Part shown: positions 1 to 64,000 of the stretch, piece after piece
Layout of the letters: every line of letters begins with the position of its first letter
How positions within the stretch are numbered: the stretch's first letter is position 1
NCBI GenBank assembly: GCA_000697665.1
Contig: KL197725.1
Span: 70,544 to 134,543, forward strand
Origin: Jaapia argillacea MUCL 33604
Taxonomy: Eukaryota > Basidiomycota > Agaricomycetes > Jaapiales > Jaapiaceae
Direction of reading: 5' to 3'
DNA length: 64,000 nt
Notes under the pieces: generated by a model
The model's input: the letters and a program-made list of their open reading frames with translations, nothing else
Told to the model about the DNA's origin: nothing
The model's database searches: none
Made by a program: the position numbers and the translations under genes

Positions 1-850
1 ACAGGTTTGGTGGTGTACCCTCGAGGATACGGTCCCGTCCAAAACCCAACCCAAAACCATCCCGCCCAACCTCCACTGTTCAATCTGCCGTGTTCAACGC
101 GCTGCCTAAAATATTGGCTCTAAGTATCTCGCCGTCTCGCAACACCATGGGGTTTACTCCACATCACAAGTCTTTGTATGAAATGTGACTACTCGCCTCA
201 TTGGAATCTGATCCTGTTGATTTCCCGAGCTCTCATCTTGAGAATCCAGTTTTCCAGCAAGGCTGACCGAAGTGTGAGGAGAGTTGGGCGTTGGGTGTCA
301 AGGATAGTTTGTGATGTATGCGCGGATAAGGTGAGTGCCTCAGTCTTTTATACGCCTTCGAGTCCGAAGCCTCGTATTCAGCGTCCAGCATGATCTCCCA
401 GACCCCCAACGTCCTACCTTTCTACTCTCGCATCGCTCGCCTCCATGAATTCTCTGCCCGTTTACCATGGATACTTGGCCCTGGGTAGTTCCGTTATGGA
501 CTTCGAGATGGGATGGTAAATGTTCGTGGGTGGGTATCGGGTAAGCCCCGAAGTCGGGCTGTAAATGTGAGAGTCTGATCTCGAGGTTGGATAAGAATGG
601 TGTCCCGACTGTGGGGGGTCGGTGAACGGTGAAGTTTGAGATACCTCTCCATAGAGAATGCGAGTGATTTGATTCACCCATGGGAGAATGCCGTGTGTAG
701 AGGAGGGCTCGAGAGAAGGCTGTTTCCTGCTTCAACCACCAATACCCATCATCAACTCGCCATTTAGTGCAACATCACGAAGGGGGCTGGTTTTCCGGTA
801 GACGAGATTTGAATTTGGGTTTTGGAATGGGGTTTGGTTAGTTTCATAGC
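1..850. repeat. Diverged repeat, second copy at 40203-41000
   Basis: Bases 72-850 match 40,203-41,000 at many anchors, including gactactcgcc.cattggaatctgatcct, cgagctctcatcttgagaat, tgattcacccatgggagaatg and tcgagagaagg. Both copies have many small indels and no conserved open frame that I could identify. I see no gene here. Confidence 0.75.
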
Positions 851-3800
851 GACAAGAAATCGATTGCGAGCGAGCTGAGGGGTCCGGAAGGATTACACAA
901 CAAATGGGGATTGAGTGGATTAGAAGAACCGGAGGCTCAAATCTACCGACGTCTGGCTCGACCGAGTAATATGTGTAAGGGTCTCAGATGGATGTTCCGA
1001 GTCAACGGGTTCGAGTTTGAGTTTGAGTTGGGGAGAGAATTCCAGTGAATTTCCGTCAAAGTCGAAATGAAGGCCGAGATGTCCAAGTCGCGAGAAGCCT
1101 GTGAAGATAAACCGAGTGAGAAAACAAGCAAGAATTCGAGTACAGAGAACCACATACCCGCCTCCTCTCGGGGAGCACAGACGTTTTAGCTTCGCCCCTG
1201 TCCCTGTAAACCCTCGCCTCCCATCTTCTCCTATCCCTCGTACCGCATCTTCATGAAATGGCATCGCATATTTCACGTGCTCAACCTTGCTCTCATGGTC
1301 CAGCACCTCAGCCTCAGCCTCAGAAACATATCTGATGTACCCCTTCCCATCCAACTCTTGATCTCCGAATCGAGATGACAGTCCCGAAAGAGTTTGTGTT
1401 TCAAGTTCGAACTCGTCGGGCGAGAGCATTGCAGCCGATGAACATTGGGCAGGTGGTGTGGTTGTCGCGTGAACGCACGACGACGACTATGAAGCGGTTG
1501 GTTGAGATTGGCTCGAGGAGCACAGCGATATTGGATGCGGGAGGGAAGCGAAAGCGTAGTCAAGTCGAGTTTGACCATCTTCGGAATCATCTTCGGAATC
1601 ATCTTCGTCAACACACTCATACCCCCACCCTCATCCTTGCTACCGTCTCACCCTCATTCGGTACTCCACTCCCGAAATCTACACCCCCACCACCGATCAC
1701 AACCTCACCAGTACCCACGAAGGTGCCCTTCAGTTGTTCCGACCCCACCTAGTCGGATCGATCGTCCTGCGCCTCGCCCTCATGGGTGAATCCCTCCTCT
1801 TATTCCTCCTCTCCTCCTTCCGCCCACCCTGTCCCTTCCGGGACAAACAGGGAGTCGGAAAGGGTGGTAAGGGTCGGTCAGACCGCATACACGTTGGTCG
1901 AAAAAGTCTGCCGCTGGGTGCGAGTTTCCAGCCCGCGCTTTGGTTCATTTTTTTGCAGATTGAGTGGTAGGAGTCGAGGATGCGGAGCGAAGGCGTTCAA
2001 ATCTGGGATACGGATGTTAGCTCGAAAGTGAGAAATTTGATAATAAACGATGAGACGAACCATTCTGGATATAATCTGACTTGGCGTCTCCAATCCTTAG
2101 CTTCAGACCTTTCCACATAACACCGTTCAGTACATTCATGCCTGTAATATCGACGATAGGCGAAAAGCGAGTCCAATTCAATCGAAAGTTGATTGAGTCC
2201 ATCATGATCTATCCACCTGACACTCGAGAAAAAGTACTCACATCTCGCCAAATCGCTCTTATTGCCCTCAACAGTAACGTAAGCACGATTTCTTGGCAGC
2301 CCAAACGCATCCAGTGATTTGACGGGACCAAATGAGGATAGACGATGTTGGAGCTCAGATGGTGTGATGGAGGGAGTAAGACCGGAGATGTGGAAGCGTT
2401 CAATGACGAGGTCGGACTTGGATATGGGTGTGCCAGGTTGATCTCGAAACGATTTGCGTGGTGGAGTTCCGGGCCAACGAGATAGCCTTTAGTTTGGTAA
2501 GTAGTTATTGGCTGTGTCCACTCGACCAAGGCGACATTGAGACATTGTGGGTGGGAACAACCGCCGCAGTTAGAGCCCAAAAAGGAAGGATGAGATCGCA
2601 GATATTTCGACTCACTCCGCCAACGGTCAACCTGGTGCTAACATCCAAACGACCTCAAAAGACAATCCCCACGGACCAGCCATCTTATCAACCGTCTCAA
2701 GCCCTTCATCGAATTATAACCCGCTAGCTCTACATACCACCCACCCCACCCTTTTCCTGAATCTCTCGTCCCTTTCACCATTTCAAACCCCACTGCTTGA
2801 ACTTGAACGCTACCGATCATCCAGCCTGCATCTCCCCACGACATTCATCCACACTTGCCCAACATCTCGTCTCCTCCACCTTCGACATCGACTGAAGCTC
2901 CAAGGGTGACGGTACTCGCGGACGGAGGTGTTGGGAAGGGAATGGCACGGGCGTGCCCTACGAGGGTGGTGTACTTCAAGAATGGTGGCTTAGGTCCGAG
3001 GTAGAACTTGCAACTCGCCTCGAGTTGGGCTGTCAAAGGGCTATCAAAGGGCTTAGCTGAAATGCCATCCATCGTAAGTCCATCTATTTATCAATTCCCA
3101 TCCCATCGTTGATTTAGGACAGGCCACTCCACCCACACCTTTCACAGACCACATCATCGCTACACTTGACGATCAGCTCCCTCCCATCCTTCAATTTCGG
3201 ACATATCACTCCGCCTACCCTTTCGCAGACCACACCATCGTTACACCTGACGCTGAACTCCCTCCCCTCCAATCCTTCGCGCGCATATACCCTAACCCAA
3301 ACGATCAACCTCGGTCCCAACTTCAGCACCTCCCAAAACAACTTGTCCTTACCCTGATGTTCGGTTCAATTGCAAGACAACCGGCCATCTTCTTCTCTGC
3401 CATCACAAGCTCGTCGTCGACCTAACTCAGTTGTCTTCAACCCTTCCGTGACTCCTCGGCATCCGAACATTCTGGTCGTCCGTTGGCTTATCACTCAAGT
3501 ACAGGCGTCGAATGATGGATGGTTAAGCGTTGAGCGAAGCCATGGAAGTTTACCTGTTGAGTGATGAAAAGTTGGGCGTGAAGGTCAGGTCGCCGATCAT
3601 CTATTTCACTCTTTCCTGAATCTCTCGCTCTTTTCAACAGCTCGACGCTTTTCGTTCCTCGCACCCCAAACAAAGATTTCGCCGGCACCCCTCCCCACCC
3701 TCTTCGGTACAGAATAAATGACACGAATTGTACCCTAGCGTCGTCGACGTTTTGAACGCTTGGGAGATAGAGAGTGTAGTATAAGGACCCAGCTGGCTTG

Positions 3801-4524
3801 CTGGCTCGCGTTGGTTCGTAAGTCTTCGCTTTGTCGATGCATATTCCTTCTTCGTGATGCGCATACTTGAATATAGGGATCCAAACCTCTGCACGCCCCC
3901 ACCGATCGTTCCCATCACTCACTCAAAACTAACAAATCCGTTGTGGAGGCTAACAAGTTCCGACCCATCCCCCACCCCACTCACCCGCGTTTCGCATTCA
4001 CCCTGCCCGTACCCTCCACGTCACAATACTGCAATCGAATTGCACCATCTTGTCGTAACCACATACTCCGAATCTACCACTCAAGATGCGCATAATCCAA
4101 CCTACCCGATCTTCTGACTAAATCCTCGCCAATTAGCTATTCTGGCACACATCGGTTACTTGCTCTTGAAGCACTTCGCCCTAATCTCCGCTGAGTCGCC
4201 CGACTTGCGACCGGATTCTTAGAATGAGCGCGCAAGTTTCTAAGTATCGTCTATACTCCGTCCAGATCTTGGTGGGCTCTCCCGTCCTTGTGCTTCTTCA
4301 CCAATTAATTCAATGGTTAGATTATCTGATCAGGTAGCTTTGTTCTCGAAAACTCCAGTACTTCCTCGCTACCCTGACCGAGCCCAACAATGTCGTTCAA
4401 GATTCAAGGGCGAATCGCTGCTTCCGAAGATACAATCAATGCGCTCCGACACCACATCGAAGAATAATCAAGTTCAAAGAGGATACAGTCTCTGGCGAGG
4501 ATGTATGATGTATGCGTATAGCTA
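851..4524. other. Gene-poor duplicated sequence
   Basis: No convincing gene. From about 2,860 on it contains decayed copies of duplicated units. The element ccaagggtgacggtactcgc at 2,899 recurs near 13,888. The junction ccatccatc/gtaagtccatct at about 3,068 recurs seven more times. The junction cgtaagtcttcgctttgtcgatgc at about 3,817 recurs four more times. The stretch 3,640-4,524 corresponds to 21,250-22,124 downstream of copy D. Confidence 0.6.
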
Positions 4525-5763
4525 CTACAGGTGAGGGATGAAGGTTGTCCAATAAACAGTCTCGAATGCCCCAGGAGGGAGAGAGCGAAGCGATGTAAAT
4601 GCGAGGACCAGTAGTGTAATGCGAGCAATGGCATATGTAATGGATGTAGCCGTTATGAGGAAAATTTTCACTGCTAAAGGAAGCCAATCAACACCTCGAA
4701 ATTGAAATATAATCACTGCCAGAAGTGGTGCTGAAGAGGTGGTGACAGCGGACACGCGCCACATTAGCTGCTGCGTGTGGGACGGAAATTGGAGTGACCA
4801 AGCTAAACAATGAATTGCCCCGAACACGCTGGCGATGAGCGCCGAAATCCATGCAACCAGACTATCCTCCCGATCCAGGAGGTACCCTGCATAGAATGTC
4901 GGCACCCGTAAACCCTTAATACTGAGGTCGGGTAACAAGAAGGAGTCCAGGAAAGCCTCGTTGAGGATATGGTAGGGGCTGTGAAAACTCTTTGCAGAGG
5001 AGGATCGTCCTCCGCAGAATTCCACGCTTTTGAAAACACAGCTTTCGTTCCGGATTTGACCTGGGCGGCGACCCGGACGAAACCATTTCCCTCCTTGGGA
5101 TAGTCCTTGGCTCCATTTTCGGCTTTACCCCCTCCTTCAAGTACTTTGCCGCCATGCACAACGGGCTGCTCGTGAATGGTATACGGGTAACGAACATCGG
5201 CAGGCTTATTCCACCAAAACCAGTAGGTGGCGAGATTGAGAACCGTAAAGGCAAGAGTAGCGATTTCGAGTTCGGTGATGGGGAGACGCTCGATAGCACA
5301 GCCCAAACATTGAAGGATGAACCATGTTGTTTGCACCAAGACGAGTCCTTTCGAAATTGCATCGCGCTTACTTCTATCTTGTATGTGAGCCTCTGTGATG
5401 GGTGGAAAATTGCTGAAGTCGATACGGTTGGAATAGGAATCCGGTACGATGACCCGCACGGGCACCTCCATCTCTCCCCGGACTTGCATGAAGCCCCCCA
5501 TCAGAGCAAAGAAACCATGAGTCTTTGTCCACCCACGTTCTGCAACTCCACATCAATATTCCCTCAAGACGAGAACACCACATAAGTCGACTGTACCTGA
5601 ATTGGCCTTTGCTATCCGACGAGCACCGAACCACTGCTTCATCGCCCATATGATTACCAACTCTGGTGCAATCAATGCCATCAACATGAGGCCCGCACAG
5701 CGGAAAGCAATCTCAATCGATTCCCCACATTGTCCTGTTATGGCAGACATCGGAAACAGACAT
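4525..5763 (-). pseudogene. Membrane-protein family copy A, broken (5' deletion and frameshift)
   Basis: This copy has the two-exon layout of its relatives C, D and E: exon 1 5763-5597 and exon 2 5539-4525, with a GTACAG donor and CAG acceptor. Exon 1 starts normally (MSVSDVCHNR, then MWGI) but then hits TGA, because about 80 nt present in copy E are missing at about 5719. That loss removes the first membrane helix and shifts the frame. Exon 2 keeps the family motifs WTKTHG, MGGFM, QDRSKRDA and WFWWNKP up to LQRVFTAP. A missing base at about 4975 then shifts the frame, and the C-terminal half (FYAG, GAIHC, SLRSLPPGAF, TTFIPHL) continues in another frame. A shorter product from an in-frame ATG downstream of the deletion is conceivable, but the second frameshift would still truncate it. 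The flanking sequence on both sides matches that around copy D. Confidence 0.86.
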
Positions 5764-8700
5764 GGGGGATAGTCGGATGACAAGGAAATAGGGCCAGATG
5801 AAGATGTGAGGGCGAGTAAAGTAAGCAAACTCTGAGTAGTGCTTCAAGTTGGGCGTTGGTGGGGAGCGAAAAGTTGAATTGATAGAGATGAAAAAGCAGT
5901 GCGTGGCCTGACATGTATAGCCCGTGAGGGCTAGAGGGCTACGAATGCCGTGAACCCGAGGCTAATGGGTCCGATGATATATTGATTTGCAGTGCAAGCG
6001 GGCGCTTGCGCAAGCTCGAAGATCAAACCTTATTGTATGCTGAAAACAGGTGAGGTCATTCCGAACAAGGTTACACTTGGTTTCGGGTCCGAAACATTAG
6101 GAACGTGCAATATCGGTGATCTCGACAGGGACATTGGGCAATCCACTCTCAATCAAGAAGATGGTTGGATAAACGGAACTAAGTTGGGAGCGCAAAGCCG
6201 AAGCTTAGCTGCCGTTTCTCCAACCACTATCCGCCGTTGCATGCCGTTGCGCTGCGGCATATTGAGAATTCTCGAAAAAAGAGGAGGTTACTATGACGTT
6301 GCTGATAATCTGACGCTTGTGAGGACTCACTTCGGAGAACTGGACTCGGGAGACTTGAGAGGTACTGTCACTCACCTTAATTCGTTACCCAACATCGCAT
6401 CCTGTCGTTCTAACGCTTTTCCCCAAACCTGGATTCCAAAAACGACTCCGCCAATTTGAAAATTCGCAGTTCTTCGTGGTGCTAGAATGGATGGAAACTT
6501 GACCATTAGTATCGACAGTTGAACCAGGAAATCATGTTGATCGTTGAAGGACGTGGTGTCAATCCTAGTAAGATCGTCAGTTAAACTGACCGTCCGTTAC
6601 GAAAGTCCTCGAGGCTGAGCAGAGATCCTCACTTTCTCTAACGAGAGCTTCAGTCTTACCCGACCTCGGCCTCAACCTCTGACATTCACATTCTGAATCT
6701 TGAGGCTCATCCGAAACCCTTCACACATCGATCGCCATCCTATCTCGAACGTCCTGGCTGCTCCCCTGACCAAATGTCAGCCATGTGGTATCCAAATGTC
6801 AATACATCGGGGCTCACTCTCAATCTGGCCCACTGTCGAGGAAAACGGATCCAACCATCTCTGTCCAAGGAGTCGAAGTCAGCATTAGGAGGCCCAAGGG
6901 GTATTAGAGATGGTGAAACTGGCGTGAATATGTTGATCAAAGAAGGCCGGAGGTACCGAAACACAGAGTGGTTTCGATTCCGCGAGATGAAGCCTTTTGA
7001 ACGATATCGTAATATTGAAAGGTTCTAGAAGTGAAGAGGCCGGTATATAGGTCTACAACACCGATCAGGGTGGGTGCTCGAAGAGATTCGGCCTGTGGGC
7101 GAGTGGTTGTATCAGAAGGGCTTGATAACGTAGCTGGAAGCAAAAGATATACTGTAAATGCAAGCTGCTTCCTGTGCACAACAAGCCAATATAAGCTGAG
7201 GTATCGAAGCAGTCCACGTTCAGAAAAGGTAGACCTCTCACAAGAAAGACTTGCCAGACGACCCGGTTGGGCGCCTCCTAACCCTAAAAGCTTGACATAT
7301 GCATTTGGATATTTGGTAAACACAAACAAACTCCCGCTCATCGTCGCCATCGACGTCGACCATTGTTCAAGGCGTAATCTACAACTTGCCTACCCCACGT
7401 TCTCCGTTCTCCGTTCCCGCTCACCCAACCCAGTCAGTCCACTGGTCGACCAACCTGGAAGGACATGTACAACGCATCTGGAATGGAAGATATCTCCATC
7501 TTTTCCTGAATCTCGAGTACTTTCCCAACAGGTTCAACATATTCATTCCTGACACTTCAACGATTCCGTCAACACCAGGTCTTGGTCCGAGGATACCGTG
7601 AAGACATTTGCCTGGGAGAGTGGTATGTAGTTATGCTGGATGTTCGATGGGTTATGGATATCGGAGATGTGCTTTCTGAGGGTGGTGGACTTTAAGAATG
7701 GGGAGCTTAGAGGCGAGGTGGATTTTTGGGAACTCAGCCATAGTTGGCCCCGTCTAGGCGTTACGCTAAAATCCCATCCATCGTAAGTTCATCTCTTTAT
7801 CGTAACTGATCTTCTTGCTGATTCTTTTCCTGGTCCCATCAGCGCCGTTCGCAGACCTCACATCACAAGCATCAAATCCTCCCCGCTACCTCACCACTTC
7901 GCCTGGCCAACCCCACTTCTCGACTAACTCAAGTATCGAAGGCATTGCAACAACCATATCCATCCCTTCGAGGTCGTCCCTCCCAAAACATTGAATTTTA
8001 TCCCCACACCATTGTTCACCTAACGCATACCCTTGATTCTCATCTTCATATCCCTTCCAACTCCGTTCGAGGAGAGCTTTGGTGAGAAATGCGATGGGAG
8101 GATTGCGTTTGGTTAGGCTGGATGTTGGATGGGTTATCGGATGACACGGGCGTGTTGGACGAGAGCGGTGTATGCTGAGAACGGAGATTTGGGGATGAGG
8201 TACAATTGGAGGAACTCGTCTCGAATCGGGCCTTCAAGAGTATTGGCAGAATTGCCATCCATCGTAAGTCCGCCTGCGTATCAAATCTCAGCGTCTTGTT
8301 GACTTTTGTTCAGGTCGCTCCGTGGGCGCCCTTCGCAGATCCCCTATCCCAAGTGCCATATCGTCCTCTTCCGTATCTCACCATATCTCAGTGCCGATCC
8401 CACTACTTGGCTGGCCCACGTGTTGAATGTATTGTGCCGACCGTACGCCCACCTCGCCTGAAATACCTACCTTTCTCGCCAGGCGTCGTTCATCCAACAC
8501 ATGCACTCTTTCCCCTCCAACTCGTTCGTATGCATATACTCAACGTTCGCCTCCCTTCCGTCGTGATAGGGTTTTGAATAGGATTTTTCGCTGAGGGGAG
8601 CTTGGGAATGAGCTGGACGGGTTGTTTGCGATGGAGATGGATGGATCTCACTCGGCAGGGACGGGTTAAAGCAATATCGAGTTACCCTTCCCGAGTCGTT

Positions 8701-9689
8701 GCACACATCCTTCGTAAGCCTTCGTTTTCGCACACCCAATCTCATCCCTGATTAAACAGCCCATGGAGCTGGCTCCTCAGCCACTGATAGATGCAACTCA
8801 TTCCTACCGACGCTCCCCCCTAACATTTGACTCTCATGTCCTCCCCTCGCCGATAACTTGGCTCTCGACTCGCTGGATCATCCAACCCCGTCTTCCGTAA
8901 CCCATCCTCCCCGAACTCACCTCCTTGTAAAGCCAAGTCCTTTCTCACTGCCGTCTCGTCTCATCTGACCGGCATCAGATACTACCGATGAAACCCCCTT
9001 CCAGCCTGTTCCAAAACACAAGCGCTTGGTGGAAGAGATGGATTCTCCCAGTTGCTCGGTGCTCGGCGTGGCTCGAATATATTGGGATACGAACGTTCAT
9101 TCCGATCTCTGGATGGCTTTTCCACTTTTCTTTACTCGACCTTACTGGATCTTCATCTGCGCTGAGTATCAGTCGCGATTGGAAGTAGACGTGGGGTGAC
9201 GAGCAGGGTCAGGGTCAGGGATTGGAGACGACGTGGATCCGGGGATATGATTTTTGAGTTTTGTTTGGAAGTTTGTAGTTGAGGTTATCAAAGCGTAATC
9301 GTGTCAGTTTGGCACGTATGTTTCGTTGGCTCAAATATTCGGGCCAGGTCGTTCTGAAGGTTGCTTCTCGACACCGACCAGATGATTCTGTTCATATTTG
9401 GATTCTAACCCTTCACCCCCTCTTGGTCAACCTCAGCCTCGGACCATGAGTTCCGAATGTTACACATGATGGGAATACACGTGGTCTGAGCCTACCTCGT
9501 GTTAATACCTTCTGTTTGCCACGACTTTGGAGCTTCGGATATGCATCAAATTCTATGTTACAATAGAACAACCTGCGTCCATCGTCCCCACCCCCTTCTT
9601 TTCTCATCGACCACGCAATCTTCTTGGAAGTAATTGCTCTGGCTAGATTAACCTCATAACTCCGACCACGACCTCCCTCGTCAACCCAA
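5764..9689. repeat. Segmental duplication flank of copy A (partner downstream of copy D)
   Basis: The 5' flank of copy A (5,764-6,480) matches the 5' flanks of D (23,763-24,420) and C (18,391-18,900). Shared words are gggcgttggtggggag and aaacaggtgaggtcattccgaacaaggt. Further on, 6,700-7,800 matches 25,130-26,800 (caaggcgtaatc.acaacttgcctacccca). The stretch 7,840-9,400 matches 26,830-28,400 and 15,500-16,610. I see fragments of open frame but no complete gene. Confidence 0.65.
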
Positions 9690-10256
9690 GTGCTCTGCAA
9701 CATCGACCTCGTAACCCCAACCCCCATCTCTTCGCACCAACCATTCACTCCTCACTTAATTCGTGCCCTGGGCAGATCTACGTTGGAACCCCAACACCTC
9801 TCTCTTCCGATCGGCTATCGTTTCCTCACTCAATCGGTGCTATACATCAACCAACCTCGTGATTTCCCCCTTCATCTTTCCCATCGACCGCCGTTTCCCC
9901 GGTCTTTATACATCGACGCGGCTTCCCATCCTTTTCCATTGATCTCGCAACCCCAACTTCCATCTGACTCGACCGACCGTTCTCTCCTCACTCGAGTCCC
10001 TCCCTACATATTTCGATCTCGTATCCCTGACCTCCATCTCTTCGATCATCTCTTTTCATCCAAGGCCACGCTGTCGAAATTGTACTTAACCACCCCCGCC
10101 GTGACCTCCATCTTTGCTCATCGAACTGTGAATCGTAATCCACACCTTCTCCTTTCTTGTCGGCCCGATCACTCCCCACCCGAGACATATTCGCACACTC
10201 GTCTTCCTCACTCGTTGCAATCTGGGCCTAGTTACCTCTCATCACAGGAACTCGAA
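9690..10256 (+). promoter_or_regulatory. Pyrimidine-rich repeat leader upstream of copy B
   Basis: Degenerate repeated phrases (atctcttc, ctcactcaatcggtgctatacatcaacca, cttcatctttcccatcgacc) fill the bases before the copy B start. The tract is almost free of purine runs. The same phrases occur on the minus strand upstream of copy E (30,210-31,110). An in-frame open stretch here is composed of the repeat and is probably untranslated. Confidence 0.5.
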
Positions 10257-11491
10257 ATGTCAACGTGTAGAGACATCGATAACTGCAGGACGATGTGGGG
10301 TATCGTCTCTAGCTGCCTTACCACCGTTTTCACTTGCACTTGGGTTGCCATCCACCCAAACATTCCCCATCCCAATGACACATCTTTCAATATCATGCTA
10401 CGCCGCATCGAGATTATGATCATGGCACTCATAGCGCCAGAGATGTTGATTCTCGTCGCTATGAAACAATGGGTTGTTGCTCGACGACTTGCGAGAAAGC
10501 ACCAGGGTAAGGACGTTCGATCTGTTGTTTAATCTCCGCTGGGGCTGAACAGAGATATTAAGGGCGTGGCTGGACAAAAACGCATGGGTTCTTTGTCCTA
10601 ATGGGTGGCTTCATGGTTGTCAACGGAGAGCGAAAAAGTAAAACAGTCAAGTTACTAGGTCCAGATGACTTTCTCGATCACGGGTCCGAGATTTTGGATG
10701 ACGACAAGTTTCCTCTGATTACCGAGGACGAGATTCAAGACAGAAGCAAACGCGACACTCTTTCGAAGACTCTCATCCTTCTACAGACGACCTGGTTCAT
10801 CCTCCAATGTGCCGCTCGAGCCATTGAGCATCTCCCCATTACCGAAATCGAAATCGCCACATTGGCATTTACAGCATTGAATTTGGTGACTTGCACGTTT
10901 TGGTGGAATAAGCCAGCTGATGTTCGTTATGGACATCCAATTTTCCTGAAATCCATGCGACCCACTGAAGATACGGCCGATCGGGAAGTCCGCCAGGCCT
11001 TTGAGCTGCTAAACGCTATACCGCACATCACTGGGCCAAGACCTTGGACGATGGCAAGAATGGTCATGTCCCCCTTCGAGGCCTTTGCCCATTCTCCTCT
11101 TGGGGATGGCGGAGGGGGGCAAGTACCAATATTGTATTTAGGACGTTCCAGAGGCAACGACTTGCTTCGGATTGGCCAGATTTCAGCAGTTATCGCGACT
11201 GTATTCGGGGCCATTCATTGTTTAGCTTGGTCTTTCCCGTTCCCCTCCCAGGAGCAGCAGCTCCTTTGGCGCATATCAGCTATCACCATCACATCTTCAC
11301 CGGTCGTCGGAATTCTCATCATCAGTCTCCCGATGTCTGAAGTCGTCGGAGCCTTACTTACGCTGTTCGCGGGTTTTGCATACATTGCGGGACGCATCAT
11401 CTTGCTTGTCCTGGCTTTTACATCCCTTCGATCTCTCCCTCCTGGAGCGTACGAAACAGTTCGTTGGACCACCTTCATACCCCATCTCTAG
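10257..11491 (+). CDS. Multi-pass membrane protein, Agaricomycete expanded family, copy B (392 aa)
   Basis: Two exons: 10257-10506 and 10563-11491, joined by a 56-nt GTAAGG...AG intron in phase 1, giving 392 aa. I chose the start (MSTCRDID) because every paralogue begins at this point. The frame is open for 189 codons further upstream, but that stretch is a low-complexity pyrimidine-rich repeat. Helices are predicted at the start (GIVSSCLTTVF), at about 50-73 (ALIAPEMLILVAMKQW), and then in five further segments. Family motifs are GWTKTHGFF-LMGGF, IQDRSKRD, WFILQC, WWNKPADVRY, GAIHCLAW, SLRSLPPGAY and TTFIPHL at the end. Its loop between helices 4 and 5 is shorter than in C and E. The family is widespread and unnamed in basidiomycetes and no biochemical function is known to me. 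Most divergent of the intact copies. Confidence 0.92.
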
Positions 11492-14400
11492 ATACGATGA
11501 CCTTCCCCTATCTGACCTGCCTTCTCGATAGCGGATGTAGTTCACCATTAACTCCTAATGCAATCTTCTGTCGATTCAGAAGACTCAATGAACAAGATCA
11601 CGAGAATGGATGTCAGCAATAATTTTATTCACGGCTTGGTTAGTATACATGACGAATGGCTCAGGAGAGGATTCAGTAGCGGGATGAACAACAAGCGAGG
11701 ACTCGCCTGCTAAAAAGTAGATTCCCGGCTTCCAACCATGCCCGTCTGCTCGTGGTGAGCTAGGAATCGTCACAACAGTGGCCGGGTCTAACAGGAACTG
11801 GTTATTAACTCGGACGACATTAGAAAAGGTCAAGGGTAGATACAACTTAGAAGCCAAACGATTGATTGAGTGTCGATGCGAAATGTCAGAGAAGTGGAAG
11901 GATCGAATACTGTCACACATCCTCAACACCTCTCTAATAGTTGATCACTGAAAGCCGATGGGTTTGAAACCCGCTGAGTCGGATAAAAACCCAAACTGCT
12001 CGCGACGCAGAGCCTGAACTTCCTCAATTCAGGATTTTGGCGAACCTACGATGGGGAATCGTGTAGCGACTCCATGGTGAAGATCTCCAAAGACGGAGTA
12101 CGTTAAATTGAAGTGTCGACGCTGATGGATTTTGGGGCAGAGAGGGGGTTACGAAGACTGCGATCCAAAGTAAAGGTAGAAGGAAGTTGAAACCAAAATC
12201 CGCTGGGTAGCGAAATGAGTACGGGAGCTATGACTGCGAAAGGAATGACCGAATGAAATCACCGATAACACCAAAACGCCGAGCATGAATCAGCATACAG
12301 GGAGGGCAGAGAATAGAATTAAATACATATTTACCTATGTCCTAATCAGACTCACATATCGCCTCCCCGTCGGATCCAATCTACACATACTTACCTTCTT
12401 CATGAGCGGCTGGATTTGCTGCACCAACACAAGCCTCCGCCCAATAATCGCCTCTTCAACACCCTAACTCTCGCTTCGCCGAAATGGCCTATTGCAGAAG
12501 CGATATCCCAATGAAGCATTTGTAGTGAATAGGAGGGGGTATGAGGGGGGGACCGTCAACTTGGTAGCAGCCTGAGGAGAGGATGGCTACCCGTGGCCGT
12601 TTCGGTGGGGGAAAGAATGCACCCACAAATAGAGTTGCCAATGCCGATGTGTACCACCTCCCGCACAGACCTCTTGTCAGGACGAGAAGGATGGTCCGTA
12701 AAGGTGACGAGAGAACATATAAGCATGTCAGTTAAATACATGCTAGACGGCGATGAAGTCCATTAGAGACGTAGATGGATGAAGAGGATATCCAGTATCG
12801 AGTGGGAAGCGGCTTAAGTGAAAAATGGGCTCCTTGAAAGGTGCGAGTATGTGGGCCCGAAAATGAACGAATGGGTTGGGATGTTTCTATGCATGTAGAC
12901 ACGAGCGTCGCCAGCGACGGTAGCGAGAGGGGTTATTGTTCAACGAGGAGCTGGATTTGAAGGGAGGCGCAACCTGTATAAGAGTGAGTACACTTGATAC
13001 ACGAGGTGGATCGGTGGGATTTACCCTGAGATTTAGCGAGGGGAGGACGAAGACGGGGTACTGACGGTGTATCTGCAACCTATATTGTCAAATTGAACAA
13101 GAATCGCAGACAGAAGAGGTGGTAAAGTGTGTGCGTAGCTTCTTTGCATACCGAAGCACCTAACCAAAACAGTGCAACTTATCTGAAGGATTGGGCTCGC
13201 TGACGGTGTCTCTAACTCATCCCTCGATCCAATCCTCCAGTTGGTTCAGATCAACCTCATTTCTCAGACTGTCTATCTGTCCTGTACTTGCAGTGGGAAT
13301 GAAAGACGAAGGATTCAATGGTGCGTCAGCTTTGGTTTCCATAGTCTCCAGGGTCGGGAAGCGTCGAAGGGTCGCCAGAGGTTTCAGAGAGCTTGAAGGG
13401 CGGGATGGTAGATCACTGACCCCAAGAGCGTGCCCGGACACATTCGGCAGTTTGCAAACACAACCAAACCACGAGACGTGCCGTCATTGGCTGCACAATG
13501 ATCAGCAATCAACGATGAACGTCAAGCTGGTCCCAACGTCTGCACTAAACCCAGTGCGCCAACATGTGTGCATTGAACCCTAAGGGACCCTGCCATCTCC
13601 TCTGCCATCTAAAGTTCTCAAGCGAGCCTCTCAAGCTCATCGATCACTCATCCTCGAATAACTACACGCTGGCCGTCCACCTCACTCTTATCGTCCCTTT
13701 CAACCTCACTCTTGCCTGAACGTCCTTCCAACGGGCTGCGCCTACCCTCTATCCACACCCGCTTACTGGGTAAAGCACAACCCACGCGAACTCAAACGCT
13801 TGCGATTGTCGTAGCCTGCATCTTCCATGACATTCATCCACACTTGCCAACATCTCGTCTCCTCCACATCCGACATTGGCTGAAACTCCAAGGGTGACGG
13901 TACTCGCAGAAGGAGGGCTGCTTATTTGGGGACGTGACATCGTATACCTGTGCAGAACCCTGCCGTTAGTCGGTCGATGCTTTGGATCTTGGGAACTGGA
14001 AAGCACAGTCGGTTTGCTCCCGCTCATCGGTAAGTCCTCAGCTTATCGATGCATACATTCTTTGTGACGCCAATACTCGGACATCAGGTTCCCAACCGAT
14101 CATCCCTATCGCTCACCCAGTCCATCAAGCTGGTCAACAAATCCTAACTCCCCCACCCCCATCGCCCGCATCTCGTGTCCATCCTTACAGTCGAGCGGAG
14201 CTCACATCTTACCGATTCTCCTACAAGGGCTTTGGGATCTGGAAGGAAGGGTTGGATACGGAGTTGCTATCCCAGTCCGAGGGTCTGAGGAGCGGTTTTG
14301 TGAGGAATGGCAGGGATGCTCACGCGTGGTTGGGCTGGATATTGGATGCATTATCAGATGGCGTGACGTTTCATACGAGAGTGGTGTGATTTGAGATCGT

Positions 14401-17054
14401 AGGCTTGGGGATGAAGTAGAACTCGTGGAACTTGCCTCGAGTGGGGCCTTCGATGGGCAGAAATCAAAGGACATTTGTCGTAAGTCCATCTGGTTATCAA
14501 ATCCCGTCCCATTGTTGATCTCAGACATGTCACTCCATCGTCACCTTTCGCAGACCACACCATCGTTCCACTCGATGCTCGGCTCCCTCCCCTCCAACTC
14601 CGTGTGCATATACCCTAACCCAAATGATCAACTTCGGTCTTAACTCCCGTACCTCCCAAACAAACTTGTCTGACCCTGACCTTCGGTCCAACTTCAAGAT
14701 GACAGGCCTTTCTCTCTGCTATCTCAAGCTTGTCATCGACCTCACTCGACTCCCTTCAACCCTTCCTCGACTACTCGAGATTCTGGTCATCCGCCACCTT
14801 GTCACTCAAGTGTGAACATCAAATGATGGATGGTTAAGCGTTGTGCGAAGCGATGGAAAGTTGGGCATCGAGGTACGGAAGGTTAGGTTACTTGCCGTCC
14901 ATTCTACACTTTTCCTGAGCCCCTCGTTCTTCTCAAGAGGCTCGATGCTTTTCGTTCCTCACACTTCAACAAAAATTCTGCCAACACCCTACCCCAACCC
15001 CCTGTCTTTGCCACATCACAAACAACACCAAATTGAACCTCAGCGCTCGTCATGGCCTACATCCTCCTTATTGCCATCACTTTCGATATGGGACAGAAGT
15101 TCCCCGGCTGAGAAGTGTTACCCACTGGGGGATGGTTGCCTGGTTGCAGTTGCGAGATTGTATATGCGTGTAGGACCTTGTCGTTAGTGCGTCGACGCTT
15201 TCGTAAGTCGTCACTTTATCGATGAATACCTGCTTCGTGACTCACGAACTTCAATGTAGAGATCCTGACCTCCGCACACCCACATCGATCGTTCCCATCA
15301 CTCACTCAAAACTAACAAATCCATCTTGGAGGCGAACAAATCTTATCCCATCCCCCACCCCAATCGCCCGCATTTCGTACCCATCCTTATGGTAGATCGA
15401 TAGCGGTGGAACTTAGAGCGAAGGTTTAAGGATTGAGGTAGAACTTGGGCAACTCGCCTCGAGTTGCGCCATCAATGCCCTGCAAGCAAATGACGTTCAT
15501 AGTAAGTCCATCTGTTTATCAAAACTCATCTTCTTGTTGATTTTTGTCCAGGTCACTCTATCGGCGTCGTTTACAGACCTCGTATCATGAGCGTCGCACC
15601 GTCCTGATTCCTATCTCACTGAACCTCGGAATCGCTCCCATTGCTCAACTGGCCTACATGTCATCGAACGTATCACATGAACCGCACACTCACCTTCCCC
15701 GAAACACCTACCTTTCTCACCATGCGTCGTTTGCCTAATGCTCGCACTTGATGCTCAGCTTTCGTCTCCTCTCTCACTCGTTCGGATGCATATATGAATC
15801 GTTTGCCTCCTTTCCACTGTGATAGGGTTTTGGATGGGATTTTTTGAAGCGGATTCCTTTGGAGAGGACGGTTTATTTGCGGCGGAGGTGGATAGATATG
15901 CCTGAGCAGGGCGGGGATCAAGTTATGTTGAGTGATCCTCCCCTATTCGTTACGGACGGCATTGTGGTGAGTCTTCCTTTTCGTGCGTCCCGACTCATGC
16001 CTAATCAATCACCTGTAGAGTTGGTTCCCAAGCCAATTATGGATGTAACTCCTTCCGATGCTCTCCACGCAACCTTCGACGACCTTTGCGTCTCCCTCAC
16101 CAAACTCTCCGCTCTCGACTCGCTTCAACTCGCTCGAACAACCAATTTGGTCTCCTGTACCTACCGCAGCCCAATCCTTCCCGAACTCATACTCCCGCAA
16201 ACAAAACTCCTTTCTCACCACAATCTCACCTCTGACTGGGGTTATCCCACTGGAATCTACCGACCAAATCCCCATCTACCTCGTTCCAAGACGCAAGCGC
16301 TCTTCGGAAAAAGTATAGTCTCCCAGTTACTCCACCCTCGTTCCAATCTCTGGATAATTCTGATTCAACTGGCTTCGATGACTTTTTCCCGTTTGTGAAC
16401 TCGACCCGACTGGATCTTCATCTGTGCGGAGGATTGGAAGCAGACATTGGGTTTGGGAGTAGGATCTCGGTCTTGGCGACGGCGTGAATACGGGAAGTCG
16501 AGTTTTGAGTTTTGTTTGGAAGTTTCTAGTTGGGGTTATCGACGCGTAATCGAGTCCGTTTGGCATGTATGTGTGGTTGCTGGCTCAAATATTTTGGGTC
16601 AGGTTGTCCACCTTCATATTTTCCACCGCCTCAAAACACATGATCGAACTTTCTCGATTTCTTCACCAAATACTGATCGTCCGACATGGCCACCTCGATG
16701 GCTCCTCTGGCTCTCTTCGATGATCCGCTCGTCAACTACTTCCTCACTAATCTCTCACCGATTCACTGGACGTGTGACAACATTCCGCCTGACCCAACGA
16801 GCACGCTTCTGGGTACAATTCCCATTTCTCCTCAAGTTCTTATGTTCCCATCCCACGATTCTTCACTCACTTGGCTGATCAACTCGGCGGTTTGGTTTTC
16901 TAATCCCGCATCTTCGACCTAGTCGTTCAAGGTGGAATTACTGCACTGCTGTACACCAAGAAATATACTATGGGCTCCGAGACACGACGTCAAAAAGAGC
17001 AATCAAGTCCGAAGATGATATCGTCTCGAGTGAGGATGGATGATGTTAGTACAA
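11492..17054. other. Gene-poor region between copies B and C
   Basis: A minus-strand 114-codon frame at 11585-11929 is described separately. The rest has no gene I can support. From 13,800 onward it is duplicated: 13,850-14,100 matches 19,670-19,890, 14,440-14,900 matches 3,040-3,600 and 20,240-20,690, and 15,490-16,920 matches 27,280-28,720. Each duplicate has its own indels and stops. Confidence 0.6.
11585..11929 (-). CDS. Hypothetical small ORF downstream of copy B
   Basis: A 114-codon frame convergent with copy B, ending 94 bp beyond the copy B stop. Its composition is protein-like (LTFSNVVRVNNQFLLDPATV, GIYFLAGESSLVV) with few low-complexity runs, unlike most frames around it. I do not recognise a family. 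It could be the last exon of a larger decayed gene. No splice partner was found with confidence. Confidence 0.28.
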   Translation of the reverse strand: MLRMCDSIRSFHFSDISHRHSINRLASKLYLPLTFSNVVRVNNQFLLDPATVVTIPSSPRADGHGWKPGIYFLAGESSLVVHPATESSPEPFVMYTNQAVNKIIADIHSRDLVH

Positions 17055-18390
17055 CTACAGATGAGGGATGTATGTCGTCCAACAAACAGTCTCGAATGCC
17101 CCAGGAGGGAGAGAGCGAAGCGATTTAAATGCGAGGACCAGTAGTGCAATCCGCGCAATGGCATATAGAATAGGCGTAGCACCTACGAGGAGAAAGAACA
17201 CCGCGTTCACGAGACCAAAGCACCGCAGTGACCTCGATTTTCGAAATTGAAACGCACCCATGGCCAGAAGTGGTGCTAAAGCGATGGTGACAGCGGACAC
17301 ACGCCAGATTAGCTGCTGCGTGTGAGATGGAAATTCGAGTGACCAAGCAAAACAATGAATTACCCCGAATACGCTGGCGATAGGCGCCGAAATCCACGCA
17401 ACCAGATTATCCTCCCTATCCTCGAGATCTCCTGCATAGAATGTGGGCACCTGTAGATCCCCCTCAGCGGGTACGGGGCGCAGGAAGGGCTCGAAGAAAG
17501 CAATGGCCAGGATATCGTAGGGGATTGTGAATACTCTTTGCAGAGGCTGACTCATCCTTGCCAAGCCTCGCACACTCAAAAACACAACCCGCACCTTGGA
17601 ATTGAATCGGACAATAATCCGGACAAAACCATTTCTCCCCTCGTGACGGTCCTCGGCTCCATTTCCCCCTTCATTCCCTCCTTCAAGTAATTCGTCACCA
17701 TGTTCATTAGGCTGCTCGCGAATGGTATACGGGTAACGAACATCGGCGGGCTTATTCCACCAAAACCAGTAGGTGGCCAGATTGAGAACCGTGAATGCAA
17801 GGGTAACAGTTTCGAGTTCGGTGATGGGAAGACGCTCGATGGCACGGCCTAAACATTGAAGGATGAACCACATTGTTTGTGCCAAGACGAGTCCTTTCGA
17901 TATTGCATCACGCTTGCTTCTATCTTGTATGTGAGCCTCTGTGATCGGCGGAAATTCATCGAATTTGAGATGGCTGGATATGGCATTCGGTAGGATGACC
18001 TCCACAGGCACATCCATCTTTCCTCGAACCCGCATAAAGCCACCCATAAGAGTAAAAAACCCATGAGTCTTTGTCCACACATGTTCTTGGATTGGGTATC
18101 AGTGCACCACTTGAGATGCGAAAGCCAAAAAGGACAAGCACACCTGAATGATCCTTTGCTATGCGACGAGCACCGAACCACTGCTTCATAGCCCATACTA
18201 TTACCAACTCTGGTGCAATCAGCGCCATCAACATGAGGCCCACACGGCTGAAAGCAATCTCGATCGATGTTTCATCAGGACCTGGGATGTTTGGATGGAT
18301 GGCCACCCAAGTGCATGAGAAGACCGTCGTAAGGCAACTGGAGACGATGCCCCACGTCGTCCTGTTGTAGCAGACATCGGAGGCAGACAT
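17055..18390 (-). CDS. Multi-pass membrane protein, same family, copy C (425 aa)
   Basis: Two exons: 18390-18144 (247 nt) and 18085-17055 (1031 nt). The intron begins GTGTGC, ends AG and is in phase 1, so the joined frame is 425 codons plus stop. The N-terminus (MSASDVCYN) leads into helix 1 (WGIVSSCLTTVF), HPNIPGP, and helix 2 ending in VIVWAMKQW. Exon 2 carries WTKTHGFF, MGGFMRVRG, IQDRSKRDA, WFILQC, ERLPITELE, YWFWWNKPADVRYP, FYAGDL and SLRSLPPGAF. The last residues are TTYIPHL. I see no frameshift or internal stop. The variable part is the hydrophilic loop (about residues 205-270). Upstream sequence resembles that of A and D. Downstream sequence (16.6-17.05 kb) resembles that of E (28.5-28.86 kb), so C joins two duplicated contexts. 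Confidence 0.92.
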
Positions 18391-20697
18391 GGTGGATGGT
18401 CAGATGACAAGGAAATAGGGCCAGATGAGGATGCGAGGGCGAGGAAAGCAAGCAAGTCTCTGCGCAGTTCTTCAAGTTGGGCATTGGTGCGCAGCGAAAA
18501 GTTGAATTAAGTAGAAAAAAATAAGCAGTGAATTGCCTGACGTTCATTGCCTGCGAGTGCTAGAGGGCTATGAGTGCTGCGAACCTGGGCTAATGGATCC
18601 GATGATGAATGCATTTGCTGTGCAAGCGAGCGCTTGCGCGGGCTCGAAGGTCAAACCTTACTAAAATGCTGCAAAGGGTGAGGTCATTCCAAACAATGTC
18701 AACTTAGACTTATTTTTGGGTCCGAAATCATAGGAAAGTGCGTTATGGATGATCTCAATAGGGACTCAACTCTCGCTCCTAAGCTAAGCAGCCGCCATTT
18801 GCCATGCGCTGCGACACATTGAGAGCTCTCGAAAAAAAAGGAGGTTACGACGTCGTTGATAATATGCTGCTTGTGAGGACTCACCCTCTGAGAGTTGGAC
18901 TCAGGAGGATTGAGAGGTACATTCACTAGTCTTGAACTCTTCAGCCATCGTGCCGATCCGGAGTTCCTCCACAAGCCCTAGGCTTTCACATGAATAACCC
19001 GTTGGAAGAATCAGCAGCCAGAGATTCCACTTAAATGTTGAAGCGAAACCATGTGGGTACTGAATTACAATCAGGAGAATGGATGGTGAAGCCTGTTAGA
19101 TGGGCGAATGAGTTCAGATGAAGGATTGGGGGACACTTCGTAGGAGTCCCGGGATGGGCATGATATAGGGTATTACCGATTTTTTTCGCCCACGTTCGTC
19201 ATAGGCAGATAACCTGATAGGGACTGCATAAGAACACTCGCCAGAGGTTTCGGAGAGGGATGCCCAAGCCCTAACCCTAATTCAGTGCTTGGACACATTC
19301 AGCAGTTCCCAAATATGACCAAACTCCGGGACGTCCTGCCATTAGCTGCACGATGAACGTCAACCTGGTCCTGACATCCAAATGACCCCTGGAGTCGATA
19401 TGCCACAGATCCAGCTATCTTCTCAACCATCTCAAGCTTGTCATCAAATCACTCCCGCTCACTGTCCGTTTGAACAATCTGGCAGTCCACCTACCGTCTA
19501 CTGCGAAACCCTCGTTCTTTCGGCGGGTTATTCAACCCCACTGTCTGGATGCCCCAGTGCTTGGATGAGGGCCGTCTCTCTAAACTGTCTCTGCACCCTG
19601 CATATTGGTACAGCAACTTGAAAATCCACACGAATTCTTCCTAACCTGCACCTTCCCTATGATGTTGATCCCCCCTGGCCCAAGATCTCGTCTCTTTAGC
19701 TCCGATGGTGACGGTACCCACAGAAGGAGGGTTTCTTATTTGGGGATGTGGCGTTGTAGGATCTTGGGACTTCAAAGACGTAACATAAGGTCCCCAGCCG
19801 GATTGCTCGTGTTCCTCGGTAAGTCCACACTTTATCGATGCATACCTTCTTCGTGACGCGAATGCTCAAAAATAGGGCTCCAGCCACTCCTACTGTTCAC
19901 TCAGTGCATCACATTGATCCATACATCCTAACCCAACCCCACCTGATCGCCCGCATGTCGTATCCATCTTTCCAGTGGACTGGAGTCGATAGGGTACTGA
20001 ATCTCGTACATGAGTTTTGGAGTATAGGCGGAAGGGTTGGTGAGGGAGTTGGGTCTCAGTCCGAGGATACCCTGAGGATAGGTTCAGTGAGGATTGGTAT
20101 GGGAGGATTGCATATGGTTTGGCTTTGCGTTGGATCGTATGACACGGGTGTGCTATACAAGAGAGGTATACTCTGAGAACCGAGACTTGTAAGCGAGGTA
20201 GAATTGGGAGGGCTCGCCTCAAGCTGGTAATTAATGATTGTGCCAAAATGCCATCCATCGTAAGTCCATCTGTTCAACAAAATTCATCCCATTGTTGCTT
20301 TCGACATGTCGCTGCAGCAGCGCCTTTCATAGACCACACCATCCTTCCACTTGATGCTCCACTCTCTCCCCTCCAAATCCATCGCACGCACATATCCTAA
20401 CCTTAACGACCGACCTTGGTCCCAATTTGCTGCAACTAGCCCTTACCCTGAGGCCTGTTGTGCGGTTCAACCCAAGACAATCGGCCATCTTCTTCTCAGC
20501 TATCTCAAGCTCGTTATCGACCTCACTCGACCAGCTTCAGCTCTCCCGCCCGCATTCGAACATTCTGGTCGTCCGCTGGCTTATCACTTGGGTATATGCG
20601 TCGAATGATGGACGGTTAGGGGTTGAGCGAAGTTATGGAAGTTTAGTCGCTGAGTAATGGAAAAGTGGGTGTGAAGATTAGGTTACCCGCTGTACAT
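18391..20697. repeat. Duplicated flank between copy C and the solo LTR
   Basis: 18,391-18,900 is the duplicated 5' flank of copy C (see copies A and D). 19,670-20,690 repeats units also seen at 2,870-3,560 and 13,850-14,900. No intact gene is visible. Confidence 0.6.
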
Positions 20698-21213
20698 TGA
20701 TGAAGATCTAATGAAGCGACTGGTTAGAAGCGCACAGGTGGTGAACTCAACGTCTGTACAAAGAGATAAATCCTCAGACAAGGCTTGTAAGACTTGATCT
20801 ATTAGAAAGGTAAATACCTGTACAAAGAGATAAACTACAAGACAGGTTAGTCCAGGAAGTACATAGGATCATACAAGAGACTTACTCCTCAGACAAGGCT
20901 TGTAAGACTTGATCTGAGGAGCTGAGGACGCAACCCACACAGTTTATATAGACTACAGAGAATAGCATGACGTCATAGAAAGAAATGCATAGAAAAGGGT
21001 AGAAACTGTGATCGCACAATACTGAGCAAGGATGATGCGAGGATGGGCAAAGGATTGCTCTATCTACTGACTAACTATCTTACTCAGCTACCTACCAGAT
21101 GACATCATGCTGACTGAGACTGTGTAAGTCGCATTCTAGCAAGTTCCGTCAAGGACAAGCAGCGCGTCTGTGACTGTGATATCACATGATGGTGACATCA
21201 CACTGCTTCAACA
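20698..21213. mobile_element. Solo LTR with 5-bp target duplication TACAT
   Basis: A 516-bp sequence begins TGATGAAG and ends CTTCAACA (imperfect inverted, TG...CA as in LTRs). It is flanked by TACAT at 20693-20697 and 21214-21218. Inside are two direct copies of ctcagacaaggcttgtaaga (about 20,774 and 20,891) and a TATA-like tttatatagac near 20,942. There is no internal retrotransposon sequence, so this is what remains after LTR-LTR recombination. It interrupts a duplicated unit whose uninterrupted form is seen near 3,600. Confidence 0.82.
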
Positions 21214-22124
21214 TACATTTCAATTTTTTCCTGAACCCCTCGTTTTTATCAACAGGCTCAACACTTTTCGTTCCCCAGACTTCAACAAAGACTCTGCCTA
21301 TGTGAGCTCCTGAACCCCATCCCCAAGACATCATAAACAAGCCAGAAATTGAACCCTAGCGTCGTCGACGTTTTGAACACTTGGGGGATAGAGGGGGTGG
21401 TATAAGGACCTGAATCGGTTTGCTGGCTCACGTTGGTTCGTAAGTCTTCGCTTTGTCAATGCATATTCCTTCTTCGTGACCCACATATATAGACACAGGG
21501 ATCCTAAACTCCGCACGCCCACCGATCATTCCCATCACTCACTCAAAACTAACGGAGGCTAAAATTCCGACCCATCCCCCACCCCACTCACTCGCGTTTC
21601 GTATTCACCCCGCCCGTACCCTCCACTTCAGAATACCGCAATCAAATTGTACCATTTTGTCATAATCATTACTCTGAATCTACCACCCAAGACGCACATC
21701 ATCCAACCTACCCGATCGGTCACTAAATCCTCGCCCAATAACTTTCTGGCATACGTCAGCTACTTGCTCTTGAAGCACCTTGCCCCTATTCTCCGCTAAG
21801 TCGCCTGACTTGCAACGAGATTCTTAGAATGAACATGCAAGTTTCTAGGTATGCTCTTTACTCCGTCCAGATTTTGGTCGTTTCTCCTGTTCCAACCCTT
21901 GTGGTTCACCGCCAGTTAACTCTGTGGTTGGATTGTCTGATCAGGTAGCTTTGTTCTCGTAAATGCCTGTACTTCCTCAGTACCTTGACCTGTCGTCTAA
22001 GACTCAATGGCGAACCGCTGCTTCCGAAGATACAATCAATTCGCTCCAACACCACATTGAAGAATAATCAAGTTCAAAGAGCATGGAGTCTCTGGTGAGG
22101 GTGTATGATGTATGCGTATAGCTA

Positions 22125-23762
22125 CTACAGGTGAGGGATGAAGGTTGTCCAATAAACAGTCTCGAATGCTCCAGGAGGGAGAGTGCGAAGCGATCTAAAC
22201 GTGAGGACCAATATTGTAATGCGCGCGAATAAATATGTCAAGCATATAGTTGTTATGAATGGAAAGAACACATACTGGTTAACCTGGCTGCCACGCCTAT
22301 ACATATAGTGATATGTGCCTGCTGCTAGAAGTGGTAATGAAGAAATAGCCACAGCACACACACGCCAAATCAGCTGCTGTGTGTGGGAAGGAAAGGGGAG
22401 AGACCAAGCCAAACAATGAATTGCCCCGAACACGCTGGTGATCAGTGCTGAAATCCACGCGATTAGATTAATATCCCCCCAGTTGAGGGTTCCTGCATAG
22501 AAGGTTGGTACTCGCAGAGACTCCCTCTTTCCGCGACGGAGCGAGAAGAAGGGCTGGAGGAAACCTGTCATGAGCACAAAGTTGGGGGTGATAAGAACTC
22601 TTCGCAGAAGACTCGGCGCACTGCCATAATCCACCCCCGACCATACATCTTGAATTCTGGAACTGATTCTGGCAGCAAATCCCTCAGGCCCACTTGTGGT
22701 TTTATCCTCTCCTTCGGTCACAATCTCGATATCCCCTCTCTCAGGCCAACTTGTGGTTTCATCCTCTCCTTCGGCCACGATCTCTACATTCCCTCCCTCA
22801 GGCCCACTTGTGGTTTCATCCACTCCTTCGGCCACGATCTCGGTATCCCCTCTCTCAGGCCAACTTGTGGTTTCATCCACTCCTTCCGCCACGATCTCTA
22901 CATTCCCTCCCTTAGGCCCACTTGTGGTTTCATTCTCTCCTTCAGCCACGATCTCGACATCCCCTCCAAGAGTGATAAAGCTTACCAATTCAATCACTGA
23001 ATCTTCACCATAACTCCACTGTCCAGAGAAGTCGTCATGCTGAGGGACTTCGTTCTGCCCCCCTCTTACAGAGCCGTCTGGGGCCCGCAGCTCGTGAACA
23101 GGATACGGGCAACGAACATCAACAGGTTTGTCCCACCAAAACCAGTAGGTGGCCAGGTTGAGAACTGTGAATGCGAGGGTAGCAATTTCGAGTTCGGTAA
23201 TGGGAAGATTCTCGATAGCACAACCTAAGCACTGGAGGATGAACCACATTGTTTGCACTAAGATGACTCCCTTTGAGAGTGCGTCACGTTTTCCTTTATC
23301 TTGTATTTGAGCCTCTGTAACAGGTGGCAATTCAGCGAGTTTTTTCAGATCTTTCGGCAAGATCAACTTCAACGGCACCTCTGCCTTTCCTGTTCCTTGA
23401 ACAAGCACAAAGCCGCCCATCAGGATGAAGAACCCATGTGTCTTTGTCCACCCATTTGCTGGGACTCAGCATCAGTATTTTCTTAAGACCAGAACGACGG
23501 GCAAGCGAACTGCACCTGAATGACGCTTAGCGATCCGACGAGCACAGAACCACTGCTTCATTGCCCAAAATATGACTAACTCCGGCGCAATCAACGCCAC
23601 TAATGTGATGCCTAGGTGGCTGAAAGCAACCTCGAAGGATGTTTCGTTCGGACCTGGAATATTTGGGTGGACTGCCGCCCACGTACAAGCGAAAATGGTG
23701 GTCAAGCAGCTGGAAACAATGCCCCACGTCGTCCTTGTATGACAGATGTCGGCAACAGACAT
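22125..23762 (-). CDS. Multi-pass membrane protein, same family, copy D with 19-residue tandem repeat (526 aa)
   Basis: Two exons: 23762-23516 (247 nt) and 23458-22125 (1334 nt), phase-1 intron GTGCAG...CAG, 526 aa. The beginning is typical (MSVADICH, WGIVSSCLTT, HPNIPGP, EVAFSHLG). So are WTKTHGFF-MGGF, IQDKGKRDALSK, WFILQCLGC, ENLPITELE and YWFWWDKPVDVRCP. The loop between helices 4 and 5 is enlarged by five tandem 19-residue units (residues about 248-342) rich in Glu, Thr and Ser. The membrane core then resumes (FYAGTL, SVFGAIHCLAW, SLRTLPPGAF, TTFIPHL). The repeat is a whole number of codons and keeps the frame, so the gene is probably functional. It is about 100 residues longer than C or E. 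Confidence 0.92.
22680..22964 (-). repeat. Coding minisatellite, 5 x 57 bp, in copy D
   Basis: Five contiguous 57-bp units encode 19 residues each, with the pattern G-[DN]-x-E-I-V-x-E-G-x-[DN]-[EK]-T-T-S-x-P-x-x. Units alternate between two forms ending SGPxG and SWPER (order G, W, G, W, G). The present array could therefore have grown as a 114-bp dimer. The DNA alternation is visible on the plus strand as blocks of ctctcaggccaacttgtggt and ctcaggcccacttgtgg. The plus-strand open frames here are only shadows of this periodicity. Confidence 0.95.
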
Positions 23763-26700
23763 GGTGGATGATCAAAAGACAAGGAAATTGGGCCAGATGA
23801 GGGTGTGAGGGCGAGTAAAGCAAGCAAACTCTGAGCAGTTCTTCAAGTTGGGCGTTGGTGGGGAGTGGAAAGTTGAATTAAGTAGAAACGAATAAGCAGT
23901 GCGTTGCCTGACATGCATAGCCTGCTAGAGGGCTGTGAATGCCGTAAACCCGAAGCTACTGGATCCGATGATAGATTGATTTGCGGTGCAAACGAGCACT
24001 TGCACAGGCTCGATGATCAAACCTTACTAAAATGCTGAAAACGGGTGAGGTAATTCCGAACAAGGTAAAGTTACACATACTTTCCGGTCCGAAACAATAG
24101 GAATGTACAATATCGGTGATCTCAATAGGGATATTGGGAACTCAACTCTCAGTCACAAAGATGGTTGAGTAAATGAACCTAAGTTGGGGGCACAGAGCCG
24201 AAGCTTAGCTGTTGTTTCTCCAGCCACCTAATGCTGTTGCGTTGCGGGTCGCTGAGAGCCCTCTGGAAGGAGGGGGCCGTTACTTCGCTGCTGATGGTCA
24301 GACGGTTGTGAGAATGAGAACTCACCTCGGAAAGTTGGACTCTGGAGAACTGAAGGTACTTTCACTTGCCTTGAACTCCAGAAGAAGCAGTAGACCAGAG
24401 ATCCCACCTGAACGTTGAAGACGAATCCATGGGTGATGAATTGCGATAAGAAAAGTGAACCTAACGAGTCCTCCAAAAACTGAGGTTACAACGACATTGA
24501 TAGCATGCCACTTGTGACGACTCACCAACGAGAGTTGGACTCCGGAGGATTGAGAGGTACTTTCACGCGTCTTGAACTCTCCGACCATGGCGCCAATCCA
24601 GAGTTCCTCATTAGGCCCAGACTTTCACCTAGGTACCCCTTCGGGAGAAGCAGCAGCCAGAGCTCCCACCTAAATCTCAAAAACAAATCAATATGAGTAT
24701 TGAATAATGATCAGGAAAATGGGCGGTGTACACACCGAACAATTACCTCGCTAGTCTCCCTTGGCCGAAGCTCTGAAATCCCTGTGACTTTCGTTATCCA
24801 ACGTCGCATCCTGTCGTTCTAATACATAGATGGAGCCTTGACCATCAGTGTTGACAGCTGAAGGGGTGGTGGTGTTGATTGTTGAAGGAAGTGGTCGGCG
24901 TCCATCATTGAAGGATGGGGTGTCAATCCTGGTAAAATAGTCAGTATGTTTGCTATAGAACGGTTTCTCCCTCCTCAATCCTCCATTACACACGGCAGCT
25001 TCTTGGGGTTAAAAGAAATAACTCACTTTCTCAAACGAGAGAGATCCCAACTTTCGCCGACCGTTGACTGCCCACAGTCTCCCCCAACATCGCCTCGGCA
25101 TCATCTTCATACATTCGCAGGCTTTATCTTGAGGCTCATCAGAAACCCATCACCCATCAATTGCCATCCCCTCTAGAGCCCCTAACCACCCCTTGACCAA
25201 ACCTCAGCCATACGCTATCCAAATGACGAAACTACGACGTTCACTCGCTTCACTCTGCCCCAATCTCCACGATACACGAAATTCACCTATGTCTGTAACA
25301 GGAGTCGAAGTCAGCATCCGAAAAGATGGTGAGACTGGCACGAACATGTCGATCAAAGAGGAAAGTTGGGTCGTGGGGGACTTGTAAACAAAGCAGAATG
25401 GCCTGAGGCCTGAGGTGCTGAAAAGCTGAGCGGGTTCGATTCTGCGAAATATAGCATGTTTGACGACATCGTAATGCAGAGAGTGTTATGGAGTGAAGAG
25501 GTCAGCACATAGTCCCACTACATCGATCAGGATGGGTTGTTCAATTGAACACTAAGGCCCAATGGCTGGGCCAGGAATTCCGGGTTTGAAATCAAGAATT
25601 ACTATCAGGTTGTGCAGGAGGAGATGAGCGTTCGACATTGAGCCTGTAGGCGAGTGATAGTGTCGGAAGGATACCGAACAATGGCATTGATTGCTTCATG
25701 ACTGTGGAAGGGCAGGAAGGACACAATAATGTTCCTTGGAGTGAAGTATATAAATTTAAGCTGCCATAGCTTCATGATCATACTCGTGTGCACAGCAGGC
25801 CAATACAAGCTGAGGGGGAAAAACTCAATCAGATGACGACGGTCCAGTTGGGCGCCTCCTAACCCTAAAACCTTGACATACGCATTTGCTTATTTTGTAA
25901 ACATAACCAAACTCCTGCATGTCGTCGCCATCGACGTCGACCATTCTCCAAGGCGTAATCCACAACTTGCCTACCCCATGTTGCTCGTTCCAGTCAACCC
26001 AACCCAGTCGACCTACTGGCTACCCAACCTGGAAGGACTTGTACAACGCATCTGGAATGAAAGGTATCTCCAACGAGACTTGGACCTTGCCATTGTTGAA
26101 CACTGATGAGAGGCTAGGTTGGGGTTCAAGGACGAGGTGACGACTAGGAGATATGTCAGGATCAGGGTGAGGGGCGCATGGGCTCCTGCTGACGAGGATG
26201 TGCTACACAAGGCAGCACACTGAGGAGGCTCCGATATCAGCTCTCAGCGTTTGGGGAACCTGGCTGTGGCTGCTTGGTCGTTGTGCAGCTACACCATGAA
26301 CGTCAAGATCGCCATTGACCTCACTCAACCGCCTTCAATCCATCGCGACTACCTGACATTCGAACATTCTGGTTGACCGCACTTATCACTCAAGTGTAGA
26401 CATCGGATTCGGTGCTGAGCGATGAAAGTTTCCAATCGGAGGTTGAGTGTTGAGGGATGGAAGGTTAGGTTACTTACCGTCCATTTTGCTCTTTTCCTGA
26501 ATCTTGAGTTCTTTCCAACAGGTTCAGCATGTTCATTCCTGACACTTCGACAAGGATTCCGCCAACAACTGGTCTGAGGATACTTTGGGGGCAGGTTTGG
26601 TGAGGAATGGCATGGAAGAGTGGTGCATGGTTAGGCTGGATGTCCGATGGGTTATCGGAGATTGGAGATGTGTTTTCCGAGGGTGGTGGACTTGGAGAAT

Positions 26701-28866
26701 GGGGAGCTTAGGGGCGAGGTGGAATCTGGGGAACCCAGCTACAGTTGGCCCCGTCTAGGAGTTGTCCTGACATCTCATCCATGGTAAGTCGATCTCTTTA
26801 TCGAAACTCACCTTGCTGATCTTTGTCCTGGTCCCATCGGCACCGTTCGCAGACGTCACATCACAAGCATCACACCCTCCTCTCCACCTCACCAATTCAA
26901 TAACGATGCCTCTGCTTGACTAACTCAAGCATCGAATGCATTCTAACAACCATATTCATCCCTTTGAGGCCATCCCTTTCAAAACACCGACCTTTATCAC
27001 CACACCATTGTTCACCCAACGCATACGTTGATGCTCATTTTCATATCCCCTCCAACTCATTTGCACGCATACACTCGTCGCTCTCCTTCTCAGGATAGCT
27101 TGAGGAGAGGTTTGGTGAGAAATGCAATTGGAAGATCAGGTTTGGTTGGGCTGGCTGTTGGATGGGTCATCGGATGACACGGGTGTGTTATACAAGGGCG
27201 GTTTATGCCGAAAATGGAGGCTTGAGGATGAAGTAGAATTTGCGGAACTCGTCTTGAATTGGGCCTTCAAGGGGTTTCGTTACAATGACATCCATCGTAA
27301 GTCCATCTGTGTACCGAACCTCATCTTCTTGTTCATTTTTGTCCAGGTCACTCTCTCGGCGTTGTTTGCAGACCCCTTATCACGACCGTCATGTCGTCTC
27401 CTCCCTATCTCACCCGATTTCAGAATTGTTCCCACTATTCGACCGGCCCACACGTTGAACGTGTTGCGCCGACCGCACGCCCACCTCCCCTGAAACACCT
27501 ACCTTTCTCGCCATGCGTCGTTCACCTAACACATACGCTCTCTTCCCTCCAACTTGTTCGTATGCATATACCCATTGTTCTCCTCCATTCCGTTGTGATA
27601 GGGTTTTGGATGGGATGTCGAGATGAGGGGAGCTTTGGAGGGCAGAGGTGGACGCATCTGCGATGGAGATGGACAGAGGTGAATCAGCATAGATAGGATA
27701 AAGTCATGTCGAGTTGTCCTTTTCGAGTTGTTGCACACCGGAATCATTTGCAAGTCCTCCTTTTTGTGCCCCCCAACTCATCTCTGATGAAACCTCCTAT
27801 AGGAGTGGCTCCTAAGTGACTTATGGATATCGCTTCTTCCTACCGACGCCCCCCACACAACATTCGACAACCTTTGCATCCCCTTCACAAAAACTCGACT
27901 GCCCCACTCGATCAAACAACCAGTTCCGTCTTCCATACGTCTTCTCCAAACTCATCTTCTCGTCCTTTCTCGCCACCATCTCAACCAGATGACTACTATT
28001 TATCCCATCAGACTCTACTGACCGAATCCTCTTCCACCCCGTTCCAAGACGCAAGTGCTTGTAGGAAGACATAGAGTCTCCCAGTTACTCAATGTTTGAC
28101 ATTCTTGAATATATTGAGATGCGAAAACTCGTTCTGATCTCTGGATGGTTTTGATTCAAGGGGCTTTGGATGTCATTCTTGCCTTCGTGAACTCACACTC
28201 ACTGGGTCTTCATCTTGGCGGAGTGTCCCCGTTGGAAGCAGATGTGGGGGGTTAGGAGTAGGATGTCAGTCTTGGTGACAATGCGGATGTAGAAGTTTGT
28301 TTGAAAGCAATGTCAGTTGGAGGTTGGAAGTTCATTGGGTCCATCTCAAAAATGCGTCGCCACCAATTCAGATATTTCGGTCCACCTTTGCCCTATTCAT
28401 CTTACTCGTCCCTTCTGCTTCACAACCCCTATCGAGTGAGTCAAACTATTCTTTGTTGAAAATGCATACTCTGACGCAACCACTCCAAACACATAGGCGA
28501 ACTCTATCGATTTGCTCATGAATCCCGCTCCCTTCGGCTACACGTTCCCTCTTCAACCGCACCCTCACTAGTCTCCTGCTGATTCACTGGGCCTGCGATA
28601 ACATTTTGCCTGACCCAACGAGCACGGTTCTCACATTCCCATCTCATGGTCCTTCGCTGATCAACTCAGTTGTTTGGTTTTCTAGTCCCACACCTTTGAT
28701 TCCGGATCCCACCTACCTGCATCCGAGCTTGTTAAAGTCGTCCAAGATGTAAATACTGAAATGTTGTTCAACAAGAAATATACTACGGACTTTGAGACAC
28801 CATGTCAAAGGGTAATCGAGATTGAATATGATACTGTCTCGAGTGAGGTGGATGATGTAAGTACAA
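23763..28866. repeat. Duplicated flank between copies D and E
   Basis: Colinear with 5,764-9,400 next to copy A, although about 1 kb longer. 24,240-24,700 contains two diverged copies of a motif with cgg(a)gaactgga/ggagagttggactc. The best-preserved exon of the decayed second family lies at about 27,122-27,297. Confidence 0.62.
27122..27493 (+). pseudogene. Best-preserved exon of a decayed multi-copy gene family
   Basis: The frame from 27122 reads LDGSSDDTGVLYKGG, then RLEDEVEFAELVLNWAFKGF and YNDIH, up to a canonical donor gtaagtccatctgtg at about 27,298. A matching acceptor (tttttgtccag) follows about 50 bp later. Similar but broken peptides stand before the same donor at about 3,068, 7,779, 8,262, 14,480, 15,500, 20,260 and 26,783. 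The shared peptide and the shared splice junction argue for a real former gene, not chance frames. The family is unrecognised. Confidence 0.42.
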
Positions 28867-30201
28867 CTATAGATGAGGGATGAATGTCGTCCAATACACG
28901 GTCTCGAATGCTCCAGGAGGGAGAGAGCGAAGTGATGTAAATGCGAGGACCAGTAGTGTAATACGTGCAATGACATAGAGAAGAGATATAGCCGTTATCA
29001 GGAAGGCAAGCACGGCGCCCAGAAAACCCTCAATCGGTTCGTCTCGAAATAGAAACACACCCACTAGCAGAAGAGGTGCTGAAGAGATGGTGACAGCGGA
29101 CACACGCCACATTAGCTGCTGCATGTGAGATGGAAATTGGAGCAACCAAGCAAAACAATGAATTGCCCCAAACACGCTGGTGATGAGTGCTGAAATCCAT
29201 GCAACCAAACTTTCCTCCCTATCCCCGAGGTACCCTGCGTAGAATGTCAGCACCCGTAATTCCTCCGAATCGATGACGGGATCAAAGAAGGAGGCTAGGA
29301 AAGCCTGGTAGAGGAGATAGAAGGGGGCTGTGAAAACCCTTTGCAGAGGAGGATGGTACTCTGCAGAAGTCCACGCTTTTGCAAACACAGCTTTCGTTCC
29401 GGATTTGACCCAGGCAGCGACCTGGACGAAACCATTTCTCTCCTTGTGATAATCCTTGGCTCCATTTTCGGCTTCACCCGCTCCTTCAAGTCCTTCGCCG
29501 TCATGCTCGGTGGGCCACTCGCGAATGGTATACGGGTAATGAACATTGGCAGGTTTATTCCACCAAAACCAGTAGGTGGCGAGATTGAGAACCGTAAAGG
29601 CAAGTGTAGCGATTTCGAGTTCGGTGATGGGGAGACGCTCGATGGCGTGGCCCAAACATTGAAGAATGAACCACATAGTTTGCAACAAGACGAGTCCTTT
29701 CGATATTGCATCGCGCTTGCTGCTATCTTGTATGTAAGCCTCTGTGGTGGGCAAAAATTCATCAAGTTTGTCAAGCTGCAACCCCCCAAAACTACCATAT
29801 GGTAGGACCACCTCCACAGGCCCCGCCATCTTTCCCCAAACTCGCATAAAGCCGCCCATCAGAGTGAAGAAACCATGAGTCTTCGTCCACCCATGTTCTG
29901 TGACTCCACATCAATACTCCCTCAAGAAGAGGAAGCCAAATAAATTGACTGCACCTGAATAATAATATGCTATCCGACAAGCGCCAAACCACTGCTTCAT
30001 TGCCCATATAATTACCAACTCTGGTGCAATCAATGCCATCAACATAAGTCCCACACGGCGGAAAGCAATCTCGATCGATGTTTCATCGGGACCTGGGATG
30101 TTTGGATGGATAGCCACCCAAGTACAGGAGAAGATCGTCGTGAGGCAACTGGAAACGATTCCCCACATCATCCTGTTATGACAGACATCAGAAACGGACA
30201 T
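28867..30201 (-). CDS. Multi-pass membrane protein, same family, copy E (425 aa)
   Basis: Two exons: 30201-29955 (247 nt) and 29897-28867 (1031 nt), with a GTGCAG...CAG phase-1 intron; 425 aa without interruption. Predicted helices lie near residues 13-35, 49-73, 149-167, 174-195, 312-337, 347-366 and 373-403, with a hydrophilic loop at about 205-290. Motifs are MSVSDVCHN, HPNIPGPDE, GWTKTHGFFTLMGGF, QDSSKRDA, WFILQCLGH, YWFWWNKPANVHYP, FYAGYL, GAIHCFAW, SLRSLPPGAF and TTFIPHL. A cysteine replaces arginine in the otherwise constant GARRIAK after helix 2. Upstream (30.2-31.1 kb) is a purine-rich tract on the plus strand that mirrors the tract before copy B. That tract is not shared with A, C or D. 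Confidence 0.92.
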
Positions 30202-33200
30202 GGTGGATGAGACAATAACGATCGAGGGGTGGATGGCGATTTAGGGCGAGTAAGACGAGTACGTCTTTGAGTATCTCTTCCGCGGCTGCGGGCAGTGAAT
30301 TTCTCCGATGTGGACGGTATGATTGACGAGAAAGGACGAGGTGGGGAGTACGAATCAGAGATCGAAGAAAAAATGATGGAGGTAGGGTTTGTGATGTCGA
30401 TTGGTACGGTGCACAGTTGTCACTGAGGAGGGGTGCTGGGTTGGAAGCGATGGAGATTGGTGTTACGAGATGGAAGCAGAAACTGAGAGAATGGACGATG
30501 AGAAGAAGTGGAAGCTGGGGTCACGAGATCTGAGTGTGTAGATGAGGAATCGGCTGGGAGAGAATGGCGAATGGGAACAACGGTGGGGACTGCAAAGATG
30601 ATCTATAAAGACTGGAAAGAGGGTGGTTGATGGAAAGGATGAAGGTGGAGATCACGATATTGGTCAATGTAGAGCACAGATTTGGGCGAGGCAGGAGCGT
30701 TCGATTGGAGTAGATGGGAACGGGCGTCGCGAGATTGAGCTACTGGGGCAGAAGCTCTGGTGAAGGGAGTATGGTCGATGGGAAGAGGTGGAGGTTGTGG
30801 CCACGAGACCAGGATATGTAGACGGGGAGTAGGATGGGGAGATGATGACTAATGGAAAGGACGAGAGTGGGAACAGCGAGGGCAATCTATGAAAACCAGG
30901 GAGAGGGTGGTCAATGGAAAATTGAAGGCGGGAACCGCGAGATTGGTTGATGTACAGCACATACTGAGTGAGGTGAGAATTTTCGATGGGAAGATGGAGG
31001 TGAGTCCAATGTATATCGATACAGAGCACGAAACTGAGCAAGGTGTGGATGTTCGGTGGGAAAAGGTGGCGGTGAGGGCTGCGAGGTCGGTGTACGGGGC
31101 ACGACTTCCACGAGCAGGGGGGGGTTGGTGGGGAAGGGAGCGGTTGTGGTTATGAGGCTGATCTAGACGTTGACTGTGAGCGCTTCGAAGAGGATCGAGG
31201 GGTTGGTGAGAAAAGAGGGAGATCTAGACTATTGAGATAGGTCAGTCTGTTATGATATGAAAGATGGACGCATACCTGAAGCTGCAAACGCACGGCAACC
31301 AGGAGGTATCAACGTGAGGAAAGCTCAGACTGCATGCATTCCCCTCGTGTATATCATATGGAACTCATGGTCCGGGGGTTAGAGTTCAAACGTGAATGGA
31401 ATCACTGTATCAGCGCCCATTGAGCCAATAGCGACAAGGTGATTAATCGATAGGATTTGAAGCGGGAGAGCTGCATGATAACGTTTCTAAATCGTTGTTC
31501 ACGATGATATTCATTCGGAAGATAGACTCTATGATGGTTGGGACCATTAGCTCACCTCATGGAGGCCTGCTGGAAGGCACCCACCCATTTGGTTGGTTCT
31601 AAACTGATTTCGAGCCGAACAGTGCTAGATTTAGCGCTCGTGTTGATTCAATCTGTTAGGACCTCCGTTCAGTCACCGTCTTCAAGCTTGCCAAGTCCGT
31701 CCTCAAGGTCGTAGCAAACCTCAGGTTCACGCGGCGTCCACGCCATTCTCATCGATCATCTACAGCTCATAACTTGGCTATTATCAACTGCGATTGAGAT
31801 ATTGGAAGTGCCGGCTTCAGGATGAAATTGATTAGGATGGTTTCTTTGGGAGACTCACCAGGCTTGCTGACGTTGGATAAACTTCAGACTAAATGCTCGT
31901 CGACTGATTCACCATCAACATGTTTCCAGATGCATCCCTGTTGCTGTATGAATCCAACTTCTTCTCCTAACGCACTCGCTCGATGCCTCACCAATACGGA
32001 TCCATCCAAAATGCAACCCAACACCATATTCCTGTTCAACCTCATCAGGAAAACAGGTAATCGTCTGACGGGCTGCTGTCAGAGGCGACAGAGGCGAAAG
32101 AAGCCGCCAGAAGCTGTCAGATGGGCTGTCAGAAGCAACATTTCGCTAGTTGCCAGTTCCTCGATTTTGGCTCTGTCAGAAGATTGCGAGAAATTCGTGT
32201 CAGTTGCTCAGTTGCTGTCAGAGGGGCCAGATACAGGAAGATTGGGCCAATTACCCATTGGTCTTCCAGCTATGGGGCCATGTATCAATCTTATGGTATA
32301 ACGAACAAGAAGGTACATAAGAACAATCGTAAAGGGACCTCAGTTAAGGATACAAAGCGAATGGTTACATTGATAGGGATGATTGGATGTAGAGACCCCA
32401 GGATATGAAAAACACGGTGAAGCTTCTCGAGCAGGAAGTGGAAACGTGTGTGGGAGGAGGTCAATCAGGGAATATAGAACTCTCGGCTGAGGTGAGACAC
32501 CGAGAGAGGGTCGAGCTGAGATCCATGGGTATGTGAGCAAAGTCTGGAAATTTTGAAATGCGAAATGTGTATAGCAGTACTTACCATTATATGAAACGTA
32601 ATAGGTTATCAGGCACTCGCCTTGCACCCAAGGAGCTCTAAGCTAACGCCCAGGTCAGAGGAATTCTGCGGCAACCCAAAGTGGCTCTTTTGCGCCATTC
32701 ACTTCGGGACTGAGCATTAGGCTTCACTTGAAAGAGGGTTTTGGAGACGACAGAGCACCATGAGACCATGAGGTCTCAGCAAAAGGGTGGGCAGTTGGGT
32801 CGGGTGAAGCATTTGTTGCCAAGGTGTGAAAGAGTTCTGGAGGAGTGCTTGACGACGAATGATTTGAAAGGGTAAGAGGGCAACAAGATAGATGAGACGG
32901 AAACCAGGTGCCGTTCAGCGACTTGAATGAACACTCGAAGCTGAATGAACGGCCTTGTGTACACCACCAACCTGTCTGCCTGTGTACGGTAGAACTAGTC
33001 ATTTGATGTGAGACAGAGATTGGCCACCTCAGCCCAGCACAGCGTCATCAGGGATCTGTCAGGATTCGCCACATAGGTAACACTCAAATCTGAGTTCGTG
33101 CAACACGCCCGTGATACACCTGTCAAGCACAATGGGCTCAAATGTGAGATCCCAAGGGTAAACCCCATGGAAGCCACAGGTAACAGAAGGTGATATACCG

Positions 33201-33331
33201 AAGTTCTCACATGTTCTCCCCATAAGTTCTCCCCTGTGAATCACAGCAGTTGCGCAGGTGATCGACATCAAGCTCACTTTGCATCCGTCATATCTGAGTA
33301 ACTTATTTCATTATAAACCGAAGTGTCGTAG
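30202..33331. other. Region upstream of copy E and flank of the J/I insertion
   Basis: 30,210-31,150 is a purine-rich repeat tract (gatgggaa, gaggtggagg), the mirror image of the copy B leader. Nothing gene-like is supported from 31,150 to 33,331. Short repeats of gctgtcagaggcgacagaggcg type lie at 32,060-32,230. Confidence 0.5.
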
Positions 33332-36300
33332 CTACCCTCGCTTTTGTTTCTTTGCGGGCCCACTGCCCTGACGAGATGAGACCTGACCCTCCCCAGCCGC
33401 AGTGCTGAGACTCCTCGGAACCTCCCCATTCGCATCTCCATCTGTCGCCAGTGCATCACCTTGCACCTTGTCCTTTGCTTGCCACTTCTCAAGGTCCTTC
33501 TGTTGCTTTTTCTTCTCCTTGGCCTCCTTCTGCTTTGCCTGTTTGATATCATATGCTACCTTCAATCCAGATGATAGCTTGTCATGTGTTTCTCGCCGAT
33601 TGCCAAGATACGGCTGAGGAATAGTGAGATCGCGAGGGAGGACAGAGCGGAGGAGATGGGCATTGTGTAATGCATGCATATTGAGAATATGATGTTCGAT
33701 CAGTTTGTGCTCAATGAATTTCTCCATCTGACCAGAGTCTTCACACTCCTGTTGGCGGGGTCGTAAACCTGAAGGGACACACTGGGCATGATCACAATCG
33801 TGTTGAACATTGATAATAAAGTGGACTGCCTGGGAAGACGTGAATGTGGATTGTAATGGAACAAGGCAAACCGTCTGAACATACCTTCGAGTCCACAACC
33901 AACGACGATTGCTCTTGTTGATGTAGCAGTGCAACCGGCATATCGTAGACTTGATGCCGTTGGCTCCCGATCTCGAAACACTCAACAGTAACATAGGTAG
34001 TTGATTCATCTTTTGCTTGAATGATTTCGTTTATTCGCCCTAGTATCGACATACCCTTGATATTCATCTTGAGGTCAGTGGTCAAGTTGAAGGGAGAACA
34101 GAGCAAACACACATCAAATAGTGAGCAGACAAATACCCAAGATGAAAGCTTGCAGATGTCACCAGTGGATGTGGTAATCTTGTGACAGGAGAGCCAGGAG
34201 GAGTCCTCGTTATGAGTGGGTGGATTGATCGCCTTTGACACCGTGGTATTGCACCACATCAACTCCTGTCTCTTTTTTTTGGGAAGGAGGGTTGCGGCAA
34301 CTGTCAGATTGCATGATGTTGAGCAATGGCGCGTCAACGGTGTCACTATTACTTACCTGGGATTGCAGGCTTCGTGACCATCCATCTGAGGTGATTTTGC
34401 AAAATACAGTGCTTCTCGAGAAAACCGCAGATCTTTGGTGAAGCACAAACCCATTCATCATCAGGCTGCTTCCACATCCCACCTGTGATACGCTGTTTGA
34501 AGGATTCTTGATCAGCAAGTTGAATTGCAATGTCATGACTTGGGGCAAGATGGTTTGACAGAATTGTGCAGAATCGAAAGATAGCATTGAAACATTCGAA
34601 AACTTCAGTTGAGTGACCAATGATGGGACCAAATCACCGGACATCTTCGATTATGTGGACGAGGAGGTGTAACTTAATCTTCTTCCAGATCTTGGTGAGA
34701 TCAATCACCGTGAAGATGTCGAGAACATTATTGATGGCAAGTTTGAGGTCGCACTTTTGATGGATAAGTCAATCGATATGGTTCGGGATAATATGTCGTG
34801 GAAACACACCAAATACTCCTCTAAATTGGCAATCTCCGGATACCAAAGTAGGGCGCATAGACTACCCACAGCCTTCCACAGCGAGAAATGATTCTCATCA
34901 AGCTTTCTGTGGAGATGGAAAACACTCATTTGGAGAATTTGCTTGAATTGCTGACCAATCAGCGAGTTCCGATACTGGTGGAGGTAAGTGGATCGAATTG
35001 GAGGAATGGTGAGACCATCAATGGAGCTTGATTGAAGCCTGATAAAAAAAGCGGCAAGAGCATCGTTGGAGAGGGCAGTGTGGGTCATGTGCCAGATATA
35101 CTTGACGATACCTAGGAGGATCGTATGGAGGACCTCAACAGGTGTATCTCAGTTTGGATCAAAGCCTATGATCATTCCGAGACTATTGTCAGCAATATTG
35201 GTAGGGAGATAGGTCAAAATTCTGTACCTTCCATCTGAAGGAACAGATTGTATATGTTGCGGCCATTCTCAACCACCCACATCATCAACTCGTTGGTGAT
35301 CTCCTCCTCAGTGGACTGTGGTTTCTCAACCTTCAGTTGACAAGCGCGGGGAATGAGCCGATCTATCTAATGTTGTGTATATGCATCCTTGATGCCTGTA
35401 TCGGTTTGACGTGTCTTGACCGCAGACTCGATACCACTACAGGCAAGCTTCACTTGGCAGCGAACTTTGTTAAGCGTAACATCAGCGGTGCGAGAGTTTT
35501 GGGCCTGGCATCACACATGCTGAGATCAAGCCATCCATAAAGCAGCCAATTTGGGACGAACCTCAAATAAGCTATCATAACCGTCACTCGAAACTTTGAA
35601 CGCCTCAGAACCCCCCCAAGAGCACTTCCTACAGTCGCAATTCCCATTTCCGCCAATGTGTCCACACTCTTCACTTTGCATGGGGTTATCGGTGAGGGCG
35701 TCGACTGGAAAAACCCGAAATCGACAAAATCCGCCAGTGCTGGGGTCGGGAACTCGAATAGGGTTTTTGTGGGTTCCCCTGTGTGATAGAAAGCTGTTAT
35801 CAAACCAAAAAATTCTGATAAATCAACGGAAGAGACATACTCAATTAGTTTCTTCAGCGCGACAAACTGCTCCACAATGGATGCACTTGGTGATGTTGAC
35901 GCAAAGTGGACGTGAAACTCTTGTTGGAGAAACCTTCGAGGGAGGTTTGCATGCGTGATGTACGTGTTCCAGTGCTTGTTCCAAGATTTGCTGCAATTTG
36001 CGGACACGTCATCGCACCAGACGCTAATCCAACTTGAATACAAGGGCTCGCCTTCTGCAAGCTCTCGAAGTGGGTTGGGCATTTTGCTGAGATGATCCTT
36101 GGAGCATGCTGGATCGTGGTCAATGTCAACTGCAAGTCTTTTCGATTGAGAGAGTCAAACATACCATCACAGCACGGAAGCAGTGAATGCTCGAGAAGAT
36201 CCAGAAAATTGGATGCCAGGTCTTTCACCTCAAATATGAGCTCGTTCTCGTGGTCCACATGGTAAACAGCCTGGCTTTTGTTTGAGATACAGATGACAGC

Positions 36301-37638
36301 AAAACCATCAGCAATATACTCGTGATTTTCCTGCTGTCTCCACCTCTTTGGGATGATAAACTGCCCATTCCTCAACCACGCAAATTCATCCACAAAATAC
36401 GCCTTTCCGCTCTTGTCAATGTAGTGAGGACAGAGCTGGTGGAGAGGCACTTCTTTACATAACTTTTCACCATGCCAGATCTCTGAAACCACACCATCAG
36501 TCATTTGCAGATAGCGGATAATATGGGGTCGGATGAGGGGGTTGCTGTAGTCCTGGTCTTGTCTCAGAATCATGGGACAACAATGAGCAGGCAAATCTGC
36601 TCACTTTGGCAATGATGGCAGTGATATCATTCATGTAAAAGATGTTACCAAGCACCAACTCAAACTTGATAGTTTTGATGCTTGAATCTTTTCGGAGGCC
36701 ATCTTGCACTTTGTGGAGTGCGTTGAAAGATGGAACATTCTTGGCACCAGCCTCGCGTAGAACCCAAAGGATCATACGCATGAGAGCATCCGATATTCAT
36801 AACCGAGGAAGGTTATCGAGTGTGTCCAGAAGGAAGAGCTAATTCAGCACTTATCAGTCAGTGATCGGTGAGCAGGAAAGCCGAAACTCACAGTTTTGTT
36901 GGCATACGGGAACCATTCTTCAGAACGGCTTGGAGGAGAGTTGGTCTGAAAGCTGAAATGTTGGGCATGGATTTCATCTTGATCAAGATCGTCACTGAGA
37001 TCTGCATATGTTGAGAGGTGGACCAGCCGACAAGTGTTTGAGAGAGTGCATACCTGCATTCTGCATCACATTGGTCATGGTGCTATCAACCAATTCCTTG
37101 TCTCCAAACTCCAGTAATGTTGAGAGTGTTGTATGGCCAATTCTGAGAGATTTTGCCAGGCGCATGGCTGTCCCAAGCTGGAACTGTTCATATTCGTCAG
37201 CCATCACCAGTGCCGCACTTGACACCAGGGCATCCCCAAGTGATATCAAGACATCATCATCAAAATGGTAGCTGGGGAGATCGTGAGGGTAACCATCATT
37301 CTGAGATGATGTCGGAGGGTTTACTGGTGCTGACCATGACGCCAAAAAAGCCTTGGACCACTCAGCGTGGAGTTGTTCTTCCCTGGCCAATTCTGCAGTG
37401 TGCTCCTCCTGTGCATGCAGACTAGAATGGAGGGAGGATGTGTGATTGTCACTCCGGAGGTGTCCTGGCAAAGCTGGCCAACCAATGAGCTTCCTGCCAT
37501 GGTAAGGCTCACACACCATGCACGAGAACTTCCCTCCTTCGTGCTCTCGGAAACCTGTGGTATTTCTTGAGTATGACCCATTCAAACAGAAATAAGTGTG
37601 AATGACTTACCTGGGTCTACGGGTTTTTGTTGTGCCAT
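33332..37638 (-). pseudogene. Gene J: decayed transposon-associated multi-exon protein with a zinc-finger-like N-terminus
   Basis: Exons placed: 37638-37611, 37554-37054, 37001-36892, 36838-36605, 36552-36165, 36129-35841 and one from 35778. More follow to the stop at 33332. The protein starts MAQQKPVDPG. A Cys/His cluster (FSCMVCEPYHG, HLRSDNH) follows, then [84 protein letters not shown] and, near the end, LRSVLPRDL. These words belong to a high-copy, unnamed Agaricomycete family that I associate with transposons by recurrence, not by a known activity. Stops interrupt it at TAG 35367-35369, TGA 35149-35151 and TGA 34634-34636. The intron 36164-36130 is only 35 nt, so that junction is less certain. 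It diverges from gene I. Confidence 0.76.
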
Positions 37639-37834
37639 CGGGGCAACACTGTGTTCCAGTCAACACAGCCACACAGTCGACACGAGTGGGGAAGAACACA
37701 CTGGCAACAGCAATGTTGCTCGTGTGACAGGCCACCCTGAAACAATATTAAAAAAGCGGATTTTCAACATTTGCTCCTCGCCTCCTTCCAACCAACATTC
37801 CTGATCCAAGAAATTTCAGTGCCCTCTTCCAGCC
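37639..37834. promoter_or_regulatory. Divergent promoter region between genes J and I
   Basis: The start codons of J (37638, minus) and I (37835, plus) are only 196 bp apart, so both promoters must lie here or overlap it. The stretch contains an AT-rich aatattaaaaaag at about 37,743-37,755 but no certain TATA box. Head-to-head placement suggests the two genes are co-expressed and travel together. Confidence 0.55.
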
Positions 37835-39207
37835 ATGCCATTCAACTTCGCGGAACTGCAAGCAGTTATGAGGTCTGGAGCACCACCCGACACTCCACAG
37901 CTAAATGGGGACCAAATGCCGCAGCCACCGTTGTCCAAGTGCCAGCGCACCAATGATAATGATGACTCCGACTCTGAAGGTGAAAGGAATGGTTCTGGAC
38001 CGACTCACCACCTGTCGGATGGGGCTGAGGATGGTGCTGCCCCCTCCCCAAGGCTAACAGTTTTCAGCACTGGTAACTTGTCAGCGTTCACAGCAAAGGA
38101 GTGTAAGAGGGCAAAGCTCGATGCATCAGAGGAAGCAGATGTCCAGGCTTTCTCGAAGGTGAGCTGCTGGGGGTTGGCTGGTTTGAGGGTTGTGGGTACT
38201 GATGGTCTTTCTCGAAACAGATGCCAATCAAGCAAAAGTTGGTTAAGCTTTTCATCAGGGAGCAAGTGAACGCAAAGGTTCTCACCAAGATGGAGTGGGA
38301 GAAAAATCGATGGGACAGTCCCTCCGAAGAGTTGAAGGTGCCTGATCTCCCAAATTGGGAATCCTTATCAATGTTTGCTAATTGGACTGGATGGTGGCAG
38401 GAGAACCTGAAGAAATATGTGTATGCCGTTGTCCTTTGCCCAACTCTTCACAGCTATCGAAACAAGTTCCCTCTGAACCATTTGCTGGTTTGTCTTTCAG
38501 TTCAGCTCGCCACATCATCTCACTCCCGACATTACCAGGCAATCGTCAAGAAGCTTCGCTGGGATCTTCCACCAAAAATTGAACAAAATGCGGCGCACTG
38601 GAGTATCCTCTCCACAGAGGCCGGTAATGCTATCACACAAAAGCGCCGTGCGGTTAAGCAACAGGTAAGCAGGTTTCCTGCATTTCTCTTGGCTGTCACT
38701 CAGCACATCTGCGGCAGATCAAGATCAGCAAGGATGTCAACCTCTATGTGCTGGCAGAGTCCACGTTGGGTGACAGTGGGTGTACGCTAAGTCTGGAGTT
38801 CATTGCACATGTGGCCGTCTTGGTGAGGCCGCTTTCTTCTCGATTCTACAAAGGACTCCTTACTGAATGCTTGTTAGTGGTGTGTATATTTTGAAGAAGG
38901 TCATCACGACCACACTTATTGGCCCAAAGTTGATGAATTTCTGGGGAACCTGAGAGATGAGGCAAATGGGTGTCCTGATCCAAAAATTGCGGCTTTGATG
39001 TGAGTCAAACTGCTCTTCCTGCTATTCTGACACCTTCTCATACCTGAATTGTGAACTGGCAGAGCTTTGAAGTTTATAATTGATAAGGATCTCAAGACCT
39101 ACGGGAGTGGTGAGGTAGAGGAGCCTGACTTCGATACCCCTGTCCCTGAATGGGCAGAGACTGTGAATGCGATGGTTAATGGAGGCTCTGACCAACGTGA
39201 CGAGTGA
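37835..39207 (+). CDS. Gene I: intact unnamed protein diverging from gene J (about 362 aa)
   Basis: Exons: 37835-38158, 38221-38487, 38539-38664, 38718-38822, 38878-38999 and 39063-39207. All have GT-AG introns of 51-63 nt and the frame closes at TGA 39205-39207. The intron 38488-38538 is 51 nt and in frame. If it is retained the protein is 379 aa rather than 362. The N-terminal 108 residues are polar and acidic, probably disordered (NDNDDSDSEGE). The remainder is alpha-helical in character, with YAVVLCPTLHSYRNK, AIVKKLRWDLPPKIE, YWPKVDEFLG and ALKFIIDKDLK. It resembles an uncharacterised family seen repeatedly in Agaricomycete genomes; no domain name or function is known to me. It is free of stops although its divergent neighbour J has three. 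Confidence 0.82.
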
Positions 39208-39410
39208 TAGCTTAGTGGTGGATCATTAGTATTTGTTTCTATGCTAGTATCCAAATAATTCACAGATTATATCTGCTCCTCCTCTATACCTGAGAATCAG
39301 CCATGCTGATCAGACCCTGTGCACGAGTCACTCATATGTTGCTCGACGAGAACCACACAAAACATATATATTGCTCACACTGAATCTGTTTCGAGTTTTC
39401 GAGGACCGAG

Positions 39411-39990
39411 GTGTTGAGATACCCACATGGACGATCTTCAGTATGGCATAGAAGCGTCCATCGCAAGTTTATGTGCAAGTACATCAGGGAGACAGGGGAT
39501 GATGCATGGGCCAGTCATGCGGAGCTACATGGGTCAGACACCAGAAATGTAGGCGTGATGTATACATTTCCAAGTGAAGATGTCCAGCACAGTGGGGGTG
39601 CATTTCTCACAGATGTGACTGGTCAGTGCGCCACCAGCACCAGCCACATGCAAGGCACATGTCTGCAGAATGGTGGTGTAGGGACGTGGCATTGGTTGAG
39701 AAATGCCTGGCAATCGCCGACGCTGGACTTATCATTTTCAACGTGCTTTCAAGTACTCTGTCACCTTCCCTCACTCGCCCACCTATGTTTCTCTGGCCTA
39801 CGCCTCACTCATCCCTCCAGTCTCTTGTTGTATATCTGGCGGCTTTCAACTCGACCTCTCTCCATTCTGGCGCAACCACTATCCCTGGCACCTTGCAAGG
39901 AGCACACTTCAAGACCCCTTTGTCATACTGAAAATAAGCACTCCTCTGACTTGTTTTTCCTTGGACAGGCCTGGCTCATCTGAATGTTTG
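39411..39990 (+). pseudogene. Possible gene fragment downstream of gene I
   Basis: An open frame of 190 codons (39411-39983) encodes a His/Cys-containing stretch (ATSTSHMQGTCLQNGG). A second frame beginning at 39626 reads CRDVALVEKCLAIADAG and looks more protein-like in its middle. The switch between frames suggests a frameshifted remnant or an unseen intron. I do not recognise a family with certainty. It lies inside the proposed J/I insertion. Confidence 0.25.
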
Positions 39991-40202
39991 TGACGGGATT
40001 GTCATAGGTTGTAGTTTTAGGGGCTGCATGTTGTAGGAGTGTAGATACAAATTAGATAGGAAAATGTAATTTTCGTATAACTGTGAAATGTGTGGTCAGT
40101 GCCCGAAACCTGCCTGGCAAACTTTCCTTCTGAGGCCTCTGACGGCTCTGAGAAAATCCTGTCAGCCTGAAAGAGCGTCAGAGCATCCCCAGTTTTGCTG
40201 AT

Positions 40203-41000
40203 GCTCCACTCTTCAATATGCTATGTTCAATGCGCACATAAAATGTTGGCTCTAGCTTGCGTTTTCCTAACACTGTGGGTCTACTCCACATCACAAGTCC
40301 TCGTATGAAACGTGACTACTCGCCCCATTGGAATCTGATCCTTTTCATTTTCCGAGCTCTCATCTTGAGAATGGAGTTTATAGCAAGCGCCAACACAAGG
40401 ACAGTTGGGAGTTGGGCGTTGAGTGCCAAGGATAGTTTGTGATGTATGCATGGATAAGGTGAGTGCCTCACTTATCTACACACCTTTGAATCCGAAGCCT
40501 CATGTTTGGCATCTAGCATGATCCACCGAACTCCCAACGTCCTACCTTCCTACTCTCGCATTGTTCGCCTCAGTGAATTCTCTGCCCGCTTACCATGGAG
40601 AATTGGCCCTGGGTAGTTCCATTGTGGACTTTGAGATGGGATGGTGGTGAATGTTGGTGGGTATTGGATAATCCCCGAGCTCGGGCTGTGAATGTGAGAG
40701 GCCGAGGCTGAGGTTGGATAAGCATAGAGTTTCAAGTGTTGGTGGTCGATGATCGGTGAGATATCTCTTGATAAAGAAATTGAGTAATTTGATTCACCCA
40801 TGGGAGAATGTCGTGTATAAGGGAGGGTTCGAGAGAAGGTGCTGGCCCGTTGACAAACCTTTCACAGGTCGACTGACTCCAACACCAAGTGTTTCAACAG
40901 TCGATTCTATTTCCCCCTTCAACCACCAAAACTCATCGTCAACTTGTCGTCTAGCAGTTGGCGGGATTTGAGTTTCGGAATTGGTTTTGGTTCGTTGCAG
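40203..41000. repeat. Diverged repeat, partner of 1-850
   Basis: Same anchors as the first copy in the same orientation, beginning immediately after the proposed J/I insertion. The rest of the stretch to the fold-back element at 41,279 holds nothing I can name. Confidence 0.75.
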
Positions 41001-41278
41001 AACAACAGCAAGTTGACTGTGAAGAAATTGAAGAGTCTGGACGGGTTATACAGTAACTGGAGGTTGAGTCCATAGATCAGGGTGGACCGTTGGCTCAACT
41101 TCAGGTCCGCACTCCAACTTGGCCTTCATTTTCTACAACTTGTTCACTCAGATTGACTCCTTACTCATGTCAGGCATTGTAATAAGGTTTATTCTGCAAG
41201 CGCTCTGGTGTAATACACTGCAAAATCGCACAAATTGATCTATCAGTCTATGTGAGAGATTTTCTTCAGTTGAGATAC

Positions 41279-41931
41279 CACCTTAAACAGGGCCAGATGT
41301 GTCGCTGGAGCATGGTCAGAATAAATTCTGTATCATTGCCTCAATAAGTCTCTGGGGTGAGTGAGGCAGCAAAGCCTACATCGAAGTTTGACAGAGGCAA
41401 TGACTTAGCAAAGAACTCAAAGGGGAACTACAGATCGAGAATTCAGGATGATAACCCAGATATAGAATATAAGAATCGGATAAGTGATGGCCACAAATGT
41501 GGCGACAAAATTCAAACTATATTGCCGTCACACAAGTAAACTGTGAGCTGGATAATTACTTTTCCTATGTGTTGGGAGCATACCCATGGTAACCACCGTT
41601 TTAGGCTAGTTGCCATGGTTACCAGACTGTGCTGCCAACACATAGGAAAAGTAATTGTCCACTTCAAAGTTTACTTGTGCGACAGCCAATGTAGTTTGAA
41701 TTTTGTCGCGCATTTGTGATGATCACTTATCCTATTCTCATATTCCATATTTGGGTTAGCCTCTCGAATTCAAAATTTGTGATTCCTCTTCAAGATCTCC
41801 ACAGAGTTATCAGCTCAGTTAAACTTCGATGTCAGCTTTGCTGCCTTCTCACTCCCAAGAACTTATCGAGGCAATGACTTGGAATTTATTCTGACTTTGC
41901 TATGCCGACATGCCTGACCTTGTTTAAGGTG
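41279..41931. mobile_element. Fold-back (MITE-like) element with 3-bp target duplication TAC
   Basis: A 653-bp inverted-repeat element begins CACCTTAAACAGGGCCAGA and ends with the complementary ...CTTGTTTAAGGTG. It is flanked by TAC at 41276-41278 and 41932-41934. The arms match over long stretches (gtcagaataaattc near the left end, gaatttattctgac near the right end). They meet around 41,600, at paired ccatggtaaccacc and gttgccatggttacc. The outer 12 bp are the same as those of the element at 43447, and the interior is only partly similar. It belongs to the same family but is a distinct copy or subfamily. Confidence 0.88.
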
Positions 41932-42156
41932 TACTGTCAGTCCCCTCGTGTTCACCTTATTCAGCCTCCCTGCACACTTCGGGGATGTATTTCTGCGCAA
42001 ACTTGTTCGCTTGGACTCCCTTCAAGTTCAAGTACCCTGCTTGGCTGATTTCGACGAGACCTTTCACATCTCCACCCAAGACTTGCTCAAAGACATACAC
42101 ACATAATATGCCCTCTCATCTTCATCTGGCCCTAGTCTCTTGTCACCCAACTCACC

Positions 42157-44131
42157 ATGTTAGTTTCTGACGTCTGCCATAACAGATCAATGTGGGGCAT
42201 TGTCTCCAGCTGCCAGACGACCGTTCTCGCTTGCACCTAGGTTGCTATCCATCTGAACATTCCAGGGCCCGATGAATCATCCATCAAGGTTACTTTTCGC
42301 CGCATAGGCCTTACCCTCATGGCGTTGATTGCACTGGAGTTGGTGATTTTGTGGGCGATGAAGCAGTGGTTTTGTCCTCGTCGGATTGCAAAGGATCATT
42401 CAGGTGCAATTGCCTTACGCGACTTTCTCATCACAAGTATTCTGATACCGAGTTTTAGCACGCGGGTGGACGAAGACTCATGGCTTCTTCGCTGTGATGG
42501 GCAGCTTTATGCGAGTTTGAGGAAAGATGGAGGTAGCATTGAAAGTCATCCTCCCGAACAATCTCGACAATCTCGCCGAATTTCCCCCAGTCACAGAGGT
42601 TCAAATACAAGATAAAAGTAAATGCAATGCACTTTCCAAAGGACTCGTCTTAGTCCAAATGACTTGGTTTATCCTTCAATGCTTAGGTCAAGCAATTGAG
42701 CACCTTCCCATCACCAAACTCAAAATCGCTATGCTCGCATTCACGATTCTCAATCTCGCCACCTACTCGTTTTGGTGGAATAAACCCACCAATGTGCAGT
42801 GCCCCTATCCCATTTGCGAGAAGCCGACTATATATGAAGACGAAGTGCTTGAAGGAGGGGACAAAGCTGAGAATAGATCCAAGGACTACCACGGAAGGGG
42901 GAATGGTTTCCTCCGCCTTGCTACCTGATTGAATTCTGGCATTTGAGCTGTGTTTTCTTGGGTATGGGATGAGTCAGTGATGGATGATCCTCTTCCAATG
43001 GATTTTGTAGCACTCCCTTTCTTCATTCTAGTCAACAGTTTCCTCAAGCCCTTCTTTACCCCAAAAATTGACAAAGATAGGCCTATGCAGGTACCGACAT
43101 TCTATGCAGGAGACCTTGAGGATAAGGAGGAAAGTCTGATCGCGTGGATTTCAGCTCTGCTGGCCAGCGTGTTCGGAGCAATTCATTGTTTTGCTTGGTC
43201 TCTTCAATTTCTTTTACACACGCAGCAGTTGGTCTGGTGTATATCCGCTGTCACCATCACTTCAGCACCACTTCTGGCAATGGCTATATTTCATTTTCGA
43301 GATGCTGTTTCGACGTTTAGAACAGGATTTAGCCTCATGATAATATTCTCTCTCACCACATTGATATCCATTACATATGTCATTGCCCGCATTACCCTAC
43401 TTGTCCTTGCATTCATATTGCTTCGCTCCCTTCCTTGTGAGGCATACACCTTAAACAGACCTGACTGTGAGATGTTAGAACACCCTGAATATGATCCTTA
43501 CCATTGCCTCAATTTGTTGGGGGATTTGGGGTGGGAATAAAGTCGACAACTCAGTCAAAATGTGATAACAGGTTTGGTGAGACCCCACAGCCAATGCTCG
43601 AACTCTGAATTTGCCACAATGGACCAAATTTGGAATTTGGTGCACGAATAAGTGGCTTGGCATATTCCGACACAAATGCAAAGTATTGTCACCCTCGCAT
43701 AGACAAAGTGAAAGCTGATCTTTTTGTTTACCTTTGCTGCAGCTGCATATCCTATTCTTCAGTGTGTTGTCATGGTTACGAAGGGTATGCAACCGCAGCA
43801 AAGGTAAACAAAATGATCAGCATTTGCTTTGTCTATGCTGCTGTGACAATACTTTGCATTTGTGTCGGAATATGCCAAGCCACTTATCTGAGTGCTAAAT
43901 TCTAAATTTGGTTGGTTGTGACAAATTCAGAGTTTGAGCATCAGCTATGGGGTCTCGTCGAACCTGTTATCACATTTTGACTTAGCTGTCGACTGTATTC
44001 CCACCCCAAACCACTCGACAAATTGAGGCAATGGTAAGGATCATGTTCAGAATATTCTACTATTTTACAGCTGGGTCTGTTTAAGGTGATACGAGACTGT
44101 TTATTGGACAACATTCATCCCTCACCTCTAG
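42157..44131 (+). pseudogene. Membrane-protein family copy F, four nonsense codons and a fold-back element insertion
   Basis: The gene follows the family structure: exon 1 42157-42403 (247 nt, as in C, D, E and G) and exon 2 from 42459. The reading frame is preserved throughout but is cut by TAG at 42238-42240 (where E has Trp28), and by TGA at 42518-42520, 42926-42928 and 42944-42946. Copy C has CGA at the positions matching 42518 and 42926. A 642-bp inverted-repeat element (43447-44088) sits in the last codons. The final residues YETVYWTTFIPHL resume at 44092 after a 3-bp ATA duplication. Leaving out the element and one ATA copy, the length is exactly 425 codons including the stop. Motifs still readable include IQDKSK, WFILQCLGQAIE, WWNKPTNV, FYAGDL, GAIHCFAW and LLVLAF. 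Confidence 0.9.
43447..44088. mobile_element. Fold-back (MITE-like) element inserted in copy F, 3-bp target duplication ATA
   Basis: The element starts CACCTTAAACAGACC and ends with the reverse complement GGTCTGTTTAAGGTG. Similarity continues inward from both ends (for example accattgcctcaatttgt against acaaattgaggcaatggt), so the 642 bp fold on themselves nearly completely. The centre lies near 43,750, around the paired tgtttacctttgctg and cagcaaaggtaaaca. ATA flanks both sides (43444-43446 and 44089-44091). No transposase is encoded. CAC-beginning termini with a 3-bp duplication fit the CACTA/CMC group, but other assignments are possible. Confidence 0.9.
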
Positions 44132-47100
44132 TCATTCACCTGTAATCCATTCTCTCCCGTGACTTGATACCATATCAATCGGCGAAGACGCGTACACCAA
44201 CATAGATAGAAGACTCACATGTGCTATGGCGCACATTGTATCTCGGGACCACAAACCGCTTGATTACCTGCCAACACCAACACCCCACCATCTTCAACAT
44301 TCCAAGTCCCTACCCTCGCATAAAGCCGACCGTAACAAGAGCCCATCTGTGCTTTGATACTGATACTCCACGCAGACGAGAGGCAGAGGAACAATATAGA
44401 TTCCAGAACGATTTGTCAAGGTCATAAGACCAAGCCATCCATCGACTTATCCAGAGCATCCAGAACTGAGTTCTATTATGCCAATCCCATTGATATGCGA
44501 AGGAGCAACTGGGAGTTTCTACGTTTCCTTCGACAGGTTCCGGAAGTGATTAATTATTGAAGTCGAAGGCGAGTTGGCTGTAGGATCTGGATGACTCATG
44601 ACACAACCTCCTATTCATGAACACATTGACATCATTGCATTCCCTTTGAAATCTCCATGACGGTCGACCACGAGACAATGGCGGGGTTGGATGGAGTCTT
44701 TGCAATGATGACCCCTACATCAGAGGAAATACGACTGAAGCGATGTTCTTGTAACCCATAGACTAAAGTTTGAAAATTCCAGGAAGATACGGTGGTGTGG
44801 TAAGAACGTCTCCTGTTGTGGTTTTTCATCACTGTAGGGATAGGAAGACGGGGATCCAACCTCAATGTCGAAGGAAGTTGAGGCCAAATATTTCTTGGCA
44901 TGAGAACGTTATAAAGAAGTGACCTGAGGCCGATCGAAATTCCCGACAACATCCTGGTATCAAGCACGACTTAGCATATAGTCAACCCAGAGAGGAAAAT
45001 GTCAATGCACACATACATCTACACCTCAATCACACTAGCCAAACAGCCAAACCACACACCACCCAATTCCTCTCAGTTGAACAGTCTCAGATCCAACCTA
45101 AACCCTACCATCAAGCAATCAGACCTCTGTAACGTCAAGCAATCAGACCTCTGTAACGTCAAGCAATCAGACCTCTGTAACGTCAAGCTAAAGCGCCCAT
45201 CTATATGCGCCCAATTATCACCGTGGTCAAGACCACAACTCTTGCATCGCTGCGAGGGTCGAGGGTCGAAGCTATCTGAATTTGCACCCCTAGTGGAGCT
45301 GGGATCGATTTGGAGGTTGATTGGCCAGAAGTTAGGGTCTGACTGATGTTCACGAAATGGGAGGGTCTGATGAATTCGATCACTTCGTAGACTTGGGATT
45401 CGAGTCGGAGGCGCACTGGAATATGGAGAGATGATGATAGGATGATTATGGCTGACGTTTACAATGGAGGAAAATAATGCACTCACACCGGAAGAATAAA
45501 CACCAAGAGGATCGACAATTCCGACCCACAGACCAATGCTCATAAATCCATAATCAAGACTCCTACACATCTGAGACCTCTCCCCTGACCCACGATGTTT
45601 CCGCTCCCTCTGAAGGAGAAACTTTGAACGAGATACGAGAAAGAGGGGATCCAAAACCCCTTATCCCTCATCACACTAGAACAACTTGCATCGCCCAGCG
45701 GTTCGAAATCATCTCTCAGCCTCTCATACTGATCCCCAGGCATGACATTCCAACGAGCCTCCCAATTGAACTGTAGTCACGACAGAGAGGTGGCTCGTAA
45801 GTGTGATGAGCGTACACATGCTGATTGGATGGTGAGTCAGCAGCTACGGATCCAACTAGGCTCCAGTCAACTAGACAAATCCGTTCTGAACAAAACGACA
45901 TTGCGAAATGGTATCCACAGCCCACGTGGCAGCGAAGTTGATGAGCAAGTTAGAGTAGGAGGTTTGAGATGTGTTGGATTGGGGGGGAGTCGGGGGAGTT
46001 GAGGGAGTTCAGAATTTCATGGCAAATGGTCCTGATTTTGGATGGAAGGCTGTGTATGTGGGTTCTACTGAGTCGAAGATGAGGGACAGATCGCGGAGGA
46101 GGGAACAGGATTCTTACAGGAGGCTGGCGTGCAGGATTATCACAACATGGCTTCATCCCTACGTCGAGCCAATCGTAGACACATGCATCCGGATGGGCGC
46201 ACGGCCAACCCCTCCACCTCCACCATCCCACCAACATCTCCTAGATAGAATCCATCCAAATTTGATGAGCACCTGGTGGCTATATGCACCTAAAAAGCAA
46301 CCGATGGGCTGAAGGGAAGAGGACAGTGATATCAATTCTCGATATGACTGGGGCAAGCGCTGGTGCACGACAGTGGTGAGAAAGGGTGTTTCTTTGAGAA
46401 GGAATGGGCTTAAAGGGTGGGTATGGTCATTGGTGAAGGGCCTGCAAAAGAGGTGAACGTTGGATTGATTTCGATAAAAACAAATGGGACTTACGAGAGA
46501 TGGGCTTTCAACGCAGAGATCAAGGAGCTGAGGCAGGTTCCCCAAACTCAATCCAATATCCAAGCCTCAATTCTCAAAGTGTGCCACCTCGCAGAGCACA
46601 TTAACGTCATCAACTACCCATGTGCTGCTCAACCTGACCACAATGACATCTCTCCATCATCCTCGACCTCCTATACAATGTCAAACCCGCCCATCAACAG
46701 CAGTGATACCTCATTCCCGTCGGTGTCCTCCAGCTCCAAAGGTGTTTTGTACACTCATTCAGATTGGAAAACCAAGTGGGTTGACTGGAAGGTGGGTTGA
46801 ATGGAATAAGTTGGTTGGGAACGAGGAACAAGGGGCAAGCAAGTTGTGGATCAAGCCTTGAGCTTAAAGTGAGGTCGACGTCAAGAGCAACAACAAAGCA
46901 ACCATCAATCCAAGTTTGGTTGTGTTTACTAAATGCCCAAATGCGTCAGTGAAGTGATTAGGGTTAGGGGGCACCTGCTCGTCGTTTTTCCTCTGCTATC
47001 TGCTGTTATAAGTTCCCGACCCTGGAGAAGACGCAATCAAAAGGCTAATATATCTCATCGACCTCTCTTCCATGAATATTTCACCATTCATTCATCACGA

Positions 47101-48563
47101 ATCTAACTTCGCTCCCCTTCCATGACCAGCAACGAATGCTCAATAATGATTCTCAATTCAAACCCAAAAATGACTGATCTAGCCCAAACTCTTCATTTCT
47201 TATCCCTTGCCACGAATTGTCATGACAGCTATGCCAGCTTCAAGGTTAATTTGGACTTCCCACCTGGATTGACGTCGCATACCTCCACCGATCTCTTCCC
47301 GTTCTTGGATTCAGGACCTATCTTTCCTCGGCACGCTCAGCCCAACCCTTCCCTGGCTCTTCATCCCCAAGCCAGTTATGGACTACTGCTCATTGGGAAT
47401 GCAGCATCTGATCTCTATTGATCATACACATTATAATCGGTTCGTGCATCAATTCAAGAACGTTGTTAACCATTTTAATTCCTCCTCATCACTCTTCCCT
47501 CATCTCCCATTCAAAAGCCCATCCTGATCGACGTTGTGGAGCTAAACCACCCAAAAAGTTGACACCATATGTGCATCAATCTCTTTTCAGTTCAAGGGTC
47601 CAGGGCCTGCCACTCTTGCTCCAGCTACATACATCCCAGCCCCTCCTCAGCTCTTCGCATTCCTCATGCCCAGTATGGGCTTTCTCTGGTATGGGATCTG
47701 GCATCTGGCCTCAAACAATCAGGCGGGGTACGATCGGTTTTTGCATTTCTTCAAGAACATTGTTAATGTTTGTAATTCTCCCACTCCCATCATCCCCAAT
47801 CTCCCCAAAAGGCACAGCTACACATCGTCAGCGCAGATTTCAATGGTTGGCATAAGAGCCCGAATACCAGAAGATTGGCCAATAGCCAGCAATAGTTGGT
47901 GAGACGATCCGAACTATACCATGAAGCTTTTGGAGGTTTGATTTGCAGTTCTCATGCTACGTTCCTGTTGTTTTTGATAGGGCTTTGACTGGTGCAGGCT
48001 AGGTTGGAATCGATTGATTGATTGACAGTTTACGATTTATTTCATGCCTGCACTTCTTCCCCTGTACCTGGTCTGAAGTCTGGCTTGTGTGGCCTGTGTA
48101 GGACTTTTGCTCATCAATTGGTCAATGTGCAGTGTTTGATGGTCTTGTCAGTCCATCGAGACCTCACTGCAAGGCAACTCGATCAGTCGAGCTGTCGTGA
48201 GGGTGTTGTTCCAGGCTGTGGACGCCAGTCAATAACTCTGGAAAAGGCAACTACTTAGCTCACTTTGAACCCGTTAATGCAAAGTCAAAAGTTAGATCTA
48301 GTTAGAATCGAGTCTGGCCACTACTAGTCTCTGTCAACGTCGTGTTTGGCTCGATTACAGCCACTTAACGCTCACTGGCCTTGCATATCCGCATGCACAC
48401 TTCTTTTTGCATCGACTCCCTTCAAGCACCCATCTCAACTTACCATTCAACCACACGCATCTTCACCATCTGTCATTACCACCCAAGCACTACTTGAAGA
48501 CTTACTTGCTGATCTCACCCTCGCATCCTCATCTGGCACTAGCTTTCCGCAATCGAACCCACC
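44132..48563. other. Gene-poor region between copies F and G
   Basis: No gene that I can support. It contains a 24-bp minisatellite at 45,112. A local duplication is marked by ttcaagaac(g/a)ttgttaa at 47,453 and 47,750. A 99-codon frame at 47122-47421 follows a TATA-like ctaatatatct, and a 127-codon frame lies at 46417-46800. Neither shows family signatures strong enough to name. Confidence 0.5.
45112..45188. repeat. 24-bp minisatellite, 3.2 copies
   Basis: Three exact copies of caagcaatcagacctctgtaacgt in tandem, followed by caagc. Perfect identity between units points to recent expansion. Confidence 0.95.
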
Positions 48564-49903
48564 ATGTCCACTTCCGACCTCTGCCATCACAGGACGGTTT
48601 GGAGAATCGTCTCCAGCTGCTTGACCACCATTTTTGCTTGTACCTGGGTTGCTGTCCACCCAAACATTCCCAGTCCCTACAAGACAAACATTCAGATTAC
48701 TTTGCACCAGATCAGACTTATGTTGATCACATTGATCGCACTGGAGCTCATCATTGTCTGGGTGATGAAACAATGGTTCGTGTCCCTCCAATTAGCAAAA
48801 TATCATGCAGGTGTGGAAACTTTTTCTAGCTGTGAATGCTGAAGCACTGAATCATGTGTTGAGATGACGGATGGACTCAGACCCACAGTTTCTTCACACT
48901 TATGGGTGGGTTCATGCAAGTAGAAGTTCGTGGTAGACAGGAGATCCTGCTGGGACTCGTCCTACCAGATATTCACAATGGTCACGACAGACAGGAATAT
49001 CTGCTCGTCTCAGAGACTCAAATCCAGGATAGAAGCAAGTGCGACGCCCTATCAAAATCACTTGTCTTACTTCAGACGTCCTGGTTCATCCTTCAGTGCA
49101 TCGCTCATGCCATCGAGGGTCTTCCCATCACTCCACTTGAAATCACTACACTTGCCTTCACCATCCTTAACCTAGCCACATTCAGATTCTGGTGGAATAA
49201 ACCTGCAGATCTACGTTGTGCCTATTCTATCCGAGTCGGTGGGCAGACCAGTGCAGATGTTGGTGAAGGGTCCAACTCAGGCGAGGATGAACACCACTAT
49301 GCAGCTGAAGCAGAAGCTGGGGTGGGAGGTGATCGTGGACAAACGAGTTGATTTTCCTGCGCTGCTTTCCATTCACGCTCCAGCCTGCGGCACACGATCT
49401 CGTTATTGAATGAGATAACCAGTGATTCTCAGTATATTTCACCTAGTCATTGGCTTATTCACATAATCACCATGCCCATCTTTGGCTCTGAGGTTCATAA
49501 TGGTGGGGACATTCAGGAAGTGCCGACCTTCTATGCAGGAGACTTGTTGGACCCCGAGGTAGTTTGCATCACCTGGATTTCTGCACTCATCACAACCATC
49601 TTTGGGGCCATCCATTTTCTCACCTGGTCTCTTCAGTTTCCATACCAAAGGGAACAAGTCGCCTGGCACAATTTTTCAATCCTCACCTCACTCATACCGT
49701 TATCTTTTACATTAGTGCTCTTGGGGGAGGGGCGATACTATACACCGTGATCGGGGTCGTTTTTCGGCATAGTGGTTGTACTAACTATCTTCTACATCGT
49801 GTCTCATCTCAGACTACTGATCCTTTCATTTGTGTCCCTTCGCTCTCTTCCCCCTGGTACATTCGAGACGGTGTATTGGACGACCTTTATTCCACATCTG
49901 TAA
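48564..49903 (+). pseudogene. Membrane-protein family copy G, two in-frame TGA codons
   Basis: Exon 1 is 48564-48810 (247 nt: MSTSDLCHH, WRIVSSCLTTIF, HPNIPSP). A 53-nt phase-1 intron (GTGTGG...GAG) leads to exon 2 at 48864-49903. The same frame runs from GWTQTHSFFTLMGGFM through IQDRSKCDALSK, WFILQCIAHAIE, FWWNKPADLRC, FYAGDL, FGAIHFLTW and SLRSLPPGTF to TTFIPHL. TGA interrupts it at 49349-49351 and again at 49748-49750. No obvious GT-AG intron would skip the first stop and keep frame. Total length without the stops is typical (429 codons including terminator). I call it a pseudogene, but the first half alone could still be expressed as a truncated protein of about 245 aa. Confidence 0.8.
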
Positions 49904-51188
49904 TTTCCCCCTTTTCACGCTCTTCGATATCCAGCCTGCTGTGTATGATAGCACGTCCCAATTCCCTCTGGTAGCAGAATATGATTAATTCGCAGAGAAC
50001 GTCCAGGTTTCCCTATCGTGAAATGGCATCGTGGGGGAAGCATGCGTTATCAATTGCGATACCTTGATCTTCCACCACTTTGTCGAGGTCTGCTAACCAG
50101 ATGGAAACTGACAATAATCTGGTATGGGAGTCAGTGCATGAGGCACACTGAAGGACGTGTGGCTGATGTACACTCCAGTTCGGACGGAGAGATGGGGAAT
50201 TCCAAAAGGTACATGATTGATCCAGATTGATCCATACAGGATCGCCTGTAGGCTCGCATCGTGATACGTTTCTCACTGGGCAAACAAATAGCCCACCAGG
50301 CCAACCGAGTGGCCCCCGTAAAAGGAGAATGAAAGTTTACGAGTTGATCCTCACCAAGAGACGGCTGTGTGGACACACAGGTAGGCGTATCCGAGTTTTG
50401 GTGGAAGCTCTATTACTGGGGGAAATGGGTCTGCAGAGGCTGGGGATTTGTCTCATTGATGGTAAGACCCAAGCTGTGATCAATAGTTAGTGGTAAATCA
50501 GGACTTCAGTGATATTACAATGGCTGCAATGGAACAGGTTCCTCACCTGGTAGTCTCGCCAAGAATGGGGAACTTTTGAACTACAGTGGTTGGCAACCAA
50601 CCATCTCCTGCAGCGTCGGATGACGACCATCAAGTCTGCAACCCATCATGATGCCAATCTACACAAACATACAGAAATACGACTGAGCCAGCCACCTCCG
50701 CACTCCTACAAAACGCGAGCAGCTGGCCAGTCAAACAACCGCCCGCCACAAGAATGGTAAAAGTAAGGCAAATCCCACCTCAAAAGACAGATTAACTCAC
50801 CACCAAGCCCTGACATCATGGCAAACGAACAAGGACCGAGCCCGACAGCCTCTCAACTGCCCAAGTATGCTGGACACGTCATTCAAAAAAACTGGCCCCA
50901 GTGGAGGGAGGAATACGAGGTCACTGGCAGTGAATCTTCAATGGAGACGAGGTTTGGTGGGTGTATCAGTTGTAGGCAAAGGTTGTGTGTTGGGGAAATA
51001 GGTTGGCGCCAATGTACAGAACATCTAATTCATCTCGAAGATACGCCGACGGGGAGAGGGTGGACCCAGGACATCAGCAAATCGGCATTTCCCTGGTGCC
51101 CCTGGAAGGACTGGTGAAGTTTCAACAGTAGTCTTGGGAGTGTCAGACAATACTAGTCGTCAGACGAATCACCATACAATGAAAACTA
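49904..51188. other. Spacer between copy G and the Plavaka transposase
   Basis: No gene supported. One end of the Plavaka element must lie in this stretch or slightly beyond, but I found no convincing inverted repeat partner for the sequence beyond 54,400. Confidence 0.5.
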
Positions 51189-54100
51189 TTAAATACATTC
51201 ATGAGAATGGTAATCTCTGTATTTATTCACATAGAAGGCCCGAAATGGGTCGAGGGAGTAGTAGAATGGAAAATCTTGAGGGAGAGGGGTATCATCGTAG
51301 ACGGCAACGAGGTGACAAGCACGAATGATGCAGTCCAAATGAATAAGCCCAATGGTACGGTTGTCTCCCCCCTCAAAGGTCTCTGGCTCCACTACCCACA
51401 TTCCGGTAAGCGGGTCAGGAACGTCACCCTTCGGAAAAAACCACTGAACCAATGCGCAGGGATACCACACAGAATTATGGATGAAGGACAAGGATCGTAT
51501 GACCCTACCAATCACCTTCCCTTTCATTTGATCATCTTCACCTGTATTCTGGATGAGAACAGTCTCGAATCGCGGATATTTCTTCCGCCATGAGGGATTG
51601 CTTCGAATCACCTCCCAGTGCATGCCACATGAGCCGGAAAGCTCACTTGGAGCATAGAAGGTAGCGGTCGCACTGTGATAGACTGAGATACGGCCGTGGA
51701 ATACAGGACAGTGATCGAGTGGGATATTTTCGGCTGCCAAATGGTCATCCAGGTAGAGTTGATCGTGAATGAATCGCCAAATCATATTTGGGAGGTCCGG
51801 AATATCAAGGAGGTCTGTGAGAGCTTGTGGTTTTCAGGACTATGCTGCAGAGCTATATATGAGGGTGGATATATCATAGATGAATTAATACAACACACTG
51901 GCTTGTTTTGCCAATCGAACATAGGATCGCCCCTGCAGCCCCTCAATGGCAGCTATATCCCTTTCCCCACCACCATCATGAGGATGCTCAGGATCATCCT
52001 CTCCGTCTGAGTCATCATCCTTGAGTAAACCCACCACACGTCTCACATGCGATATGATATCACCTTGTAACATCCCTCTCCTTCCGAACTCCACACGAAC
52101 TGCTGCGAGTTTGCTTAACCTTGTGTTCATTCTGATTATCTGTCCAATTGGGTTGTTTCGATTGGACTGTTGCCAAGGTCGTTTAACAGTGGGGATATGC
52201 TTTGACTCAGTGATGGACGAGCAGAGTCCATTTGGAGAGCTGAAGAGTCGTATATTCTCCACATAGTGAACTAAGGCATGTTGTCGGGGAAGGGAGAATC
52301 CCTTTGGCTGAATACCGGTCTCCTGAAAAATGGATCGGAACTCATGGAAACTTTCAAGGGTTTGATTCATTTCTTGCAAACAGAGGGTGTCGTGAGCAGA
52401 CCATCGTGCCAGGTAGCAGAAATCAAGGAAAGCAGCGATACAGTGCACCATCTTGTCTGGAACGAATCCAACAATGGCTGGTAGAAAAACCTGATGATGA
52501 TATTTGTCAGAAACAATGGAGCAGAAAACCCAGTCCAACGTACTTTCATCAACACCTTCGAATCATTCCCTGTCCACTGTTTGTACCCGCGACCCTCAGG
52601 AAAGCGCCGTAATCCAGGGAATGCAGGCACAGCAGCAATCCTACAACCTCGACATGAGCCAAACTCCATGAACAATCAGAAACGATTACCCACCTCCAAT
52701 CAATTTCATCCAGGATCTGCTTAGCCTCATGTTTGCTCGCAGCATGTGTCTCGACGTATTCCACAACCCATGCGACGAGATGGTCCTTGAATGTGCCTTT
52801 GATCAGTTGATGGAGTAGATCGGGGGTGATCAATTGATGGATGTCAGCATGAGGAAAATAGTCTGTGAAGGGCTATACCAACATAGTCAGCAATCAGGAC
52901 ATAAGGATGTGGCGCATTTGAGTGTGATCAAACGCTCCACAAAACATACTCAACCAAATACATACAATGACATCACTGACCACGCCGAACGCATCCCAGA
53001 GTTCGCCCAGATCAAATGTTTCGATGAGAGTATCTGTGTGATCTCGAAACTGAGGCAGACCAGCCTTCTCGAGATTGGATGGAGGCACACGACATCTTCG
53101 TGGAGAACCATAAATAAGGTTAATCTGTCTCTGTTTTAAATTGATCTTGATCAAACACATACTTTGGGCACCATCCTTGAACGATCCCAGACAAAAATAC
53201 TTGCTCCAGGTAATCAGCGATATATGGTCCCAACTGAAAAATGGCCCATCGGTAATGACCATCAGGACAACGCATGACTTCTGGTGTAGTCATCCCTGGC
53301 CGCAGAGGGGCAAGGATCTTCGCGATCGACTGGTGATACACCTGCTTTTTGAAGAGTCGAAACTCCTCGTCGTCCTCATACTCACGAGCAGCTACAAAAT
53401 ATCAACTTAGCTGATATGTTGTATCGAGGTGTCGATATGACTCACTTTTGGGAATAGCCAAGAAGGCGACTGGCACTAATCCCTCTCGATGGGCCTGCTG
53501 CATCTCATTATCGATGTTACCAATTGATAGATAGAGGGGGTGAAATTCCTGATTACCGGTGGCAACGGAAACAGTTGTCTTGTCAGAGCCAAGGATAATT
53601 GGAACCAGCATGGAACCATGGGTCAAGGGGTCCTCGGAGATCTCATCCTGGGTTCAGAAAGTTGTCAGTACAGTAGAATCAATGCTAGTAAACGAGTGAC
53701 ATACTGCCTTCTTGTATGCCCAGTGACCAGACATAACGTTGCAAAATCGCCGTTGATTGGGCCTGATGTACTCTTCAAACGGAGTGTAGTCGAACTTGCC
53801 ATCAAATTCAGAACTTCCAGTCATAGTTCACATGACATCCAGGGTGTTACAGGTGTGGATGATGTATTCCTCTCTCATCCACAAAGGTGAGGTGTTTGAC
53901 ACATGACCATTGTACTTGACGCGAAAGGAGGACCATGATGATTCACCATACTCAATTGAGTCGATGGTCTCATGAAGGTGATCACAGTTTTCGAAGATCG
54001 GCTTCCCGCCGCCATCGAGTACAGCTTTCGCCACAAGAACACGGAGCAGATCATCAATTTCAGCTTTTGAGGTTTGGATCTTGTCAAACATGAGCTCTGC

Positions 54101-54400
54101 AAATTCAAACGAAGGGCGATCAGTAAAGGGAAACCAATTGTGCTCCATGGAGGGGGGATCAGGAGGGGTATTCAGAGGGAGAAAATTTCCCTGAGCATCA
54201 CAATGACAGGCTGAGGGGCAGGCATCATTGGTTGTGCAGGTGAATCAAGGAAAACAGAACTTACCATTGAGAAGGGGATGAAAGTGAAATGTTGACTGAG
54301 GTCTCTGGGGTTTTGGGTCTTGGTGGTGGGTGTTTTTGTGGCGTGTATAGGCAGCTGTGGAACCAAAAGATATCTTGCAAGATTTGCAGTTGCAGGCCAT
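51189..54400 (-). pseudogene. Plavaka-type transposase, nine exons, one in-frame TGA
   Basis: I can place nine exons: 54400-54265, 54210-53705, 53647-53446, 53391-53163, 53095-52966, 52872-52694, 52640-52544, 52490-51899 and 51823-51189. All have GT-AG borders and consistent phases, for 902 codons including the terminator. The N-terminus has a C2H2 finger (Cys5, Cys8, His21, His25). Then come hallmarks of the basidiomycete Plavaka family (CACTA/CMC superfamily, as I recall it): [113 protein letters not shown], and FRAFYVNKY near the end. One TGA at 53828-53830 interrupts exon 2. Apart from that base it appears complete, suggesting a young insertion. I could not locate terminal inverted repeats or assign the catalytic acidic residues. 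Confidence 0.88.
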
Positions 54401-54545
54401 GGTGAAATGTGGATGTAATCAAAGAGGATCGAATTCGAGTATAGGGCAATCACAAAAAAAGAGGGACTTAGAACGGAAATTTGCAGTTGAGGTGTGAGCG
54501 AGGAGATGACACATCATGCTATCCCTCATTTTTTCACCTCCAACA

Positions 54546-57500
54546 ATGGCAGGTTGACAAGGCTCCTGCCGTGGTGGGGCCCGTTCTACCTCTAATTCAA
54601 CTCAGAAAAAAACGTCCTCGGCACTAGTGATGTTGAGGGCCTGGCTCAGCTCAATACCTGGGGCTTGGGCTCAGCTTTGGCAGGCTCAGGCTTCACAAAT
54701 CCTGAGCCCGAGCCTCAGGCCCCAATGAGGGCTTGGTCGGGCCGGGCTCGGACCCAAGCCCAGGCTTATATGAGAATAATGGTGAAAAACTTTGATAAAT
54801 TCATCTTGGTGGGGGTACGGAAGATACAAATGTCAAGAGACTCAGAGAGAGTCAAAGGGGAGAGGACCGTTGAGGGGAGAGGAATAATCGAAATGAAGCT
54901 GTGATTCGAGTCATGAGATCTGGGTGTTGGTGAGGTCGACGGTCGACGGTGGAAGCTGTGGTCGCCTTGATAAGTGGGTCAGATTCGGAGGTCATTACTT
55001 TGAGAACCCACTCACCTGAGTCACCTCTTGTCTGTCACTGATAGTTCTGAGGCCCTCCTCCATCTTGTACACCACAATCACTGTCAATCAGATCCACCAT
55101 CGATCCCAAGAGACTGCAGCCTCGCATAAGCTCACAGTTGTTGTTGTTGGCTCACTAGATTTGAAGCGAAGGGTCGGGGGCAGCGTGAGCACCAGGATGC
55201 GCCTGATGGATGAATCAAAATAAGAGTCCATGGAAAACCAATCGCCGAGGGTGCCATTCACTTCCGGTCCTATATCTCAAGCAAAAAAGTTACCAGCGGT
55301 TGGGGCATCATCACAGGTGAGGACACTAGTACCAATTATATCACCTCCGAAGCAGGAAAGTGCATAATGGGTCCCCGTGGTATCATACCGAGGACATTCG
55401 CGACTTGTCACCGCGATGTGGTGTGACAAACACACCCTCTCCCCTCCCAACTTTCGTGTTGCTCAGGTTCTACGTCCTGCTTATGGAAAACTGAGTACCA
55501 GAGTCCACTGGCAGCACCAAACATCTCTCCAATCTGCTGTCATACAAAGCCTGGGCTCAAGCCTGAGGCTCAGGCTTTCCACGAACCAAGCCTGAGCCCA
55601 AGCTCTATGCAGGCCCTCTTATTGGGTTGGGCTTGGCCCAGCTTTTGAGGGTCGGGCTTGGCTCGGCTTTGGGCTTCAAGCCGAGCCCTCAACATCACTA
55701 CTCGGCACCAGCAGACGATACTACACCTCCACTTGACATTGGTCACAAAAGGGGACATGCAGTACTTGCTGCAGATGACAACGACACCCACACCCTTCTC
55801 GAGAAAGACTCAGTTCCCCCTTTGAAACAACACAAGGATACTGGCAGTACTCACCCAGAGCCCGAGGCAGCTTCTGCCAAGCCATATTCGACTTGACTCG
55901 GAAATGCACTTCACCCTACCAACCAATTTGGTCTTCGAAAACGAACCAGAGCTCAGATATCTCAGGAGGCTGCAGCTAAGCAAGCCAAGAAGGATGTCGA
56001 CGATGCAGAGAAGGCTGCAGAGACTGCAGAAAAGCAGATGCGAGAATTGAAGGGTGCAGAAAGGTTGAGGGCTTTGGAGACAGAGCAGGCACTTGAGGAT
56101 GCAGCAGAGGAGGAATACTTTGTGATGGGGGTGCCAATTACCGAGCCCGAGCAACCAGAGGAGAATACATGCGGTGGAGAGCCATTGAGAGGCAGAGTGA
56201 AAGGTGTTGGGAAGAACAAAGCCACAGTTGCTGAGCAACCTGAGGCGCATGATGCTGACATTACCGTGCAGGGCAAGGGGAAGGTGAGAGTCTCAGCCAT
56301 GAGGTGTATTCCTCGCGCTCATAGTTTGGCTTCTGTCAATCAAAGAAGCCCACAGCCACTGAGAAGAAGAAGGTGCATGCTCAAGATCTTCGCACCTTGA
56401 TCTCGCCTGCCACACAACCGAAGTACGTCACAGCTCCCCACGTCGTCTCAACCTTATCTTAATCTGCACTTGGCTGTTTCGTTGTATCTCACAGGACTCC
56501 TGCTGCTACATCAACAAATGGCACCACTGCCAAGAAGACCAATCCAGCTACTGGCGGCTTTGTTGCCGGATGGCAGGAGAAGATGGCCCAACGCGAAGCA
56601 CTCACATCTCGGTCCTCGAAGCCTCCTGCTCGTTCACGTCGAACCCACTTGAAGACCCCCCTTGTCGCACCAGGACCATTGCCAAGGAACAACAATTCCA
56701 GAAATGGGCCAGCCAATTCTTTGGGATTGCACCCGGCATCCTCATCAACTGATGATTTGGGAGGATTTGTGGACGATGATGTTGAGATGAAGCGGGTTAC
56801 GACAAACAGGGTGAGAGGTGGCCGCCAGGTATGTCACCCTCCGTTGTCATCATGTATGTATACGTCTCGCTAACTGGTTTGTTGTATCCCAATAGATGGT
56901 TTCGTTCATTGACGATGACGACGAGAACGATTATCTCACAAATAGGGCGCCATCCACTCACAAATGATCAAACATTACTCTGACACCTCTGACCCCTGCA
57001 ACATTGGTGCCCTTACCTGGCCCAAAGTCTTTTGATGCTCTCCCCAATTCAATCAAGCCATTCTGGTCCAAAATTATCACTACTATCCTCAGGATCCTCA
57101 GGACAAGATTCAATCCTTGGAACCTGGATGGAGATGGAGACGACTTCCTCAATCTCCTTATGAGAGTTGTTGATTATGTCTGTCCTCAAGAGCAGATTGA
57201 TATTGAGGTTGGGTCACCCACTTTTACTTACGTAAGTGCTTTTGTTTCGTAAATGTCACTATGTGTACTCAGCAAACCTTAGGCTAAACAACGTGTGTAC
57301 GACTGGAGGGCCGATTTTCAGAAACGAGGCATCAGAGTTGTCAAGAACGCAATCCTCAGAGAGGTAGGCAAGGATGCCTTTAATGGGACGAAGCAAGCTA
57401 TCGTGATTCAGTGGGTGGTGAAGGTCAGTGGAAAGAACGGTGCTGCATTCTGGGGTAAGCCTGATTCGAAGGTATGTTTGTTATCGATTGAGGTTTCTCT

Positions 57501-58020
57501 CCATCTAATCAGTTCTGTAGAACCCCTCAGAGGCCTTTCAATCTCCATACATCCTCGAAACCTTCTCGACACATCTGAAATCCATGACCAGGTCTGTCAT
57601 GAAGGAGATGCAAGAAGTCGAGAACATGGGTGAGGGCGATGTTGATTATGAGGAGGAGAATGGTGGGCTGCCTGCTGGTGCTCTCACCCTTGCCACCATT
57701 GCTGTACGTCTTTTTCCCGTAGTCTTCGCTGAAGTTGGTTGATAGCACCTGCTTCCTAGGTCCAATGCACATTCCAAATGTATTCATCTGGGAAGTATAT
57801 CACTCCCGATGACAACTTTTCTGAGAAGACAGTTGGTGATCATACCGAGCAGTACACATCCAGCGACTCTCTCCAGTGACTCGTGGAAAATTTCCATCAG
57901 TTCGAATCTCTGATCAACAAAGCCACCGAGTACATCACGTATGTGAAGAAGGGTGTTGAGTCCAAGCTTGACATTCTCGTCTTGATGGATCCCAGCAGCC
58001 CCCCGCCCATGGATGATTAG
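54546..58020 (+). pseudogene. Gene H: unrecognised multi-exon protein, four TGA codons, split by a hAT-like element
   Basis: The frame starts ATG GCA GGT TGA at 54546, is interrupted by the element 54625-55700, and continues at 55709 (APADDTTPP). It runs through a Lys/Glu/Ala-rich probable coiled coil (QEAAAKQAKKDVDD, near 55960-56090). Further exons follow donors at 56284, about 56427 and about 56829. They encode GGFVAGWQEKM, then PLPGPKSFDALPNSIKPFWS, WNLDGDGDDFLNLLMRVVDY, YDWRADFQKRGIRVVK and KYITPDDNFSEKTVGDH, ending at TAG 58018-58020. TGA stops fall at 54555, 55894, 56965 and 57877. The conserved C-terminal part resembles an uncharacterised protein type that recurs beside transposons in mushroom genomes. 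I do not recall a named domain and give no function. Confidence 0.72.
54625..55700. mobile_element. hAT-like non-autonomous element with 8-bp target duplication
   Basis: The 1076-bp element begins TAGTGATGTTGAGGGC and ends with the inverted GCCCTCAACATCACTA. The ends extend inward as imperfect inverted tracts of GGCTTGGGCTCAG and CTGAGCCCAAG type words. It is flanked by exact 8-bp copies CTCGGCAC (54617-54624 and 55701-55708). TAGTG termini with 8-bp duplications are characteristic of the hAT superfamily. There is no transposase ORF inside. It sits inside the first exon of gene H, whose frame is continuous across the site if one target copy is removed. Confidence 0.88.
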
Positions 58021-58760
58021 AGTCCATGCATCATGAGTTCTTATCATCCTTTCCCCAGCAGTTGCTCATGAACTGTTTGTTTAGACATAGATGTTGCCTC
58101 GAGGGACACCCACTTCAGGATTAGGTCAAAAATAAAACCACCACTCATCGTATAACTAGAAATCGATACCAATAAATTCAGAGTGTTTATATTACTATTA
58201 GTTGTGATCCCATCGACTGGAAGTCCTGGGACACTGGGAGTGTTTGACGAGGTTCGAACTCACACTCCTGAGAAGCCAAAAATGTCTCTCTGATACCTGG
58301 TTGACTGACGGGCCCTGAGCTCAACTGAACATCCTGAGAAGCTGCTGTCAGGAGCGGTCAGACGCTTTGCGACTTTGCTGATGGATATGAGAAATAGTCA
58401 GTCGTTGATCTGGGGTTTAGCAATAGAACTTGAATGAGACTGCAATCGAACAGGTACCTCACCTTGGAGTCCCACCGTCAACACCACTACCAAGCCCCTC
58501 TCGCAACACCAGAATACATCCATCAAATGCAAGTGAGTCCCAGTAAGAGGAGGCATGGGAGTCAGCTGACGATGCCACAAGCAATGCGTGAAAGGACACT
58601 TAACGACGGATAGAACACAAGGTGAATCAGAAGAAGATGGTGCTAGAAGGAGAAGCATCAGCATTTCTGGATTTCCCTGAGATCCCCTGACAATCGCTTG
58701 TCAGGCAATTTCAGGGAGTTTCAGGGGAACGTCGGACTGTCAGAAGGGTCTGCTACTTAG

Positions 58761-58800
58761 CAAAATGGCAAAATGGCAAAGTGGCAAAGTGGCAAAGTGG
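58761..58800. repeat. 8-bp tandem repeat CAAARTGG x5
   Basis: Five consecutive units, two caaaatgg followed by three caaagtgg. Confidence 0.95.
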
Positions 58801-58918
58801 CAAACAAAGAAGGGATCGTGAACTTGGCCATTGTGGCATTGTAGCATAGTAGCAAATTCTTGTCCGGTCCGTTTGCTGGTCAGTCTGTTGGCCAGTTGGT
58901 TGGCCGGCTGGTTGGTTG

Positions 58919-58960
58919 CACCTTAAACAGACCCGCCTGTGTCGCCGGAAAAAACTCTGA
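58919..58960 (+). mobile_element. Solitary end of a CACCTTAAACAG element
   Basis: CACCTTAAACAGACCCGCCT matches the termini of the two fold-back elements at 41279 and 43447. I could not find an inverted partner (CTGTTTAAGGTG) downstream, so this is probably a truncated copy. The extent given is only the recognisable terminus; the true interior length is unknown. Confidence 0.55.
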
Positions 58961-59483
58961 ATTTGCTCTGGAACATTGCCTGTGTTTGCGATGGGCCATG
59001 TGGCCCTGATACACCTTTTCCCAATTTCTAAATATAATTTCAAGTTTGACACCTGCACACACTGGGAGCTCAAACTCTAAATATTGATGTACATCTCAAA
59101 TTTTCAATATTGGGACACAAAATGAGTTTGATGCATGGTCGATGTCAAATCCCAACTATGGTGTGGACTGTGTGACGTTGCCATATTGGAAGGATAATAG
59201 GCGGTCTCATACTCTAGGGTAAATCCAAAAGAAGAGGCCATGACATCCTTTAACAGAGCAAAGGTTACAAAGTCTAAATAAAGTGTAGCATGTGTTTCCA
59301 CCTATAATTCGTCAGATTTGGGGTGATGACATAGCACACCCAGTATTTAAACTTTCTATCTGAGAACAAAGAAAAACATTGTTTTGGTGAAGGAGCCATC
59401 ACCATTCTTAACCTTTGCTGAAGGGTATGTTTCGTCACAAAGTGGGGCAGCACATTTAAAATTTGCGTCAGGAGCATATTGAA

Positions 59484-59600
59484 TGGGCCAGTACTGGGCC
59501 AGTCACTGGGCCAGTCACCGGTCAGTCACTGGGCTGGTCACCAGGCTGATAATAGGGCCAATCACTGGGTCATCGATGCACTGGGCTGTTCATGAGGGCA
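59484..59600. repeat. Degenerate ~12-bp tandem repeat of GGGCCAGTCACT
   Basis: Successive gggccagtactgggccagtcact words degrade to gggctggtcacc and gggccaatcactgggt. A related ggccagttggttggcc series is at about 58,870-58,917. Confidence 0.8.
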
Positions 59601-59799
59601 CTCACCAGGGTACCTGGGGTACTTGCTGAAGTGCCGAAGTGCCAAGAGCAAGGGGAAGGAGAATACAGATTCATAATCACAACTTGAAGACAAGATGGAA
59701 CGACTATATCACTGCACAGTTCAGCCGAATGGCCCTTTCAATTGACAGTCCATCTCGCAGACTTGTGTCGCTTTGAGGGAGGTGGGTCCTGATAAGTTT

Positions 59800-60542
59800 T
59801 CAGTCAGACTCCTGGTGAGATGAGGGAGAAAGACATACCTGAACATTGTCAACTTCCTCACTGCTGCGACTTCTCCCGATTCTTTGGGTGCTGTCTGTGG
59901 ACCTCAGTTTCCCTTTCCGAGCACTCACTGAAGTCCTCTTCAGGTATAACTTAATAAAATCCTGAGTTGCCCACGAATCTTGGTAATTTTGCAGCACCTG
60001 AAACTTCGAATTCTGCTCTACCTGGGAGACCGTGAGCGAGATGTTCAAAATGAAAGTGGAACGTGGACAAACTTTGTGACAAACAAGGGCCACTTTCGAC
60101 GCCTCTTGAGATTTGTAGCTCAGATGTGTATCGAGATGGGCGTCGGCCAGAAGGTGGATATGTGTCTGATGGAGCCATTCAGATGCATCTGAATTTCAGA
60201 AGGAAGTCCACATACCTGAACACTTTCATAGAACGTGTGGGACCATTTCAAAACAGTCTCCAGTGTGTAGCCACCTTTCCTGCCTGGACGACCGACCAAA
60301 CCTGGAGGCTTGGGAATGAGAGCAGAGGAGGGCGACTCCTCCCGTCCAAGTGTGGGCGATGTAGAGGGCTCCTTAGTTGGCACTGGTGGAATGGATGATT
60401 CAGACTTGGATTGTGGTGCGGGTTCAGGTTCAAGTTCGGGTTCGAAAGTTGTTCAAAATGTGATAGTAGATCGGAGAATGACGTGCTCAGGGCTAAAGCG
60501 GGCACGACTAGTAATGGGCAGAAAATAACGTTGGACAGACAT
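59800..60542 (-). pseudogene. Gene K: IPKPPG-motif family protein, one in-frame TGA
   Basis: Exon 1 60542-60216 begins MSVQRYFLPITSRARF. It has an acidic, proline-rich spacer, then LIPKPPGLVGRPGRKGGYTL followed by WSHTFYESVQ at the splice donor GTATGT. Exon 2 begins at 60165 (THIHLLADAHLDTHLSY). A later segment reads LQNYQDSWATQDFIKLYLK. This order matches an uncharacterised fungal family I have seen in mushroom genomes (IPKPPG-GRPG followed by a short helical domain); function unknown. TGA at 60453-60455 interrupts exon 1 in the sequence TITF-stop-TTFEP. The 3' end is not defined. Confidence 0.55.
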
Positions 60543-61192
60543 TGTACGTGCTGAACAAACTCTTGCTCAGACAGAGTTTATAAGGGGGAGTGCGAGGTGA
60601 AGTACTGCCATGGAAGAAGGTAGTAAGAGCTGTCAGGACATGAGATTTGATCGGTTGAGGCAGAGTCCATCTGAAAGAGCCACTCCCAGATTGACACAAG
60701 GTCCCATTCAACGGCAGTATAACGAATACAACACATACAGAAAATGGAAGAAGGGGTGAGGTGCCAGGAAAGAAGGGTTGCCAGGAATGTAGTTGCCATG
60801 AGATCAACTGACACAGAGTCTAAGTCGACCATTTCCAGAATGACATAAAGTCTAACTCTGATCATGAAGGTAGTAGAATGCATGCAGGAAGTGGGATAAG
60901 AGGTAAGATGCCATTGTGGAAGGTAAGTAAAGTTTGGGTTCAGGCGTGTTTCCCTTTTTGGACAAGTGCAATTCATGCAAACTGGACAACATCACCAAAT
61001 GTTAGCCCAATCCTTGGTACTCAGAGTCTCGAAGCTGAGTGGACTTTGTATCTGCATTTAGACTTTGTGTCGATGGCGAGTAACAATGTTTTTTTCTTCT
61101 TTTTGGGCAAAGTTTGTTTTCTCCCTCCCAACATATTTATCTCGGACTGGGTATGCATTCGTGAGTAGCCAGTTTTCACTGCTCCTTGTCTT

Positions 61193-61778
61193 TTGGGAAT
61201 GAACCTTGACTCTACTAGAGGTGGAAATCCCACAGGCCGCGTTCATATGCGACCTGTATCGCTGACCCTATGCTCCACTTTCCTACCAGAGAGAGTCCCA
61301 TCTTTCCTTCCCCATACTGCTGCCCCTCCTCAGCTCAGATCTCCCCTGACGGCACCAACCGATTTGGAATCTGGGTGCATCCCACCCACCTCCAGTTTGC
61401 AAGTCTCTGAGAACTTGAGCGTGAGCACAAGTGAAGTGGTGATCAGGTCAGTGTCATCCGAAGATGACATCTCTAGTGACTCTGAAGGCAATGTAGCAGT
61501 ACGCAATCTATCAACTGTGTTCTCTCCACTAACCGACTTTCATATAGGAACAGAAATACACGGAAAGCCCAGTGCTACGGCTACTGACCCTGGCCACCCT
61601 TTCTAATGGTGCTCGGATACCAAAACCCCCTGGCGAGGTGGGGAGGTCGAGTCCTCGAGGATATTCTCTACGCAAGGAGCTTGGATGGGACAAATCCTTG
61701 TACTCTGCAGTTCAGGTCAGAAACATCTGCTGCTTTTTCCAAACTTCATATGTTAACTCTCCTACCAGTGCTTCTTGA
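61193..61778 (+). pseudogene. Gene L: partial IPKPPG-motif copy, inverted relative to K
   Basis: A frame from 61193 (MGMNLDSTRGG, Ser/Pro-rich, with a DDISSDSEG acidic patch) is followed in another frame by GARIPKPPGEVGRSSPRGYS and LGWDKSLYSAVQ, ending at a GTCAGA donor at 61716. The frame change between the parts implies an intron or an indel. The helical domain that should follow is not recognisable, so the copy appears truncated. It shares its key motif with gene K on the opposite strand about 1.2 kb away. Confidence 0.42.
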
Positions 61779-64000
61779 GGGACCAAGCAAGACTACATCT
61801 CATTATCAGTTGCACATTGCATATGCAGCCAAAAGGTGATCTATTGAAGGTATTTGATTCAGTAAGTCTCTTGTCACAAACTCTCGAGCATTATGGCTGG
61901 TTGGCTTATGTGAATAGTAGGGAGTTAAGAAATTTCTGTTCCTGGTGTTGTATCAGAACCATTGGGTGATTAAGGACTTTCTTCAAATGTTCCTTGCAAA
62001 CGCTTGTCGGCATGGAAGGAACTAGGCTACGAGTCAGGGGTACACGAGTGACTGGGTATTTCCACTTGTATCTTCCGTGCGGCGCCGCGTAAGGATTAGA
62101 ATAGTTAGGTATATGAAGACAATTTTTAGCTTCTCAGGGCTCAAGCTCAAGTCTGGCATCGCAGTGGGTATGAGGAATGAACATATGAGTTGCATTCAAA
62201 CGACAAGAAGTGCATGTAAAGAATGAGATACATATAGGCATAATGACAACATTGATGGACAGAGTTCCTGCCCCATTCAAGACTGTGGTGTGCGAATCTA
62301 AAAATACAAACTTGCGGAGGACATTGCCTGCATCCACCTTGACGCTCTGGTTTCCATCGCAACCAACCGCACATCCAGGGTCCTCAAAGCATCTTGCGTG
62401 CTAGTGATAAGCGATTGCATCACTTCACTCTGTACTCTCAGATTATCAATTCCATCCAAGAGTATACCAAAGGCAGGATCTGGCGCAGAAACTCTGTGGT
62501 GGGCAGAGTTGTGCGATCTGGAAGGAGCCGTGTTGGTTGGTAGGGGCGTGCAATGAGAGGGGGTGGGAAATGTGAAAGGCAACTGCAAGATTGTATTGCA
62601 AGCCTGAACAGCCAGGTGAGATAAGGAAAGATTGCTGACTATCCATGTACAGTAACTCACCGACAGGTTGGTCAATGGATTACTGGTCATATTCACCAGT
62701 TGGTTAAGGGGCCCCCTTGAACGAATGTGAGTCCCTCACATTAGGCGGGGCTCCTGGGAGCAAGGTATAAGTTATTGGACCAAAAAACTTACAGTTCTCG
62801 TCCCAAATGTTGACTATCCTCGGAGCCGTCAATGCACGGAAAGAAGCGGTGCCTGTACGGATGGTATCACGGGTCTGCAGAAATGGGAAGGAATGAGAAG
62901 ATATGAAGGAGAAAATCAATGACTAACCCTGGGCAACCTTGACCTAACCAAGGAGAAATAGGGTTAGCAGGTAAAAGGGGTGGATTTGAATCTAGCACTT
63001 CAACTCATGGGAGCAGGACGAAGGTGCCGTCCAGCAGCACAGGGTTTTGGGAGTGGAGGTCTAGCACAGTTGACAGGGGCTAATAAGGGGGTAGATGAGA
63101 GACAGGGAGGTGTCAGAGAAAATATCCTACTCAGTAAATAATGGGGAGTTGTCGCAGTGGTTCCAGCTGCTGGCTGGGACTCAGAGGTCTGAACCCCGTT
63201 CTGTTGCCGATTGATCTGTGTTATCTGCATGTTCATGAGCGTAAATTCTGAGATTTGAATGCATGAACCTCTTCATCCCTCGGCATGGCGTGAACGTCGG
63301 AAACGACACTTCCACACTCTGCTGGGGGGTAGTGATTGATCCCCATGTCACAGGTGTTCTGCTTGCAGTCTGGGAATGATAATTCGACATAACCGTGATC
63401 ATTGAGGTACTGTGTGAGGTACGTTTTAGTCAGGTACCAAAGTCAACCCACAGCTAAACTTATGATGTCGTCGTGGTCAGAGGTGGCAGGTTGAATAGAC
63501 ATTGGTATCGATGCCATTGGAGCTTCAAGGAAGAGATGGTGCCTCGAGAGGTCGTGGTATAATCTTGAGATGAGAGAAGGGAATGGCTGGGGTCAGTTGC
63601 TGGATGGCGATCACGATGGCCTGTGACTGTTAAAAAACAAACGAATTCCATGGGTTTGGGTTGGCTCGTGGGAGTTTACAATTTTACGCACCAAAGAGTA
63701 GCTGAGCGAGGCAAAAGCAACAATAGCTCAGAAGGAGATGTATGGCAGAGATAATTGAGATGATCACACCCAGCATCAGTGACAGGACTGCTTGATCATC
63801 GACTAATGGTGGCTGATGGAAGCATCAGGGATGAAACAATGGGACAATGAGTACAACCAATGTACAGATGCTCACCTTGAGAAAAGACGGAAGAAGGGTA
63901 GCGACGGGGTACAATTGGAGGTCCCGAGGTAGGGATAGTGAGAGGAGCACCAAGATCTCTGGCTTGGGGTATGGAAGGGTGTGATCGATCGAGGGGTGGA
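61779..64000. other. End of window, no gene assigned
   Basis: Minus-strand frames at 62298-62696 (FGILLDGIDNLRVQSEVMQS, coiled-coil-like) and 63000-63236 could be exons of a gene on the minus strand, but I could not connect them. Nothing else is supported. Confidence 0.4.

Follow-up and report, generated by a model that had tools for sequence, protein, structure and literature searches.

CpG-directed decay of a transposon-rich domain beside a membrane-protein gene array in Jaapia argillacea and its probable origin in 5-methylcytosine deamination

Results

Genes and features of the locus

The window, that is the whole stretch of 64,000 nucleotides analysed here, belongs to contig KL197725.1 of Jaapia argillacea MUCL 33604. 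When it was segmented according to the observed/expected ratio of CpG (CpG o/e), three parts were obtained:

1..17966: undecayed segment with the family array, CpG o/e 0.91
17971..32209: segment of intermediate CpG o/e (0.72), which contains family copies D and E
32213..64000: decayed domain, with a CpG o/e of 0.56

The following features were delimited in the decayed domain:

32960..39681: repeated block of 6.7 kb containing J (minus strand) and G (plus strand), with TA flanks and short inverted ends TACACCACC...GGTGGTGTA
34355..36838, minus strand: gene J, conserved coding blocks; exonic stops TGA at 34636, 35151 and 36799, TAG at 35369
37700..39670, plus strand: gene G region, with an ORF at 38203-38787; complete frame not fixed
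40427..46943: F block, a segmental paralogue of C17:54.0-59.5 kb (L045)
41279..41931: palindromic insertion of 653 bp, with the same end sequence as the 642-bp one and an apparent 3-bp target repeat TAC
42153..43446, plus strand: dead family copy F; exonic stops TAG at 42238, TGA at 42518, 42926 and 42944
43447..44088: palindromic insertion of 642 bp, ends CACCTTAAACAG/GTTTAAGGTG, apparent 3-bp target repeat ATA
48557..49905, plus strand: dead family copy H, which has no close sister; exonic TGA at 49349 and at 49748, the alignment being poor at the latter
51570..54244, minus strand: relic of a Plavaka transposase gene; exonic TGA at 53830, with 53656 and 53404 between exons

The 6.7-kb block is probably a DNA transposon; it is 93% identical to a copy on C27, and a partial copy lies on C76. 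The Plavaka gene was the sole match above the cut-off when 30 further ORFs of the window were compared with Pfam. The ORF pieces of J, G and the membrane-protein family gave nothing above the cut-off in a Pfam scan, and one ORF of this family, used as query against phage records, found no match. The identification of K as a TRM13 gene was rejected, as a single ORF scored only 20.6 bits against PF05206 (cut-off 26) and the frames do not make up one gene; a genome-wide search for the TRM13 family found no match, the controls of that search being silent too. A dispersed 200-bp repeat terminates at 55703.

CpG content along the window

Between 33 and 61 kb the CpG o/e is 0.564, against 0.828 between 1 and 31 kb, and nearly half of the expected CpG is gone from this right half, a loss typical of methylated, silenced DNA. 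TpG (1.31 vs 1.16) and CpA (1.34 vs 1.09) are elevated roughly equally alongside this step, in agreement with the depletion that the initial annotation had predicted. The medians of 1-kb windows are 0.56 on the right (n=28) and 0.85 on the left (n=31; Mann-Whitney, p = 2.6e-9), and none of the 28 right-hand windows exceeds the left median. The decayed domain runs on for at least 20 kb beyond the window (0.52 in L046, 0.55 in L047). In a sample of the genome interior, 7 of 8 stretches gave values of 0.79-0.96, the remaining one consisting entirely of N. At the 30 Plavaka loci of the genome, which include the one from the window and two that overlap each other, CpG o/e ranges from 0.12 to 0.98.

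The left half was initially described as lacking the signature, which fails for 18-32.2 kb, where CpG content is intermediate. In this segment, the counts were 83 v 37 for one paralogue pair (p=0.001) and 81 v 54 for another (p=0.17); when 23-30 kb was compared with L003, the CpG asymmetry was not above its own non-CpG asymmetry (p = 0.17). The pairs of the undecayed segment are symmetric (17 v 19 and 38 v 37).

Decay and repeat status

Comparison of the J+G block with its C27 copy revealed 396 transitions and 37 transversions. CpG is retained in both copies at 114 sites and in one at 208, and TG/CA pairs number 50, where independent decay predicts 47. Each copy has lost about 48% of its CpGs, against 1.9% of other divergence (pairwise), which corresponds to an approximately 35-fold excess of mutation at CpG cytosines.

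Canonical RIP, as known from Neurospora, changes C to T at CpA and creates stops in repeated DNA. Homology-directed RIP, or a CpG-specific basidiomycete version of it, in which duplicates would be detected and mutated during the sexual stage, would account for the many transitions and the loss of about half of the CpGs of J+G with little other divergence; J+G is multicopy, and all three stretches that hold its copies are CpG-poor (0.56, 0.54 and 0.40). Nevertheless, this explanation appears unlikely when three other stretches are considered:

4392..7499: control duplicate, 88% identical over 3.1 kb to C17:40990-44105, CpG o/e 0.90
46944..48497: CpG o/e 0.58, no further copy detected
55702..60500: 4.8 kb, no second copy found except for one 68-bp match, CpG o/e 0.52

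Duplicated DNA should be mutated under canonical RIP, yet the 88% duplicate retains its CpG; the 4-9 kb region, which has in addition many copies of 71-82% within the same contig, stands at 0.90, and 4392-6744 compared with its copy is symmetric (17 v 19). Single-copy DNA should be spared, yet both stretches without a detected copy are decayed, including that at 55.7-60.5 kb, although the copy-number searches give lower bounds and this stretch may have had a partner, since lost. Furthermore, the paired comparison showed no excess of CpA-to-TpA changes (34 v 35), and TpA o/e is not elevated. The TpCpG preference of the RIP-like process of Pucciniomycotina is absent too, as TCG is less depleted in 33-64 kb than any other context (0.71 vs 0.40-0.56). 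The decay therefore does not follow repeat status where tested, and the RIP-like alternative that had been put forward is, in its usual meaning, not supported. What is found instead is a feature of 5-methylcytosine deamination in basidiomycetes, C-to-T change at CpG alone, on both strands.

Comparison of the F block with its sister

The F block and its sister on C17, which is not CpG-depleted, allow the same DNA to be examined in two places. C-to-T changes at CpG number 151 in the F block v 46 in the sister, whereas elsewhere they number 190 v 183 (p = 1.5e-9); for gene F alone, the CpG count is 57 v 9. The same kind of count was symmetric in undecayed control pairs (19 v 25 and 46 v 48). The sister block is itself short of some CpGs (46/306 sites). 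GpC was tried as a control context (63 v 41) and discarded because it overlaps CpG in GCG; per-context counts were used instead. The arms of each of the two palindromic insertions, when compared with one another, contained too few CpG events to be of use.

A leave-one-out consensus of ten family copies was also built. At fully conserved sites, the fraction of CpG transitions is highest in F (4/16) and H (5/16), whereas at the 80% level D, from the intermediate segment, reaches 17/66, as high as F (10/40); since sites are few and D equals F at that level, we relied on the pairwise comparison.

These data bear on the proposal that methylation played no part and that the right half is merely older, less constrained or foreign DNA, low in CpG. 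The GC content is indeed slightly lower on the right (0.475 in 33-61 kb v 0.497 in 1-31 kb), where dead genes and transposon relics are found. However, one block in two places differs directionally at CpG alone, its non-CpG C-to-T changes being symmetric, and a dead copy beyond the domain, the sister of F, retains its CpG. We regard such a compositional origin as very improbable.

Stop codons in the broken genes

Exonic stops were assigned by comparison with paralogues in J, F, H and the Plavaka gene; G and K, which have no assignable frame, were left out. Stop differences in a six-frame alignment of J+G were kept out of the tally, as they are not limited to coding frames. The 11 exonic stops comprise 9 TGA, 2 TAG and no TAA, and one of the TAG codons is a TGG-to-TAG change. 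The dominance of TGA that had first been reported was thus upheld, while the reported number (13 TGA, 2 TAG, no TAA) was reduced to those assignable as exonic. Under a model that weights transitions 3:1 over transversions and ignores CpG, 30-31% of nonsense changes should give TGA, and the probability of at least 9 among 11 is 6e-4 to 7e-4. At least three of the in-frame TGAs lie in introns (42443 in F, which occurs in other family copies too, and 53656 and 53404 in the Plavaka gene), but a chance surplus or a miscount can hardly explain the pattern, since 9/11 exonic stops are TGA and CpG decay is evident independently of the stops.

CGA to TGA is the sole CpG route to a stop by one transition, so that TGA is favoured; the dead genes of the right half tend to end in TGA because of the CpG loss there. 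Where a TGA differs from the nearest sister copy, the sister carries CGA (5/5 comparable sites). The direction of mutation is given for stops with a close sister, H and the Plavaka gene having none. In F, all three TGAs correspond to CGA in the sister, and 42518 and 42926 were confirmed to align with CGA in copy C (18024-18026 and 17607-17609). The TAG at 42238 is common to the C17:55 kb sister, where frame breaks are present, and F was therefore already dead before CpG decay. CpG decay is thus not the event that first inactivated F. The 3' end of F is cut by the 642-bp insertion at 43447.

DNA methyltransferase genes

Exon-wise six-frame searches, which yield exon pieces and can miss genes, located PF00145 matches at three places in the genome (C2, C4 and C5). 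PF12047 occurs near the C2 and C5 sites, which makes these two loci DNMT1-RFD-type, and the C4 locus is Dnmt5-like, as it matches 7r76, presumably Cryptococcus Dnmt5, at 1.1e-81. As regards RID/Masc1, all three places found by this exon-wise search are either DNMT1-type (2) or Dnmt5-like (1). Loci for CpG methyltransferases, another feature expected for 5-methylcytosine deamination in basidiomycetes, are thus present in the genome as exon-piece matches.

Discussion

Judging from sequence comparisons, the decay very probably arose because 5-methylcytosine was deaminated in a domain that is methylated and rich in transposons; such a process is known in basidiomycetes. This reading, advanced at the outset, is well supported by the directional C-to-T change at CpG alone and by the CGA found in the sister at 5/5 TGAs. 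To the right of about 32 kb, and for at least 20 kb beyond the window, the DNA would form a CpG-methylated domain rich in transposons. Its methylated CpGs would be converted to TpG/CpA through deamination on both strands, and in dead coding frames CGA would become TGA, hence the build-up of this stop. We infer a present or past methylation of these CpGs and a seeding of the domain by transposons. Decay would then track position in the methylated domain and not repeat status, and the data suggest that location rather than repetition determines which copies decay.

A stronger form, which as a whole is less likely than not, is that position alone sets CpG mutation. A transposon-seeded methylated domain might spread over unique DNA as far as the edge of the living membrane-protein array (18-32 kb, D and E), where CpG mutation raised about 35-fold might pseudogenize the array in spatial order, equally duplicated genes outside remaining clean.

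In canonical RIP of Neurospora, C-to-T transitions likewise yield stops in repeated DNA; the Jaapia decay differs in that CpG and not CpA is changed and that repeats are neither necessary nor sufficient where tested. The available sections of work on Austropuccinia psidii transposons ascribe their CpG depletion to 5-methylcytosine deamination (PMC8063080). The resemblance lies in CpG loss without classic RIP indices and in the presence of DNA methylation genes. However, the rust data were measured over transposon families (PMC8063080) and ours over paired blocks inside and outside a domain, and in Jaapia copy-less DNA decayed while duplicated genes were spared. CpG-to-TpG hypermutation, with TGA named as the resulting stop, is described in the consulted parts of studies of Rhizoctonia solani AG8 (PMC4014442), where both repeats and genes are affected, and Heterobasidion parviporum (PMC5870257); there SNPs between nuclei or isolates were compared, here paralogues within one genome. 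In basidiomycetes, CpG signatures accompany class IIA (Masc2-like) Dnmt1 and no RID, according to the portion consulted of PMC4352252. Jaapia is alike in its CpG-only signature and DNMT1-type genes and differs in its set of loci, two of which are DNMT1-RFD-type and a third Dnmt5-like. A term search of a Pleurotus genome paper (PMC5974365) returned nothing on CpG, RIP or deamination.

The process itself is already known, and what this region suggests in addition is a contrast between position and repeat status. The consulted sections of PMC4014442 and PMC5870257 do not decide between a RIP-like process and plain deamination as the source of CpG hypermutation in Agaricomycotina. Since the present locus pairs one block in two contexts with undecayed duplicates and decayed, apparently single-copy DNA, it should allow these two processes to be separated.

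CpG depletion along the window

The initial annotation had described the right half of the window, C17:70544-134543, as CpG-decayed relative to the left, and this was borne out in 1-kb windows: the median CpG observed/expected ratio (o/e) was 0.56 in 33-61 kb and 0.85 in 1-31 kb, none of the 28 right windows exceeding the left median. For the regions as wholes, CpG o/e was 0.56 vs 0.83, TpG 1.31 vs 1.16 and CpA 1.34 vs 1.09, with no rise of TpA in 33-61 kb (0.54 vs 0.62). All contexts were depleted in 33-64 kb: TCG least (0.71), then ACG (0.56), GCG (0.52) and CCG (0.40). CpG segmentation with a strong penalty placed a single change point at 31.77 kb; weaker penalties gave three segments.

1-17966, segment 1, CpG o/e 0.91
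17971-32209, segment 2 (intermediate), CpG o/e 0.72
32213-end of window, segment 3, CpG o/e 0.56

In the 20 kb of contig to the right of the window, CpG o/e was 0.52-0.55. An island of 0.91 (30211-31999) lies within the intermediate segment, adjoining the transposon-rich domain.

As a baseline for the assembly (43.7 Mb in 95 contigs), eight interior 5-kb stretches were taken and one, all N, was dropped; the remaining seven gave CpG o/e 0.79-0.96 (pooled 0.89). Plavaka had 133 matching pieces in the genome, a large transposon load that, with the introns of the genes and the methyltransferase loci described below, suggests an agaricomycete basidiomycete. Since CpG o/e around 30 Plavaka matches (one within the window, two overlapping) ranged from 0.12 to 0.98, low CpG is widespread among transposons rather than a peculiarity of this locus. 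A 200-bp repeat at 55500-55703 had 19 further genome matches (72-95% identical).

Direction of change between copies

Gene F and its flanks form one block in two copies, at 40.4-46.9 kb of the window and at C17:54.0-59.5 kb of the same contig, the latter in DNA of CpG o/e 0.97. At CpG sites, C in the C17:54.0-59.5 kb copy was T in the window in 151 of 557 cases and the reverse held in 46 of 306, whereas non-CpG C/T differences were balanced (190 vs 183; Fisher p = 1.5e-9). For gene F alone, the counts were 57 vs 9 at CpG and 35 vs 35 elsewhere. The loss was alike in the gene (52/104) and in the flanks (86/176), and CpA-to-TpA bias was absent from this pair (34 vs 35). Pairs of undecayed copies were symmetric at CpG (19 vs 25; 46 vs 48). 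Between the family copies at 21-28 kb and 3.6-9 kb, CpG changes numbered 83 vs 37 (p = 0.001); between those at 23-30 kb and the stretch L003, they numbered 81 vs 54, within that pair's own non-CpG asymmetry (p = 0.17).

Two palindromes, 43447-44088 (642 bp, arms 83% alike) and 41279-41931 (653 bp, arms 76% alike), are missing from the sister block; with ends CACCTTAAACAG in both and apparent 3-bp target repeats, they are foldback-type mobile elements. The predicted multi-pass membrane protein family to which F belongs, without a Pfam match above cut-off in the ORF pieces scanned, forms a large array of intron-bearing genes in mixed orientation, several of them dead, at 1-50 kb of the window and C17:37-56 kb, with members also on contigs C74, C67, C22 and C8. 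Copy D contains an internal tandem repeat (22680-22967; self-match at shifts of 114 bases, 92% identical, and 171 bases, 85%).

A younger pair was provided by the element carrying genes J and G.

32960-39681, J+G element, 6.7 kb, J and G in opposite directions, short inverted ends TACACCACC...GGTGGTGTA, TA on both sides

Copies occur on contigs C27 (93% identical) and C76 (partial), with distant relatives on C26; none of the element's ORFs scanned had a Pfam match above cut-off. The alignment with the C27 copy (6700 columns) contained 433 differences, 396 transitions and 37 transversions; 114 CpGs were common to both copies and 208 were in one copy. TG in one copy faced CA in the other at 50 sites, 47 being predicted for independent loss in each copy with 52% of CpGs kept. 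As non-CpG divergence was 1.9%, the rate of change at CpG cytosines was about 35 times that of the remaining positions, which exceeds the ten- to fifteen-fold CpG mutation excess of mammals.

Stop codons

Stops were tallied in J, F, H and Plavaka, G and K being left out, in reading frames taken from paralogues.

34636, J, TGA, CGA in C27 copy
35151, J, TGA, likewise TGA in C27 copy
35369, J, TAG, TGG in C27 copy
36799, J, TGA, CGA in C27 and TGA in C76
42238, F, TAG, common to sister at C17:55 kb
42518, 42926 and 42944, F, TGA, CGA at each in sister at C17:55 kb
49349 and 49748, H (without close sister), TGA
53830, Plavaka, TGA, exonic

The exonic total was 9 TGA, 2 TAG and no TAA. The original count was 13 TGA, 2 TAG and no TAA; its 13 TGAs were not reproduced, nine being assigned here. 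Part of the 13 may be intronic, and Plavaka TGAs 53656 and 53404 align between the exons of its closest homologue. The proposed origin of the TGAs from CGA was supported, the nearest sister having CGA at all five TGA sites where it differs, 42518 and 42926 in F included. Codons of undecayed genes predict that TGA makes up 30-31% of new stops if CpG has no effect, in which case at least 9 TGAs among 11 stops have a probability of 6e-4 to 7e-4; an effect of 20- to 40-fold raises the predicted share to 62-87%.

Repetition and position

The decay had been attributed to 5-methylcytosine deamination or RIP-like mutation. Neurospora RIP acts in a range that includes the duplicates of 4-9 kb. This stretch has one copy that is 88% identical across 3.1 kb and numerous others at 71-82%, yet its CpG o/e was 0.90. 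Conversely, 55.7-60.5 kb (CpG o/e 0.52) had a 68-bp sole other match in the genome and 46944-48497 (0.58) had no second copy found there, although such counts are lower bounds, and lost partners or assembly gaps may hide copies. Thus, in the stretches compared, repetition is neither required nor sufficient for CpG decay. The directional, CpG-only C-to-T change fits deamination, whereas the RIP-like alternative, in the sense of homology-directed mutation, is not supported, given this lack of linkage to repetition in those stretches. Nor is gene death sufficient, since the sister of F shares its TAG and frame breaks and retains its CpGs. The pattern of loss suggests that the decayed CpGs were methylated.

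Methyltransferase genes and known cases

A genome search gave PF00145 matches, in the form of exon pieces, on contigs C2, C4 and C5, with PF12047 a few kb away at C2 and C5. The C2 and C5 loci match DNMT1 chains; the C4 locus matches (1.1e-81) a 7r76 chain labelled Rad8, which we take to be Cryptococcus Dnmt5. CpG o/e was 0.52 at the C2 DNMT1-type locus (C2:149239-152415) vs 0.91 at C5, and the former may be silenced or decaying.

Basidiomycete CpG methylation, as outlined in a 2026 review (PMC13297926), proceeds via DNMT1-RFD and DNMT5 and is concentrated in transposon-rich regions. Earlier reports describe CpG-only transposon decay in Austropuccinia, explained by 5-methylcytosine deamination as here (PMC8063080), in Microbotryum (PMC4469406) and, together with class IIA Dnmt1, in basidiomycete transposons (PMC4352252), and CpG-to-TpG bias with TGA as the stop product in Rhizoctonia (PMC4014442) and Heterobasidion (PMC5870257). 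The titles and abstracts searched held no precedent for the paired-context comparison used here. CpG decay in the window is a real, clean case of a known process; what is new is the layout of the locus, in which position and repetition can be separated as causes of CpG decay.
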